In this document: piece after piece, positions 1 through 64,000 of the stretch
Layout of the letters: each line of letters begins with the position of its first letter
Numbering within the stretch: the first letter of the stretch is position 1
Assembly: GCA_963575745.1 (NCBI GenBank)
Contig: CAUYUJ010020170.1
Location: 716,513-780,512, forward strand
Direction: 5' to 3'
From: Prorocentrum cordatum
Lineage: Eukaryota > Sar > Dinophyceae > Prorocentrales > Prorocentraceae
Length of the DNA stretch: 64,000 bases
The notes under the pieces: model-generated
What the model was told of the DNA's origin: nothing
Databases searched by the model: none
What the model saw: the letters and a program-made list of their open reading frames with translations, nothing else
Position numbers and translations under genes: made by a program

Positions 1-1
1 G

Positions 2-412
2 CGGCCCCTCTACTTCGGGAGGTGGCGCGAGACCGAGCATGCCAACATCAGCGAGACGCGCGCCATCGCAGGTCTCCCGAGGTACATTGCAAGAGCACCG
101 AGGTCCTGGAAGTCGTGCGTCCTCATCCTGACGGACAGCGCGGCGGCCTTGGGCACGCTGGGGAGGGGCCGCTCGAGCGCCCCAGCCCTGCTGCACCTGT
201 GCCGCATGGCGGCGGCCATCACCTTGGCTTTCCGCATTTACGGCTCCTGCCGCTACGCGCCGTCCGAGGTCAGCGCGTCGGATGGGCTTTCGCGCGGAGG
301 CTCTCGGGGCGCGGCGCCGGAGACAGTCCTGGCGCATAGCGACCGGGCCAGGGCCCCCGAGCTTGATGCGCGGGCGCTGGGCCATGCGCGCGTAGGCTGC
401 GCTGGTGGCTGA
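2..412 (+). pseudogene. RNase H-like 3' end of a retroelement pol gene
   Basis: One frame is open from the window edge to a stop at 410-412 and is cut off upstream. It reads EHANISETRAIAG, then VLILTDSAAALGTLGRGRSS, then LLHLCRMAAAITLAF and RYAPSEVSASDGLSRG. This order (E-H-N-E-R, a D-S-A strand, GRSS, a hydrophobic helix, VPSE-x-N-x-AD-x-SRG) is the pattern I know from the RNase H-like domain at the end of dinoflagellate tyrosine-recombinase retroelements. The domain would remove RNA from RNA-DNA hybrids during reverse transcription. It lies directly upstream of the matching recombinase in another frame, as in such elements. The reverse transcriptase itself would lie outside the window. The assignment is by motif memory only. 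Confidence 0.55.
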
Positions 413-501
413 TCGCGATCACCGCTGCCTCGTCCGACCTGGCTTCAGCTGGTCCTTGCCGCCGTTGGGCTCGACCCCGTCGAGCCTGGGACATCTGCGC
501 C

Positions 502-1650
502 ATGGGCCCGAACGCTGGCCTTCGGGACGGGGGCTCCACGCGCCTCCTGACCCGCTCGGCGGCCGGCGCGACGGCTGCGCAGTGGGCCCCCAAGGTGCGC
601 CAGTTCTTCGAGTTCTGCATCGGGCGGGGCTGGCAGCCCGCGTCCGAGCTCGAGGTGGATCGCGCGCTGGCCGACTACATGGACATCCAGTGCTACGGGG
701 GGCGCAAGAGGGCCACCCTCGGCTCGGCGGCGCTGATCGGCCCGTTGGCCATATGGCCCGAGCTGCGCAACAAACTGCCACTCGCCCCGAGGAGTTTCAA
801 GAGCTGGCAGAATGGCGGGCACGAGCGAGAGCGGCCCCTTGCCGGAGGAGGCATCTACGCGATCGCCAACTACATGTTCGAGCACGGTCACTGCAGTGAG
901 GCTGTCTGGACGCTCTCGCAGTGCGACGTCAATGGCCGGGAGCAGGACATGGAGATGTTGAGGACGGGGGGCGTTGCGTGGAACGGACAGCGCGCGGCGC
1001 TCGCCTTCGGGGCGCCCAGTCGCGGCGAGGAGGTCAAGACGGGCACCGACCCGGGTGCCGCGGCACAACGGGGCGTCGTCGCCAACCCAGCGCTGGGCCT
1101 GCGTGACTTCCAGACAGGCAGGCAAATTCTAGACAGGTAAGGGTGAGAAGCTTTTCGGCATCGACCAGGTTCGGCTCAGGAATCTTTGGCGCCAGGCCCG
1201 CCGCTCGCCGGGCATGCCCTGCTGGGCCCCCACGCCGCGCAGGATCCGCCACTCGGGCGCCGGCGGGGGCGCGGCCCGTGGCCCTGCCACACTTGAGCAG
1301 GTCAGGCGCCGCGGGCGGTGGAAAGAACTGTCGAGCGGCCGGCGCCATTCCAAGACCTTCGCCCTCGCGCAGTTCCGTGCGAGGATGCCGAAGGTAGCGC
1401 TGGAGGCGGGCAGTCAAGCTGCGCGGGACTTGAAGGCAGAGGTGCCGCGGGCCGTTCGGTGCCGCCCTGCCCCACGCGGCAGCTTGCCCCTGTTTCTCGA
1501 GGACGCAGCGCAGAAGGTCCTCAACAAGGACGTCGCGGCCGAGCTGCTCAAGAGGAAGGCTCCGTCGCCGCCCGAAGATCGAGAGCCCCGCGAAGAACGG
1601 CGACTCCGACGACGCGCGCGGCCCGTTCTCGGGCGAGACCTCTGGCGAGG
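502..1650 (+). pseudogene. Decayed tyrosine recombinase of a DIRS-like retroelement
   Basis: The first part (502-1140) reads like a core-binding domain: FFEFCIGRGWQPASELEVD, LADYMDIQCYGG, LPLAPRSFKSWQ, then VKTGTDPGA. It ends at a TAA at 1138-1140. The catalytic half continues in the next frame from 1133: GKGEKLFGIDQVRLRNLW, then TPRRIRHSGAGG, RRRGRWKELSSGRRHSKTFA. A one-base frameshift near 1081-1133 therefore breaks the gene. RHSGA followed by RGRW is the family's R-H and H/W signature. Two catalytic positions appear lost: the first His of HxxRH is Arg (RRIRH), and the usual terminal Tyr of RRY is His (RRH). The protein would have integrated the element's circular DNA copy. Sequence after about 1400 is a Lys/Arg-rich tail of unclear border. 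Confidence 0.6.
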
Positions 1651-1716
1651 ACACAGGATGGTGGACATGATGACTTTGGTTTCGTTGGCTTGGGCTGCTG
1701 ATGCTGGCGACAATCG

Positions 1717-2035
1717 GTGGGGCGTTATATTTTGGCTGACGCGTGGGTCGATCCGTGCGAGGGCAACAGTGCTCGATTTGACCTCGATGATCCTACGATG
1801 CCACGAGGCGGGAAAGGACCTATCAAACAACCACCATCGGGCGGACTTGGGTGCCCAGCTTGTATAGACAACGTTCAAATGAACTCACCGTGTCACAACC
1901 GAAATCCGCGTCAATGTCGGCGGTGCGACAGGGAATCCTACTCTTAGGCATGCCCAAGTTGCAAGATGGACTACGGGAAGAAACAAGCGAGGCCACCTGC
2001 TGACAACTGGCAAGCGCATGTTTGCTCAACCGTGG
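1717..2035 (+). pseudogene. Copia-like gag tail with cysteine pairs
   Basis: The frame reads DPTMPRGGKGPIKQPPSGG, then CPACID, CHNRN, QCRRCD, a TAG stop at 1945-1947, and past it CPSCKMDYGKKQARPP. Repeated CxxC pairs with CHNR between them resemble the zinc-ribbon-like part of dinoflagellate Copia gag regions. It sits just upstream of the Copia integrase remnant, as expected for one element. The in-frame stop makes it non-functional. A function in RNA binding or packaging is inferred from the family only. Confidence 0.4.
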
Positions 2036-3430
2036 CAATTACCAGACAACCATGGACGGGACCCACCGGCTGCGCCAGCACCGGTTGAAGGGGGACCTGC
2101 ACCAGCTGCCGCTGCGCCAGCAGCAGCGCCAGACGAACTCTTTCACAATGTACTTGCACCGGCTGAGCTACCGCCAGCACGACAGAGACCATGGGAAGAA
2201 GCACGGCCACGTGTACCTCTCCCCTCACGTAGAAACCCTCAAGACTCAATTGTGGGCGCTAGCAGTTACGATAGGTCAAGAGGCGCACGAAGTAGCTCTG
2301 GGGCTGGTATGACTTCAGACCCCCCGCGCTTCGCGGGACGTCGCTGGTGAGAGAAGAGCGGCGTGGCGCCGCCTCCCCCCCCGCCACCAGCGGATGCACG
2401 GCCGCGCGCAAGATTGCCTGACTGGTCAAGATTTGACATTCAGATGAGTCTCCAAAATCTACGGAGTTACGATCCGACCACCGCGCCAAAAGAGTTGCGC
2501 AAATCCACTTACGCTGGTTTGCATCTGAACCAAAGATGCGTACACTTCTGTCGCGCGAAGGAATAGATGTTGCACGACTGAACATGAACAAGCGAGTAGT
2601 TGGCTCATGCCGTGAGTGCAGAGCTTGGGAGAGGCCGGGCAACGCTGCCATGTCTCCGATAAGCCCGCCTGGCCAGTCCAACGAGGAAGTCGAACGTGAG
2701 TTCAATTTTTACAGACACTACATAGTGTTTCATATCTTCGACAGGTGCAATTGTTGGGCTGCTGGTCAAGCGATTGCCAACAGGACGATGCATACGGCAT
2801 TGGACGCTTATCGCAACTGCTGGACTCAGCGCGGCCCAGCTACTGCGATGCACTCCGACGGAGAAAGCGCCCTAAACAATGACGCTGCCAAGTCCATCCC
2901 GAAGGCGAGAGGCGCAGAGCTTCGCATCCGTGCCCGAGGCCAGCGCGCCGCTACAATCGAGGCACGCAGCGGCATTCTAAGACACACCCTACATGTTATG
3001 GAAGAAGAGACCTCAAACGGCACAACATTCCATTTGTTTTCACACGCCTTCTGCACGAAGGCCTGTTTGTCTGCAACGCATTCACATTCTGCAACGGGGC
3101 GTCGCCATATCACGCACTGAATGGTCGACGACCGGCCTGTTCACCAGACCTACCGGTACTGGGCGGCCAACGGGGGGCGGAAACGTCCGATCACAATCGA
3201 GAACAGAGGATCAGAGAAATAAGCATTGAAGCCGTTGCTCAGGCCACAGCAGCAGCCATCACCAACTGAGCCCTACGCACGAAAACGACAGCAGCAGGAC
3301 ACCACAACTATCAGCTAGGTGATCTCGTAGACTACCACCGTCCGACCACTACAAAGGACGACTGGGGTGGATGGAATGGTCCATCGCATGTGCCGGGTTC
3401 GTCCCAGATGGTCTGGTCCATTGCGAAATC
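2018..3430 (+). pseudogene. Copia-like retrotransposon integrase, frameshifted
   Basis: An Ala/Pro-rich linker (2018-2350) precedes the pre-integrase segment LPDWSRFDIQMSLQNLRSY (from about 2420). The frame then slips by one base near 2494-2500. The core domain (to about 3050) reads CRECRAWERPG, NEEVEREFNFY, FHIFDRC, RGPATAMHSDGESAL and ATIEARSGILRHTLH. After a second slip near 3050 come CNGASPYHALNGRRPAC, a TGA at 3267-3269, then GDLVDYHRPTTTKD and GGWNGPSHVPG, the C-terminal integrase signature. The usual first catalytic Asp (D-x-x-FY) is Glu (EFNFY); the second Asp (HSDGE) and the Glu (IEAR) are present. At least two frameshifts and one stop make it a relic. The enzyme would have inserted the element's cDNA. 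Confidence 0.65.
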
Positions 3431-3797
3431 AGGGGCGGCGGCTGGCTGCGGTCCAGCTCCTCCTGCGCGCGTAGCTGATGAGGCCAGCTTGGCGCGCTGG
3501 CCGCCCTGGGCTTTGACGCGCGCGTTCTGCGCCTGGACTAGGTCGAGCGCGGCCTGGTTATGTTCCCCCAGCGCTTGGTAGAGCCACACTGGCGCTTCCG
3601 CGGCGTCGTCGACGGACTGCTGGAAGGCCCCCCCCCCTGTCAGTGAGGACGGCGAGCGCGGACTGGAGGGCCTGCTCGGCTGTCCGGACAGGGGGAAGCG
3701 TGTCAGGTGCGCGTAGTGCTTCGCTGACCTTGCCGACGAGGTGGTCGTGTTTCTCGTCGCTTTTGAAGAGCTCCTTGAGCGCCTCGAAGATCGACAC
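3370..3797 (-). pseudogene. Possible minus-strand coding relic, helical
   Basis: On the minus strand a start at 3797 gives MSIFEALKELFKSDEKHDHL and then EALRAPDTLPPVRTAEQAL. After a one-base slip at the C run near 3631-3640 it continues as QQSVDDAAEAPVWLYQALG and HNQAALDLVQAQNARVKAQG. It reads like an amphipathic, coiled-coil-prone helix similar in feel to gag coiled coils of dinoflagellate retroelements, but no domain is recognised. The slip and the lack of a clear start context suggest a relic. Confidence 0.25.
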
Positions 3798-4375
3798 TTT
3801 GGACTGTCCTCCTTATCCCTGCGGTGGTCTTGGATGCTCAGTTCGGTGTCCATAGTGGCTTGGCAAGGTTTCCCCTTGCCCATGCACCTGCAGGCTCCCG
3901 ATGCTGCTGGGGATGGGGGCGAAGAGCTTGCCGCGCATGAAGCACTCCTCCTTAGCTTCCCATGTCCATGTGTAACGACCCTGCTTGCGCACGATGCCGT
4001 GGGGAAGATGTTTCTCCCCTGCTGGAGCTCCAAGCCGACGATGCTGGTGTTGTTTGGCGCCACGTTCACTTCCGCGGCCACGACAGCTTGCCATGTCAAA
4101 GATGTGGTGCTGCCCCCTCCCCCCCTCCCCTTCTCCCCCTCTTCGTGCCGCAGGGCACAACAAAAGTGGTGCCGTCCCCGCTTGGGGGCGGCGCAGGAAT
4201 GGAAGGGGAGGCAGCTCGCCCCCGAGCGTGGCTGCTGAGTTTGGAAGGAACGCGGGAGGCAGCTCGCCCTTGGATACAGCTATCAACAAAAGGCTCGCTG
4301 GAAGCGAAGGGAGCTTGCCCCGATCAGGCAGTGGACTGAGGACCATCTTGGTTTGAACCTAGATGGCCACGGAAA
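3798..4375. other. Unassigned spacer
   Basis: No convincing gene. Several overlapping frames are open on both strands because of GC bias. A CCCCTCC-type pyrimidine run lies near 4110-4140. Confidence 0.4.
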
Positions 4376-4545
4376 TAGGAGGCGGAGGAGGAGGAGGAGG
4401 AGGAGGACGAGGAAGAGGAGGAGGAGGAGGAGGAGGAGGAAGAGCGGAATGGAGAGGAGGAGGAGGAGAAGGAGGAGGACCAGGAGGACCAGGAGGACCA
4501 GGAGGACCAGGAGGACCAGGAGGAGAAGGTTCACGAGGAGGGGAG
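4376..4545 (+). repeat. (GGA)n tract with GGACCA sub-array
   Basis: Imperfect GGA repeats with scattered ACG, followed at about 4478-4530 by GGACCA units. The + strand is nearly pure purine, a triplex-prone composition. About 185 bp of unique GC-rich sequence follows before the GAC satellite. Confidence 0.9.
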
Positions 4546-6322
4546 TGGTTCAGACCCCTCCAACTGCTCCCGCGAAGGCCGTCCTCAGTCGCGGCATCGG
4601 CTCGCACACGATCCTGGGCAGCACCATCGACGACTCCATCGGCGAGGCGCGGGCCAGCGGCCCCCCGCTGGGGCCGACCCCGCCGCGCCGCCAGCCCGCT
4701 GCGCCGTTGACGGCGACGACGCCGACGACAACTAGGACGACGACGACGACGACGACGACGACGACCAACAGGACGACGACGATGAAAAGGACGACCAGGA
4801 CGAGGACGACGACGATGAACATGACGAAGAAAGTGACGACGACGACGACGAAAAGGACGACGATGAAAAGGACGACGATGACGAACACGACGACGACGAA
4901 AAGGACGACGACGATGAAAAGGACGACGAGGACGACGACGAGGACGAGGACGACGACGAACAGGATGACGCTGACGAAAAGACCACGAAAAGGACGACGA
5001 CGAAAAGGACTACGAAAAGGACGACGACGCCGAGGGCGACAACGACGACGACGACGACGACGAAAAGACGACGATGAAGAAAACGACGGCGACGAAAAGG
5101 ACGGCGACGATGAAAAGGACGACGACGAGGACGAGGACGACGACGACGACGAAAAAGGACGACGACGTAAAAACACGACGACGACAAAAGGACGACGACG
5201 ATAAAAATGACGGCGAAAAGGACGCCGACGACGACGAAAAAGACGACGATAACGAAAAGGATGACGAAAACGACGACGAGGACGGAAAGAACGACGACAA
5301 GGACGAAGGACGATGAAATTGCCGACGAAAAGGACGACGAAAAGGACGACGAGGACGACAACGACGACGACGAAAAGGAAGGCGACGATGAAAAGGCCGA
5401 CGATGAGAGCGACGACGACCAGGACGAGGACGACGACGATGTTGAAACGGACGAGGACGAAACGGACGACGATGAAAAGAATACGAAAAGGACGACGACG
5501 ACGATGACGACGACAACGACGAGGACGACGACGACGAGCACGACGACGACCATGAACAAGACGACGAAACGGACGACGACGACGAAGAAAACGACGACGA
5601 CCGAAGGGGCGACGACGATGAACAGGACGAGGACGACGACGAAACGGACGATGACGACGACGAAGAAAAGGACGACGTCGACGAAAATGACGACGACAAC
5701 CAAACGGACGACGACGATGACAAGGACGACGAAAAGGACGACGACGACGATGAAAAGGACGACGAAAATGACGACAACGACGAAACGGACGACGCGACGA
5801 CGACGGAAAGGACGACGACGACGACGAGGACGACGAGGAGGACGACGACGACGAAAGGGACGACGACTATCAAAAGGACGACGATAATGACGATCACGAT
5901 CAAGACGAGGACGACGACGACGACGACGAAAAGGATGACGATGAAAAGAACGACGAAAAAGACGACGACGGAAAGGACGAACAGGACGGCGAGGACGACA
6001 ACGACGACGACGACGAACAGGACGATGACGATGGAAAGGACGACGACCAAACGGACTACGAAACGGACGACGACGGAAACGACGACGACGAAAAGGACGA
6101 CAACGATGAAAGGACGACGACGAAACGGACGACGGAAAAGGACGACGAGGACGACAACGATGACGACGAAGAAACGGACGACGACGATGAAAAGGACGAC
6201 GACGAGGACGACGACGACCAGGACGAGGACGACGACGACGATGACGACCAGGACGACGAAAAGGATGACGACGACGAAAACACGACGAAAAGGGCGACGA
6301 CGACGAGGACTACCACGACGAG

Positions 6323-6355
<33 letters not shown>

Positions 6356-6399
6356 AAGGACGACGACGATGACGAAACGGACGACGACGAGGACGATGA

Positions 6400-9300
6400 C
6401 GACCAGGAAAAGGGCGACGATTCTGAAAATGACGACGAAATGGACGACGATGAAGAGAACGACGAAAAGAACGACGACGATGGAAAGGACGATGAGAACG
6501 ACGACGACGGAAAGGACGACGACGATGGAAAGGACGACGAAGTGGGCGACGACGGCGACGACGACGCCGACGGCGACGGCGATGACGACCACCAGAGGAC
6601 AAAAAGAACGACGACGATGATGAAAAGGACGACGTCGAAAACGACGACGACGACGAAACGACGACGAAAAGGACGACGACGAAAGGGAGATATCGACGAC
6701 GACGGGGACGACGACGACGACGAAGACGACGAGGACGAAATAGGCGACGACGAGAAATCGACGACGACGACGACGACGAAAAGGACGACGACGACGACGA
6801 AAAGGACGACGACAATAAAATGGACGACGACGAGGACGACGTCGACCAGGACGAGGACGACAACGACGTCGAAAAGACGACGACCGAAAAAATGTCGACG
6901 ACAACCAAAAGTACGACGACGAAAACGACGACGACGAAAAGGACGACGACTATGAAAATGACGACGAAAGGGACGACGACGATGAAAAGGACGACGACGA
7001 GGACGACGTCGACCAGGACGAGGACGACGACGATGACGAAAAGACCACGACGAACAAAGTGACGACGACGATGACAAGGACGACGAAAACCACGACGACG
7101 AAAAGGACAACGACTATGAAAATGACAACGAAAAGGACGACGACGAGCAAGATGAGGACGACGGCGACGACAAAAAGGACGACGATGAAAGGACGACGAA
7201 ACAGACGACGACGGAAAGAACGACGAAAGCCTCGACGACGACGAAAAGGACGACGACGATAAAAAAAAACGACGACGAAAAGGACGACGAGGACGACAAC
7301 GACGACCATGACGAAAAGGACGACGACGATAAAAACGACGACGACGAGGACGACGACGACCAGGACGAGCACGACGGCGACGATGACGAAAAGGTCGACC
7401 AGGAAAAGGACGACGACGATGATGATGAAAAGACGACGACAGGACGACGATGACGACGACGACCACGACGACGACGACGAGGACGACGACGATGAAAAAG
7501 ACGACGAAAAAGACGACGACGAAGACGACGACGACAACGAACAGGACGACGACGATGAAAAGGACGACGACGAGGACGACGACGACCTGGACCAGGACGA
7601 CGACGACAAGGACGACGACGACAACCAAAAGGACGGCGACGATGAAAAGGACGACGAATTTGACGACGACGACGACGCAAAGGACGACGATGACGAACAG
7701 GACGACGAAAACGACGACGACGAAAAGGACGACGAGAACGACGACGACGACGAAAAGGACGACGACGATGGAAAGGACGACGAAGGGGACGACGACGGCG
7801 ACGACGACGACGACGGCGACGGCGACGACGATGAAAGGACGACGATGATGAAAACGTCGACGAGAAGGGCCACGACGACGATGACGAAAAGGACGACGAC
7901 GAAAAAGACGACGACGAAAAGACGACGACGAAAAGACGACGAAAAGGACGACTACGACGATGACGACGACGACGACGACGTCGAAGACGACGACGACGAA
8001 AAAGACGACGACGAAAAAGACGAGCACGACGAAAAGGACGACGACGACGAAAAAAAAACGACGATGAAAAGGACGACGTCGGAAAAACCTACAAACAGAC
8101 CACCAAAAGGTCGACGAGGACGACGACGACGACGAAAAGGACGATGACGATGATAGAAAGGAAGGCGACGAGGATGACGTCGCCCAGGCCGAGGACGACG
8201 ACAACGACGACGACGAAAACAAGGACGACGACGAAAATAAGGACGACGAAAAGGACGACCGACAATGACGACGAAAACGAAGACGACGAAAAGGACAACC
8301 GATGAAAAGGACGACCACAAGGATGACGACCAAGACGAGGACGACGACGACGACGAAAAGGACGACGATGAAAAGGACGACGAAAAGGACGACGACGATA
8401 AAAAGGACTACGACGAAAAGGTCGACGAAAAGGACGACGACGACGAGGACGACCACGACGACGACGACGAAAAGGACGACGACGAAAATGATGACGACGA
8501 GGACGACAACGACCAGGACGAGCATGACGTCGACGATGACGAAAAGGACGACGACGACGAAAAGACGACGAAAAGGACGACGACGACGACGAGGACGACG
8601 ACGATGAAAATGACGACGACGAAAAAGACGACGACGAAGAAAACGACGACAGGAGCGAAAAGGACGACGACGATGAAAAGGACTACGATGAGGACGACGA
8701 CGACCAGGACGAGGACGACGACGACGAAAAGGACGACCACGAAAGAAACGACGACGACAACCAAAAGGACGACGACGATGAAAATGACGACGAATAGGAC
8801 GACGACGTCGACGACGAAAAGGACGACGGTGAAGAGAACGACGAAAAAAACGACGATGACGACAAGGACGACGAGAACGACGACGACGAAAAGGACGACC
8901 ACGATGGAAAGGACGACGACGAAAGGGACGACGACGACGACGACGACGGCGACGGCGATGACGACGACCGGACGCCGAAAAGGACGGCGACGATGATGAA
9001 AAGGACGACGAAAAGGACGACGACGACAATGACGAAAAGGACGACGAAAAAGACGACGACGAAAAGGACGATGACGACGAAAAAGACGACGACGAGAAAG
9101 ACGATCACGACGAAAAGGACGACGACGACGAAAAGGACGACGACGACGAAAATTACGACGACGATGAAAAGGACGACGACGACGAAAAACCGACGAAAAG
9201 ACGACGAAAAGGTCGACGAGGACGACGACGACGAAAAGGACGACAACGATGAAAAGGAAGGCGACGAGGATGACGTCGCCCAGGCCGAGGACGACGACAA

Positions 9301-11520
9301 CGACGACGAAAAAACGACGACGAAAAAAGGAAGGACGACGACGACGATGAAAATGACGACGAAAAGGACAACGACTATGAAAATGACGACGAAAAGGACG
9401 ACGACGACCAAGACGAGGACGACGACGCCGACGAAAAGGACGACGAAAGCGGCGACAACGACGAAAAGGACGACGACGATGAAAAAGACGACGACGAAAA
9501 GGACGAAGAAAAGGACGACGACGACGAGGACGACAACGACGACGACGACGAAAAGGACGACGACGATGAAAACGACGACGACGAGGACGAAGAAGACCAG
9601 GACGAGGACGACGACGACGAAAGGGATGATGACGAAAAAAACGACGACGACACTCAAAACGACGACGACGACGGAAAGGACGACGACGAAGAGAACGATG
9701 AAAAAAAACGGCGACGAAAAGCACGACGAGAACGATGACGACGACGAAAAGGACGACGACGATGGAAAGGACGACAAAGGGGACGACGACGGCGACAACG
9801 ACGACAGCGACGACGACGGCGACGACCGGACGACGAAAAGGACGGCGAAGATGATGAAAAGGACCACGATAAGGACGACGAAAAGGAGGATCACGACGAT
9901 GACGAAAAGGACGACGACGAAAAAGACGACGACGAAAAGGACGACTACAACGACGAAAAGAAGACGAAAAGGACGATGACGACGACGACGAGGACGACGA
10001 CGACGACGAAGACGACGAGGACGTAAAGATGACGACGGAAAAGACGACCACGACGAAAAGGACGACGATGACGACGAAAAGGACGACGTCGATGAAAAGG
10101 ACGACGTCGAAAAACTGACGAAAAGACGACGAAAAGGTCGACGAAGAAAGGCGACGACGAAGAAAACGACGACGACGACGAAAAGGACGTCGACGATGAA
10201 AAAGAAGACGAGGACGACGTCGGCCAGGACGAGGACGACGACGACGAAGAGACGACGACGAAAAACAGGGCGACGACAACCAAAAGGACGACGACGAGAA
10301 AACGACGATGAAAAGGACAACGAAAAAGACGACGACGACAACGACGACGAAAAGGACGACGATGAAATGGACGACGACGAAACGGACGACGAAAAGGACG
10401 ACAACGACGACGACGACAACGACGACGACAACGGAAAGGACGACGACGACGACGAAAAGGACGACGACGAGGACGAAGTCGACCACGACGAGGACGACGA
10501 CGACGATTACGAAAAGGACGACGACAACGACGAAAAGACGACGGAAAGGACGACGGTGATGACGACGACGTCGACGAGGACGACGACGACCAGAACGACG
10601 ACGACGAGAACGACGACGACGAGAACGACGGCGACGATGAAAAAGACGACGACGAAAAAGACGACGACGACGAAGAAAACGACGACGATCACGAAAAGGA
10701 CGACGACGATGAAAAGGACGACGACGAAAAGGACGACGATGAAAACGACGACGACGAGGACGACGACGACCAGGACGAGGACGACGACGACGAAAAGGAA
10801 GACGGCGAAAATATTGACGACAACCAAAAGGACGACGATGAAAATTACGACGAAAAGGACGACGACGACGGAGATGAAAATGACGACGAAAAGAACGACG
10901 ACGACCAAGACGAGGAGGAGGAGGACGACGACGACGAAAAGGACGATAAAAAGGTCGACGACGACGACGAAAAGGACGACGATGAAAAGGACGACGACGA
11001 CGAAAAGACATCGATGTGACGACGACGATGGCGACGACGACGAGGACGACGACGACGAGGACGACGCTGAAAAGGACGACGACGAAAAAGACGACCACGA
11101 CGAAAAGGACAACGACGACGAAAAGGACGACGACGAACAGGACGACGAAAAGGTCGATGAGGAGGAGTAGGAGGACGACGACAAAAATGACGATGACGGC
11201 AAGGACGATGACGGGTACGACGTCGACCAGGACGACGTCGACGACGAAAAGGACGACGACGAAAATATCGACGACGACAACCAAAAGGACGACGACGAAA
11301 AACAATCCGACGACGAGGATGACGACGACGATGACGACGAAAAGGACGACGACTATGAAAATGACGAAAATGACGACGACGACGACCAAGACGACGACGA
11401 CGACGCCGAAAAGGACGACGAAAAGGACGACGACGACGATGAAAAGGACGACGAACGGGACGACGAAGACGACGACGACGGCGACGACGACGAAGACGGC
11501 GATGACGAGGACCAGACGAC
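6400..11520 (+). repeat. Higher-order repeat regime A in the GAC satellite
   Basis: A GGCGACGGCGATGACGAC-type landmark following a GATGGAAAGGACGACGA context recurs near 6.57, 7.81, 8.95, 9.82 and 11.48 kb. A second landmark, GACGTCGCCCAGGCCGAGG, recurs near 8.17 and 9.27 kb. Units are about 0.9-1.7 kb and diverged. This implies duplication of long segments on top of triplet slippage. Confidence 0.65.
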
Positions 11521-12199
11521 GAAAATGACAATGACGATGATGAAAAGGACGACGACGACGACGAAAAGAACGACGAAAGGGACGACGATGACGATGACGG
11601 AAAGGACGACGACGAAAGGGACGACGACGACGAAAAGGCGACGACTTGACGACACGATGACGACGACGACGACGAGGCCGACGACGACGAGGACGATGAA
11701 AAGGCCGACGACGTCCACGACCACAGCGAAAAGGTGGACTACGACGACGAAAAAGGACGACGAGGGTGAAAAGGACGACGAAAAGGACGACTACGACGAC
11801 GACGACGAGGACGACGACGACGACGACGCCGAAAAGGACGACGACGACGAGGACGATGAAAAGGACGACGAAACGGACGACGACGACGGCAACGACGATG
11901 AAAAGGCAGAAAAGGACGACGGCGACGACTTCGACGACGACGACCAGGACGAGGACGACGACGACGACGAAAACACGACGGAAAGGACGAAGAGAAGGAC
12001 GACCACAATGAAAATGACAACGAAAAGGACGGCGACACGGACGACGACAGCGACTACGAAAGGGTCGGCGACGACGAAAAGGACGACGACGAAAAGAACG
12101 ACGACCACCACGGCCAGGACGACGACGACGACAAGGATGACGACGACGAAACCGATGACGACGACGAACAGGACGACGACGAAGAACAGGACGAGGACG

Positions 12200-12943
12200 A
12201 ACAAGACGACGACGATGAAATGGATCACGAAAAGGACGACGACGAAAACGACGATGACGACGAAAAGGACGACGACGACCAGGACGACGACGACGACGAC
12301 GAGCAGGACGAGGACGAGAGTGATGACGACGACGATGACGAGAAGGACGACGACGACGACGACGACGACGACGACCGACGACGAAAAGGACGACGACAAC
12401 GACGACACGGCTGACGACGATGAAAATGACGACACATTGGACGACGACAAGGACGACGACGACAATGAGGACGACGACGACGATGAAAAGGACGACGAAA
12501 AGGACGACGATCACGACGACCAGGACGAGGACGACGACGAAAAGAACGACGACGACGAACCGGCTGACGACGATACAAATGAGGAGAAAAAGGACGACGA
12601 GGACGACGACGACGCCGATGAAAAGGACCACGACGACGAAAAGGACGACGACGATGAAAAGCTCGACGACGATGAAACGGACGACGAAAAGGACGGCGAA
12701 CAGGACGACCACCAGGACCAGGCCGACGACGACGATAACGACGACGACGACGAAAAGGATGACGACGAAACAAACGACGACGACGAAAAGGACGGCGACG
12801 AACAGGATGACGACGAACAGGACGACGAGAAAGACGACGACGACGAAATGGATGACGAAAAGAACGACTACCATGAAGAGGACGATGAAAAGGACGACGA
12901 AAATGACGACCCGACGGAGGCCGACCACGACAAGGACGACGAC

Positions 12944-12975
<32 letters not shown>

Positions 12976-14070
12976 CGAAACGGACGACGACGATGAAAAG
13001 GACGACGGAAAGGACGACGACGACGACGACGAAAAGGACGACGACGACGACGACGAAACGGACGACGATGAAAGGACGATGCAAAGGACGACGTTGACGA
13101 CGACGACAGCGACGACGACGACGACGAAAAAGACGACGACGATGAAATGGATCACGAAAAGGACGACGACGACGACGAGCATGACGAAGATGAGAATGAT
13201 GACGACGACGACGACGAGAAGGACGACGACGACGATGACGAGAAGGACGACGACGACGAAACGGCTGACGACGATGAAAATGACGACACAATGGACGACG
13301 ACAAGGACGACGAGGACGACGACGACGATGACAAGGACGAAAAGGACGACGAAAACGACAACGACGATGAAATGGATCACGAAAATGACGACGACGACGA
13401 CCAGGCCGAGGACGATGACGACGACGACGACGACGACGGAAAGAACGACGACGACGAACTGGCTGACGACGGTGAAAATGACGACAAAAAGGACGACGAC
13501 GACGAGAACGGCGACGACGACGACGACGATGAAGAAGGACGACGACGACGAAAAGGACGACGACGATGAACAGCTCGACGACGATGAAACGGACGACGAA
13601 AAAGAACGACGAACAGGACGACGACGACCAGGCCGACGACGACGATAACGACGACGTCGACGAACAGGATGACGACGACGAGGACGACGTCGATGAAAAG
13701 AACGAAGAAGACGACGACAAAGACGACGACGACGACCGACGACGGAAAGGATGGCGACGAAAAGGACGGCGACGAACAGGACGACGATGAAAAAGAACGA
13801 CGAGAAAGACGACGACGACGAAATGGACGACGAAAACGACGACTACGATGGAGGGGACGATGAAAAGGTCGACGAAAATGACGAACCGAAGGAGGCCGAC
13901 CACGACCTGGACGAGGACGACGACGACGACAACGACGACGACGACGAAATGGACGACGACGATGAAAAGGACGACGAAAAGGACGACGAAAATGACGACG
14001 ACGAATACACCGATTATGGAAAGGACGATGCAAAGGACGGCGAAAAGGACGACGACGACGACGACTACGT

Positions 14071-14112
<42 letters not shown>

Positions 14113-15260
14113 AAAAGACGACGACGATGAAATGGATCACAAAATGGACGTCGACGACGACGAGCGGGACGAGGACGAGAACGATGACGACGACGACGAC
14201 GAGAAGGACGACGACGACGACGACGACTGACGACGAAAAGGATGACGACGACGACGAAACGGCTGGCGACGATGAAAATGACAACACAATGGACGACGAC
14301 AAGGACGACGACGACGAGGACGACGACGACGATGGAAAGAACGAAGAAAAAGACGACGACGACGAAATGGACCACGAAAAGGACGACGACGACGACGAGA
14401 AGGACAACGATGACGAAAGGAACGACGACGACGAAACGGCTGACGACGAAAAGGGCGACGACGAGGACGAGGACGACGACGACGATGAAAAGGACGACGA
14501 CGACGACGAAAAGGACGACGACGATGAACAGCTCGACGACAATGAAACGGACGACGAAAAGGACGACGAAAAGAACGACAAACAGGACGACGACGACGAT
14601 AACGACGACGACGACGACGAAACGGATGACGACGAAAACACGACGTCGATGAAAAGAACGAAGAAGACGACGACAAAGACGATGACGACGACGACGACGA
14701 CGAAAAGGACGGCGACGAAATGGACGACGACGAACAGGACGACGATGAAGAGGACGATGACAAGGACGACGAAAATGACGACCCGAAGGAGACCGACCAC
14801 GACCAGGACGAGGACGACGACGACGACGAGTCGGACGACGACGATAACAAAGACGACGGAAAGAACGACGTTGACGGAAAGGACAACGACGACGACGACG
14901 ACGACGAAACAAACGACGATGAAAAGGACGGCGAAAAGGACGACGACGACGTTGACGACGACGACGGCGACGACGACGAAAATGACGACGACGATGAAAC
15001 GGATCACGAAAAGGACGACGACGAGAACGATGATGACGACGACGACGACGACGACCGACGACGAAACGGACGAAGACGATGAAACGGTTGACGACGATGA
15101 AAATGACGACACAATGGACGACGACAAAGACTGCGACGACGACGACGACGAGGACGACGACGACGACGATGAAAAGGACGACGAAAAGGACGACAAAACA
15201 GACGACGACGATGAAATTAATCACGAAAAGGACGACGACCACGACGAGGGCGAGGATGAT

Positions 15261-15292
<32 letters not shown>

Positions 15293-15888
15293 GGACGACG
15301 ACGGCGACGAAAAGAACGACGACGAAACGGCGGGCGACGATGAAAAGGACGACGACGAGGACGACAACGACGACGATGAAAAGGACAACGACGACGACGA
15401 AAAGGACGACGACGATGAACTGCTCGACGAAGATGAAACGGACGACGAAAAGGACGACGACGACCAGGCCGACCACGAGAACGACGGCGACGGCGAAAAG
15501 GATGACGACGAAAAAGACGACGTCGATGAAAAGAACGAAGACGACGACACAGACGATGACGACGACGACGACGACGACGACGACGAAAAGGACGGCGACG
15601 AAGGACGACCACGAACAGGACGACGATGAAAAGAACGACGAGAAAGACGACGACGACAAAATGGACGACGAAAAGGACGACTACGATGAAGAGGACGATG
15701 AAAAGGACGACGAACATGACGACCCGAAGGAGGCCGACCACGACCAGGACGAGGACGACGACGACGACAACGACGACGACGACGAAACGGCCGACGGCGA
15801 TGAAAAGGACGACGACGACGAAAACGACGAAGAGGACGACGAAAAGGACGACGATGAAAAGGACGGCGAAAAGGACGACGACGACGTT

Positions 15889-15920
<32 letters not shown>

Positions 15921-16017
15921 AAAAGACGACGACGATGAAACGGATCACGAAAAGGACGACGACGACGAGCAGGACGAGGACGAGGACGACGACGACGACG
16001 ACAAAAAGGACGACGAC
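12200..16017 (+). repeat. Higher-order repeat regime B in the GAC satellite
   Basis: ATGAAAATGACGACACAATG-like landmarks start at 12420, 13274, 14272 and 15097. A CCGAAGGAGGCCGACCACGA-like landmark recurs near 12.91, 13.88, 14.78 and 15.72 kb. GATGAAATGGATCACGAAAA recurs in the same order. Spacing is about 0.83-1.0 kb, giving four long units with landmarks different from regime A. Confidence 0.75.
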
Positions 16018-16160
16018 CCCGGGCCCCCTGCCCCGCCCCACACGCAGGCGTTCGACAAGACCGCGCGGCTGCTCGGGATCACGCAGGTGCCAGTCGCCGC
16101 GGCGTCACGGCAAGCCAGCAGTTGTGCCGCCGTCGTCATTGTCGTCTTCGTTTTCCTTGT

Positions 16161-16339
16161 TGTCAAGGCGCTGAAATACCGTCGGACAGAGGTATAGATA
16201 GGATCGAGGTCGGTTCGGGGAGGGTGCCCGAGTGGTCGTGCTCCCTTGGATGTTCTGTTTGTTGTGGCCGATAGAGGGTCTCGTGTTCTTGAAGGATGTT
16301 CTTCTGTCCCAGGTCCAACCATACTGTCAAGGCGCTGAA
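16161..16339 (+). mobile_element. TIR element family I, copy 1, with 15-bp flanking repeat
   Basis: The element body is 16177-16323 (147 bp). It starts TACCGTCGGAC and ends GTCCAACCATA, imperfect inverted ends. Inside are GATCGAGGTCGGTTCGGGGA and TTGAAGGATGTTCTTCTG, which mark all copies of this family (33.3, 33.8, 55.4, 58.3 and 61.6 kb). The 15-mer TGTCAAGGCGCTGAA lies at 16161-16175 and again at 16325-16339, directly flanking the body, like a target-site duplication. No open frame of note, so it is non-autonomous. Confidence 0.7.
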
Positions 16340-16506
16340 TAAGGACCACATGTGGGCTTCGGAGGGGCCTTGGTCTTCGGGCCACTCCTCAGACTCGGGT
16401 CGGCGAGCCTGTTCGTGGCCAGGGCCCGCCGTAGCCGAGAGCAGCCTCTTCGTTCCCTGTCCAGCGCTCCTCATCTTGTGGTAGCATGAGGATTGCGTAT
16501 CCCCTT

Positions 16507-16563
16507 GAGGGGGAGGAGGAGGAGGAGGAGGAGGAGGAGGAGGAGGAGGAGGAGGAGGAGGAG
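16507..16563 (+). repeat. (GGA)n microsatellite
   Basis: About 19 GGA/GAG units in a row. Confidence 0.9.
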
Positions 16564-17200
16564 AAGAAACCCCCAGCATCTCCCAGAGCCTACAGGAGCC
16601 CTCTCCCCTCGGGAAGCCTAGGCCTCGCGCATGGCGCGAAGATGATTAGTCTGGGCCCAAGGGATGCTCTTCTCCAGAGGGGTCGGCGCGAGGCACTCAG
16701 TCAGGTGACCCAGAGAACTTCCCCACAACCTCCGCGGAGGGCACCAATGCACCACCACCTTGCTAGGCCGGGGCCATATTGGGCCCTGGCCTGGTGTACA
16801 CGCCTTCCGGCTGGGCCAGGAGGGTCTACACAGTATCCTGGGGCCCAGCAGGATGGCCATGACCAGGCATGTTGGTGGTGGTGTGTAGACGCCCTTCGCT
16901 GAGAACACTCTCTCCTCCCCATTGCTGGAGGAGGTGGGGCGGGGAGGACGAGTCGTACGCCTCACCCTTGGGCTTTGGACTTGCGGCTCGGGTTTTACGC
17001 CAGTCAGCAGCTAAGGCCGAGTTTGGCCCAAGCTTGTAGACCTGACCTTATTACCAGTACCAGGCAGTCGCACCTGGAGCGAATCCATAGGGGTTTTATG
17101 CCCAAATCTTGAGTAGTAGTTGTCTGTCTCAGCCTGGGCCCATGCTCGGACGGCGGTCAGATCATGTAGCTTCGCTTCGCGATAGGTCCAATCCAATCCA
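16564..17200. other. Unassigned GC-rich spacer
   Basis: No recognisable gene. Short open frames on both strands look like chance products of composition. Confidence 0.4.
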
Positions 17201-17207
17201 ATCCTTC

Positions 17208-17305
17208 CACCTCCTCCCCCTCCTCTTAGTCCCGCTCCTTCTCCTCCTCCGACCACGGGGAGGAGGAGGAGGAGGAGGAGGAGGAGGAGGAGGAGGAGGA
17301 GGAGG
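17208..17305 (+). repeat. Inverted CCT/GGA pair
   Basis: CCTCC-type pyrimidine tract at about 17208-17250 is followed after about 10 bases by GGA repeats to 17305. The two halves are complementary and could fold into a hairpin. Confidence 0.75.
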
Positions 17306-17579
17306 ACAAGGTATACTGCCCACAAGAGGAAGGGGGGGCAGGAAGCGAAAGGGGCGCGAGGGACGAAATCACGAGAGGGGGGACGCAAACTGGAGGCGAA
17401 GAGACGCGCCCCCCCCCCCTTTGCACCCTGCAGGCCTCGACGACTCCGCGGGGGCAGCGGCGAGGCCCCCACGGTCCCGCGAGAGGCGCTCCGTCAGCCG
17501 AGCTCGGCCTCGGCGTCCGCGCGCCTTGCCGCGGCGGCTGCCCCCTGCCTCCGGGGCAGCTGCCCCTGCCTCCAGGGCA

Positions 17580-17760
17580 GGAGGGAGGGAGAGCAGGAGA
17601 GGAGAGGAGAGGAGAGGAGGGGAGGGGAGGGGAGGGGAGGGGAGGGGTGGGGAGGAGAGCAAGGGAGGGAGGGGGGGGAGGGAGCGAAGGAGGGGGGGGA
17701 GGGAGGGGAGGGAGGGAGGGAGGAGGGGAGCAGGAGGAGGCAGTGGGGGGGGGGGGGGGG
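17580..17760 (+). repeat. Polypurine GGGGA/GGAGG tract
   Basis: Almost pure G/A on the + strand, including GGAGA units, GGGGA units and a long G run near 17750. Confidence 0.9.
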
Positions 17761-17879
17761 GCCAGCCTGCCCCCGCCCGGCGCAGGTGCCCGGTGGCCCG
17801 CACCTCGAGCGGCTGGCGAAGGACACGCAGGGGCGTCGGGCCGACGACGGCTGGCCTTCTGAAGGGGCCCCAGGACACA

Positions 17880-17990
17880 CAAATAAATACACACAAATAA
17901 AAAGATTGCCCATATTTTCCTATATTTTCTGGGTTTCTGTCTTCCCCCCCACTTCCCATATTTTCGCATATTTTCTGGGAATCGTTGATT
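17880..17990 (+). repeat. AT-rich patch with repeated CATATTTTC words
   Basis: CCCATATTTTCCTATATTTT and CCCATATTTTCGCATATTTT are two versions of one word about 45 bp apart. The AT content contrasts with the surroundings. No gene seen. Confidence 0.6.
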
Positions 17991-18280
17991 AATTGTGTCT
18001 GTGTGTTTCTTTCCCTCCTAGCCTTCGGCCGCCCTCGCCCAGGCCGCATCCGCCCTAGAGGCTCGGCTTGGCGCCCTCGCCCCCGCAGCAGTCGGCCCTG
18101 ATCGGCAGGTCGACCATGTCGAATGGAAGGTACCCTTGTGTCCTGTCTACCCCGACCTGTGCAACCCGCATGTCCTTTCTGGCATTCTTCGAGTAGGGGA
18201 TCGAGACTACAGAATCGAATTGCCCCAAAATTGATTTCTTCGTCGGATCTGCAAACAAAATCATATAATGTTGGTAGGTA

Positions 18281-18322
18281 TTGTAGTGGCCTCCAGACAG
18301 TGCCGCCGATCCGGGACACTCC
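18281..18322 (+). repeat. Short dispersed repeat shared with 52.08 kb
   Basis: GTATTGTAGTGGCCTCC followed by CAGTGCCGCC and ATCCGGG. The same string with a few changes is at 52083-52121. Confidence 0.65.
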
Positions 18323-18326
18323 TGCT

Positions 18327-18366
<40 letters not shown>

Positions 18367-18435
18367 ATGGTGATGGTGATGGTGATGGTGATGGTGATGG
18401 TGATGGTGATGGTGATGGTGATGGTGATGGTGATA
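18323..18435 (+). repeat. CTG, ATG and GGTGAT microsatellites
   Basis: Five CTG units, six ATG units, then about fourteen GGTGAT hexamers. Confidence 0.95.
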
Positions 18436-18476
18436 TGACGATGGTGAGGGTGATGGTGATGGAGATGGTGATGATC

Positions 18477-19260
18477 CCGGCCCCCCCTCCCCACCTCCCC
18501 TCCTCTCTCTTGTCCCCCTCCCCCTCTCTCCTTCCCCCTCTCCCCCTCTCCTTTCCCTTCCCCCCCCCTCTCTCTCTTGTGCCCCCCCCCCCTCTCCTGT
18601 TCCCCCCCCCCCTCTCCATTCCCCCCTTTCTCTCTGGGGGTTTTCCCCCCCCCCCCCCTCTCCCCCCCCCTTCTGCTCCGGTCCTCCCCCCCCTCCCCCC
18701 CTTCTCGTGTCCCCGCCCCTCCTCTCTGTTTCCCCCCCCTCTTCCTTTTCCTTTCCCCTCCCCCCCCCCTTCTCTCATGTCCCCCCCCTCGCTTCCTTCC
18801 CCCCCTCCTCCCCCTCTCTCCTGTTCCCCCCCCCCTCCTCTTGTCTCCCCCCCCCTCTCCTTTCCCCTCCCCCACCGCCCCCTCTTTCCTGACGCCCCCC
18901 CCCTACTCTCTCCTGTCCCCCCTACCCCCTCCGCCCCCCTCCCCCCCCTTCTCCTTTCCATCCTTCTCCCATCTCTCAGTTCCCCTTTCCCCCCCCCCCC
19001 CCCCCTCTCCTGTCCCCCCCGTCCTCTCTCCTTCCCTCACCCCTCCTCGCGTGTAATTCTTTCGTCGTTGGCGCCCCCCCCCTTGCAGAGCGAAGCTTGA
19101 AGTGAGCCTCCTCCCCTCTCTCTTTTCCCCCCCCCTCGCGTGTCAATTTGTTTGTCGGGTTTCGTCGTTTGCGCCCCCCCACCCCCTCTCTTCCTGTCCC
19201 CCCCCTCTCTCTTTCCCCTCCCCCCCCTCTCTCCTTTCCCCCCCTCCCCCCTGTATCCTG
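18477..19260 (+). repeat. C/T-rich tract, CCCCCTCTCCTTTCCCC type
   Basis: About 780 bp of nearly pure pyrimidine with long C runs, broken near 19050-19180 by two non-repetitive words, ATTCTTTCGTCGTTGGCG with GAGCGAAGCTTGA, and GGTTTCGTCGTTTGCG. Both words recur at 47.15-47.29 kb. Confidence 0.9.
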
Positions 19261-19324
19261 TCCCTCTTCCCTTGATGACGATTTGATAGTGGCCGACCCC
19301 CCCCCGCGTATTGTTTTTTCCACA

Positions 19325-20696
19325 CAGGTTTCCCCAGAGTTGGGTTATCGCCTGCATTTGTTTCAAGATGCTGCTATCGCTGGGGCGCCGGCCTCATTTT
19401 CGGGCCCCGCTCGTTCCGAATCGTGCTCCCGCTGCAGCGCTGGCCTCATTTCCGTGCTTCCGCTCGTTCCGAATCGTGCTCCCGCTGCAGCGCTGGCTTC
19501 ATTTCCGCGCTTCCGCTCGTTTCGACCCGTGCTCCCGCTGCAGCGCTGGCGTCATTTCCCGTGCCATGCCACGGCATGCAATGCAATGCTAGGTTGATAC
19601 TACGCTTTGCGGTGCTCTTCTACGCCATGCCACGCCGTGCTCTACAATGCAATCGGTACCCTTTCGGGATCATTCGTCCCTGCTCGACATTCGATGTGAA
19701 ATCGAGTAGATAAGGGTCTGCGCCCATGGCTAAGGATCGGGACGGAGCGGTAGGATGTCAGATATGACGACGACAGTGCCTAAGAGCTTGACCCCCCCTC
19801 CCCTCTCTCCTTTTTCCCCCTCCCCCCTGCCGCCCCGCTCTCCCTGTCCCTACCCCCCCCCCCCGTACCCCATACACCTCTCTCCTGGCTCCACCCTCCC
19901 TCTCCTGCAAGTAATTCAATATTGAATAATACTCCTATTCTACTCTCATCCCTCTTCCCCTTGGGAGTAGCCGCCCCCCCCCCCCCCCCCGCGTACTGTT
20001 TTTTACACATAGGTTTCCCCGGAGTTGGGTTATCGCTTGCATTTTTTCCAAAATGCTGCTCTCGCTGAGGCGCCGGCTTCATTTGCGGGCCCCGCTCGTT
20101 CCGAATCGTGCTCCTGCTGCAGCGCTGGCATCATTTCCGCCGGCGCCCGGGCCGGACGCCCGAGCCGGCGCCCGGGCCGGAGCCCAGGCCGGGTCCGGAG
20201 CCGGTTCCGGCCGCCGCCGGAAAATCGAGTTCCGAGGCGGCGCCGAAAAAAGGCCATTCCATTACACATTTTTCTTTTGAAAATGCTGAATTTCTGCTTC
20301 CGACGCCCGGGAGGCCTCCCGGGCCGATTCCAACGCCCGCGCCGGCGCCCGAGCCGGCGCCTGGGCCGGACGCCCGAGCCTGCGCCCGGGCCGGCGCCCG
20401 GGCCGGGTCTGGAGCCGGTTTCGGCCGCCGCCGGAAAATCGAGTTCCGAGGCGGCGCCGAAAAAAGGCCATTCCAATACACATTTTTCTTTTGAAAATAC
20501 TGAGTATCTGCTTCCGGCGCCCGGGAAGCCTCCCGGGCCGATTCCGACGCCCGGGCCGGCGCCCGAGCCGGCGCCCGGGCCGGACGCCCGAGCCCGCGCC
20601 CGGGCCCGCGCCCGGGCCGGGTCTGGAGCCGGTTCCGGCCGGCGCCGGAAAATCGAGTTGTGAGGCGGCGCCGAAAAAGGCTTTCCAATACACATT
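19325..20696 (+). repeat. Complex GC-rich array, left of the 26-kb insertion
   Basis: Modules in order. First, a GTTGGGTTATCGC segment with three 53-bp units (19408-19565), each holding CCGCTGCAGCGCTGGC. Second, a CATGCAATGCAATGCTAGG segment (19566-19760). Third, a C/T tract (19789-19990) and a second GTTGGGTTATCGC segment. Fourth, three tandem units of about 215 bp (20143-20693) made of CCGGCGCCCGGGCC words and an AT-rich insert, TACACATTTTTCTTTTGAAA. The third unit stops abruptly inside this AT-rich insert at 20696. Its continuation is found at 46837. Confidence 0.8.
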
Positions 20697-20722
20697 CTTG
20701 GATGGCCGCGGCGGTTGCTAAG
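20697..20722 (+). repeat. Left terminal inverted repeat
   Basis: Begins CTTGGATGGCCGCGGCGG. It pairs with the reverse complement of 46811-46836 with two mismatches. Confidence 0.75.
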
Positions 20723-20945
20723 TACTTAACATACATACTACGCTAAGTTAAGCACTTAGTAAGTAGTTAGCGGACTCAGCTAAGTACTTACTCAGTCATT
20801 ACTAAGTGGCCCACTTAGTAATGACTTAGTAAGTACTTAGCTATCCACTTATAGCCAGTTAGCTAAGTGCTTAGCGCACTTAGCTAACCATTTATAACCA
20901 CTTATAGCTAGTTTGCTAAGTAGGTTATAAGTGACTTAGCGGTTA
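20723..20945 (+). repeat. Left sub-terminal AT-rich repeats
   Basis: Many overlapping CTTAGTAAGT, TAAGTACTTAG and GCTAAGTGCTTAGC words, several of them palindromic. They could bind an element-encoded protein, as sub-terminal repeats of CACTA elements do. That role is inferred. Confidence 0.7.
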
Positions 20946-21023
20946 CATTGCACTTGTTATCCAAGGGCCATGCACAGGGAAAGAAGGTAAATCCACGTCT
21001 TGAAAGAGCTGAGTTTGTTCGTT

Positions 21024-21595
21024 GAGCGCTGCAGCGCTACAAATTTTGCATTTTGATTTGGAGTCGGTGTCCTGGATTTTTGCTTTAAATATGAGAAGCG
21101 CTGCAGCGCTGCCTTCGGATTTATATGAACATGAAGCGCTGCGTGCGCTGAAGATGAAGCGCTGCAGCGCTGAATGTTGAGTTAAATGCATGTTTTCTAG
21201 TTGCACGTTGTTCGGATCTTCATTTTCGCCCAGCTCCGTTTGCAAGGAATTTGAATGCACATGTCAATTATGTTTTGTTGTATTCGTTGTTTTTTCAATG
21301 GTCGCATTGAGCGCTGCAGCGCTCCAAATTTGATAGCGCGTATGTTACTTTGCGCTGCAGCGCAAAAAGATGGTTGTCGTCGTGATGTCGCATCGCGCTG
21401 CAGCGCGTGCGCGCTCGTGCTTCATGGGCCTCGGGCTGCAGCCCAGATCAACATTTTTGCTCGCAAGTTGCATGTCCATGTAGGTCGATGTTCACGCGCA
21501 CGCCGCGCGACAGCTTGTCTCAAGCTGCGGCCGCGCGCCGCATCCGCCGTCGCGCCCGCGGGCTCGCACGTTGCATTCGGCGCTATATATAGCGC
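21024..21595 (+). promoter_or_regulatory. Palindrome cluster upstream of the first element gene
   Basis: Seven palindromes with core GCTGCAGC lie in about 420 bp: AGCGCTGCAGCGCT at 21025, 21097 and 21158, then 16- and 18-bp versions at 21309 and 21349, CGCGCTGCAGCGCG at 21394 and GGGCTGCAGCCC at 21433. A variant with a different centre, GCGCTATATATAGCGC, is at 21580-21595, five bases before the chosen ATG. The position suggests a promoter or 5' leader, but a regulatory role is inference only. Confidence 0.4.
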
Positions 21596-21599
21596 TGGC

Positions 21600-24505
21600 A
21601 TGGCGCTGCAGGCGCGTCAGGAGGAGCAGATCTTGCAGTACATCGAGGAAAGCAATGCCTCGGGGAGGTCGGCATCGGGGCGGGGTCAACTGAAGGAGTT
21701 CCTGCTGGCGGAGGGGCAAGCGTATTACCAGCAGGTCCCACCGAACCAGATGGGCATCGACATTCGGAACCGCAGCGGTTCGTTAGTGAACCCTGCGCGG
21801 GCTCACAATTTAGGCGCGAAGATTTGCGCCCAGGGCTTCGTCTTGGCCAAGACGGCTGCAGCCACTGCCTTCGAGGCCCCGCAGGGGGCGCAGTTGGAAG
21901 AGACCGCGATGGCGAACGACCGCCTTTCGCGGCTCAGCGGGGGTCGGTGCCCCCCGCTGGACTCATTGCGGTATACGTCAGTGGGCGGCTCCCACACGAA
22001 CGTCTTCCTCCGCTGCGTGCTGGCCAAGGCGCCGACCACAGTGAAGGCGCTGGCAGACTCTCGGGACAACATCGACTCCGAAAAGCTGTGCGCGTTGCAT
22101 CCGCAACTTGCGACGGCAGTCAAAAAGGGCCTGACGTGGTTGATCATCAAGCACGCGGTGGCCAAAGTGAAGGGCCTCAAGAACTTCGTGCAGAGGGCTT
22201 TGAACGCCGACGTCAGGGGGGCGGTTCACGAGACCGAGATCATTCGGTCAGGCTGCAGCCTATCCCCACTGTAGTATATAGCGGTATGTAGTAAGGACCA
22301 GGATGATGCACGAGGAGGGTGATGAGTGGGAGTGCGTTGGGGAGGAGGTGAGAACGAGGAGCAGGAGCATCATGCCTTACCGTGCTGCAGCACTTGATCG
22401 GCTCGGCGCTTGCTGCAGGCAGGTGGGCGGATGCTCTTGGCACGCAGCCTCGCTGAGGGTTCCAGCAAGCCCGATTGGCGCGACATCGCCGAGCAAGCGG
22501 GCCACGCGAACCCACCTTGCAAGGCGTGGATCGCTGACTTGTGCAAGTTTGTTGAGCTCGGGCCACAAAACGGAGAACTTCTCCGTGAAATAGATGAAGC
22601 CCTCAAGACCTTCACGAATGTGGACGTCTCGGGGCAAACTTTGATGTGCGGCTCTGAATTCTGGCGCAAGTTGAATTCGATTAAATGGGGGAAGCACCAG
22701 GAGTCGTACCCGTATGTCGTAGCGGCGCTCGTGAAGGCCAACTATTCAGGCGAGCACGTGGTGGATAGCATGTGCAGGACCATCCATAAGCTTGTCGGCG
22801 CCCCCTTGTAGTGACATGCGCTGCAGCGCATCTACGCATTGCGCTGCATTGTTAGAACTGCGTACCCACCCCTCCCCCCTCCCCACGCACACACGCACAC
22901 CGTTACATTGCTTCATTCCCAAACGCAATCGCTGAAGCGATGGGCGGATCAAGGCAAACGAGATCGTCCACGTCGCGCCCCGCAAGGCGGACGTGGCTGC
23001 GGCCGACAACCTCATGGCCGACGCAAGGTCGCTCGTGAAGAGGTTGGGTATCGGAGCGGAGCAGGGCTTCTTGCACATCACAAAGTTGGATGTCCGCTGT
23101 GCCATGCACCTGGTGAAGAAGCGAGCGCCAGGAGACCGCACTTTCGGATGCGTAGCATATATAGCACAGGTATCTTCTCATGCCACCTTTCGTGTGTTCC
23201 TTGTTTCCCTCCCTCCCTGCTTTTCGCCATTCAATGTCGCTGCAGCGACCCTCCAGAGAGGTCTTCCTCCATGAGCTCGGGGAGCCAGCCCAGCTGCAGA
23301 TGAAGAGCTCGGGGATCGAGTTCGGCAAGGCGGCGCAGACCGACAAGCAAGGCGATGGCGCACCCGAGTTCCCAGCGAGCGCCGATGCAGACGCGCCGCG
23401 CGCGGCAGCGTCGTCGGCCGCTGAGTTGAAGAGCAACGTCTTCCGCAGGCGGCGTGCAGGGTTCGACGTGGGGAAGCACATCGTCCAGAAGAGGGAGGTG
23501 GATGACGTCCTCGAGGTGTTCTCCATCTCGGAGAATGGGATCACCGCTCAGAAGAAGTTGCACGGCGACCTGGTGGGCGAAGAGATCTCCATTGCGTGGC
23601 TGCAGCCACCCCGCCGCCCGTGGGGAGCAGGGAGGGGGGAGGGGGAGGTAGTAACTGCGATATTGTATTTCCTGTACTTAAGTTGCAATGGGTTGGTCGA
23701 TGCGCTGCAGCGCACGGAGCAGTTAGCCGAGCGGGCGGATTGAAGTAAACATATTGCTCGAGAATTACAAGTTGACGTCCAGGGTGCAAGAGCAGTTGTC
23801 GTTCACGAGGGAGCACTTGCCGCCAGCCCACGAGGGTTGGGCGATGGACGCGTTCAAGGGGGCATGCAACATAGCGCCGCGGCTCCAAGCGCTGAAGTAC
23901 CAGGCGAACATTTCGCACTTGGAGATCCTGCAGGACCCACCTGCCGCGCGCTGCAAGCGAGCGTTCAAAGTGGGTGAGCTCGTCAGACTTGTGCTTCCGC
24001 AATCGTCCGCGCCCCCCTCCGACGACGCCGCGCTGCAGCGCTGCGCTGAGCACGAGGCAGCGAGGATTTCGGGGCACGTCAGGCCGTAGCGACGAGGTCA
24101 GTGATGTTACCGACTGCGCGCCATGTAGCTCCACGCGGTGGGAGTGGTCGCATTTCGGCCTCGTCCACGCGGGTCAGCACGGGCTGCGTTGCGGAGAGCA
24201 TCTCGTTGGGGAAGGTTGGCCTCTACGAGTTCTTCGTGGGCCCGCATTTCGCAGGGCCCCCCGCTGAGGGGTCGCGGGGCCCCGACGCCTGTGTCAGCCC
24301 CTTCTGGGTGGTGGCAAAGTCCGACTCAGAGCCCAACATGGAGCTCCGAAAGGAGACCGTGACGTTCGGGACAGGCGTCAACAAGGTGCAGGTGGGGGTG
24401 CCCCAGATGCATAACACTTGCGCCCTGTCCGCGGGCGACTTCCTGGTGGTGAAGCCGTGGCCGCGGCTGCAGCCGCGGCCAGCCAAGAAGCTCAGGACGG
24501 CCTGA
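21600..24505 (+). CDS. Spliced gene of a dinoflagellate-expanded unknown family
   Basis: Exon 1 starts at ATG 21600 (MALQARQEEQILQYIEES) and runs to about 22255; it includes VPPNQMGIDIRNRSGSLV, GGSHTNVFLRC and KKGLTWLIIKHAV. Exon 2 is about 22419-22807 (GSEFWRKLNSIKWGKHQES). Exon 3 is 22938-23169 (EIVHVAPRKADVAAADNL). Exon 4 is 23246 to about 23647. Exon 5 runs from about 23727 (LLENYKLTSRVQEQL). Exon 6 ends at the stop 24503-24505 (CVSPFWVVAKSDSEPNMEL). Introns 2 (22808-22937) and 3 (23170-23245) are GT-AG with matching phase; the other borders are approximate. The exons follow the order of a family I know from dinoflagellates (QMGIHPxNR, GSHxNxFLRC, LDVR, PFWxV...NME), whose function is unknown. 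It is the first gene inside the 26-kb element. A 24-bp palindrome lies in its last codons (24458-24481). Confidence 0.6.
22808..22937 (+). other. Intron with palindromic 3' splice site
   Basis: Begins GTAGTG and ends ATCGCTGAAG, with the exon starting CGAT. Intron tail and exon start form a dyad with arms ATCGCT/AGCGAT. Exon 2 leaves two codon bases and exon 3 supplies one, so the phase fits. The intron also contains a 16-bp GCTGCAGC palindrome near 22815 and a pyrimidine run. Confidence 0.6.
23170..23245 (+). other. Intron with palindromic 3' splice site
   Basis: 76 bp, begins GTATCT and ends GTCGCTGCAG, with the exon starting CGAC. Together these form the perfect 14-bp palindrome GTCGCTGCAGCGAC with the splice site after CAG. 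Both sides are phase 0. A CTTGTTTCCCTCCCTCC pyrimidine tract precedes it. Confidence 0.65.
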
Positions 24506-25002
24506 GCTGGCGATATAGAGGGACCACGCGGGAGGATGAGGCAGGAGGGAGGGGTGATGCGGAGGAGGAGGAGGAGGAGGCAGGGTAAGGTTTGGCATAG
24601 GGAGGAGGATGAGGGGGCTTAAGGAGCGGCGAGCGCACATGACGGCACCGAGCGTGGCCCTCCGATTGGTGTAAACAGTGTGCGGGTTGGTGCGAAGTGC
24701 GATACTTGCCGCGGCGCTGCAGCGCGCGGAACGATTCGTTGCGCCAGCATCGTCGCTGCAGCGACTGTACAATATTGGTGCTGACATCAGCCTTTCCCAC
24801 AGACATGCCGCTGCAGCGGCTTCGTCATCACTGTTGTGCTCGATGTGATCGTTGCTCTTCGCTTCATCTTTCACATGCGCTGCAGCGCACCTCATCATGA
24901 GCACCTCGTCCGCGCACATGTTGCCTCATCACTCCATCGCAGCAATTTTGGCGCTGAAGTGCGACCGCGCTCGGGCTGCAGCCTCGGCGCGCCGCGCGCG
25001 CG
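24506..25002. other. Spacer with GGA tract and palindromes
   Basis: GA-rich GGAGGA sequence at about 24520-24625. Then come palindromes GCGCTGCAGCGC (about 24716), GTCGCTGCAGCGAC (about 24752), GCCGCTGCAGCGGC (about 24807) and TGCGCTGCAGCGCA (about 24878). They may be leader or intron sequence of the next gene. No other gene seen. Confidence 0.5.
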
Positions 25003-25767
25003 ATGACGACGATCAAGCGCGACTGCGTCGTGTTGCACGACAACCGTACGGGGCGCGAGCTGGTCGCGGCCGTCGAGGTCATCGGAGACCGCGAGTGTAT
25101 CACCGTGACCACCGCAGGTTGGAGCAAGTGGGTGCGCGGCAAGGCTCAGGGCTTGCGAGGCACGATGTTCCTAACGTGGCTGAAAAATCAGCGCACCGCG
25201 TCGTCGGGGCCAACGGCGCCGACGACGCTCTTCGCTGCAGCGGAGCCAGGCCGCCGCCCGACCACGCGGTCCGGCCGCGCCAGTCGCCAGGTTCCAGTGG
25301 ACGAGTGCTTCAAGACAGTGCAGCTGCCGCCGTTTGGCGATACGGAGGCAACAGAGCTGCAGATTGTCATTCCCCCACCTCATAGGGGGGGGAGGGACAA
25401 GCTGCAGGTGGTGCTGCACGAGAAGGGCGTAGAGTACATCAAGGCCAAATTGCTTCAGGAGGCGGCGGAGGCGGCAGAGGCGAGCACGGTGCTGAAGCGC
25501 CCGCGGCGCCACGAGACCGATGTTCCTTGCGGCACCCGCATCTATTGGGTGCAGCGGCTCCAAGCTTGGCGGGCCGTCCGCACAGACTGCGGTTGCAGCA
25601 GGACGGCCTTGTTCCGCACAAACCGCGGCTGCAGCAAGGATGACGCTGAAGCGGCCGCGGCGAAGTGGTGCACCGCCGAACTCAAGGATTGCGAAGCGGA
25701 TGAGCTCCAGGAGATGGAAGCGGAGGCGGAGGGCGATGCGGAGGGGGAGGAGGCCGACTCGGACTGA
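25003..25767 (+). CDS. Unknown protein with acidic tail
   Basis: A single open frame of 254 codons from ATG 25003 to TGA. It starts MTTIKRDCVVLHDNRTGREL and continues VIGDRECITVTTAGWSKWV, KWVRGKAQGLRGTMFLTWL, CFKTVQLPPFGD and VVLHEKGVEYIKAKLLQEAA. The last 30 residues are strongly acidic (EMEAEAEGDAEGEEADSD). The N-terminal third reads like a compact beta-rich fold with Trp residues, but I do not recognise a domain. CTGCAG occurs at about 25364 (GAGCTGCAG) and 25402 (AAGCTGCAG), so an intron between them cannot be excluded. It is the second gene in the element, on the same strand as its neighbours. Confidence 0.45.
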   Translation: MTTIKRDCVVLHDNRTGRELVAAVEVIGDRECITVTTAGWSKWVRGKAQGLRGTMFLTWLKNQRTASSGPTAPTTLFAAAEPGRRPTTRSGRASRQVPVDECFKTVQLPPFGDTEATELQIVIPPPHRGGRDKLQVVLHEKGVEYIKAKLLQEAAEAAEASTVLKRPRRHETDVPCGTRIYWVQRLQAWRAVRTDCGCSRTALFRTNRGCSKDDAEAAAAKWCTAELKDCEADELQEMEAEAEGDAEGEEADSD

Positions 25768-26277
25768 GCTGCGGCGCGCTCGGTCGACCGCATCGCTGGG
25801 GCGTGCGATCACGGTCGGCAGTGCGATTGAGAATGGCAGCGAGGAGGACGAGCACGAGGACGAGGGCGAGGAGGAGAACGAGGAGGAGGATTGGGATAAT
25901 AATTGCGGATTGTTGGTGGATCCCCCCAATGTTCGCTACTGTTGGTGTCATTGCGAATCGTTGGTATGATCAAGCGTGCTGCAGCACGACGACACTACGA
26001 TAAAGTGCGCCTCTCACGCGTTGCCGCCGTCGATGCGTGACCTCACGGCGCTGCAGCGCTGACTTGCGTTTCGTGTGTTTGGAGCCCATCGTGCTGCAGC
26101 GCTGACTTACGTTCGGGTGTCTGGCGTGCCGATATCAGAGTTTCGCGTCGCGCTGCAGCGCTGACTTACATTTTGTGTGTCTGGCGTGTTGATGTAGCGC
26201 TTCGATCGCGCTTGCAGCCCGCATGTTCGCTTTATGTTATTGTATGTGGTTCGCAGCCACCTGTGATCAGAACATCA
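25768..26277 (+). repeat. Spacer with three tandem palindrome-bearing units
   Basis: A GGACGAGCACGAGGA-type purine tract lies at about 25830-25895. At about 26047-26190 a unit of about 57 bp occurs three times, each starting GCTGCAGCGCTGACTT and ending GTGTGT.TGG. The first two palindrome bases vary between copies. Confidence 0.7.
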
Positions 26278-26631
26278 ATGGCTGCCAACATGAGTGCAGC
26301 GACGCCGCCATGGCGGCTTCCCTCGGAGCCAGTGCCGCCGCCGAAGGCGAAGTCCGCTGCATCGGATGCGACACATGCGGCTACTCCCCCTCCTCCGCCG
26401 CCGCCGCCGCCACCACCGCCTCCGACGTCGACGAGGGCCGCGGCTGCAGCCGCCAGTGATGTGCCAGCCCCGCGCGCGGCTGCAGCCGCGCGCAAGCGCG
26501 ATGCTGAGACCAAGGTTGGCATGTGGAAGCTTGTGCGCGACATGATTCGGGAAGCGCTTCAGCGCGGGGACCGCGAGACAGCGGTTGCGCCGGCAGTCCA
26601 ATGCCACGTCGCGAAGAAGCCGCGCAAGTGA
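26278..26631 (+). CDS. Small basic Pro/Ala-rich protein
   Basis: 117 codons from ATG 26278 (MAANMSAATPPWRLPSEPVP) to TGA. A run of 13 Pro (about residues 41-53) is followed by Ala-rich stretches and then a predicted helix, VGMWKLVRDMIREALQRGD. It ends KKPRK, a possible nuclear-localisation tail. The Ala runs come from GCC-rich palindromic DNA (a 22-bp GCTGCAGC palindrome at 26472-26493). An upstream in-frame start exists at 26173. No family recognised; it may be one exon of a longer gene. Confidence 0.35.
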   Translation: MAANMSAATPPWRLPSEPVPPPKAKSAASDATHAATPPPPPPPPPPPPPTSTRAAAAAASDVPAPRAAAAARKRDAETKVGMWKLVRDMIREALQRGDRETAVAPAVQCHVAKKPRK

Positions 26632-26759
26632 CGGGCGCGCGGCGCGCGCGCGGTCAGTGCTGCAGCACCACTGTTTCAGTCGGAGACAGCATCGCGACGG
26701 CGGCGACGGCGACAGAGACAACGACGACGGCGTTAAAGACGACGTAATTCAGAGCAGTG

Positions 26760-27300
26760 CATGCAGGAGAAGAAGGTGGAGGGAGGATGATGATGAGGAG
26801 GAGGAGGGGTGATCAGGAGGACGACGACATTGAGGACGACGTTCTGGAACGCCTTCATTTTCACAGGTTCCCACCGCTCGCTGCCAGCACCTCGGAGCAG
26901 GGGAAGGGGGGGCAGGATGATGATGATGAGGAGGAGGAGGAGGAGGAGAAGGAGGCCGAGGACGAGGAGTATGACGAGGAGGAGGAGGAGGAAGACAACC
27001 AGTTGGCACCCATGCCCCGCCCCCCCGCTCCTTCTGCCTATTCCTGCCTCCGCATACTCCCTCTCCTCCTCCTCCTCCTCCTCCTCCTCCTCCTCCTCCT
27101 CATCCTCCCTCTCATTCTCCTACTCCTCCTTCTCCTCCTCCTTCTCCTCCTCCTCCCTCTCCTTCTTCTCCTCCTCATCCGTGTCCTCCTCCTCCTCCTC
27201 CTCCTCTCTCCTGCCCCCCCTCCTCCCCCCCCTCCTCCTCTCCCTCCAATCCTCCTCCTCCCCCCTCCTCCTCCTCCTCCTCCTCCTCCTATCCTGAGGG
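26760..27300 (+). repeat. Long inverted pair: (GGA)n then (CCT)n
   Basis: GGA-rich sequence at 26760-26995 and CTC/CCT-rich sequence at 27058-27295 are complementary and separated by about 62 bp. The whole could fold as one long imperfect hairpin. Single-frame Leu-rich and Glu-rich translations are composition artefacts. Confidence 0.8.
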
Positions 27301-27547
27301 GGCAGCCCTGGGGAGGTCAATCCAGTCGTTGGCCTTCGGAGGTTCAGTTGGGGGTGATGTTACTTTGCGGGGTGATGTTACTTTGGGGGGTCAGTCGACT
27401 GGTTAGCAGGGGTCCATCGTCGTCAGCGTCGTCGCCATCGCATTCGTCGTTGGCACCGCCGCTGTTTTTGTTCCGTGCAGCTGCAGCTGCAGCTTCGCGC
27501 GCTGCAGCGTCGCGCGCCCGCGCGCCCGAGTGCAGCTTCAGCTGCAG

Positions 27548-27669
27548 TGATGGGACTGGTTTCCACCACCACTACCATATGTTGGAGAAGGAGGAGGAGG
27601 AGAAAGAAGAGGAGGAGGAGGACCTCTCCCTCCAACTTATGGTACTGGTGGTGGAAACCAAGCCCATCA
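27548..27669. mobile_element. Hairpin element, 40-bp arms
   Basis: Left arm 27548-27587 contains GGTTTCCACCACCACTACCA. Right arm 27630-27669 contains TGGTACTGGTGGTGGAAACC. The arms are complementary with about five mismatches, and the loop is GGA repeat. It sits just upstream of the Lys/Gly-rich gene and is flanked by CTGCAG words on both sides. It could be a hairpin MITE or an intron core. Confidence 0.65.
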
Positions 27670-27713
27670 TGCAGCTTGGCGAGCTGCAGCTTCGCTCGCT
27701 GCATCGCGCAGCG

Positions 27714-28265
27714 ATGGCGTCGCAGCTCGACTACGACGAGGACGCCGAGGAGTTCGCCGTCCTGCGGCCGACGCCGCCTGCGGTGCCGCCGCCAGGGTTC
27801 GAGCCGTGGGACCCCGCGGTCGAGCTCGCTGCCGCCAAGGCGCGGCCGACGTCGCGCGCCGCCCCGCACGGCAAGGGCGGCAGCGACGGCCCACCTTGCA
27901 AGGGCAAGGGCAAGGGCAAGGACAAGGACAAGGACAACGTCGGCGGCCCACCTTGCGGCAAGGGCAAGGGCAAGGACAAGGGCGGCGGCGGCCCACCTTG
28001 CAAGGGCAAGGACAAGAGCAAGGGCGGCAAGGGCAAGCTTGTCCGCGACGGGGACCAGCAGCAGCGGCGTGGCGGCTGGTTCAATCGGGCGCAGCAGCTC
28101 TGCGAGCTGCTGCTGCAGGGCGAGTGCGCCGACGCGGCCGCCCTCGCGGAGGAGTTCTACGCTGGGCCTGCACAGGTCTGGGTCGGCGCTGGCGCCGAGG
28201 AGGCCGCCGAGGGGGCGCAGGCGCCCGAGGGGGCGCTGTGGAGGCCGCCGAGGGGCGCCTCATGA
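27714..28265 (+). CDS. Lys/Gly-repeat protein
   Basis: 183 codons from ATG 27714 (MASQLDYDEDAEEFAVL). The N-terminal third is acidic and Pro-rich (RPTPPAVPPPGFEPWDPAV). The middle has three GGPPC/DGPPC motifs, each followed by KGKGKGKDKD-type repeats (about residues 57-110). The C-terminal part is helical, with GGWFNRAQQLCELLLQGEC and ALAEEFYAGPAQVW. The basic repeat would bind nucleic acid or acidic partners; that is inferred from composition only. The frame is open further upstream, so the start is a choice. No family recognised with confidence. It lies on the + strand inside the element. Confidence 0.4.
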   Translation: MASQLDYDEDAEEFAVLRPTPPAVPPPGFEPWDPAVELAAAKARPTSRAAPHGKGGSDGPPCKGKGKGKDKDKDNVGGPPCGKGKGKDKGGGGPPCKGKDKSKGGKGKLVRDGDQQQRRGGWFNRAQQLCELLLQGECADAAALAEEFYAGPAQVWVGAGAEEAAEGAQAPEGALWRPPRGAS

Positions 28266-28390
28266 GGAGGCCGCGGAGGAGGCCGCGGAGGAGGCCGCGG
28301 AGGCGGCCGCCGAGCGCCGAGGGCGAGCCCTCGCGAGGGCGAGGGCGAGGGCTTCTGCCGAGGGCGAGCCCTCGCGTCGCCGAGACGGCG
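28262..28390 (+). repeat. GAGGAGGCCGCG and GGGCGAGCCCTCGCG repeats
   Basis: Three copies of a 12-bp GAGGAGGCCGCG unit, then two GCCGAGGGCGAGCCCTCGCG segments with a GAGGGC run between them. This overlaps the end of the preceding gene. Confidence 0.7.
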
Positions 28391-28499
28391 CGGCGCTGCG
28401 CCCTCCTGGCGCTGCAGCGCCTGCGGGCGCCACATGAGAGCTGCGGCGCGGCCGCGGAGCATTCCACTACTGGTGGGCGACGGAATGGGACGGTAACTC

Positions 28500-28700
28500 A
28501 GTAGAGGTAGACAGGGGGAGAGGGGGGACTATAGTAGAGGTAGACAGGGGGGAGACGTGATATACATAGGGAATGCGAGGGGGACGATGGAGACGCAGCG
28601 TGGGGGTGGAGTGAAGACACATTGGAGAGAGACGGTAGACAGGACACATTGGAGAGAGACGGTAGACAGGATGCCCGCTGCAGCGGGTATCCACTCTCCC
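28500..28700 (+). repeat. Short direct repeats around GGTAGACAGG
   Basis: AGTAGAGGTAGACAGGGGG occurs twice (about 28502 and 28534). ACATTGGAGAGAGACGGTAG occurs twice in tandem (about 28618 and 28646). A CCCGCTGCAGCGGG palindrome follows at about 28674. Confidence 0.75.
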
Positions 28701-29510
28701 GTGAGCGAGGGGGACAACGAACGCATAGTGATAGGATACATGCTGTAGCAACCCAACATGTAAGATCAATGGGAGCAATGGGGGGGGTGGATTGGATCAG
28801 TTCGCGAGCATAGCTGACGCCGACGCATGCATGTGTTTAGGCCAAGTTATATTTCGTGCGCCAGATCGCGTGGTGCGCCCGCGCTGTCGCCCAGAAAGGC
28901 GCTCCGATACCCTCATCACATCTATCTGCCATCGTCGACGTTCACATCCTGATCCGCTGACATTTTTTCGTATGGAATGATGTGCCAGGGGTCGGCCTTG
29001 GATTGGCCAGTAAAGTTTGGGGGCACTTGGGGGGGTCCTGGGGCACTTCAGATGGCAAACCGTCTCGCATCGCATCGCCCTTCGCCACTCTCCCTGCTCC
29101 CCTTCAGCACAGTTCGTTGCGCCGCCGAGTAGCTCCCCCCATGGCCTCCTGGCAGCCTCACCAGCTCCCACCAGCCTTGTCCTCAGCAGTCTCGAGCCAT
29201 CGCGACGCTGCTGCAGCAGAGCCGTGAGCGTAAACCTTTGCAGTTGACAGCGGTTTCGGCATCGTTTACCTCGTCGCGACGCTGCTGCAGCAGCGCCGCG
29301 TGATGTACTTCGCGCCTCTCTTAGCTGCACTCCCACATCGAAATCAGCAGCGTGGACAGTGTTCTGGGGCTGCGTGGGTGGGCGTTGGGGTGGGCTGGAG
29401 TGCTGGATGTTGGCACCAGGATGGCTGATCTGAGGTCGAACGGGAGCTTCGGGTGAAGCGATCTGAGAGCGCCGGTGCCCCTCTGCAGAGGTGATGCTGT
29501 CTGACAGCGG
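28701..29510. other. Spacer with two GCTGCAGC palindromes
   Basis: No gene seen. CGCTGCTGCAGCAGCG lies near 29280 and a related word near 29208. Confidence 0.4.
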
Positions 29511-29659
29511 CGTGTCTGTTCAATAGCCCCCTCTATTGAACAGCCACGCCCGTGTCTGTTCAATAGCCCCCTCTATTGAACATGCCATGTTCAATAGCCC
29601 CCTCTATTGAACAGCCACGCCCGTGTCTGTTCAATAGCCCCCTCTATTGAACAGACACG
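29511..29659 (+). repeat. Four tandem hairpins TGTTCAATAG-CTATTGAACA
   Basis: A perfect 10-bp stem with a CCCCCT loop occurs at 29517-29542, 29557-29582, 29588-29613 and 29628-29653, joined by CAGCCACGCCCGTGTC-type linkers (the second linker is shortened). The last copy extends its stem to 16 bp (CGTGTC...GACACG), and the array begins with the same CGTGTC. All stems are identical in sequence. Confidence 0.9.
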
Positions 29660-29759
29660 CCTCTGTCGATGTCCCAGCTGCCTTCGAGGCTCCCAGATCG
29701 CTTCGGCATTTGCTCCTGATCACACTTCGCGCATCTCCTGAATCCGCCCCGCGCCCTCC

Positions 29760-30165
29760 TCGGACACCTTCCGTGTCCCTCCTGTGTCTGCCCGCCCGCC
29801 CGCTCCCGAGCTCCCGTGTATACCTATCCGTCTCCCGTGTCTCTCCCGCGTCTCTCCCGTGCCCCTTCCGTGTCTCCACCTGCCTTCCGTGCGCTCCCGC
29901 CCGTGTCCCTCCGCGCCGCTCCCGCGTCCGCCCGCCCGCTCGCCCCCGAACTCCCGTGTCCCTCCCGTGTCTCTTCCGTGCCCCCCCCCCGTGTTTCTCC
30001 CATGTCCCTCCCACCCCTCCGTGTCTTTCGCACCGTCCCTTCCGTGTTCCTCAAATGATCATGCATCTCCCCCCGTGTCCTGCCCGCCCGCCCGCCCGCG
30101 CTCGTGTCCTTCCCTCCCGTGTCTCCTCGCATCTCCCCCCGCCCCCCCCCCCCCCCTCGTGTCCC
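29760..30165 (+). repeat. CCCGTGTCTCT minisatellite
   Basis: Degenerate pyrimidine-rich units TCCCGTGTC, TCCCGCGTC and GCCCGCCCGC over about 400 bp. Confidence 0.8.
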
Positions 30166-30481
30166 TCATTATCTCCCTCCTCTCCTTTCCATCACTCTAT
30201 ATCTCTCTCCCTATTGCCCACTACCATGCGTTCCATCATGGTGCGCATGCATAGCGCTGCAGCGCTTCATGTTACTTTGTGACGATGATTTCTGCTGAGC
30301 GCTGCAGCGCTCACGTGTTTTCCTTAATTGCATGCGATCGTTGCGCTGCAGCGCATCTGTACTTTTGTGGCCTCTCTTCCACTTCAGCAGCCGAGTGCTT
30401 CAGCTCTCGCAGTGTGGGAGGCCCTCCCTCGCGCTTCCCCTCGGAGCGTCCGCGCACCCCCTCGCCCTCGCGGAGGGCATC
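30166..30481 (+). promoter_or_regulatory. Leader region with GCTGCAGC palindromes
   Basis: AGCGCTGCAGCGCT near 30253, an 18-bp TGAGCGCTGCAGCGCTCA near 30295 and TGCGCTGCAGCGCA near 30341 precede the next ATG. They could be leader introns or promoter elements; the function is inferred. Confidence 0.35.
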
Positions 30482-32330
30482 ATGTCTGCCGCGGCTGCGG
30501 CCACACCCATCAACCACATCCTGGATAACCTGGACAGCTGCGACGCTTCCTTCGCATCGCAGATCGGCGTCATCGCCGCCGACGCGATGGCGCAGAGCCA
30601 GTCCGCCTTGTCCATGAGCGTGCAGCTGCAGCTTCGCAACTTGGGGACGATCGGGGCTGCCCAAGCAGCTACCCTGCAGAATCGAATCACCGCGTCGGGC
30701 TTCGCGGACAGCCACAAGGCGCGCCTCAGCGCCGCGCTGGCCGCGCGCGTGGGCACGGCGACGCCCGCGCTCCAGATGCGCGTGCAGACGCTCGCGTCAG
30801 GGCGGTGCTAGCCATCGTGCTTTGCACATCGGACCGCCGAAGTGTTATTCACATGTATGGTTTAATTGTTTGTTCTGTACTGTATGTATGTTACCATGTT
30901 CATGTTTCAAATGTACTTATGTTATCATGCTGCAGCATGCCTGCGTCGATTCGTCGGCTGGTGGACTTTACCATGCAGGACTGGGGTTTATTTCGCGACC
31001 CCAGCCAGAGCATCGTCGCGAAGGTGCGCGCGTTGATCAAACGTTGCGGTGCCATCGGCTTGACGGTTCCGAGCGAGAACACGCTGAAAGAGTTGGCGGC
31101 GTTGATGGCATGCGCCCATCTTCCAGACGCAAACCCTGGGCAGCTCTACGGGATCGTGACGGAGATGAAGGTTTGGGATTCGGCGGGAACGCCTAACGCA
31201 GACGCATCGCATCGCACTGACTGCAGCCAATGCGATGCGGCGCGTCAGCGTTAGGGTTTCCCGACGAGTCGCCCTTTACAGGGTCAGTTCTTGGCGAGCC
31301 GCAGGGGCGCGACGGGGCAAGCGGCGACAGTGACTTGGAATTTCCCAGCAGATCCTCGGCAGCTCCCTCAGCACATCTTCGACGCGGCGTACACCGATGC
31401 GGACCCGCCGATCGATGTGACGCGCGACCTCGCTAACGTGGCATCGCATCTACGAGGCTGCTGCCACCCCGTCATGCGCTGCAGCGCTGATTGTTCTCGA
31501 TGTCTTGGGTGCTTCGGTGAGCTCGGTCCTTTAGGTCCAACTCGCACAGAGCATGATAGGTTTCATGCTACGCGTGCGCCGCTGAAGCGGCCTGCGGGTC
31601 TCAACGCCATCAAGGCTCGCGTGCCTCTCAGGCTGACCAACAAGGGCTTGCGGGCTGCCGCCCCACCGCATCAGCCGAGCACTGCCATTGTGCCATGGAC
31701 ACCATCGGGGTCACCCTCCGTGCCGCCTGCAGCGCCAGTGCAACCCATGGACTGCAGCAAATGCTGGCAGCGTTTGCGCCACCGCCATCGCCGCCCAACG
31801 AGCTGCAGCTGCAGCTCTTCCCGCGCCGCCCTGCGGCGCCCACGGCGAGCCCCCCCGCGAGCCCCCCCGCGATTGGCGATTCGCCAGCTGGGCCAGCATT
31901 GCCAGCGGCGGCGCCAGATGCTGCTGCAGCAGCGCCAACGCCGCCAAACGAAGATGCTGCTGCAGCAGCAGACGGAGACGAGGATGCTGTGCTGCAGGCG
32001 ATCGAGACCTTGGCTGCGGGCAGCGCGAAAGGCGAGCTGCCTCGCAAGGGCAAGGGCAAGGGCAAGGGCAAGAAGGGCAAGGGCAAGAGCGCGAGCAAGG
32101 GCAAGAGCAAGACAGGCGCTGGCAAGGGCAAGACGGCGGCCAAGGGCACGGCCAAACCGAAGGCCAAGGGCAAAGGGAAGGCCAAAGCCAAGGCCAAGGC
32201 CAAGCCCAAGGGCAAGGAGGCAGCCAAACGGGGCCAAATGGCACTCGGGTGCAGCAAATGCCGCTACCTGCCGAATGGCTGCGGCACGTGCCGCGACCCG
32301 AACTTCACTGGCCGTCGCGGCAAGCCGTGA
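30482..32330 (+). CDS. Spliced gene, unknown family with K-rich tail and CxxC motif
   Basis: Exon 1 30482-30804 (MSAAAAATPINHILDNLDSC); intron 30805-30935. Exon 2 30936-31170 (MPASIRRLVDFTMQDWGLF, GLTVPSENTLKELAALM); intron 31171-31281. Exon 3 31282-31437 (TWNFPADPRQLPQHIFDAAY); intron 31438-31587. Exon 4 starts at 31588 (RPAGLNAIKARVPLRLTNKG). All three introns are GT-AG with matching phase. Between 31700 and 31770 the frame changes, by a very short intron or an indel. The last part (to TGA 32328-32330) has Pro/Ala runs, about 80 residues of KGKGK/AKAKA repeats and ends CSKCRYLPNGCGTCRDPNF. The order WGL..., GLxxPSExT, fPxdPxxLP..f..aY, Lys-rich tail, CxxCR...GCxxCR is one I know from a dinoflagellate-specific family of unknown role. 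The CxxC pairs could bind zinc. Confidence 0.6.
30805..30935 (+). other. Intron with palindromic 3' splice site
   Basis: 131 bp, begins GTGCTA, ends CATGCTGCAG with the exon starting CATG; together a perfect 14-bp palindrome. Exon 1 ends with two codon bases and exon 2 supplies one. Confidence 0.65.
31438..31587 (+). other. Intron with palindromic 3' splice site
   Basis: 150 bp, begins GTGGCA, ends GCCGCTGAAG with the exon starting CGGC. The dyad arms are GCCGCT/AGCGGC. Phase 0 on both sides. A TGCGCTGCAGCGC palindrome lies mid-intron near 31475. Confidence 0.6.
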
Positions 32331-32339
32331 GCGCGCAAC

Positions 32340-32755
32340 GGGCACTGTCGGCATATGGAGGTGAGGATGAGGATTATGAGGGCGAGGAGGAGGATGGGGA
32401 GGATGATGAGGAGGATGAGCATGTGGAGGAGAAGGAATGAGGAGGATGGTGAGGATTAGTGCGAGGTTGGATGGAACGCTGGCCGATGATATGAACGGGC
32501 TGCAAAGGGCTGTGGCCTCCGCCGGCGCGCGAACCTGTCGTAACTTCAATGGGACTGCGGCCTGGGGAGCGCGTGCCTGGCGTAAGCTGCTCGGGAGCGC
32601 TGCCTCGGGAGCGCGAGCCTGGCGCAACGTGCAAACGGCCTCCTCCTCCTCCTCCTCCTCCTCCTCTCCTCCTCCTCCTCCTCCTCCTCCTCCCTCCTCC
32701 TCCTCCTCCTCCTCCTCCTCCTCCTCCTCCTCCTCCTCCTCCTCCTCCTCCGCCT
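32340..32755 (+). repeat. GAGGATGAGGA tract, GGCCTCGGGAGCGCGAG units and (CCT)n
   Basis: Purine tract 32360-32455. Units like CCTCGGGAGCGCGAGCCTGG at about 32545-32630. (CTC)n 32640-32753. The unit family recurs at 32757-32880, 33470, 33766, 34130-34195 and as an array at 60.0-60.3 kb. Confidence 0.8.
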
Positions 32756-32756
32756 A

Positions 32757-32890
32757 GTGGCCTCGGAGGCGCGAGCCTGGCACCACGTAGGGAGCGGCGG
32801 CGGCCTCGGGAGCGCGAAGCTGCGGCACTTCACCGGGGACCGTGGCCTCGGGGCGCGCGGGCCTGGCACAAGCGTCTGGTTTCGGGGGTT
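32757..32890 (+). repeat. GGCCTCGGGAGCGCGA-type units
   Basis: Three diverged copies, each followed by C(C/T)TGGCA or CTGCGGCA. On the minus strand such units give ARAPEA-like peptides, which are artefacts. Confidence 0.7.
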
Positions 32891-33310
32891 GGACAGACCT
32901 CCTACCCTGGCACGTCGACTAAGGAATTGGCCGTTTTCGGTTCGCGAGAGGGCGTCGCGGCCGATATTTTTGCGGGTCCAGGTCCGTCGGTTTCGGTCCC
33001 AGGCCGTTTTTCACTAAGGGGAGGTCTACTAAAGGGAGGTTTGTCCACCGCCGATGGTTGGCCCAGAAGGGAGCCGGGCGAACAGAGGGCGGTGCGATAG
33101 ATCTGGTGCAGTAGATCTGTGGGGTTGCAGTGGATTTGGGGCGTGCAGTACATTCCGGTGCGCAAAGGCATTGCTGGAGTTTCGCGTGCAGCGCAGTAGC
33201 TGCAACACAGTACGATACAAGTCTCAGGCGCAGCACATTTGCAGTACAATTGCCCCAAATCTATTGCACCACGCACTTTCAACGGGACCCCCTTTCGGGT
33301 CAACCAAAAA
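32891..33310. other. Unassigned spacer
   Basis: No gene recognised. AT content rises slightly after 33100. Confidence 0.35.
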
Positions 33311-33454
33311 GATCGAGGTCGGTTCGGGGAGGTACCCCGATGTTCTTCGTGCTTGTTGGATGTTCCTGTGCATCCTGGGGATGCTCTGAGTGTTTTGGCC
33401 AGCGGAGGGTCTCATTCTCTTGAAGGGTGTTATTGCGTCCTGGGTCCAGCCGTA
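33311..33454 (+). mobile_element. TIR element family I, copy 2, left end lost
   Basis: Starts at the internal GATCGAGGTCGGTTCGGGGA word and ends GTCCAGCCGTA. Shares TTCTTCGTGCTTGTTGGATG and TTGAAGGGTGTTATTGCGTC with the other copies. Confidence 0.7.
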
Positions 33455-33517
33455 ATTTCGAGGGGATGCAGCCTCGGGAGCGCCGGCCTGTTGTCATTCA
33501 CACAGGACTGGCGTTAA

Positions 33518-33671
33518 GTCGGGCCTGTTCCTCTACAGGGGGAATGTTCAAAAATAGTCCAAAAATAGTCTGGGGACTATTCTTGTTACTATATTCGAGC
33601 ACTTGAGGAGTATTTTTCTGAGTATTTCTAAGTTTTCGCCCCAAATCCCCCAGTAGAGGGACAGGCCCGAC
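33518..33671. mobile_element. TIR element family IV, 154 bp
   Basis: Left end GTCGGGCCTGTTCCTCTAC, right end GTAGAGGGACAGGCCCGAC: inverted with one mismatch over 19 bp. The centre is AT-rich (AAAATAGTCCAAAAATAGTC), unlike the flanks. TTAAG precedes it and CTAAG follows within three bases, a possible 5-bp target duplication with one mismatch. Confidence 0.75.
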
Positions 33672-33784
33672 CTAAGACTGGCGCCAGAGGCGCGAGGCTG
33701 CCGCAATTTGCGACGGGGGGGGGGCCCTCGGGAGGGCGTCCTTGGTGTATTTTAGACTCTGGCCTCGGGAGCGCGAATCCGGCA

Positions 33785-33878
33785 TACGGTCGGACTGAGG
33801 TATAAGATCGAGGTCGGTTCGGGGAGGCTGCCTTCATGTTCTTCGTGCTCGTTCAGAAGAATATCCTTCATAGAGAGG
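33785..33878 (+). mobile_element. TIR element family I, copy 3, rearranged
   Basis: Starts with the full left end TACGGTCGGACTGAGG and runs to about 33851. It then continues with 33855-33878, the reverse complement of the family's TTGAAGGATGTTCTTCTG region: a deletion with inversion. Confidence 0.65.
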
Positions 33879-34209
33879 CGCATCCCACCACTCGCAAAAG
33901 TAACTACTCGCCAATGGCCTGGATCCGACGAGGGGGATTCGCGATCCATTACATCGAGGCAGACGCCTGCTTTTAGGACCGTTTGCGAGTAGGTACTTTG
34001 CGAGTAGTGGAACGCGCTCGGTGACTTCAAGAAAATGAAGCCCTGAGCCAGCCAAACTGAATAACACTCGAGGGCACCCTCCCCCAGGATGCAGAGGATT
34101 GCACTTTTTTCGAAGGGGTTGTGGCCTCGGTGGCGCGAGTCTGGCGTAGTGTACGAAGGATGCTGGCCTCGGGAGCGCGCATCTGGTGTAAGTCACGAGG
34201 GATTGTGAA
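33879..34209. other. Spacer with two GGCCTCGGG units
   Basis: No gene. Units at about 34128 and 34172. AGTAACTACTCGCC and GCGAGTAGGTACTTTGCGAG words give short inverted repeats. Confidence 0.4.
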
Positions 34210-34375
34210 CCCAGACGTGATCGCGTCGTAAGAAAAAGTCAGGCTGGGAGGGTTTTGCCAGTTTTCGGCCTCGGGAGGCCCTCGCTGGGTCGCGGGGCCG
34301 TGAAAAACAATTCAGGACGGAAAACCGGCCCCGGGGAAAGGGCGGGGTCTTCAGGGACTCCGCATTGAAAAAATC
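34210..34375 (+). repeat. Dispersed GACGATTTTTGACAGTTTTC-type repeat
   Basis: Contains GCCAGTTTTCGGCCTCGGGA, then GCGGGGCCGTGAAAAAC and CCGGCCCCGGGGAAAGG. Diverged copies form an array at 39.82-40.52 kb. Confidence 0.6.
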
Positions 34376-34534
34376 AGGACGTCGCATGTCTGGGAATGCC
34401 CCAGGGCCCGTAGAGACATGTGATTATGCTGTGGTTAGCGATTGCTTCTCGGGCTCTCCGCCCTGCGCGGGACTTCCATCACTGCAACCATGGATTGAGA
34501 AAGAGGGAGCCTACAACGTGAACTGGGAACTTAG

Positions 34535-34641
34535 GGAGCCACATGCGAACCCTACCCCCTACCCCCCACGATTTCTGAGGGGGAGGGTGGGGTTCACATC
34601 AGAAATCGTGGGGGGCAGGGGTAGGGTTCGCATATGGTCCC
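34535..34641. mobile_element. Hairpin element, about 43-bp arms
   Basis: Left arm 34535-34577 contains CATGCGAACCCTACCCCCTA and CCACGATTTCTGA. Right arm 34599-34641 contains TCAGAAATCGTGG and TAGGGTTCGCATATGG. Near-perfect complement, with a loop of about 20 bp. No gene. Confidence 0.8.
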
Positions 34642-35334
34642 CTAGAACTGGAGCTGCTGCAGGGAACGGGAACACCTGTGGCTCGCAGCCTATCGGCCCT
34701 CAAAGGGGGCTGGCTGATTTGGGCGTCCCAGGGGCCCTCGAAGGCCTCCCCGGAGGCCTCTGGAGATTCGGGGCTCCGAAGATCCAGGGCTCTCACGAGG
34801 ACGCGAAGTTATTCGCGCTTCGCTGTCCTCGTTCCTTCTCCCCCTCCTCCTCGTCCTCCTTTTCTCCCTTTGGCGGGGCGGCGCGAGAGCGAAGTTATTC
34901 GCGCTTCTTCCCTAGGGATCGCCCTAGACCCGAGCTGGAGGGCCAGAACCCCGCCAGGGCCAAGAAAACGCCTGAGATTTGGGCTTGGTGGCCTTCGTTC
35001 CATACCTCGGCTCTCCGGCATGGCAGCCTTCCGGGACCACCCGGGCACCTCCGGAACGCCCTCGACGAGGCAGAGCCGGAGGACGCGTGATGGGGGAGCG
35101 AGAACGGGGGGCAGCGAGGGCTGCAGGAAGGGGCCTTTTCCCGTTGGGGCCACTATAGAGGGGGCCCTCCTGGGGCCCAGAGAGGAGCCCCCCAGGGCCC
35201 CAGACGTGCACCTTTTTCTCGAGGCCGGGGGATTGTGGAGTCCCTGTGGGTTTCAGACGATTTTTTACGATCTTTCACGTTGCTCATCATTATTCTGATA
35301 TTTCCTCTCTCGCGTTCTCTCTCTCTCTCTCTCT
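34642..35334. other. GC-rich spacer with a repeat shared with 63.7 kb
   Basis: 34799-34912 matches 63674-63787. It starts and ends with GCGAAGTTATTCGCGCTTC, itself a short hairpin, and holds TCCTTCTCCCCCTCCTCCTC between. The rest is unassigned. Confidence 0.6.
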
Positions 35335-37695
35335 CAATCTCTCCCACTCCCATTCCCATTCCCATTCCATTCCCATTCCCAATACCATTACCATTCCCAT
35401 CCCCATTCCCATTCACATTACCATTACCTTTAGCTTTATCTTTACCTTTACCTTTACGATTACCATTACCATTGCAAAGGCCATTACAATTGCCATTGTC
35501 ATTGCCATTGACACTCCCATTGCCATTGCCATTGCCTCCACTGCCGTTGCCATTGCCATTGTATTGCCATTGCCAGTCGCCACCCCGTTACCATTACCAT
35601 TACCATTACCATTACCATTCCCAGTACCATTCCCAGTACCATTAGCCACTACCATTACCATTTCCATTACCATTAGCATTACCAACACCATTGTCATTGC
35701 CATTGCCATTACCATTACCATTACCATTACCATTACCATTACCGCTGCCATCACCATTACAATTCCCATTCCCATCACCATTGCCATTACCATGACCGTT
35801 ACCAGTACCATTTCAATTACCATTACCATTACCATTGCCATTATCATTACCACTACTACTACCATTTCCATTCCCGTTCCCGTTCCAATTACCACTACGA
35901 TCCCCATTCCCATCCCCATTACCATTACCATTACCATTACCATGACCATGACCATGACCATTACCATTACCATTGCCATGGCCATTGCTATTGCCATTGC
36001 CATTGCCGTTGCCATTCCCATTGCCATTGCCATTACCATTACCATTGCCATCGCCGTTGCCATTGCAATTGCCAGTCGCTACCCCGTTACCATTGCCATA
36101 AACATTACCATTACCGTTACCGTCACCATTACCATTCCCAGTACCATTACCATTACCACTGTCATTGCCATTACCATTACCATTGCCATTGCCATTGCCA
36201 TTCGCCACTACCATTACCATTACCATTCGCCACTACCGTTACCATTGCCATTGCCATTGCCATTCGCCACTACCATGACCTTTGCCAGTACCATTACCAT
36301 TCCGATTCACATTCCCATTCCCAATGCCATTACCATTACCATTACCATTACCATTACCATTACAACTGCCATTGCCATTAGCATTACCATTATTTTTACC
36401 TCTACCTTTACCCTTACCCTTACCATTCCCATTTCCGTTACCACTACCATTGCCATTTCCATTCCCGTTCCCATTCCCATTCACATTCCCATTCCCGTTC
36501 CCGTTCCCATTCACATTACCATTACCATTACCATTACCATTGGGCCATTACCATTGCCATTCCCATTGCCATTGCCATTACCATTACCGTTGTCATTGTC
36601 ATTGTCATTGCCATTGCCAGTCGCTACCCCGTTACCACTATCATTACCGTCACCATTACCAGTACCATTACCATTACCTCTGCCATTACCATCACTATTC
36701 GCATTGCCATTGCCATTGCCATTAGCCACTACCATTACCATTGCCAGTACCATTTCCATTGCCACTCCCATTCCCATGACCATTACCATTACCATTACCA
36801 TTATCATTTCCATTACCATCACCATTACCATTACCTTTACCTCTACCTTTACCTTTACCCTTACCCTTATCATTCCCATTTCCGTTGCCACTGCCACTAC
36901 CAGTTCCATTCCCGTTCCCGTTCCCATTCACATTCCCATTCCCGTTCCCATGCCCATTACCATTGCCATTACCATTACACTTACCATTGCCGTTGCCATT
37001 GCCATGGCCATTATCATTGTCATTGCCATTGCCATTGCCAATTCCATTGCCATTACCATTACCGTTGCCATTGTCAATGTCATTGCCATTGCCAATCGCT
37101 ACCCCGTTACCATTACCATTACCTCTGTCATTACCATTGCCATTCGCATTGCCATTGCCATTGCCATTCGCCACTACCATTACCATTGCCAGTACCATTT
37201 CCATTGCCATCACCATTACCATTACCATTACCATTGCCAGTACCGTTACCGTTACCATTACCATTACCGTTGCCATTACCATGAGAATTCCCATTCTCAT
37301 TTCCATTCCCAATACCATTACCATTTCCATTACCATTACCAGTGCCATTACCATTACCACTACCACTATCATTTCCATTCCCGTTCCCATTCCCACTCCC
37401 ATTCCCATTACCATTACCATTACCATTACCATTACCACTGCCATTGCCATTATCATTACCATTACCTTTACCTCTACCTTTACCTTTACTCTGACCATTA
37501 CCATTGCCATGGCCATTACCATTGCCATTGCCATTGCCATTACCATTACCTTTGCCATTGCCATTGTCATTGCCTCGCTACCCCGTTACCACTATCATGA
37601 CCGTAACCATTACCAGTACCATTACCATTACCACTGTCATAACCATTACCATTACCATTGCCATTGCCATTGCCATTGCCATTGCCATTGCCATT
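35335..37695 (+). repeat. 2.36-kb CCATTA/CCATTG satellite with 0.5-kb units
   Basis: Nearly every hexamer is CCATTA, CCATTG or a one-base variant. The word CGCTACCCCGTTACC (or CGCCACC...) recurs at about 35582, 36081, 36626, 37101 and 37580, giving five units of 475-545 bp. All frames are open over long distances because the hexamer has no stop on this strand, so the long Thr/Ile and Pro/Leu frames are artefacts. Confidence 0.95.
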
Positions 37696-37857
37696 GCAAT
37701 TCGAGGATTTCAGTAGGAATCATTCAGTGGAGGGTTTCAGTGGGAATCCACATGTGGAGGATTTCAATAGGAATCATTCAGTGGAGGGTTTCGATAGGAA
37801 CCCTTCTGTCGAGGATTTCACTGTGAATCCTTCTTATGGGGGCGTCCAATAGGAATC
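37696..37857 (+). repeat. 30-bp minisatellite, frame-preserving
   Basis: Five units of GAGGATTTCAGTAGGAATCA type. In one + frame they read EDFSRNHSV, EGFSGNPHV, EDFNRNHSV, EGFDRNPSV, EDFTVNPSY. The 30-bp length keeps the frame. Whether it is translated is unknown. Confidence 0.8.
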
Positions 37858-37904
37858 CTTCTAGGGGGGAGGGCAGATGTGGCCACGTCGCATTCCTTTT
37901 TTTT

Positions 37905-37985
37905 TCTCCTGGCGTCCCCCCCCTTTCCCAGAGAAAAAAATAACTTTTTTTTTTTGCTGGGGGGGGGACGCCAAGAGAGAAAAAA
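37905..37985. repeat. Hairpin with poly-A/T centre
   Basis: TCTCCTGGCGTCCCCCCC on the left and GGGGGGGGACGCCAAGAGAG on the right are complementary with one mismatch. The centre holds A8 and T13 runs. Confidence 0.75.
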
Positions 37986-38204
37986 AAGAAGGCAGAGAGG
38001 TAGGAGGAGGGGGAGAGGGAGCGTCCCTCTCCAGGAGGACGATTCGAAAGTGGTCAAAAGAGAGGCTGGGGACGGCGTTGGACTGTCGTCGGCTGTCTTC
38101 GAACATGTGTCTGACTGCTTCGAAGAATCAGGGGCTCGAGCCTTGGCTCAACGAGTTCAGGTCGAGCCGTGCCCGCACCCCCCTCTCGCAGAGCTGCGCT
38201 CGAG

Positions 38205-38792
38205 ATGTGGGCGCCGGCCCTGCTCCTCCTGCTCCTCGCCGCGCCGGCCCTTGCGGGCGGCAGCGGCGGCGCGGGGGCCGCCTGCGCCGAGGGCGAGGAG
38301 GAGGAGGCGCACGCCCTGCTGCAGACTGCCGGGCAGAGCGGTGGAGCCGGCGCAGGCGTGGCTGCCACTGGCGACCCCCGCCTTCAGGACGCTCTTGGCC
38401 AGCGGTTCGACTTGACGAAGCCAGGGAAGCATGATCTGATTACCGCGAACGCCCAGGGCACTTTCGATTACGAGTCGAAGCAACCGAACCTCAGTCTTTT
38501 TTCCGTACCGTGTCGTGGCCCCAGCTCTGTCTACAATGATAATTGCTGTTTGGGAGATAACTTCAGGGACAAATGTGAAGCATGCATGTGCGCCGGCTTT
38601 GACGCGACATTGTGGTGCAACCGGGACCAGGACCCATTCCCAGGCTGCAATCACGACGGCCAGTGTGGGACAAGCAGCGGGTGCTTCAAATTATTGCCTG
38701 AAGGTTCACCATGTGTGGAGGCTTTGCAGTGCTATCACCACCCACGTTACATCGGCGGGTGCGATTTCAAAGGAGAGTGCACACCTTTTTGA
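38205..38792 (+). CDS. Predicted secreted cysteine-rich protein
   Basis: 195 codons from ATG 38205 to TGA. MWAPALLLLLLAAPALAGG is a clear signal peptide with cleavage likely after ALA (about residue 17). The next 40 residues are Gly/Ala/Glu-rich. DPRLQDALGQRFDL and PGKHDLI (about residues 54-75) match a motif (DPxLxNxxGQRFDxxxPGxHxLI) I know from many dinoflagellate secreted proteins. The C-terminal half has 14 Cys (NDNCCLGDNFRDKCEACMCA, HDGQCGTSSGCFKLL, SPCVEALQC, CDFKGEC), typical of a disulphide-rich domain. ATG 38205 is preferred over in-frame codons upstream because it starts the signal peptide. The role outside the cell is unknown. It lacks GCTGCAGC-bearing introns, unlike the spliced element genes around it. 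Confidence 0.7.
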   Translation: MWAPALLLLLLAAPALAGGSGGAGAACAEGEEEEAHALLQTAGQSGGAGAGVAATGDPRLQDALGQRFDLTKPGKHDLITANAQGTFDYESKQPNLSLFSVPCRGPSSVYNDNCCLGDNFRDKCEACMCAGFDATLWCNRDQDPFPGCNHDGQCGTSSGCFKLLPEGSPCVEALQCYHHPRYIGGCDFKGECTPF

Positions 38793-39142
38793 GCATGATT
38801 AGTCGCTTCCTCTCGTCTTGCAATGTCTGGTCTCTGCAGCGCGGCATTCAGTGCAGCTTACCTTTCGTCTGTAACCTTCGTTTCGGATGCAATATCTTAT
38901 GATAGCATTCGTGCAGCTTACCTGACGGCTGCCCTACTTTCAGATGCAAGTGACCAGGCTCCGGCCCGCCCGCGCCGCCCCTAAGGGGCCTGCCGGCGGC
39001 CGGCGGACTCGCGCGTCTGCGTCTGCGTTATCACAACCTGCAAGGCCAGGCCGGAGTCCGTGAGCATCTTTTAATGGCAGTGCGAAGCCGCCAAGCAGCA
39101 TCAGTCATTTCCTCTCGTCTTGCAACGTCCTTCCTGCCTGCC
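38793..39142. other. 3' flank with short direct repeats
   Basis: GTGCAGCTTACCT occurs at about 38852 and 38911, each followed by a GTTTCGGATGCAA- or CTTTCAGATGCAA-like word. CATTTCCTCTCGTCTTGCAA occurs near 39107, with a related CGCTTCCTCTCGTCTTGCAA near 38804. No further gene. Confidence 0.5.
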
Positions 39143-39387
39143 CTCCTCCCCCTCCTCCTCCTCCTCCTCCTCCTCCTCCTCCTCCTCGTTCCACATGAAG
39201 ACCTGGTCAGCTCCCCGCCAGGCGTTTTCCCACAATCGGGGAAGCACGCGAGACCTTCTGAGAGTTATCGGTTAAACTCTCACCACAGTTTTGAAGACCT
39301 GGTCAGCTCCCCGCCAGGCGTTTTTCCGCAATCGGGGAAGCATGCGAGACCTTCTGAGAGTTATCCGTTAAATTCTCAGCATTCGTG
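39143..39387 (+). repeat. (CCT)n and a 96-bp tandem duplication
   Basis: (CTC)n 39143-39187. Then GAAGACCTGGTCAGCTCCCC begins at 39197 and again at 39293, with units of about 96 bp differing at a handful of sites. Confidence 0.9.
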
Positions 39388-39399
39388 AAAAAAAACAGG

Positions 39400-39460
39400 G
39401 GCTCGAGCCTCGAGCTTCGAGGCTCGAGGCTCGAGGTTCGAGGCGGCTTTTCATTGTTTT

Positions 39461-39550
<90 letters not shown>
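39400..39550 (+). repeat. CTCGAG palindromic repeats, GTCGGC and GTC arrays
   Basis: GGCTCGAGCCTCGAGCTTCG-type repeats 39400-39445, about eight GTCGGC units and about twelve GTC units 39463-39547. Confidence 0.9.
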
Positions 39551-39551
<1 letters not shown>

Positions 39552-40660
39552 CGACCGCCCACGACGGCGCTGGCGGCCCACCACTGCCAGCGGGCGCGGG
39601 CGCGGCCGGGGCCACTACGCCGGAGGCCCGCGGCCAGAGTTTCCAAAGCTCTCCGCGCCGCTTTGGACACCCAGGGCCCCCTGGGCCACGGGAGGGGCGC
39701 TCCTGAGGCCATTCTGACCTCCCTGGAACTCTTGGGGACACCTTCGGCCAGGGACGCCCTTGGCAAAGCCCGAAGGAGAGAGCGGGCGCGGGCGCGGCCG
39801 GCTCCGCCACCTCGGGTCACGAACCCAGACGCGATCGCGGCGCAAGAAAAAAGCGTCGCGACGGGAGGTTTTTGGCCGTTGGGTCCGGGGGGCCCTCGCC
39901 GGGCCTCGGGGCCGTCAAGAAGCGACTCGGGGCGAAGAGCCGGTCACGGGGAAAGGGTCGGGGCTTCCAGGGACCGAGCATTGATCCTGCCTTTTTTCGG
40001 GCCCTATATAGGACCCGCACTCGAAGCGCCGCAGGGGCTCCGGGCGCGGTTGTCTGCGATGTTGAAGTTTTTTCGCCACGTTGGACCTCCGGGTCGGGTC
40101 ATGAAGAACTCACGGCGGACGATTTTTGACAGTTTTCAGCCTTTGGCGGCCCCCGCCGGATTCCAGGATCGTCAAAAAACGGCTTGGGATGACAAGCCCG
40201 GCCCTGGGGAGACTTGGGCCGGGTGTTGCCAGGAGCGCCCCTGGCCCGAGGTGCCAAGGCGCCCCCAGGGGTTCCAAGGAGGCCCCCGCGGCCTCCAGAA
40301 GAAGGCCCCCTCACGAGGCCCAGGGGCCCCGACCCAGAGATCCGACGTCGTGATTTTTTCCATACGGGGTCCCCGGAAGTCTGCACCCATTCCCCAGGAC
40401 CGGTTTTTCACCCTGACTTGTTTTTTGACCGTCCTTGGGCCCGGCGACGGCCCCTAGAGGCCGAAAATTGTGAAACAAATCCGTCTTGATTTTTTTCAAG
40501 ACGTTGGATCTCTGGGGAGGGGCATCCAAAACGGAGGGGGCGCCTTGGGCCAGGGGCACCTCTCTGGCAGCCCCCGACGCTGGGGTTCGACGTTGCGAGA
40601 AAGTCGCGACGTCGGGGGAGTCTGGGGCCGTCCCCCGGGGTTCCGAGGGCGTGTGTCTTT
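39551..40660 (+). repeat. Array of diverged GTTTTCGGCC / CCAAGG repeats
   Basis: Blocks with TTTTTGGCCGTTGG, TTTTTGACAGTTTTCAGCC or GTGAAACAAATCC, each followed by GGCCCC-type sequence and GTCAAGAAGCGACTCGGGG-like text, recur at about 39860, 40115 and 40440. Between them are CCCAGGGG-rich stretches. One partial copy is at 34.2 kb. No gene. Confidence 0.6.
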
Positions 40661-40715
40661 TGGGCCTCCTCCTCCTCCTCCTCCTCCTCCTGCTCCTCCT
40701 CCTCCTCCGCCCATT
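40661..40715 (+). repeat. (CCT)n microsatellite
   Basis: CTCCTCCTCCTC repeats with one TGC. Confidence 0.9.
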
Positions 40716-41431
40716 TCAGTGGCTATTCCGCAAGGCTGCCCCCCTTGCCCTCCAGAGTATGACGGCATCTTTCGTGTGGGCCTGAATGCCGACACATTGG
40801 ACGGCGCGACCTCGTTGTGGCTCCAGCGTGCTGCTGGAGAGGTGTTGGGTCTTCACCATATGGACGTTTCCAATGGACGTTGTGTCGCGCGGCTCGCACG
40901 GACGACGAGGAGGATGAAAGTCAAATATGTTGACGGGTTCTCTTGGATGCGGGCGCTGCAGCGCTGGCGCCTTTGTGTTCAACGTTTGCATCGCCATCAT
41001 GATCACGATGCAGCGCTGCAGCGCCCGCTTTCCTGGATGGTGGCGTAGATATTGCGTGCTGTTGTGTTCCGATGCAGCGCTGCAGCGCCTGTCAGACTTG
41101 TGGTACCGTTGTAGCGTTGGCGCGTTTGTGAGTGTGCAGTTGCAGCCGCGGTGTCCATGTATTGCGTGACGTGCTCGTCTTGAGTGCCAGTCGTTTCTCG
41201 TCGATACGCGCTGCAGCGCCAGCATTCGTGATATCGAGCGTTGTCTCCCGCATGGTTGTTGCCAAGTCACGCGCTGCAGCGCTGTGATTCGCTCATGTTG
41301 CGCGTTGCCGATGGCATGCCCTCCTCCCCCTCCTCCTCCTCCTCCTCACTTGGCTCGCGCGTCGCAGCCGCCATCGTTCGCTGCAGCGGGTGCTGGCAAC
41401 GGACCTCCTCCGCCTCCTCACTGGGCTCGCA
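40716..41431 (+). promoter_or_regulatory. Leader region with palindromes before the transposase-like gene
   Basis: GCGCTGCAGCGC-type palindromes near 40959, 41010, 41073, 41208 and 41271, then a CTCCTCCTCCTC run and CCGCTGCAGCGGG near 41381. Upstream exons or a promoter are possible; neither can be shown. Confidence 0.35.
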
Positions 41432-44400
41432 ATGGCGGCGCGCCGCTGCGACAAGCCGTTCGAAGCGCAAGCGCGCGCCGACCGTCGCGACGAGTTGCGC
41501 GAGGCCCGCGCGAGAGCGACGGCGACTGCTACAGCAGAGGTGAAGGAGGCGCGGAAGAACGCCAGGAAAGCGGAGAAGCAGGTGCAGATCCGCACCGCGG
41601 AGCTGCAGGTGGATGAGGAGGCGGATGAGAAGGAGGACGGTGGGGTTCATGAGTGTGGCAGGCTACTCCCCCGCTGCAGCGGGGGAGAAGGACGACAGGG
41701 GGGATGATCAGGAGGAGGTGGAAGGCGATGATGTGGGAGGATGAGGAGTATGAGTAGCAGGGTCGGGGTCAGATGGGCATCGCCGCTTCGGACGTGGCCA
41801 ACCAGAAACTCAACGAGGCGTTGACCTCGCTGCGGAACGCCAAGAAGATGAAGGTGACCTGAGTGAGGTCGGCCTCGGCGACCGCCTGCTGAAGCATGCT
41901 GGTTCGATTGATTGGTAAAGGCTGGAGGGAGCGTGGTTGAGCGTGTTGTTTGAGTTGCGCTGCAGCGCTTCTCCGTGGACCACGGTTGAAAGTTTGCGCG
42001 CGGATCATGATGTGTTAATGTGTTGCGCTGCAGCGCAGTTTCGCTTGCAGTTTCTCGTTGGATGGTAATGTGGCGGATGATGAGGGCGAGTGGTATTGAT
42101 GCTGTTGACGATGAAGGTGATGGTGACGGGGATGATGAAGGGACGGGAGACGGATGATGATGAGGATGGGTGGGTTGAGGAGGAGGATGGGGAGGACGAG
42201 GGGGCGCATGAGGGGGAGGAGGAGGAGGAGGAGGAGGAGGAGGAGGAGGAGGAGGGGGTATAGGAGGGGGAGGAAGAGGAGGAGGACGAGGGGGATGGCG
42301 AGCAGGATGGAGGAGGAGGAGGACGTTCGCGCTGCAGCGCGTCAGATTGTCATCATTGAACGTTAGCGGCGCTGTAGCGCCATGTGCTCCCAGACTGATG
42401 CTTGGCAGTTGGCGCTGCAGCGCGCATTTGGTTGCTCTCCACGCGGTGCAGCCTCATTTCCATCCGTAGTCGCCGTGGCCCCTAGCGGAGGGGCCCCTCC
42501 GCGCGCGCGCAGCGACGGAGGCGAGCTTGCCTCGGGAACGCGCGCGATGGCGGCAGAGGACGACCGCCCAGGGAAGCTGCGGCGGCTGTCCCGCCTTCGC
42601 GCGGGACTGCCATTCATGCAGTGTAATGCGATGGCGCAATTCCTGGCGTCCGTTAAGCGAGACGGAATCCCCGAATTGGGATCCCGACGCCAGGATATCA
42701 GAGACGATCGGGAGCTCATGGTCGGTGAGAACACGCCGTGCGGCAAGCTCCACCAGAACATGATAGTCGGGCAGCGCACGGTGGAGATCTGCAGTCCAGC
42801 AGCAATGCTGTGGTATTGCAGCGCCCTCCCCGCGACGCAGCCTCTGTGGCAGCGGGCGCTGGAGCTGCCACGCCCGTGGCACATCATCATTTACGGCGAT
42901 GAAATAGGCGCTGGCAACGCGCTGGCGCACGTGCAGAACCGCAAGTCCTGGGGCATCTACTGGGCGATCGCGGAATTCGGCCCGCAGGCGCTTTCGTCGG
43001 AGGACTTTCGCGATAGCGTTGCTGCAGCAACGATATATGCGGGGGGGGAGGGGGGTAGAGAGAGAGAGAGAGAGGCGCTGCAGCGCCAGTTGTGCTGCGA
43101 TTTGTTCGCAGGATGCGTGGTTCCAGCTCGCGACGACGCGGGCCAAGACCGCGAACGACATCCAGCCGCACGGACTGCCGATGCTATTGGACGCAATCCT
43201 CGCGCAGTTCTGGCCTGATCAGGGGCGCAACTTCAGCGCAGGCATCAGCTTGCGGCTGCGCCCCGACGGCGCGACGGAGCTCATCCAGATGGACCTCGGA
43301 ATTTACATGCAGCCGCTGCAGCGGTCGCCGCATAGCACCCAAGATTAGTTAGCATACATGTGCACATGTATATATCCATTACGCCTTCTTGCGTCGCTGC
43401 AGCGGCTCTGTCGGATCGCGGACGAGGATGCAATACACCGCTTGATCGGAATGAAAGGTTCGTCAGGAATCAAACCATGTTTTATGTGCCGCAACGTGTT
43501 CTTGAAGGGCGAAGTTCGGGATATAGTTGCTTCTGATGCGACGGGTGTCGCTGTTCACCACTCGGAACCAGATGCGTCGCGGCTGCAGCCGATGACGGCG
43601 CCGTTGCTCGATGCCATCTGCAACAGATTGATCGAAGGGGTCAACATCATGAACAAGGGCGAGTTCCAGGAGTTGGAGCGCCGACTTGGCTGGAACTGGG
43701 ACCCCCATTTGCCTGAGCGGGTTCGGAAACTCAAGCCGCTCGAGACAGTCATGTTTGATTGGATGCATTGTATTTTCGTCAACGGTACATATAACATTCT
43801 GGTGTTCCAAATGTTTCGAAGGTTGAAGGGTTACTGGGCGCGCGCAGGCGCATATTTCCAGGACTGGTCGTTTCCAGGGTGCCACTCCATCTCCCCCGAC
43901 ACGTACGCGATCTTCGGCGAGAAGCGCGTGAGGTCCCACGTTGGCAGCAAGCATTTCAAGTGTACCGCCAGCGAGGGGCTCACAACCATGCAAGTATCAT
44001 TGCATGCTTCGCGCCCCCGCCAGACCAATAATACATGCGCTGCAGCGCACGGGAATTTCTGTAGGATATGTACTGCACCCCTCTTGTTCGGACATGCGTT
44101 CGCGCGGGCGGATTGACGTGTTTCTTCAGGGAGGTGGCTAGCGACGCTGCAGCGCCTGCAGTCCGATCGGCTCGCGCAGTGTTCGAGGCGCACACGATCG
44201 TTGTGGAAGAAATCCTACGAGCATCCAGGCGTCAGGCAGACGCGGATAAGCTGCAGGCTGCGGTTAACAGGTTTTTGTTGTCATACAGCAGCGTCTGTGG
44301 CAAGGAAACGATGGCGCAGAAGTTCCACTACCTGCGCCACTTCGCCAACTACGCGAGGCGTTGGGGCCATGTGGCGCTGCCGTCGTGCTGGGTTTTGGAG

Positions 44401-44961
44401 CGCAAGCACAAGACCAGCAAGCGCTTTGCGAACGCTCTTCAGGTGGGGGCTGCAGCCTCCAGCGGCTGGGACGCCAATGTCCTGAAGAGCGTCACCGAGC
44501 GGCACCTGTGGCAGCTCATGGGTGGCGGCACTTTTAAGGTTAACTGCCTGGTTAACGCCACCAGGCCGTCCAAGGCCATCTCGCGCGAACTACTGCAGCA
44601 GTTCGGGCTTGCGGACTTTGTTACGTCCGCTGCAGCGCGGTGCCGCTACCACGACGTCAAATACGGCGACGTCGTGCTGTTGGAGGACGGAGGAGGGGAA
44701 CACATTGCGGCCGAGGTGTTGAAACACCTCTCCTCCGCCAAGAACGGCCACTACTATGGCTTGAGCTTGGTCCTGCCCTACTTCTTCAAGGAGAAGCTGC
44801 ACCCGCGCGCCTCCGCGCACGTGCTTGGCGGCGATGCCGACGCCTTCTGGGCGCACACGGCGAGCATCGTGTGCTCGCTCGCGTGGGCGCCGCGCGAGGG
44901 CGGCGGCATCCGAGCGGCGCGCCCGATATGGTCGCAGCCGCGGTGGTGCGCTTTAGCTTAA
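41432..44961 (+). CDS. Spliced transposase-like gene (DWMH family)
   Basis: Exons: 41432-41608 (coiled coil, KEARKNARKAEKQVQIRTAE), 41773-41853, 42421-43017, 43112 to about 43342, about 43403-43993, and 44065-44961. Most joins are GT-AG and phase 0; the 43343-43402 intron needs a non-GT donor. Motifs in order: RPWHIIIYGDEIGAGNALAH, SWGIYWAIAEFGPQALSSED, MKGSSGIKPCFMCRN (Cys pair), VMFDWMHCIFVNGTYN, TASEGL, QKFHYLRHFANYARRW, CWVLERKHKTSKRFA. This order is a family I know as highly expanded in dinoflagellates, and it resembles tnp2-type (En/Spm, CACTA) transposases in its DxMH and FHxxxH...ExxxK blocks. The D/E of YGDE and the D of DWMH are candidate metal ligands. It would cut and join the element's ends. 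The first two exons are less certain. Confidence 0.6.
41609..41772 (+). other. Intron with 22-bp palindrome
   Basis: Begins GTGGATG after CTGCAG and ends GGGGTCAG. A perfect 22-bp palindrome centred on GCTGCAGC lies at 41666-41687 with arms of C/G runs. Phase 0. Confidence 0.45.
41854..42420 (+). other. Long intron with palindromic 3' splice site
   Basis: Begins GTGACC and ends GGCGCTGCAG with the exon starting CGCGC. It holds a GGA tract (42160-42320) and further GCTGCAGC palindromes near 41957, 42024 and 42330. Phase 0 on both sides. Confidence 0.45.
43018..43111 (+). other. 94-bp intron starting with a palindrome
   Basis: The donor side is GTTGCTGCAGCAAC, a perfect palindrome beginning at the first intron base. 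A G/GA tract follows, then GGCGCTGCAGCGCC and the acceptor TTCGCAG. Phase 0. Joining the exons gives EDFRDS-DAWFQLA, which fits the family. Confidence 0.6.
43994..44064 (+). other. 71-bp intron with internal palindrome
   Basis: Begins GTATCA after CAA and ends TTTCTGTAG. TGCGCTGCAGCGCA lies in the middle near 44037. Phase 0. Confidence 0.5.
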
Positions 44962-45177
44962 AACGTGGATTCCTTACTGGCGCTGCAGCGCACTTTTTTA
45001 CATTGCTAAATGCTTCGGTGCTGCAGCACCTGAACGCTGCATGGTCGACGACTCCTCTTCTCCGCCTTGAAAACGTGGATTCCTTCTGCATGGCGCTGTA
45101 TCGCACCTTTTTCATTGACACTTCGGTGCTGCAGCACCTGAACAGTGCGTGGTCGCCGATTCCTCTTCTCCGCCTCG
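44962..45177 (+). repeat. Tandem duplication of about 105 bp after the transposase-like gene
   Basis: Both copies hold AACGTGGATTCCTT, CGGTGCTGCAGCACCTGAAC and TCCTCTTCTCCGCCT. The GGTGCTGCAGCACC palindrome is intact in both. The GGCGCTGCAGCGCA palindrome of copy 1 is GGCGCTGTATCGCA in copy 2. Confidence 0.85.
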
Positions 45178-45239
45178 TTCCTCCGCCTCCTCTTGCGCTG
45201 CAGCGCTAATGTCGTTGATCAGTGGTGCGGTCGTTCAAA

Positions 45240-45478
45240 CTCCTCCTTCCCCTCATCCTCCCCCTTTTCCCCCTCCTCCTCCTGCTCCTACTGCTGCTCC
45301 TCCTCCTCATCTTGCTCCCCCTCCTCCTTCCCCTCTCCTCCTCCTCCTCTGACGAGGGGAGGAGGGTGGAGGAGGGGGAGGGGGAGGAGGGGGAGGAGGA
45401 GGAGGATGAGGAGCATGAGGAGAAGGAAAACGACGAGATAGCTCAGAGCGAGAGGAGGATGGGGAGGAGGGGGGGGGA

Positions 45479-45510
<32 letters not shown>

Positions 45511-45780
45511 GGGGAGGGAGAGAGGAGGGAGGAGGGAGGAGGAGGAGAGGAGGGAGGAGAGAGAGGAGCTAGGAGGAGGAGGAGGAGGAAGGGGGAGGAG
45601 GAGGACGAGGGAGGAGCGGAGGGGAGGAGGAGGAGATGAGGAGGATATATGATGATGACGAGAGGAGGAGGCGAGAGGAGGAGGCGGAGAGGAGGAGGAG
45701 GAGGAGAGGAGGAGGAGAAGGAGGAGGAGGAGGAGGAGGAGGAGGAGGAGGAGGAGGAGGAGGAGGATAGAAGGAGGGAG
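45240..45780 (+). repeat. Inverted CCT and GGA tracts
   Basis: CCT-type pyrimidine tract 45240-45350, then GGA-type purine tract 45353-45780 with a few interruptions. A further pyrimidine tract at 46275-46460 is again complementary to the GGA tract. Confidence 0.85.
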
Positions 45781-45860
45781 GAGGAGGAGACGCCGCCCGC
45801 GCGCGTGCGGCTTACAGGCCGCGCGGGGAGCGCGCCCTCCCTTTTCCCTTTGCTTCGCGG

Positions 45861-46243
45861 CTCGGGATCGCCATCGAAAAACATATCAAGACATGTTTTT
45901 CGATGGCGACCCCGAGCCATGGGGCAGTCTCCTCTCGGAGGACCCCTCGGGGATGTCGGGGATCCTCCTCGACATCCCCGAGGGGTGGGACGGGCTCGGC
46001 AGCCATCGGCCCGTCGCACGTCGTCGTCCCCCAACCCTCTGGGTTGTGGACGACGGCTACGTGCGGTGGGCCGCTCTGGCTGCCGAGCGGCGCGCGGGGC
46101 CCCCCCGCCGCCCGCGCCAGCGGCAATGCCGCTGGAGATGGCGGCGCAGAGCGCGGCGCAGGCGAACTTCGCCTGCGCCGCGCTCAGCCGCGCCAGGCTG
46201 CCGCTCGACGCGGCGGCCCTGCAGGGCCGCCGCGTCGAGCGGC
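45861..46243. repeat. Six consecutive hairpins and palindromes
   Basis: H1 45861-45916: 24-bp arms, one mismatch, 8-base loop. H2 45942-45986: perfect 17-bp arms. H3 about 45994-46087: imperfect arms of about 43-47 bp around TCT. H4 46117-46135: 9-bp arms, 1-base loop. H5 46150-46184: perfect 17-bp arms, 1-base loop. H6 46200-46243: perfect 44-bp palindrome centred on CTGCAG. The block lies between complementary GGA and CCT tracts. No coding function is evident. Confidence 0.85.
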
Positions 46244-46274
46244 CGTCTTGGGCTGAGGCGCGCCCGTCGCCGCC

Positions 46275-46460
46275 TCCGCCGCCGCCTCCCCCTTTCCTCC
46301 TCCTCCTCATCCTCCTCCCCGTCCTCCTCCTACTCCTCCTCCTCCTCGACATCTCCTCCTCCTTCTCCTCCTCCTCCTCCTTCTCCTCCTCCTCCTCTCT
46401 CCCCCTCCTCTTCCTCCTCCTCCTCCTCCTCCTCTTCCTCCTCCTCCTCCTCCTCCTCAG
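46275..46460 (+). repeat. (CCT)n tract
   Basis: CTCCTC repeats with TTCTC and CGACAT interruptions; complementary to 45353-45780. Confidence 0.9.
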
Positions 46461-46810
46461 AGTCCGCTAACCACTTAGTAAGTCCGCTAACCACTTAGTA
46501 AGTAAGCTAGCTAGCGGACTTACTATGTGGTTACTAAGTGGTTAGTAAGTGGTTACTGGGTGGTTACTAAGTGGCAGCTAAGTGGTTACTAAGTGGTTAG
46601 TAAGTGGTAGCTAGAGTGGGGACTTAGCGAGCTAACCTCTACTAGAGACTTAGCAAGGTTAGCCTCCAGCTATAAGTGGTTAGTATCTCCTACTAACCAG
46701 TTGTAGCTGGTTATACAATTTACATCCTACTTACAACACTTATAACCGACTTACAACTCACTTGTACGTACATACTAAATCCTCTAACCCCTTAGTATCC
46801 GCGCTAACCG
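46461..46810 (+). repeat. Right sub-terminal AT-rich repeats
   Basis: CCGCTAACCACTTAGTAAG occurs twice in tandem, then many TAAGTGGTTAGTAAG and ACTTAC words, declining toward 46800. It shares words with the left sub-terminal array. Confidence 0.75.
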
Positions 46811-46836
46811 CCTAGCAGCCGCCGCGGCCATCCAAG
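46811..46836 (-). repeat. Right terminal inverted repeat
   Basis: Ends CCGCCGCGGCCATCCAAG, the reverse complement of the left end with two mismatches over 26 bp. Confidence 0.75.
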
Positions 46837-47295
46837 TTGTTCTTTTGAAAATTGCCACTTCCTGCTTCTGGCGCCCGGGAAGCCTCCCGGGCCGATTCCG
46901 GCGTGCTTCCGCTGCAGCGCCGGCGTCATTTCCCGCGCTACGGCATGCAATGCAATGCTAGGTTGATACTACGCTTTGCGGTGCTCTTCTACGCCATGCC
47001 ACGCCGTGCTCTACAATGAATATCACGTACCCTTTCGGGACCATTGCCCTGCTCGACATCCGACTGTGCGAGTAGAGAGGGGATCTGCGCCATGGTTTCC
47101 CCCCCCCCTCTCTCCTGTCCCCCCCCCCTCTCTCCTTTCCCCCCCCCCCATTGCGCGTCAATTCTTTCGTCGTTGGCGTCCCCCCCCTCCCTTGCAGAGC
47201 GAAGCTTGAGCGAGCCCCCCCCCTCTCTCCTTCCCCCCCCCGTCGCGTGTGAATTCGTCGGTTTTCGTCGTTTGCGTCCCCCCCGCCACTGCATC
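46837..47295 (+). repeat. Complex array, right of the 26-kb insertion
   Basis: Resumes the interrupted unit with TTCTTTTGAAAATTGCC and GGCGCCCGGGAAGCCTCCCG. Next comes GCTTCCGCTGCAGCGCCGGC and a CATGCAATGCAATGCTAGG segment about 95% like 19.57-19.74 kb. C/T tracts follow, with ATTCTTTCGTCGTTGGCG and GAGCGAAGCTTGAGCGAG as at 19.06 kb. Confidence 0.8.
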
Positions 47296-47870
47296 AATAT
47301 TTCCTTTACTCTTGAGAGCGATCCGACGCCCAACAAACGTTGCAATCAAATTTGCGACATCTCAGTGGCAGCGGCGCTGCCCCATCATTGAGACTCTTTT
47401 GTGTATGCAGTTTTCTGAACAACATTTGCTCCTTACCATGTCTGCGCATGCCCTTTAAAAGTAATGCCAAGGCGATCATCCACGCAGCGCGCCAGGGAGA
47501 GAGAGGAAGGGAAAAGGAGGGAGGGGAGCGAAATGAGAGGACAGCGTGTTGAGCAGACTTCGGTTTAGAAAAAGTGTTGCCACTGAGCTCCAGCGCTCGC
47601 GCTGTCAGGCATTGAAAATCCACGCTGGAGGCGGAGATGATCAAATCAGGTAGTCGGAGGTTGGGGGGTGAAATCGAAGTGAAACGGAGAGCCCCCCCAC
47701 CGGGAAATCGATTTCCGTTTCGTGTTCGTGCGTGCCGTGCGTGCGGGCGAGGCGAAGTTGCGTGGGCGGGCGAGAGGAAACTGCCGTCGGAAGAGTCGTG
47801 TGCCCTCTTGGGTGTCCTGTCCAATCAAGTCCGACTGTATCGCCCTCGCCCCAGTGCGAGTTGCTGAGGC
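47296..47870. other. Unassigned spacer
   Basis: No recognised gene. Less repetitive and closer to balanced composition than the surroundings; frames on both strands are short. Confidence 0.35.
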
Positions 47871-47876
47871 CCTCCG

Positions 47877-47995
47877 CAGAGAGAGAGAGAGGGAGACAGA
47901 GAGAGAGAGAGAGAAAAAGACAGAGAGAGAGAGAGAGAACAACCAAAAACGAGGGAGAGAGGGAGAAAGAGAGAGAGAGAGAGAGAAAGAGAGGC
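47877..47995 (+). repeat. (GA)n microsatellite
   Basis: GAGAGA runs with GGGAGACAGA and AAAAGACAGA interruptions. Confidence 0.95.
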
Positions 47996-48700
47996 GCCGC
48001 CCCATGCTGCTGCCGATGCTTGCTCGGGAGGAGGACCTGGCATCGCTCGGACGTGTGCGTTTTTCTCGGCGAAGACCATCGAGGAGCATCCCGGATCGCC
48101 TTGCGACAAAATAAGCGCGCGAAAACCGACAAATGCACATGGAATCGACGTCCGAGCGATGGCAAGAGGAGCGAATTTTCTTTCGGGTGACTCCGACTGA
48201 CCTCGGAGGAAGGCTCGCCTCAGAGCCGGCTGGGGGTCTGAGGTGGCCCAGCGCTGGCTGAGGTCAGCTGGAAGGGGGAGGTCCGAGGTTCTGGGCTCGA
48301 GGAGGTTCTTGGCCCTTCTTCGGCCTCCCGGCGCCCTCCTCGGGCCCAAGGACCGTCAAGAATGGGGGGCAACTGCACCAGGTGGACCCCTGGAGGGATC
48401 TGGGGACCGATTTTGAGCGGATTTGCCCTTATCTCTTCTTCTCGGGCCCGATCCGGTTCAGACCCCCCCCTTGCCGCCTCCAACCGCCGCCGCCCTCGAC
48501 GCTCGGTCCATCGCCCTCGGCCCCTCTCGTCGATGATCCTCGGGACCACTGTACGAGGAGGGGATCGACAACATATTTGATTTACCCCCATGTTTTATTT
48601 TTCCGTCGAATCTACGATACGGAGCATTCGACGTATTCTCCGTAGATTGTGAAGGTTTGACGGCCGGTGCCGCCGACCCTAAAAGACATCGACGACGACC
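47996..48700. other. Unassigned spacer
   Basis: No gene recognised. TTCGACGGAAAA-type words near 48595-48630 are AT-rich. Confidence 0.35.
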
Positions 48701-49050
48701 AGGAGGAGGAGGAGGAGGAGGAGGAGGAGGAGGCAGTGATAGGAAGGAGGAGGAGGAGGAGGAGGAGGAGGAGGAGGAGGAGGACCCCCCCTTCCTGGGA
48801 CCCCCCCCCCCAGGAGGAGGACCAGAGGAGGACCGGCGTGGGAGAGGGGAGGGGAGGGGGAGCAGGACCCCCAGGGACGGATGCGTATCTGTCCCCCCCC
48901 TCCCCTGCGACTCCCCCCCCCCACCTCGGGAGAAGGACCAGAGGAGGACCACAGGAGGACCGGCGTTGGAGAGGAGGACCCCCAGAGGCGATGCGAATCT
49001 GACCCCCCATCCCCCCCCCCATTTCCCGGACCCCCCCCCCCGCCGGAGAA
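48701..49050 (+). repeat. (GGA)n and two GGAGGACC units of about 110 bp
   Basis: GGA repeat 48701-48785. Then AGAGGAGGACC...CGGCG...GATGCG.ATCTG occurs at about 48827-48905 and 48940-49005, each followed by a C run. Confidence 0.75.
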
Positions 49051-49205
49051 GGGACAAAGGGAACGGGCTTCCCTTTGACGTGATTACGACGTGGGTCGAT
49101 TTCCCTCAATCCCTGGACTCCTGCCCCCGACGACGGGAGAGTGCTATCTCCCGCCCGACGGGGAAGGACCCTCCCATCGACGGGACCAGACAGACCCCCC
49201 ACACT

Positions 49206-49250
<45 letters not shown>
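49206..49250 (+). repeat. (CA)n microsatellite
   Basis: About 22 CA units. Confidence 0.95.
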
Positions 49251-49252
<2 letters not shown>

Positions 49253-49441
49253 CGACAGGGTCGGCGGATTCGACCGAAGAGCCAATTTACGGGTAAATCA
49301 ATCATGCAGCCGATCCCCTTCTCGAGTTATTTGATTACCCCGCTCAGTACCGTCGATGGCGCGCCGTCTGCGTCGGCCCTCATGGCGCTTCTGCGGACAC
49401 GCGCACGGTGGCGCCAGCACGCGCTCTGAGAGCCTGCGTCC

Positions 49442-49472
49442 ACTACACGCAAGAGCGGCACTTGCGTGTAGT
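49442..49472. repeat. Perfect 12-bp hairpin
   Basis: ACTACACGCAAG, a 7-base loop, then CTTGCGTGTAGT. Confidence 0.9.
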
Positions 49473-49630
49473 CCACAGCGGTCTCGGCGCCCGCCCCCCC
49501 TCGGGCGAAGCAGAGCGTGCAGTGCCGCAGGCTCTCGCGCCGCGCCTCGGCGACCCGAGGCGGAAGCCGGGGCATCTTGGCCTCTCCTTGGTATCGGTCG
49601 GACGCGTGCCATGTGTTCTTGACGATGATC

Positions 49631-49840
49631 AGAGCCCCGAATCATCAGGGGTAACTCGGGTCAGGGATAACTCGGGTTCGTTTTTCGGGAATCCGAACCC
49701 GAGTTACCCCGGACCCGAGTTACCCCGGATAACTCGGGCGTCCAGAGCCCCGAATCATCAGGGGTAACTCGGGTCAGGGATAACTCGGGTTCCTTTTTCG
49801 GGAGTCCAAACCCTCGATGGTCATCATGACCATCGAGGGG
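49631..49840. repeat. Hairpin-bearing tandem duplication
   Basis: GGGGTAACTCGGGTCAGGGA (arm 49648-49680) pairs with 49694-49726 over 33 bp with a few mismatches. The left arm with its flank (49631-49679) is repeated at 49744-49792. A near-perfect 14-bp-arm palindrome (CCCTCGATGGTCAT, one-base loop) closes the block at about 49811-49839. Confidence 0.85.
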
Positions 49841-49990
49841 CAGATTCATCTGGCGAAACGACGCACGCGCGGAGTCGAAAGATGCACGGGGGCGGGACGT
49901 CCGAGCGTTGGCGAGGCTCAGGGGGCGCCAGCTGAGAGCCAAGGGCGCGAGGCGCGAGATCCGCACGAAGGGCGCGGTAGTGCAAGTGTC

Positions 49991-50192
49991 GGGGGAGCGT
50001 AAGACCCGGGTTTGCCAGGACTCGGGTTCGCCATCGTTTTTTGACGACCGCGTCTCGGATTTTGACAAGTAGGAGTTTCGTTGGATGTCTGCAGCGGGAG
50101 GCCTCGTCAAAATGCAGGCTCGGCCTCGTCATTTTTTTGACGACCTCGTCGGGGATTTCCGAGTCCCCCGTAACCGGGTCTTACGTCTCCCC
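49991..50192. mobile_element. TIR element family II, copy 1
   Basis: Ends GGGGGAGCGTAAGACCCGGG and CCGGGTCTTACGTCTCC are inverted with small gaps. 202 bp. It holds two ATTTTTTTGACGAC-like words in direct order. Copy 2 at 63.3 kb is about 95% identical. Confidence 0.8.
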
Positions 50193-50640
50193 GAAAGTGG
50201 CCTCGGAGGTATGGCCATCGATGCGGGGTGGGGCTGGTGCAGAGCACCAGTCCGATGCGTTCAAGAGGCGGAGCGGCGTCGCTCCCCGCGCCCCCGACAG
50301 CAGTTTCACATTCAAACGCAGTCTTTGCGTCTCGGAAGCGGGCGCTTGTTTGTCCAAGCGGTTTGCATTCGCCCGGATCGAAGGACCCGAACTTGGAAAT
50401 TCGGGCCTGGTCTCTTCCTCCTGATGCGAAGGACCTATTGGGTTCACCTCCGCCAAGCCTCTCGGGGCCAAATGTAGGCCCAGATCTCGGTGCATGTGTG
50501 CTGGCGTCCTGGCCGGAGGCCGATATCCAACAAGGTTTGGGCCCAAATCGAGCCTTCTGGAGGCTTGGTGGTTGAGGATACTTTCCCCCCTCGCCTCCCT
50601 CTCGCCCTCTCCTCCCCTTCCTTCCCTCCCTTCATCCTTC
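50193..50640. other. Unassigned spacer
   Basis: No gene recognised. Confidence 0.35.
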
Positions 50641-50676
50641 CCCTCTTCCTTTACATGGTAGGTAATATATACACAC

Positions 50677-50679
<3 letters not shown>

Positions 50680-50708
<29 letters not shown>

Positions 50709-50805
50709 TCTATCTCTCTCTCTCTCTCTCTCTCTTCATCTGTCTCTCTCTCTCTGTCTTTCCCTCTCTCCATCTCTCCCTCTATCTCCCCCTCTCTCTC
50801 ATTTT
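50680..50805 (+). repeat. (CT)n microsatellite
   Basis: TCTCTC runs with ATCT, GTCT and TCCC variants. Confidence 0.95.
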
Positions 50806-51030
50806 CCTGAGGCCTCCAGACATCCCTGGAGGCCCCTGGCGGCCCAGACAATGCACGCACCTCTGCTTCGAACGATCCCCACCAGAGAGCTGCCGCGAAC
50901 AGCTTCGAAACCTGCCCTGTGTGTGTACAGCGCGGCCCCTGGCACTCGCACGGCCCATCTTTCGGGCGGCTCCAGAGCGCTCTCAGAGCGCTCCGCAGCG
51001 CTCTGGGACGGCTGTGGCGCCCGACACGCG

Positions 51031-51184
51031 GCGGCGAGCCCGGGGGGAAGCGAGAAGGGGCGGGCCTTCTCAGAAGACTCGACAGTCCCCTGGCCTTCTG
51101 AGAAGTTTGCGGTGTCTTCGGGGAAGGCAGCCCCGCCGCCGTCTGAGAAGGCCTTCTCCTCATTTCCCCCCTCGCTTGCCGCCG
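51031..51184. mobile_element. TIR element family III, copy A
   Basis: Left GCGGCGAGCCCGGGGGGAAG and right TTTCCCCCCTCGCTTGCCGC are inverted. Inside, the palindromic words CTTCTCAGAAG and CTTCTGAGAAG recur. Copies B and C are at 56.6 and 58.3 kb. Confidence 0.75.
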
Positions 51185-51711
51185 AGTCCCGGTCCGAGTG
51201 TGTCCTGGTCTTGGCACGTTCGGGCCCCTTCTCGCGCTTTTCATGCCCCGGCCTATGCCCCGCCCGTCGCCGCCGTCGCTGTTGGGCCTCGAATGAAGCT
51301 TACCCTCAGTGACGCTTACTTCTCTTCTGAGGTAACTGGGCCCCGGTGTCGGCCTGGCCCGCTCGTCGCCGCCGGTCGCCGTTGCCGCTGGGCCCCAGAG
51401 GCTACCGTGAGGAATCCTGAGGAAGTCTAGTGGGTCCTGGGATGCTCTCGGAACCCTGGCGAATCCTGAGACATCCTGAGGGACACCACCCCACTGGGTC
51501 GCAGCCTGGGCTCCCCACGGGTCGGGATTGGAAAAGACGTCCGAACAGTTTCCTCATGTTACTCCTCATCGGCTTGCCACCCTCCGCTTCATCTTACCCC
51601 GTACTGTGCTTCCTCATCGTCCTCGTTCTCCTCGTTCTCCTGGCTGGGTCCCCCCCCCCTGGGCCCGTCCCCTCTCGATCTTTCCTTTTGTCCTTCCCTC
51701 CCTCCTCTTCC
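51185..51711. other. Unassigned spacer
   Basis: No gene recognised. Confidence 0.35.
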
Positions 51712-51807
51712 TTCTCTCTCTCTCTCTCTCTCTCTATGTCTCCTTCGAGGAAGGCGGCGAGAGACGGGGAAAGGGTGAGAATGGGGAGGTAGAGACGGCG
51801 ACGACGA

Positions 51808-51846
<39 letters not shown>

Positions 51847-51850
51847 CGAT
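51712..51850 (+). repeat. (CT)n and GAC microsatellites
   Basis: TCTCTC 51714-51736. GACGAC with a few variants 51794-51847, a short version of the 4.7-16 kb satellite motif. Confidence 0.9.
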
Positions 51851-52082
51851 GAGGGGGAAGAGGAGCAGGAGGAAGGGGGAGTCTAAGGAACACGAGGGGG
51901 AGGAGGACAAGGAAGACGGATAACTGGGAGGTTGACGAGCAGGAGCAGTTCAGAAAGTCGGGAAGGGGTTTGAGCAGGAGGTCGGAAAGGCGGGGTGGAA
52001 GTAGAATAGGGAGGGAAAATCAGGAAAGAGGTGGAAAGCATGGCCCGCGCAGCCGCATGCGTGGTAGTCCATGTTCTCCCAG

Positions 52083-52121
52083 TATTGTAGTGGCCTCCCC
52101 AGTGCCGCCTATCCGGGGTGC
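52083..52121 (+). repeat. Short dispersed repeat shared with 18.28 kb
   Basis: GTATTGTAGTGGCCTCC, CAGTGCCGCC and ATCCGGG in the same order as at 18281-18322. Confidence 0.65.
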
Positions 52122-52282
52122 TACCGATTATGTGTGCAACGGATGACCTTTTTATGTTGAAACGTAGAGCACTCGCTCGAGACATCCTCATAAGATAAGG
52201 ATGTTGAACTCGCTTGGGCAACCTTCGGATATTCGATAGTGACGATATCGCGTGAACAGCCAAACTCATGGGATGTCCCCTC

Positions 52283-53020
52283 CCACCTTCCGGGCCTGAA
52301 TGGCGTCAGCCATGGCGTCAGCCCCCGACTCCCCCGTCCCGGGCGTGAATGGCGTCAGCCATGGCGTCGGCCCTCCCCCCCCCTCTCCTCTCCCGGGCCT
52401 GAGTGGCGTCAGCCATGGCGTCAGCCCCCCTCCTCCCCCCCAGATCCCCTCCTGGATGGTGTCAGCCATGGCGTCAGCGCCCCCCCCCCCTCCCCTCCCC
52501 CCGATTTCCTCCTCCCGGGCCTGAATGGCGTCAGCCATGGAGTTCCGCCCCCCCCTCCTCCGCATGGCGCTCCCCTCCCCCCATCCCCCCCCTCCTCCCT
52601 CCTGGGCCTGAATGGCGTCAGCCCCCCCCCCTCCTCCCTCCCCGCTCCTCCCTACCGGGCCTGACTGGCGTCAGCCCCCCTCCCCCCGCGACAGAGCGAA
52701 GCCCCCCCCCCTCCCTCCCGGGTCTGAATGGCGTCAGCCCCTCCCCCCCTCTTCCCTCCTGGGCCTGAATGGCGTCAGCCCTCCTCCCCCCCTGACAGAG
52801 CGAAGCCCCCCCCCCCTCCTCGTTCCTGGCCCCCTCCCTCCCGGGTCCGAATGGCGTCAGCACCCTCCCTCCTCCCTCCCCGTCAGCCCCAATGGCGTCA
52901 GCCCCCCCCCCTCCGGGCCCGTCAGCCCCCCCCCCTCCTCCTCCCGGGCCTGAATGGCGTCAGCCCCCTCCCCCACTCCTCCCTTCTGGGCCTGAATATC
53001 GTCAGCCCCTCCCCCCCGAC
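52283..53020 (+). repeat. GGGCCTGAATGGCGTCAGCC minisatellite
   Basis: About 13 copies of a unit of about 40-65 bp: GGGCCTGAATGGCGTCAGCC, sometimes followed by ATGGCGTCAGCC, then C/T-rich filler of variable length. Confidence 0.9.
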
Positions 53021-53099
53021 AGAACGAAGCTTGAGCGAGCTCAAGCCCACGCTCTCAGAAACTCACACGCCGGATCGGTGGATTCCCATAATTGGTCTT

Positions 53100-53340
53100 T
53101 CGTCTCGGTCCCCCGTCTCTTTTTCTCTGTCTCTCTTTCTCTAGTCTCTCTCTTTTTTTGTTTCTCTCTCTCTCTCTCTCTCTCTCCATATGTATGCGTT
53201 CCTATATCATGCACACATCTGCAAACGTACAGCTTTATTTGAAAAAACTTGCGTTATCTATCCGTCTCTCTCTCTCTCTCCCTCTCTACCTCTCTCTCCC
53301 TCTCCCGCTCTCTCTCTCTCTCTCTCTCTCTCCCTTTTTG
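53100..53340 (+). repeat. Two (CT)n tracts
   Basis: 53115-53190 and 53262-53335, separated by AT-richer sequence. Confidence 0.9.
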
Positions 53341-53756
53341 TTTGTACATATACACACCGCTCTCAAGGGCACGTCCCTTATCTCGTGTGTTTGTGCGTGT
53401 GATTTGTTACGCATGCGTAAATACAACGGCACGCACGTACATAGTCCACACCCTCCAGCGAGGAGGGCGATCCCGACGTGCACACCTTCCCCGTGCCGCT
53501 CTCAAAGACGCGCGACCCCATCTTGCAGACGGGCGCCGCCCCCTCGCTTCCTTCCCCCCCCCCCGACCCACGTCGAGAGCGCCGCGACGGTGTCGCCAGC
53601 TCTCCTCCTGCTGCTCTCCTCGTCCGCTCTCCTCCATTCCGTTTCCTTATACATAACTTCTCCCTGTCGCACCCCGAGGCCGGTCGAAAGGGGGGGCTGG
53701 GCGTTTCGCCTGAGCCTTCTGCACCACCTGTGACCCTAAAGCTGAAACATTGGAAG

Positions 53757-54243
53757 CAGCTTCACAACTGGAGTGCGGATGGCTTTCAACATGTGGCTCT
53801 CGCCTTAGATCTGCGCACATTCGCTTTTGACATTTGCAAGAGCTTTCACGGATTGAGGGTGGGTCGTTTTGACAATGCGGCTCTCGCCTTGGCGCCGCGT
53901 ACATTCGTTTTACACATGTGCAGGAGCTTCACGGATTGAGGGCGTGTGGTTTTCAAAATGTGGTTCTCGCCTTAGCGCCGCGCGCATTCGTCTGGAAAAT
54001 ACCAGAGTTTCACGGATTGAAGGGGGGCGTTTTTTTAATGCGGTTCTCGTTTTGGTGTTGCGTACATTCGTTTCGACAGTTTGCAAGAGCAATAGTTTCA
54101 CCAATTGAGGGCAGGTCTTTTCTTCAGACTAGGATTCTCACTTTAGCGCCGCGCACATTCGTTCAAAACATTGGCAAGAGCTTCACGGATTGAAGTCGGT
54201 TCCTTTTCAAAATATGGTTCTCGTTCTAGCGCCGCGTACATTC
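53757..54243 (+). repeat. Six tandem units of about 84 bp
   Basis: Each unit has GAGCTTCACGGATTGAGGG, then TTTTCAAAATGTGGTTCTCG and TAGCGCCGCGTACATTCGTT. Divergence between units is about 15-30%. One + frame reads VLALAPRTFV-like text in several units. The origin is unknown. Confidence 0.85.
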
Positions 54244-54249
54244 TTTTTT

Positions 54250-54784
54250 CCCTACCTAGGCTCTGCCTAGAGGGTTCTTATTATCTTTCTTAAAGGGGCC
54301 GGGCAGTGCACACCGCCCCGGGCGGTTCCCCCAGTATCCGCCCCGCGGTTCCCCCAGTTACGTCCCCTTAGCTTAGCTTAGCATGGGTGTGATTCCCTAC
54401 CTAGCCTCTGCCTAGAGGGTTAGCTTAGCTTACCTTAGCATAGCGCAGCGCTGCACTAGCATAGCATAGCATAGCTAAAACCATAGCATAGCCAAGCATA
54501 GCATAGCATAGCATAGCGCAACATAGCATAGCATGGCATGGCATGACATAGCATAGCATAGCATAGCATAGCATAGCATAGCGCATCTTAGCATAGCATA
54601 GCATAGCATAGCATAACTTAGCATAGCACAGCGCAGCATGACATAGCATAGCTTAGCATAGCATAGCACAGCACAGCATAGCGCAGCTTAGCATAGCATA
54701 GCATGGCATAGCATAGCGCAGTACAGCATGGCATAGCATAGCAACTAATGCTGCTTTCCTAGGGGCTCCAACTTCTAGGTAGGG
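54250..54784. mobile_element. TIR-bounded block carrying a TAGCA array
   Basis: CCCTACCTAG starts at 54250 and its inverse CTAGGTAGGG ends at 54784. A second direct copy, CCCTACCTAGCCTCTGCCTA, is at 54395. Between 54421 and 54742 are about 60 AGCAT/AGCGC pentamers. It could be a small transposon carrying a satellite or a chance pairing of 10-bp words. Confidence 0.5.
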
Positions 54785-55366
54785 TCGCACTGGGGTATTG
54801 CAAGTTCGTAGACGTTTCACTAGTTATCATGGTTATCGTATCAGAAATGGTGTGTAAGACCAGATGATGCTTGTCAGGCGCAACAGTTACGTCGACTCCC
54901 TGTGCTGAAGTCCCAGGAGTGGTGTTCTGGCACGATTCAGAATCGCCATGACCTCACAATCAGGTAAACTCGTGGCGTTGGAGTCCTGAGAATGTTGTTT
55001 GGGCACGTTTCAGGATTTTCACACGGTTGTCCCCCAACGGGGCAATTCCTTCTGTGGAAATGAACCCTTGCAGGGGCATATGAAGAGGGGTTTGCACTGG
55101 TCCTCCTCCTCCTCCGCCTGCTCCTGGCGGTGGCGGTGGCCCTGCTCCCCGTCGTCTTGTGCTCCCCTCTCGTCTGCGTAGTCTGCCTGCGGTTGCGCGC
55201 CTGCTGGTTGCTTTCCGGCCCGTGTGTTGTACCTCTGCCGCAGTAGTTGTTCTGGCCTGCACTTGGCAGGCTTCACGAGGAGCTATGCGTGTTCAAAAAG
55301 ATTTCCAGGAAACCGAGATGTCGGGGCCGCTACCCCCTTCTGTTCGAGGGTCGGCGGAGTTGTGCT
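54785..55366. other. Unassigned spacer
   Basis: No gene. GGCACG(A/T)TTCAG.AT appears twice (about 54931 and 55002), and a short CCTCCTCCTCC run at 55100. Confidence 0.35.
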
Positions 55367-55545
55367 TACAGTCGGACCGAGGTATAAGATCGAGGTCGGT
55401 TCGGAGAGGGTACCCTAGTGTTCTTCGTGTTTGTTGGATGGTATTGTGCATCCTGGGGGAGGGTGCCCGCGAAGGTTCTTCGTTTTGGCCGTGGGAGGGT
55501 CTCATGTTCTTGACGGATGTGTTTTTGGGCCTAGGTCCGACCGTA
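55367..55545 (+). mobile_element. TIR element family I, best-preserved copy
   Basis: 179 bp. Ends TACAGTCGGACCGAGG and CCTAGGTCCGACCGTA pair at 14 of 16 positions. Contains GATCGAGGTCGGTTCGG and TTCTTCGTGTTTGTTGGATG. No open frame. A clear target duplication is not seen. Confidence 0.8.
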
Positions 55546-55925
55546 CTTCTTCCCCTTTCGCGTATCCCCATCAGCCCACCCAGACACGATGCCCATACGG
55601 AATCCATGTACGATCAGTCTGCAGCATGGCTCATCCTCATCAGCCTGTGTCAAGTATTCACCCCCGCCAGCCAGAGTCAGATGGCTCCCTGCCTCTTGGA
55701 TTTCGGGGGCCGCCGAAATCGCGCCTTGTTGCAAGGGGTGCGTCGGGGGGGGGGGGCTTGCTCTCAGGAAAGCTTTCAGACGGCGTGTAGGCAGGTGAAT
55801 GCTTTTGTTGGTGAGCTGGTGCCCTCCCTCCCTTACCTGGGGGGTCCTTGGGGCTTATCGGGGAGCTTTTGGCGACTTCTCGGAAGCTGCGGGGCCTGGT
55901 ACCGTCGACCGTTCCCTTCGCGCTT
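55546..55925. other. Unassigned spacer
   Basis: No gene recognised; a G run lies at about 55745. Confidence 0.35.
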
Positions 55926-56410
55926 CCTCTTCCGCCTGAGGGGGGAGGAGGAGAAGAGAAGAGAAGAGGAAGAGGAGGAGGAGGAGGAGGAGGAGGAGGA
56001 GGAGGAGGAGGAGGTCAGGGGCGGTCTAACCGACCCCTAGCAAACCGTCCCATTCTGTGACGTCCCCTCGCCTCGCCCCAAGACGTATGCATACGGCCAG
56101 AGGGAAGCTTGAGGGGCGAGGGTGACGTCACGGAAGGGGATGGTTTGCGAGGGATCGGTTAGACCGCGTCCGAGGAGGAAAAAAGAAAACAGAGCAGGAG
56201 GGGGAGCAGGGCGAGGAGGAGGGCGAAAGCAGAAGGGGGAGGAGGGGGAGGAGGAGGAGGAGGAGGAGGAGGAGGAGGAGGAGAAGGAAGAGGAGGAGGA
56301 GGAGGAGGAGGAGGAGGAGGAGGAGGGAGAGAGCATAAGGGTGGAGGAGGAGGAGGAGGAGGAGGAGGACGAGGGAAGATGTTAGGAGTGGGAGCAGGAC
56401 GAGGAGGAGG
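55926..56410 (+). repeat. Two GGA tracts around a short unique core
   Basis: GGA/GAA tract 55936-56015 and GGA tracts 56190-56410. The core between them has CCCGTCCCATTCTGTGACGT-like inverted words (GTGACGTC and GACGTCAC). Confidence 0.85.
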
Positions 56411-56560
56411 GAGAGAGCAGGAGAGGGAGAGCAGAACTGGAGCGGGAGCAGCTGCTGCAGCAGCCCAGGTGGAGGGAGCAGGGGGTCGCAGGCACAGGGG
56501 CAGAGCGCTGGCATCGCTGAAGTCATGCGACACGCCGCGGGGGAGCCCAGGGGAACCGCT

Positions 56561-56702
56561 CGGCGGCGAGCGAGGGGGGGAAGTGAGAAGTTTTCTGTGT
56601 CTTCGGGGAGGGCTTAGAAACCACTTCTCAGAAGGCCGGGCGACTTCCGGACCTTCTGAGAAGTCTTTCTCCTTCGCACTTCCCCCCCCTCGCTCGCCAC
56701 GG
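56561..56702. mobile_element. TIR element family III, copy B
   Basis: Left CGGCGGCGAGCGAGGGGGGG, right CCCCCCCCTCGCTCGCC. Contains CTTCTCAGAAGG and CCTTCTGAGAAG. Confidence 0.75.
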
Positions 56703-57314
56703 ACAGGGGACCGGCGGGAAGTCCCGCCAAATTTCCGAGATTGGGGTCCAGGACCCTCAATCCTCCTCAGGACTGAGGGTCGAGGCTCCAGGGATCAGGC
56801 AGGGCGCCCGAGGACACGCCCACTCCGTGCCCAGAAGCACAGTGGCGGATGATCCCAGGGTCCATTCCGGTCCGGTCGATCCGATTCGATGCCGATTTTG
56901 GCTTGCGCGATCCGAGTCCGATAGTCCGACGATCCGATGCGGCCTGATGCTTGCAGAGCGGTGCTGTGCATCCTGGCGCGGCCGATCCGATTCGATCTTG
57001 ATTCCGTGCCGATGCAGCTCGATTCGACGTGCATGTCGATTTGATCCGATTTGCCGATTCGATGCTGACTGATCCTGCCAGACCATGGTATCCCAGGTCA
57101 TTCCGAGGGGCGCGAAGATAATCGCGCGTCGCGCATTGCGGCCTGGGTTGGAGAGGCGCCATTCTTGAGGGCTGTGGACAGGAGGCGCGAGGGTAACCGC
57201 GCGTCGCGTATCTCGGGGCGCGATGCGCGACGTTGGTTGGCCTAGGAGCAGGAGCAGAGCGGCAGTACCGTTTCAGCGTATCCCCATCCCCACCAGCCCA
57301 CCAGGTCATGGCAT
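56703..57314. other. Spacer with GATCCGAT words
   Basis: At 56865-57070, CCGATCCGATTCGATGCCGA-like degenerate repeats. No gene. Confidence 0.5.
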
Positions 57315-57650
57315 CTCAGCCCCACCATGCCCCCTCTCTGGCTGGGGATGAGCCCCTCGAAGCCCGGAGGGGGCCGCCCGTACGGTCAGGACGGTGGAAT
57401 CATTAACGGTTTGGGTTCGGAAGGAGCGGTTTGGGTTCGGAAGGAGCTCGACGTTCCGCAGATTCTTCCATGGCTGTCCCTCTGGGCCTCCTCGTACACC
57501 CAGGCCCTTTGGGTGCCAAAGAGGGGCGTCCTTCCTCATTTTTGCATTCCTTCTTGCAGCAGCTCGACTGTACCTCAGCCCATCATGCCCCCACCCCCCT
57601 CCAGTTGGGGATAGGCCCTCGAAGCCCGAAGGGGATCGCCCACACCCCCA
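57315..57650 (+). repeat. Direct repeat pair, about 70 bp, 260 bp apart
   Basis: TCAGCCC.(A/C)CATGCCCCC...TGGGGAT...CCCTCGAAGCCC occurs at about 57317 and 57577. GGTTTGGGTTCGGAAGGAGC is doubled at 57403-57446. Confidence 0.7.
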
Positions 57651-58260
57651 TCCAGGGGGCACGTCGGCCAGTGGGGCCGAGGCCACGCCAGTTAGGATGG
57701 AGGATCGGGCAAACGATGCTCAGAGAGGCGAGCGGGCACAGGAGCGTCGTGCCCACGGGCAGAAGCGGGCCCCAGGGGGAGGCGAGGGCCCACGAAAGAG
57801 AGCAAAGGCCTCCCTCGAGCCTTCGAACCCTCGATTCCTCGAGCCCTCGATCCTCGACCCCCGACGCCCTCGAGGCCTTCCGAAGGCCTCCTCGAAAACT
57901 CCGCGCGGGGCGCCGCCAGGGAGGCGAGGGAGGCAGAGAGCGGAGGCCTGCTGGGGCCTCGCGCGTGCGCTGGCGCGCGCGCGCGCGCGAGGCTGCGACT
58001 TCTCCTTCTCGGGCCTGAAGACCTCGGTGAGGCTCGCTCGCGGGGCGAGCGCGAGCACACGGGCCGCCTCGTGTCGTCGCCCGTCCCACGGGAGACGAGC
58101 GAGGGACGTCAACACCGAGGTCGCCCGCGCGGACAGTCGCGCGCAGGCTGCCCGCGTGATGTCGCGCGTGAACGCCCTCGCCTCCGCGCGGTGTGCCGCG
58201 CTGGCGGCCTGCGTAGGCCGCCGATCAGGGTCGATGTGCCCTCCCGCAAAAGACACGTTT
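57651..58260. other. Unassigned GC-rich spacer
   Basis: Long frames are open by composition on both strands; none recognised. A GC dinucleotide run lies at 57970. Confidence 0.3.
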
Positions 58261-58663
58261 TACGGCCAGACCGAGGTATATCGGCGGCGGGCGCGGGGGG
58301 GAAATGAGAAGGGGCGGGACTTCCGAGGCTTCTGAGAAGTTTCTGGACTTCTGAGAGGGCTTCTCAGAAGTTCTGTCTGTATTCGAAATAGGCCAAGGAA
58401 ACGTCTCAGAAGCCCCCCGGACTTCTAAGAAGTCCCGCGGCCTTCTGAGAAGGCCTTCCCCTTCTCATTTCCCCCCTGGGCTCGTCGCCTAGTATAAGAT
58501 CGAGATCGGTTCGGGGAGGGCAACCCTCGTGTTCTTCGTGCTTGTTGGATGTTGTCGTGCATCTTGGGGGAGGGCACCCTCGACTATGTTTCGGTTTGGG
58601 ACGTGGGCCGATGGAGGGCCTCACGTTCTTGAAGGATGTTCTTCTGTCCAAGGCCTGGCCGTG
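58261..58663 (+). mobile_element. TIR element family I split by a family III insertion
   Basis: Family I left end TACGGCCAGACCGAGGTATA (58261-58280) is separated from its continuation (58497-58663, starting AGATCGAGATCGGTTCGG). The right end GGCCTGGCCGTG is inverse to the left. The gap is filled by the family III copy. Confidence 0.75.
58281..58491. mobile_element. TIR element family III, copy C, nested
   Basis: Left TCGGCGGCGGGCGCGGGGGG, right CCCCCCTGGGCTCGTCGCC. GTATA at 58276-58280 and again at 58492-58496 is a 5-bp target duplication. Internal CTTCTGAGAAG words occur several times. Confidence 0.8.
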
Positions 58664-58916
58664 CAGTCAACGCGCCTAGTAAGGACGCGCGCCTTCATCC
58701 AGGGTGCCCTTGTGTCCTTGCCTCTGCGGCCCGTCTTGTGCCGTTTTCACTTGTCGCCCGCCGCTCAAAAATCCCAATTTCGGCCTCAAAGGGTCTTGTC
58801 CTTACCACCCGTCCTTAATACACGTTTTGATTGCGTTTGGATCGTTCACGTGATGACAAGAAAGCAGAAGGGGCAATGATGACAAGAAAGCTCCGTCGGC
58901 GTCACATCGCCGGTCC
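58664..58916. other. Unassigned spacer
   Basis: The first 23 bases resemble the right flank of family I copy 1 (GTCAA.GCGC...TAAGGAC), so the two copies may share a duplicated target or the element may extend further. Confidence 0.4.
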
Positions 58917-59277
58917 CCCAGAGGACACAGAGGGACACAGAGAAACACGGAGGGACACAGAGAGGCAGAGAGACACAGAGAAACACGGATGGACATAGGG
59001 CAACACAGAGGGACACATAGGGACACAGAGAGACACAGAGAGACACAGAGGGACACAGAGGGACAGAGAAACACAGAGGGACACATAGGGACACAGAGAG
59101 ACACAGAGAGACACAAAGGGACACAGAGGGGCACAGAGAAACGCAGAGGGACACATAGGGGCACGGAGGGACACAGAGGGGCACAGAGAAACACAGAGGG
59201 ACACAGAGGGACACAGAGATACAGAGGGACAGAGAAACACAGAGGGACACATGGGGACACAGAGCAACACAGCGAGA
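58917..59277 (+). repeat. GGGACACAGAGA minisatellite, about 11-bp unit
   Basis: About 32 units of GGGACACAGAG, AGACACAGAG and AAACACAGAG in irregular alternation. Minus-strand Cys/Ser/Val/Leu frames are artefacts. Confidence 0.95.
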
Positions 59278-59279
59278 CG

Positions 59280-59459
59280 ATGACAATGATTGCGTCAGTT
59301 GGATGTTGGCCAAAGACTCGCAAACAGGATTTGATCAAACGATTCGCAGGGGACAATCTGTGTTACAGATGCTGTGAGAACCTGATACCCTCTCCTACAG
59401 CTATTGGGAGTGCAGGAGAAAATTTGGTTCTAAAGCATACGAGTCCTCTGATGAATTAG
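59280..59459 (+). pseudogene. LINE-type reverse transcriptase tail fragment
   Basis: Reads MTMIASVGCWPKTRKQDL, then NLCYRCCENLIPSP. G-x-W-x-x-x-R followed after about 15 residues by CxxC is the pattern at the end of dinoflagellate non-LTR reverse transcriptases. The His/Cys half of the zinc motif is not seen. The fragment is 59 residues at most. Confidence 0.4.
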
Positions 59460-59978
59460 TTCTTCAAGCCACAACCCAATTCAAAACGGCCGTTGTTCTT
59501 TTTTGGCCTAGGGGACTCACCCCAGAGCCCTGGACCGGAGTCCCCCGAGCCCCTAGGCTTCGATTCCTGGACTGCGACGGGCGTGAACGAGGCTGAGCTC
59601 TTGGTGCCTCGGCAGCGGTTCGCGCGACTGTCCCGTCTTGGTTTCTGGTGAGGCCTCGGGTGGACCTGACTCGAGGTGGCCCAGGATTCGACGCGTGGCC
59701 CTGGCTGCTGCTAAGTTCTGCTCTCTTTCCCCTCTGGTCCTGGAGTCCTCGATTTTTCGCCCCTTCGGTGGCCACGTTGCTGCGAGAGGGGAGTTGAAAT
59801 TAATTCCATATTGCCTTGCACGCCATCTCCAAGGGTTTCGCCCCTTGCCGCCGGCCCCCTTTCAATCATAATGGGGTGTGCCAGAGCTATGTTATATTTT
59901 CTCGGCGCCGTCGCGAAACGATGCCAGAACCTCATGCTAGGGCAATTGGTAAGTGGCATATCATATGTACAAGGTTGT
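59460..59978. other. Unassigned spacer
   Basis: CCTAGGGGACTC and GAGCCCCTAGG near 59511 and 59549 are inverse with one mismatch. No gene. Confidence 0.35.
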
Positions 59979-60320
59979 ATAGCCTCTGGGGACGCGAATA
60001 TAGTATAATTTACCCGGGTTTGTGGATTCGGATACGCGAGCACCGCGTAATTTACGAGGGTTCATGGCCTCGGGGGCGCGAATATTAAGTATTTTACATG
60101 GGTGTGTTGTTTCGGGGCCGCGAATGTTGTTTTATGTGCTAGGGCTTATGGCTTCGGGGGCGCGAATATCGTGTAATTTAGGAAAGATGATGGCTTCGGG
60201 GACGCGACGATTGTGTAATTTACCAGGGTATATGGCCTCGGGGACGCGAATATGGCGTAATCTACTAAGGATTATGGCTTCAGGGGAGCGAGTATCAAGT
60301 ATTTTTACGTGTCCCACGCC
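59979..60320 (+). repeat. GGCCTCGGGGGCGCGAATAT minisatellite, about 43-bp unit
   Basis: About eight units, each with TGGC.TCGGGG.CGCGAATAT followed by GTGTAATTTA and a GGGT-like end. The GC-rich core is the same as the dispersed units at 32.5-34.2 kb; the second half is AT-rich. Confidence 0.85.
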
Positions 60321-60495
60321 CCCCCAAGAACTTTGAGAACCTTACCAGTGCGTGGAAAATAATCCCGCTTGGGGCTCCCACCCCTCGCGAGGACAGCAAG
60401 AATTAACAGAAAGGAAGCAGAAAGCAGGACTGTAACAATGGAAACTGGAAACTGCAACTGGAACAGGGAGCTGTAATCTTCACCCTCGCAGCCTG

Positions 60496-60981
60496 TTGGC
60501 CACGCAAGGGGGCCAGCGGATAGTTGATTTTGAATTTCTGGCTGAGAGTTGGTATGCCCAGACCTACTTCAGCCCGAAGGGTCCAGATGCTGATTTGTGT
60601 GCTAATATAGCCGAATTCGTGCGTGATAGAGCTCATCGCCATGTAACTATTCTGTTCGCCAGAATTCACCAGGATGGGGGCGACATTGTAGCTGGCCGCT
60701 CTCTAAGCAGCCAGGTTTTAGCCAACACCGTAGCTGACGAGCTGGCAGATTGCGCAGCGAATATGTGCAAGATCCCCGAGGCCTCCCAACACCAAGTGCA
60801 CCTCGTCGAGGACACCATGCGTTGTAGGACGAGGCTCCTGAGGGCCACACTCGACTGCTTTGCTGCTGAGAAGGCTGCTGCTTTGGAAACGAAGGATCGG
60901 AAAAGAGAGGCGGTCACACTTCCCTTCCCCACCTCCCCGCCTTGTTGTTGCTACTCTCGCCACGCTCATGTCAGCGCATAG
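60496..60981 (+). pseudogene. LINE RNase H-like tail
   Basis: An open frame to the stop at 60979-60981 reads VDFEFLAESWYAQTYFSP, HRHVTILFARIHQDGGD, then GRSLSSQVLANTVADELADC and LVEDTMRCRTRLLRATL. The N-x-x-AD-x-LA block after an H/D-rich strand, followed by a helix with R residues, fits the RNase H and C-terminal tail of dinoflagellate LINEs. The start is not supported and the upstream half is missing. It lies 1 kb after the other LINE fragment, with the 60.0-kb array between them. Confidence 0.5.
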
Positions 60982-61059
60982 GGGCCAAGCTAGGTGGCAG
61001 TAGAGGTTTGTTTCTTTAATGTGGTCATCATCGGTAATGACTGCGCCACTGTTTCCTGC

Positions 61060-61205
61060 TCCTACTACTCCTTCCTCCCTCCCTCCCCCTTCTCATCCCT
61101 CTTCCTTCATCCTCCCTCCCTCCCTCCCTCCTCCCTCCTCCTTCCCTCCTCCCTCCCTCGTTCCCTCCCTCCTTCCCCCACTCCCTCCTCTCCGTCCCTC
61201 CGCCC
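61060..61205 (+). repeat. CCTCCCTCC pyrimidine tract
   Basis: CCCTCC/CTCCTTC repeats. Confidence 0.9.
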
Positions 61206-61440
61206 ACCACCGGAGCGCCGACGGAGGCGCGCCGAGATCCTTCGGAGGCCCTCGAGGGCCTGCGCCGCCGCCCCCCCCCGTGGCCGCGGCGAGGACCCTC
61301 GTGGAGAAGGCGCTGCCCGCCGACCTGGCGGCCAGCCTCCCGGAGGCGGCGCGGCCCCGTCGTCTTGGGCGTCACTTCGGGGGGGGGGGGGGGGGGGGGC
61401 CACCGTCGGACGGTCCGGCGGTGTCGCCCCCGGGTACCGG
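61206..61440. other. GC-rich spacer with a long G run
   Basis: A G run of about 20 at 61379-61399. No gene. Confidence 0.4.
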
Positions 61441-61469
61441 GGCCGAGGCCGGCCGTGTCTCCTCCGCCT

Positions 61470-61610
61470 CCTCCTGATCCTCCTCCTCCTCTTCCTCCCT
61501 CCTCCTCCTCCCCTCCTCCTCCTCCTCCTCCTCCTCCTCCACCTCCTCCTCCTCCTCCTCCTCCTCCTCCTCCTCCTTCCTCCTCCTCCTCCTCCTTCCT
61601 TCCCTTCCGC
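61470..61610 (+). repeat. (CCT)n tract
   Basis: CTCCTC repeats with TTCCT and ACC interruptions. Confidence 0.9.
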
Positions 61611-61611
61611 G

Positions 61612-61768
61612 GGAGGTCGGCTCGGGAGGGTACCCTGATGTGCTTCGTGTTCGTCGGGCGTCTTTGTGCACCGTTGGGAAGGTACCCCTGGATGTTCTGT
61701 GCGTCTTTGCCGGCGCGGAGGGCTTCGTCTTCTGGAGGGATGCTCTTTTGGCTTGGGTCCGATTGTAC
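61612..61768 (+). mobile_element. TIR element family I, diverged copy, left end lost
   Basis: GGAGGTCGGCTCGGGAGGGT, TGCTTCGTGTTCGTCGGGCG and a right end GTCCGATTGTAC. Confidence 0.6.
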
Positions 61769-61952
61769 ATGGGGGGGGGGGGGGGGGAAAGTGCACTCCT
61801 CGGGCCTCACGAGCTCCTTCCTGGGCCCGAGAGGGCCCCTTCAGGAGCCCTACGGGGCCCTTTTTCTGCAGCCTTCGCTGCCCCTCCCTCGCCCCCCCCA
61901 ACTATCGCGGCCCAATCGTCGCCGTCGCCGTCGCCGTCGCCGTCGTCGTCGC

Positions 61953-61988
<36 letters not shown>

Positions 61989-62440
61989 CGTCTTCGTGCG
62001 GCCAGAGGCTGGCGGCCAGACGGGGGAGGAAGTTCGCTATGTGGGAAGCGGGTCCTGGGGAAAACGGGCCTTGGGGCTTTTCGCCGTTTTCGGGCTCTCG
62101 GGGCCTTCCCGGGAGCGTCAGGAAACGACCCAGGAGGAAGAATTCGTCTTGGAGGGGGGCCTGGGGCTCCAGGACCCGTTTCCCTCAGGACCCGCTTCCT
62201 CTCTACTCAGAAATGCGGAGGAGGAGGAAGACAAGCCGGGTGCGCTTGCACCGCGCTTGACATCCGAGCCTTGGGCCCCCGCCCTTTCTGGGAACAAACG
62301 GCCGCCCTCCGTCCTCGAAGCTGTTGCAGCTCTCAACAAGCTTCAAGATCAGAAGTGGTGAAGAAGTCTCAGGCGCACCGCCCGGCCTGCCCTGCCGACG
62401 CGTCTGGAGGTGCGATAGGGAGGAGGTGCTGAGAAGGGAA
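61769..62440. other. Spacer with a CGTCGC/GTC array
   Basis: CGTCGC hexamers then GTC triplets at 61916-61995. No gene recognised in the rest. Confidence 0.5.
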
Positions 62441-62700
62441 AGGGATGGAAGAGGAGGAGGAGGAGGAGGAGAAGGAGGAGGACGGGGTGGTGGTGGAAGA
62501 GATTAGGAGGTAGATTGGTTAGGCTGGCGGCGGAGGAAGGACAGAGGAGAGAGCATGCGGAAGGAGCAGGGGGAGGAGGGATTGGGGATGGGGGCGGGGA
62601 GGGAGGAGCAGGAGGAGCAGGAGGAGCAGGAGGAAGAAGAGAGTGACGAAGAGTAGGGTTGAGAAGGGGAGCAGGAGCAGGAGCAGAGGGGAGATGGAAG
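62441..62700 (+). repeat. Degenerate GGA tract
   Basis: GGAGGA with GGAGCAGGAGCA sub-runs. Confidence 0.85.
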
Positions 62701-63334
62701 CATGGCAGCAGGCTTCAAGATGTGAGTTCTGTAATCTTTCGTTTGTTTCACAGAGTTGCAATTTCGTTTCATGTGCGTTTTCAGTTCTCCGTTTCACAAA
62801 TGAGGGAGCAGGAGTTATTCAGAGTATGTCTGCAGCCGGGTAATTACGGCAACTTGCTGGAGACAATTGATTATGCAGTTTCGTCTTTGTGTTCGACTAT
62901 GTGCGGACTACGGCTGCCTTGTTGAACGAAGACGTCCAGCTTTCGAGGAAAGGGCCGCCCGAAACCGCTGAAGACAGCCGAAGGCCGCGAAGACTGATGC
63001 GCAACCAAAACTCCACATTCGAAGACGCATGTGTCTTCGGTCGGTGCAGTGTCGGTCGTCCTTGCCGGTCGCCGCCGTCGTCGTTGCCGTCGTCGTTGTT
63101 GTCATCCCCGTGGTTGTCGTCGCGTCGTGTTTGCATTCAGAGCGAGAACTTGATTTCCCTGGCAAGCTGAGGATGGCCGCATCGCAAGCCGCAATTTTGT
63201 CAGGACGTCGGGGGTGTCGGAACCAAACAAACACACCGGTCCCAGGGTGACAGTGCAGTCGAGACGCCGGAATCATTGGAGCGGTTTGGTTTCGGCGTGT
63301 GCTGCTTGGGTCCCTCCGTGGTCTATCCTGTGTC
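62701..63334. other. Less repetitive spacer, possible exon fragment
   Basis: AT-richer than its surroundings. A + frame at about 62800-62925 reads MREQELFRVCLQPGNYGNLL and is preceded by TTTTCAG- and TTTCACAG-type sequence, so an exon fragment is possible but unproven. GTCGTCGTTGCCGTCG repeats lie at 63070-63110. Confidence 0.25.
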
Positions 63335-63535
63335 GGGGGAGCGTAAGACCCGGGTTTGCCAGGACTCGCGTTCGCCATCGTTTTTTGACGACCGCGCCTC
63401 GGATTTTGACGAGGAGGAGTTTCGTGGGATGTCTGCAGCAGGAGGCCTCGTCAAGATGCAGGCTCGGCCTCGTCATTTTTTTGACGACCTCGTCGGGGAT
63501 TTCCGAGTCCCCTGTACCCAGGTCTTACGTCCCCC
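63335..63535. mobile_element. TIR element family II, copy 2
   Basis: 201 bp, ends GGGGGAGCGTAAGACCCGGG and CCCAGGTCTTACGTCCCCC. About 95% identical to 49991-50192. Confidence 0.8.
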
Positions 63536-64000
63536 TGGCTGTGGCGCTCTTCGCGTACCCGGGCGCCTTCGGTGCCGAAAGGAGGAGCTTCGTTGCAACC
63601 GCCTCCGCCCGTCTGCCCACCTCGCCTGCGCGGCCTCCCGCGTCACCGCCTCCACAAGGGCTCCCACGAGGGCGCGAAGTTATTCGCGCTTCGCGCTTCG
63701 CGGTCCTCGTTCCTTCTCCCCCTCCTCCTCGTCCTCCTATTCTCCCTTTGGGAGGGCGGCGCGAGAGCGCGAAGTTATTCGCGCTTCGCGCAGCGCGAAG
63801 CGCGAAGTTGGGAGCCCTTGCCTCCACACCACTGAGCAGCCAGCCCTCTCCGCAGAGGCTTCCCTCCTCTGCTGGCGCCCGGGCGCCTACCCTCGGGTCG
63901 GGAGAAAGGGGGGGATTGGGAAAGGGGGGGTCACGAAATTTGCTGCATGCAGTTGGTTTCGGCCTCACCGAGGGGCCCATTCCTCGATACATGATCGCCT
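63536..64000. repeat. Spacer with copy of the 34.8-kb repeat
   Basis: 63674-63787 matches 34799-34912, with GCGCGAAGTTATTCGCGC at both ends of the unit and extra GCGCTTCGCGC words. The rest holds no recognisable gene up to the window edge. Confidence 0.6.

Follow-up and report, generated by a model that had tools for sequence, protein, structure and literature searches.

A multi-copy terminal-inverted-repeat transposon of about 18 kb in Prorocentrum cordatum, with a predicted RAG1-like transposase

The segment from 20697 to 46836 of the window (the 64,000-nucleotide stretch of the Prorocentrum cordatum genome that was analysed) is a cut-and-paste DNA transposon with terminal inverted repeats (TIRs), of which many similar copies exist in the same genome. 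The native element measures about 18 kb, not 26.1 kb. It is very probably a transposon of autonomous type belonging to the CMCT clade, and its copy in the window was enlarged by an insertion of 8.4 kb (Table 1).

Table 1. Features of the element and its insertion site, in positions of the window
Feature	Position	Strand	Remarks
Target duplication TT, left copy	20695..20696		From the joined flanks; 2-bp duplications at 15/16 other pairs
Left TIR, CTTGGATGGCCGCGGCGG	20697..20714	+	24/26 identical if extended
Left sub-terminal AT-rich repeats, ACTTAGTAAGT-type	20715..20955		Both orientations; limits by eye
Gene A, ~785 aa	21600..24505	+	Six inferred exons
Gene A exons (approximate)	21600-22250, 22428-22790, 22950-23172, 23250-23600, 23745-24080, 24104-24505	+
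ORF B, 254 aa	25003..25767	+	No family match; present in 4/4 copies
ORF C, 117 aa, low complexity	26278..26631	+	Sub-cut-off Pfam match only, E 0.011
ORF D, Lys/Gly-repeat protein	27716..28264	+	Varies between copies, gaps in 4/4
Gene E, several exons	30482..32330	+	Boundaries uncertain; Cys-rich CSKC..GCGTC tail
Secondary insertion, 8,385 bp	32499..40883		Lacking in four other copies; its repeats resemble those outside
Transposase gene	42547..44961	+	Inferred exons 42547-43002, 43112-43309, 43415-43993, 44134-44961
Stretch with 30-aa translation identical in P. cordatum gene model P0004	46123..46212	+	Exact string
Right sub-terminal AT-rich repeats	46460..46818		Limits by eye
Right TIR	46819..46836	-	Exact CTTGGATGGCCGCGGCGG
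Target duplication TT, right copy	46837..46838		From the joined flanks

The sequence CTTGGATGGCCGCGGCGG stands exactly at both ends, in opposite orientations, and nowhere else exactly in the window; with up to three mismatches it has three matches there against 0.14 expected, a number also reached in one of 100 shuffles. Over the first 26 positions the ends agree at 24, as the earlier note had read them, and the coordinates that it gave for the element, 20697..46836, are correct. The matching AT-rich repeats that it placed just inside both ends are equally present: all ten ACTTAGTAAGT words in the window (at most one mismatch, both strands; 0.11 expected) fall within the two ends, and none of 100 shuffles reached this count. 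Aligned as inverted repeats, the two sub-terminal regions score 138 (at most 53 in 200 shuffles); in direct orientation they score 114, because the repeats are present in both orientations. The ends are real and far above chance.

The left flank ends in TACACATT and the right flank starts with TTGTTCTTTTGAAAA, while intact units of the surrounding array, TACACATTTTTCTTTTGAAAA, stand at 20263 and 20477. The right flank aligns to the array unit with a score of 106 (maximum of 45 at 2000 random window positions), and the joined flanks, less one TT, run in register across the junction with a single T-to-G difference, which bears out the claim that they together rebuild one interrupted unit; joins that drop zero to two base pairs score nearly equally, owing to a run of T. 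The window copy inserted into one unit of a 214-bp array. Elsewhere in the window, 4709-16017 is an imperfect GAC-rich array of 11.3 kb with an A-over-T skew of about 0.8 on the + strand and, in one frame, an 825-codon open frame.

In the window's own genome (a 4.13-Gb assembly of 21,875 contigs), the exact 18-mer CTTGGATGGCCGCGGCGG occurs 92 times in forward and 100 times in reverse orientation (control: 0 and 0). Pairs were formed among 100 listed of these 192 places, the window's own pair being outside the 100, by joining each + place to the one following it on the contig if that was a - place no more than 60 kb away. This gave 32 pairs with a median length of 18.0 kb: three of 13.3-16.4 kb, 24 of 17.5-18.5 kb, one of 19.7 kb, and four of 29-44 kb. 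Such a search, for inverted pairs 10-40 kb apart, had been proposed as a check in the earlier note, which held that termini occurring singly would speak against a transposon. The pairing rule left 36 of these 100 ends without an exact partner, which by that criterion counts against the note's reading; the figure combines truncation at contig ends, decay of the partner, and genuinely single ends. Sixteen of the listed pairs were chosen for inspection of their target duplications (14 of about 18 kb and two of 40 and 44 kb). At 15 of them, 2-bp duplications abut the ends (TA 5, CA 5, TG 4, AA 1), the remaining pair has TG/CA flanks, and a comparison of the last three with the first three flank bases finds the third base duplicated in none. 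These pairs were found through the exact CT..AG end, so their termini are not independent evidence of the end sequence. Inverted terminal repeats, many dispersed copies, and a target duplication of fixed length, by which a transposon of this kind is recognized, are all present. On contig C825 (155308-194881; L018-L021, L030-L033), two copies in the same direction lie 3.8 kb apart; their common right flank points to a probable tandem duplication instead of two insertions, and the copies are probably not independent. Four copies on three other contigs, the one on C12711 in the opposite direction, align to 20697-32498 and 40884-46836 of the window, their aligned blocks showing 86.7-98.6% identity with gaps counted and simple-repeat tracts among the lower values.

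The transposase-like gene that the earlier note saw near the right end proved to be one with the residues D-D-C2C-H3H-E, and its C-terminal part aligns to the BAH-like domain of relatives. It is free of internal stops in all four other copies; exon 2 has a single gap in one of these, and the exons are 97-99% identical between copies. The inferred introns (43003-43111, 43310-43414, and 43994-44133) are partly non-canonical, with palindromes at or near their ends: one is GA..AG, one is without GT/AG at the junction suggested by relatives, and one is GT..AG. A search with the joined exons returned 13 proteins, including five gene models of Prorocentrum cordatum, and a profile search returned 55, most of which are metagenome proteins without a name and one of which comes from Durusdinium trenchii (the 8000 best candidates being scored in each). 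No Pfam transposase family was matched at E up to 1 by the 14 members of set A1, nor did one appear among the 25 families shown, out of 30, for the 60 members of set A4; a few family members match single Pfam families, such as HHH or HHL1-like, and these matches are taken as fused or misjoined sequence, or chance. Rfam had no matches at gathering cut-offs. A viral and a prokaryotic origin were both rejected, since tblastn confirmed none of 33 pattern stretches in viral contigs and none of 19 in genome contigs. One viral contig (L001) holds the exact TIR without the sub-terminal words, which is taken as chance.

In the CMCT clade (EnSpm, Mirage, Chapaev, Transib, Plavaka, and RAG1), C(2)C and H(3-4)H are described between the second D and the E of the D, D, E residues (PMC12730594). 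The relatives show this arrangement and the window protein has the same residues, so that its D, D, and E, judged from the sequence, are candidate catalytic residues. The folds are those predicted for a relative: the model of P0020 is RAG1/Transib-like, and a BAH fold is likewise present in a predicted structure. An earlier model was poor (pLDDT 55.8), and the structure search with it already listed RAG1 and BAH chains. The 2-bp target duplications lie within the 2-5 bp of the clade; its termini are in most cases 5'-CA..TG-3', whereas the window element ends in 5'-CT..AG-3'. The ends and size had been said to fit no nameable type; this must be given up, as the element can be placed with RAG1/Transib/CACTA-type (CMCT) transposases, with non-CA ends. 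Transib target duplications are 5 bp and the ends of Transib and RAG are CAC, in contrast to the 2-bp duplications and CTTGG ends found here, and the transposase has no detectable sequence match to RAG1, ProtoRAG (BbRAGL), or Transib. The chromatin reader of RAG is a PHD finger located in RAG2, a second protein, whereas the BAH-like domain is fused to the transposase itself.

A narrower version of this placement, that the element is not a lineage of its own but a true CACTA/EnSpm transposon whose ends are unusual, has a probability not far short of even. CACTA elements have sub-terminal repeats at both ends, which serve as binding sites; the present element also has such repeats, and a second large gene beside the transposase. 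The short target duplication is a further likeness (PMC12730594), as are the large size and several ORFs, enlarged EnSpm families of 16-20 kb with four to five ORFs being described from the red alga Chondrus crispus (PMC6431247). However, neither the CT..AG ends nor the 2-bp duplications agree with the CAC..GTG ends and 3-bp duplications by which CACTA is described, and no Pfam transposase family is matched.

Where the window has 8,385 bp, the four other copies have 24 bp (by exact anchors in three and BLAST ends in all four). With low-complexity matches excluded, repeat sharing gives the 32.5-40.8 kb block ten matches with the window flanks against one for each half of the core, and host-type DNA is suggested because these repeats are common to the flanks. 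The block contains a 2.3-kb CCATTA-type hexamer array (35350-37695) and a Cys-rich ORF (38205-38792) with a signal-peptide-like start, judged by eye, and no Pfam match. The ORF is not attributable to element cargo, because the four copies lack the block, which also rules out host cargo in the middle as a native part. Of the single giant TIR transposon described in the earlier note, the single element therefore stands and 26.1 kb as its own size does not; the multi-exon genes A and E are found in the four copies, and the ORF near 38.2 kb lies in the block that these lack. That the whole 26.1 kb, with the secreted-protein-like ORF, is nevertheless a true giant transposon whose host cargo now moves as a unit is very improbable. 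Intact ends do bound the 26.1 kb, so that movement as a whole is possible in principle, and both examined pairs among the four of 29-44 kb have 2-bp duplications; yet the block is missing from the four copies, shares its repeats with the flanks, and has no TGCA-centred palindrome of at least 10 bp against 77 in the core. A chance arrangement of two separate small elements or solo ends around ordinary DNA, a reading to which the partnerless ends lend something, is ruled out for practical purposes by the rebuilt array unit, the near-fixed spacing of about 18 kb and 2-bp duplications of pairs elsewhere, and the sequence between the ends that is common to four copies.

Besides the transposase, the native element of about 18 kb carries several other genes. 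Along its length gene A resembles a single distant relative (P0063; 26% identity, 98% coverage), and its exons are present in all four copies: all six are open in e825a, while one exon has gaps in e12711, a gap and a stop in e1, and a gap and stops in e825b. Gaps and stops interrupt ORF B in three of the four copies, and ORF C is open in all. The first exon of gene E is open in all four, and its last exon, in the window's frame, has gaps and a stop in each. The transposase is among the best-kept genes of the element, because genes A, B, D, and E show gaps or stops in copies. The stretch identical in P0004 lies there downstream of another transposase copy and was not listed by tblastn; it forms part of inverted repeats and is possibly a repeat of wider occurrence. 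Starship, Polinton, and Teratorn elements are likewise large, multi-gene, and mobile; the present element measures about 18 kb without its insert, and selected ORFs gave no Pfam match to recombinase, integrase, polymerase, or viral families.

The element core (20697-32498 and 40884-46836) has 77 TGCA-centred palindromes of at least 10 bp against 4.8 expected (Markov order 3, 200 simulations, largest 12), and the inserted block none against 0.5. There are seven in the 26.5 kb outside the element without the 4.7-16.0-kb array (1.9 expected, largest simulation 7), four in 9.6 kb of element flanks, and one in 15 kb (956 bases N) from ten other genome stretches. Fully complementary 3-bp arms occur at 35 of 72 GCTGCAGC sites, with 15 different arms, compared with 4.8 by permutation (largest of 2000: 12). 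Nineteen palindromes lie in inferred exons and 58 in the rest of the core. They vary by 1.0% between copies, compared with 2.2% for sequence 30 bp away. No compensating change was found in 308 site-by-copy cells (291 unchanged, 14 broken, 3 gapped), so the covariation either predates these copies or is not being maintained. An enrichment of introner elements is reported for the introns of P. cordatum (PMC10666404), and palindromic intron ends are described in Amoebophrya (PMC7789003). The palindromes near the ends of the transposase introns resemble these, but the element's palindromes, with their GCTGCAGC centre and variable complementary arms, also occur in inferred exons and non-coding sequence. 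They fit in part with introns bearing inverted repeats, which leaves the exon sites unexplained.

In the proposed mechanism, the transposase, with a RAG1-like DDE core and a C-terminal BAH-like domain, would bind the element at its CTTGG ends, the sub-terminal ACTTAGTAAGT repeats probably assisting as additional binding sites like those of CACTA. Excision and reinsertion of the element would follow, the latter mostly at TA, CA, or TG and with duplication of 2 bp; catalysis and all steps after end recognition are reconstructed. The BAH-like domain may perhaps serve insertion targeting or chromatin sensing, and dinoflagellate nuclei are known for unusual chromatin. The 8.4 kb of host-type DNA would have entered the window copy after the element's own insertion.

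Neither enlarged EnSpm elements with several ORFs nor transposons of RAG1 type are new as such. Among the titles and abstract beginnings of open-licence papers listed by the literature searches, none named this element, and the BAH fusion, the CTTGG ends, and the present dinoflagellate lineage did not come up. It is tentatively proposed, as a possible rather than a probable reading, that the element represents a separate, recently active RAG1-type lineage, multi-gene and 18 kb long, with its own BAH reader, CTTGG ends, and 2-bp duplications, in which the GCTGCAGC palindromes are a working part (hairpins or protein sites) and not debris. Recent movement is suggested by the near-identity of the transposase exons and the intact target duplications, and copies of this kind make a test of activity practical. 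The element adds a branch without a Pfam family to the transposase group out of which RAG1 arose. This branch is seen in Prorocentrum and in many metagenome proteins, and less strongly in Durusdinium. RAG also couples cutting to a chromatin reader, on its second protein, and the BAH fusion would be an independent solution.
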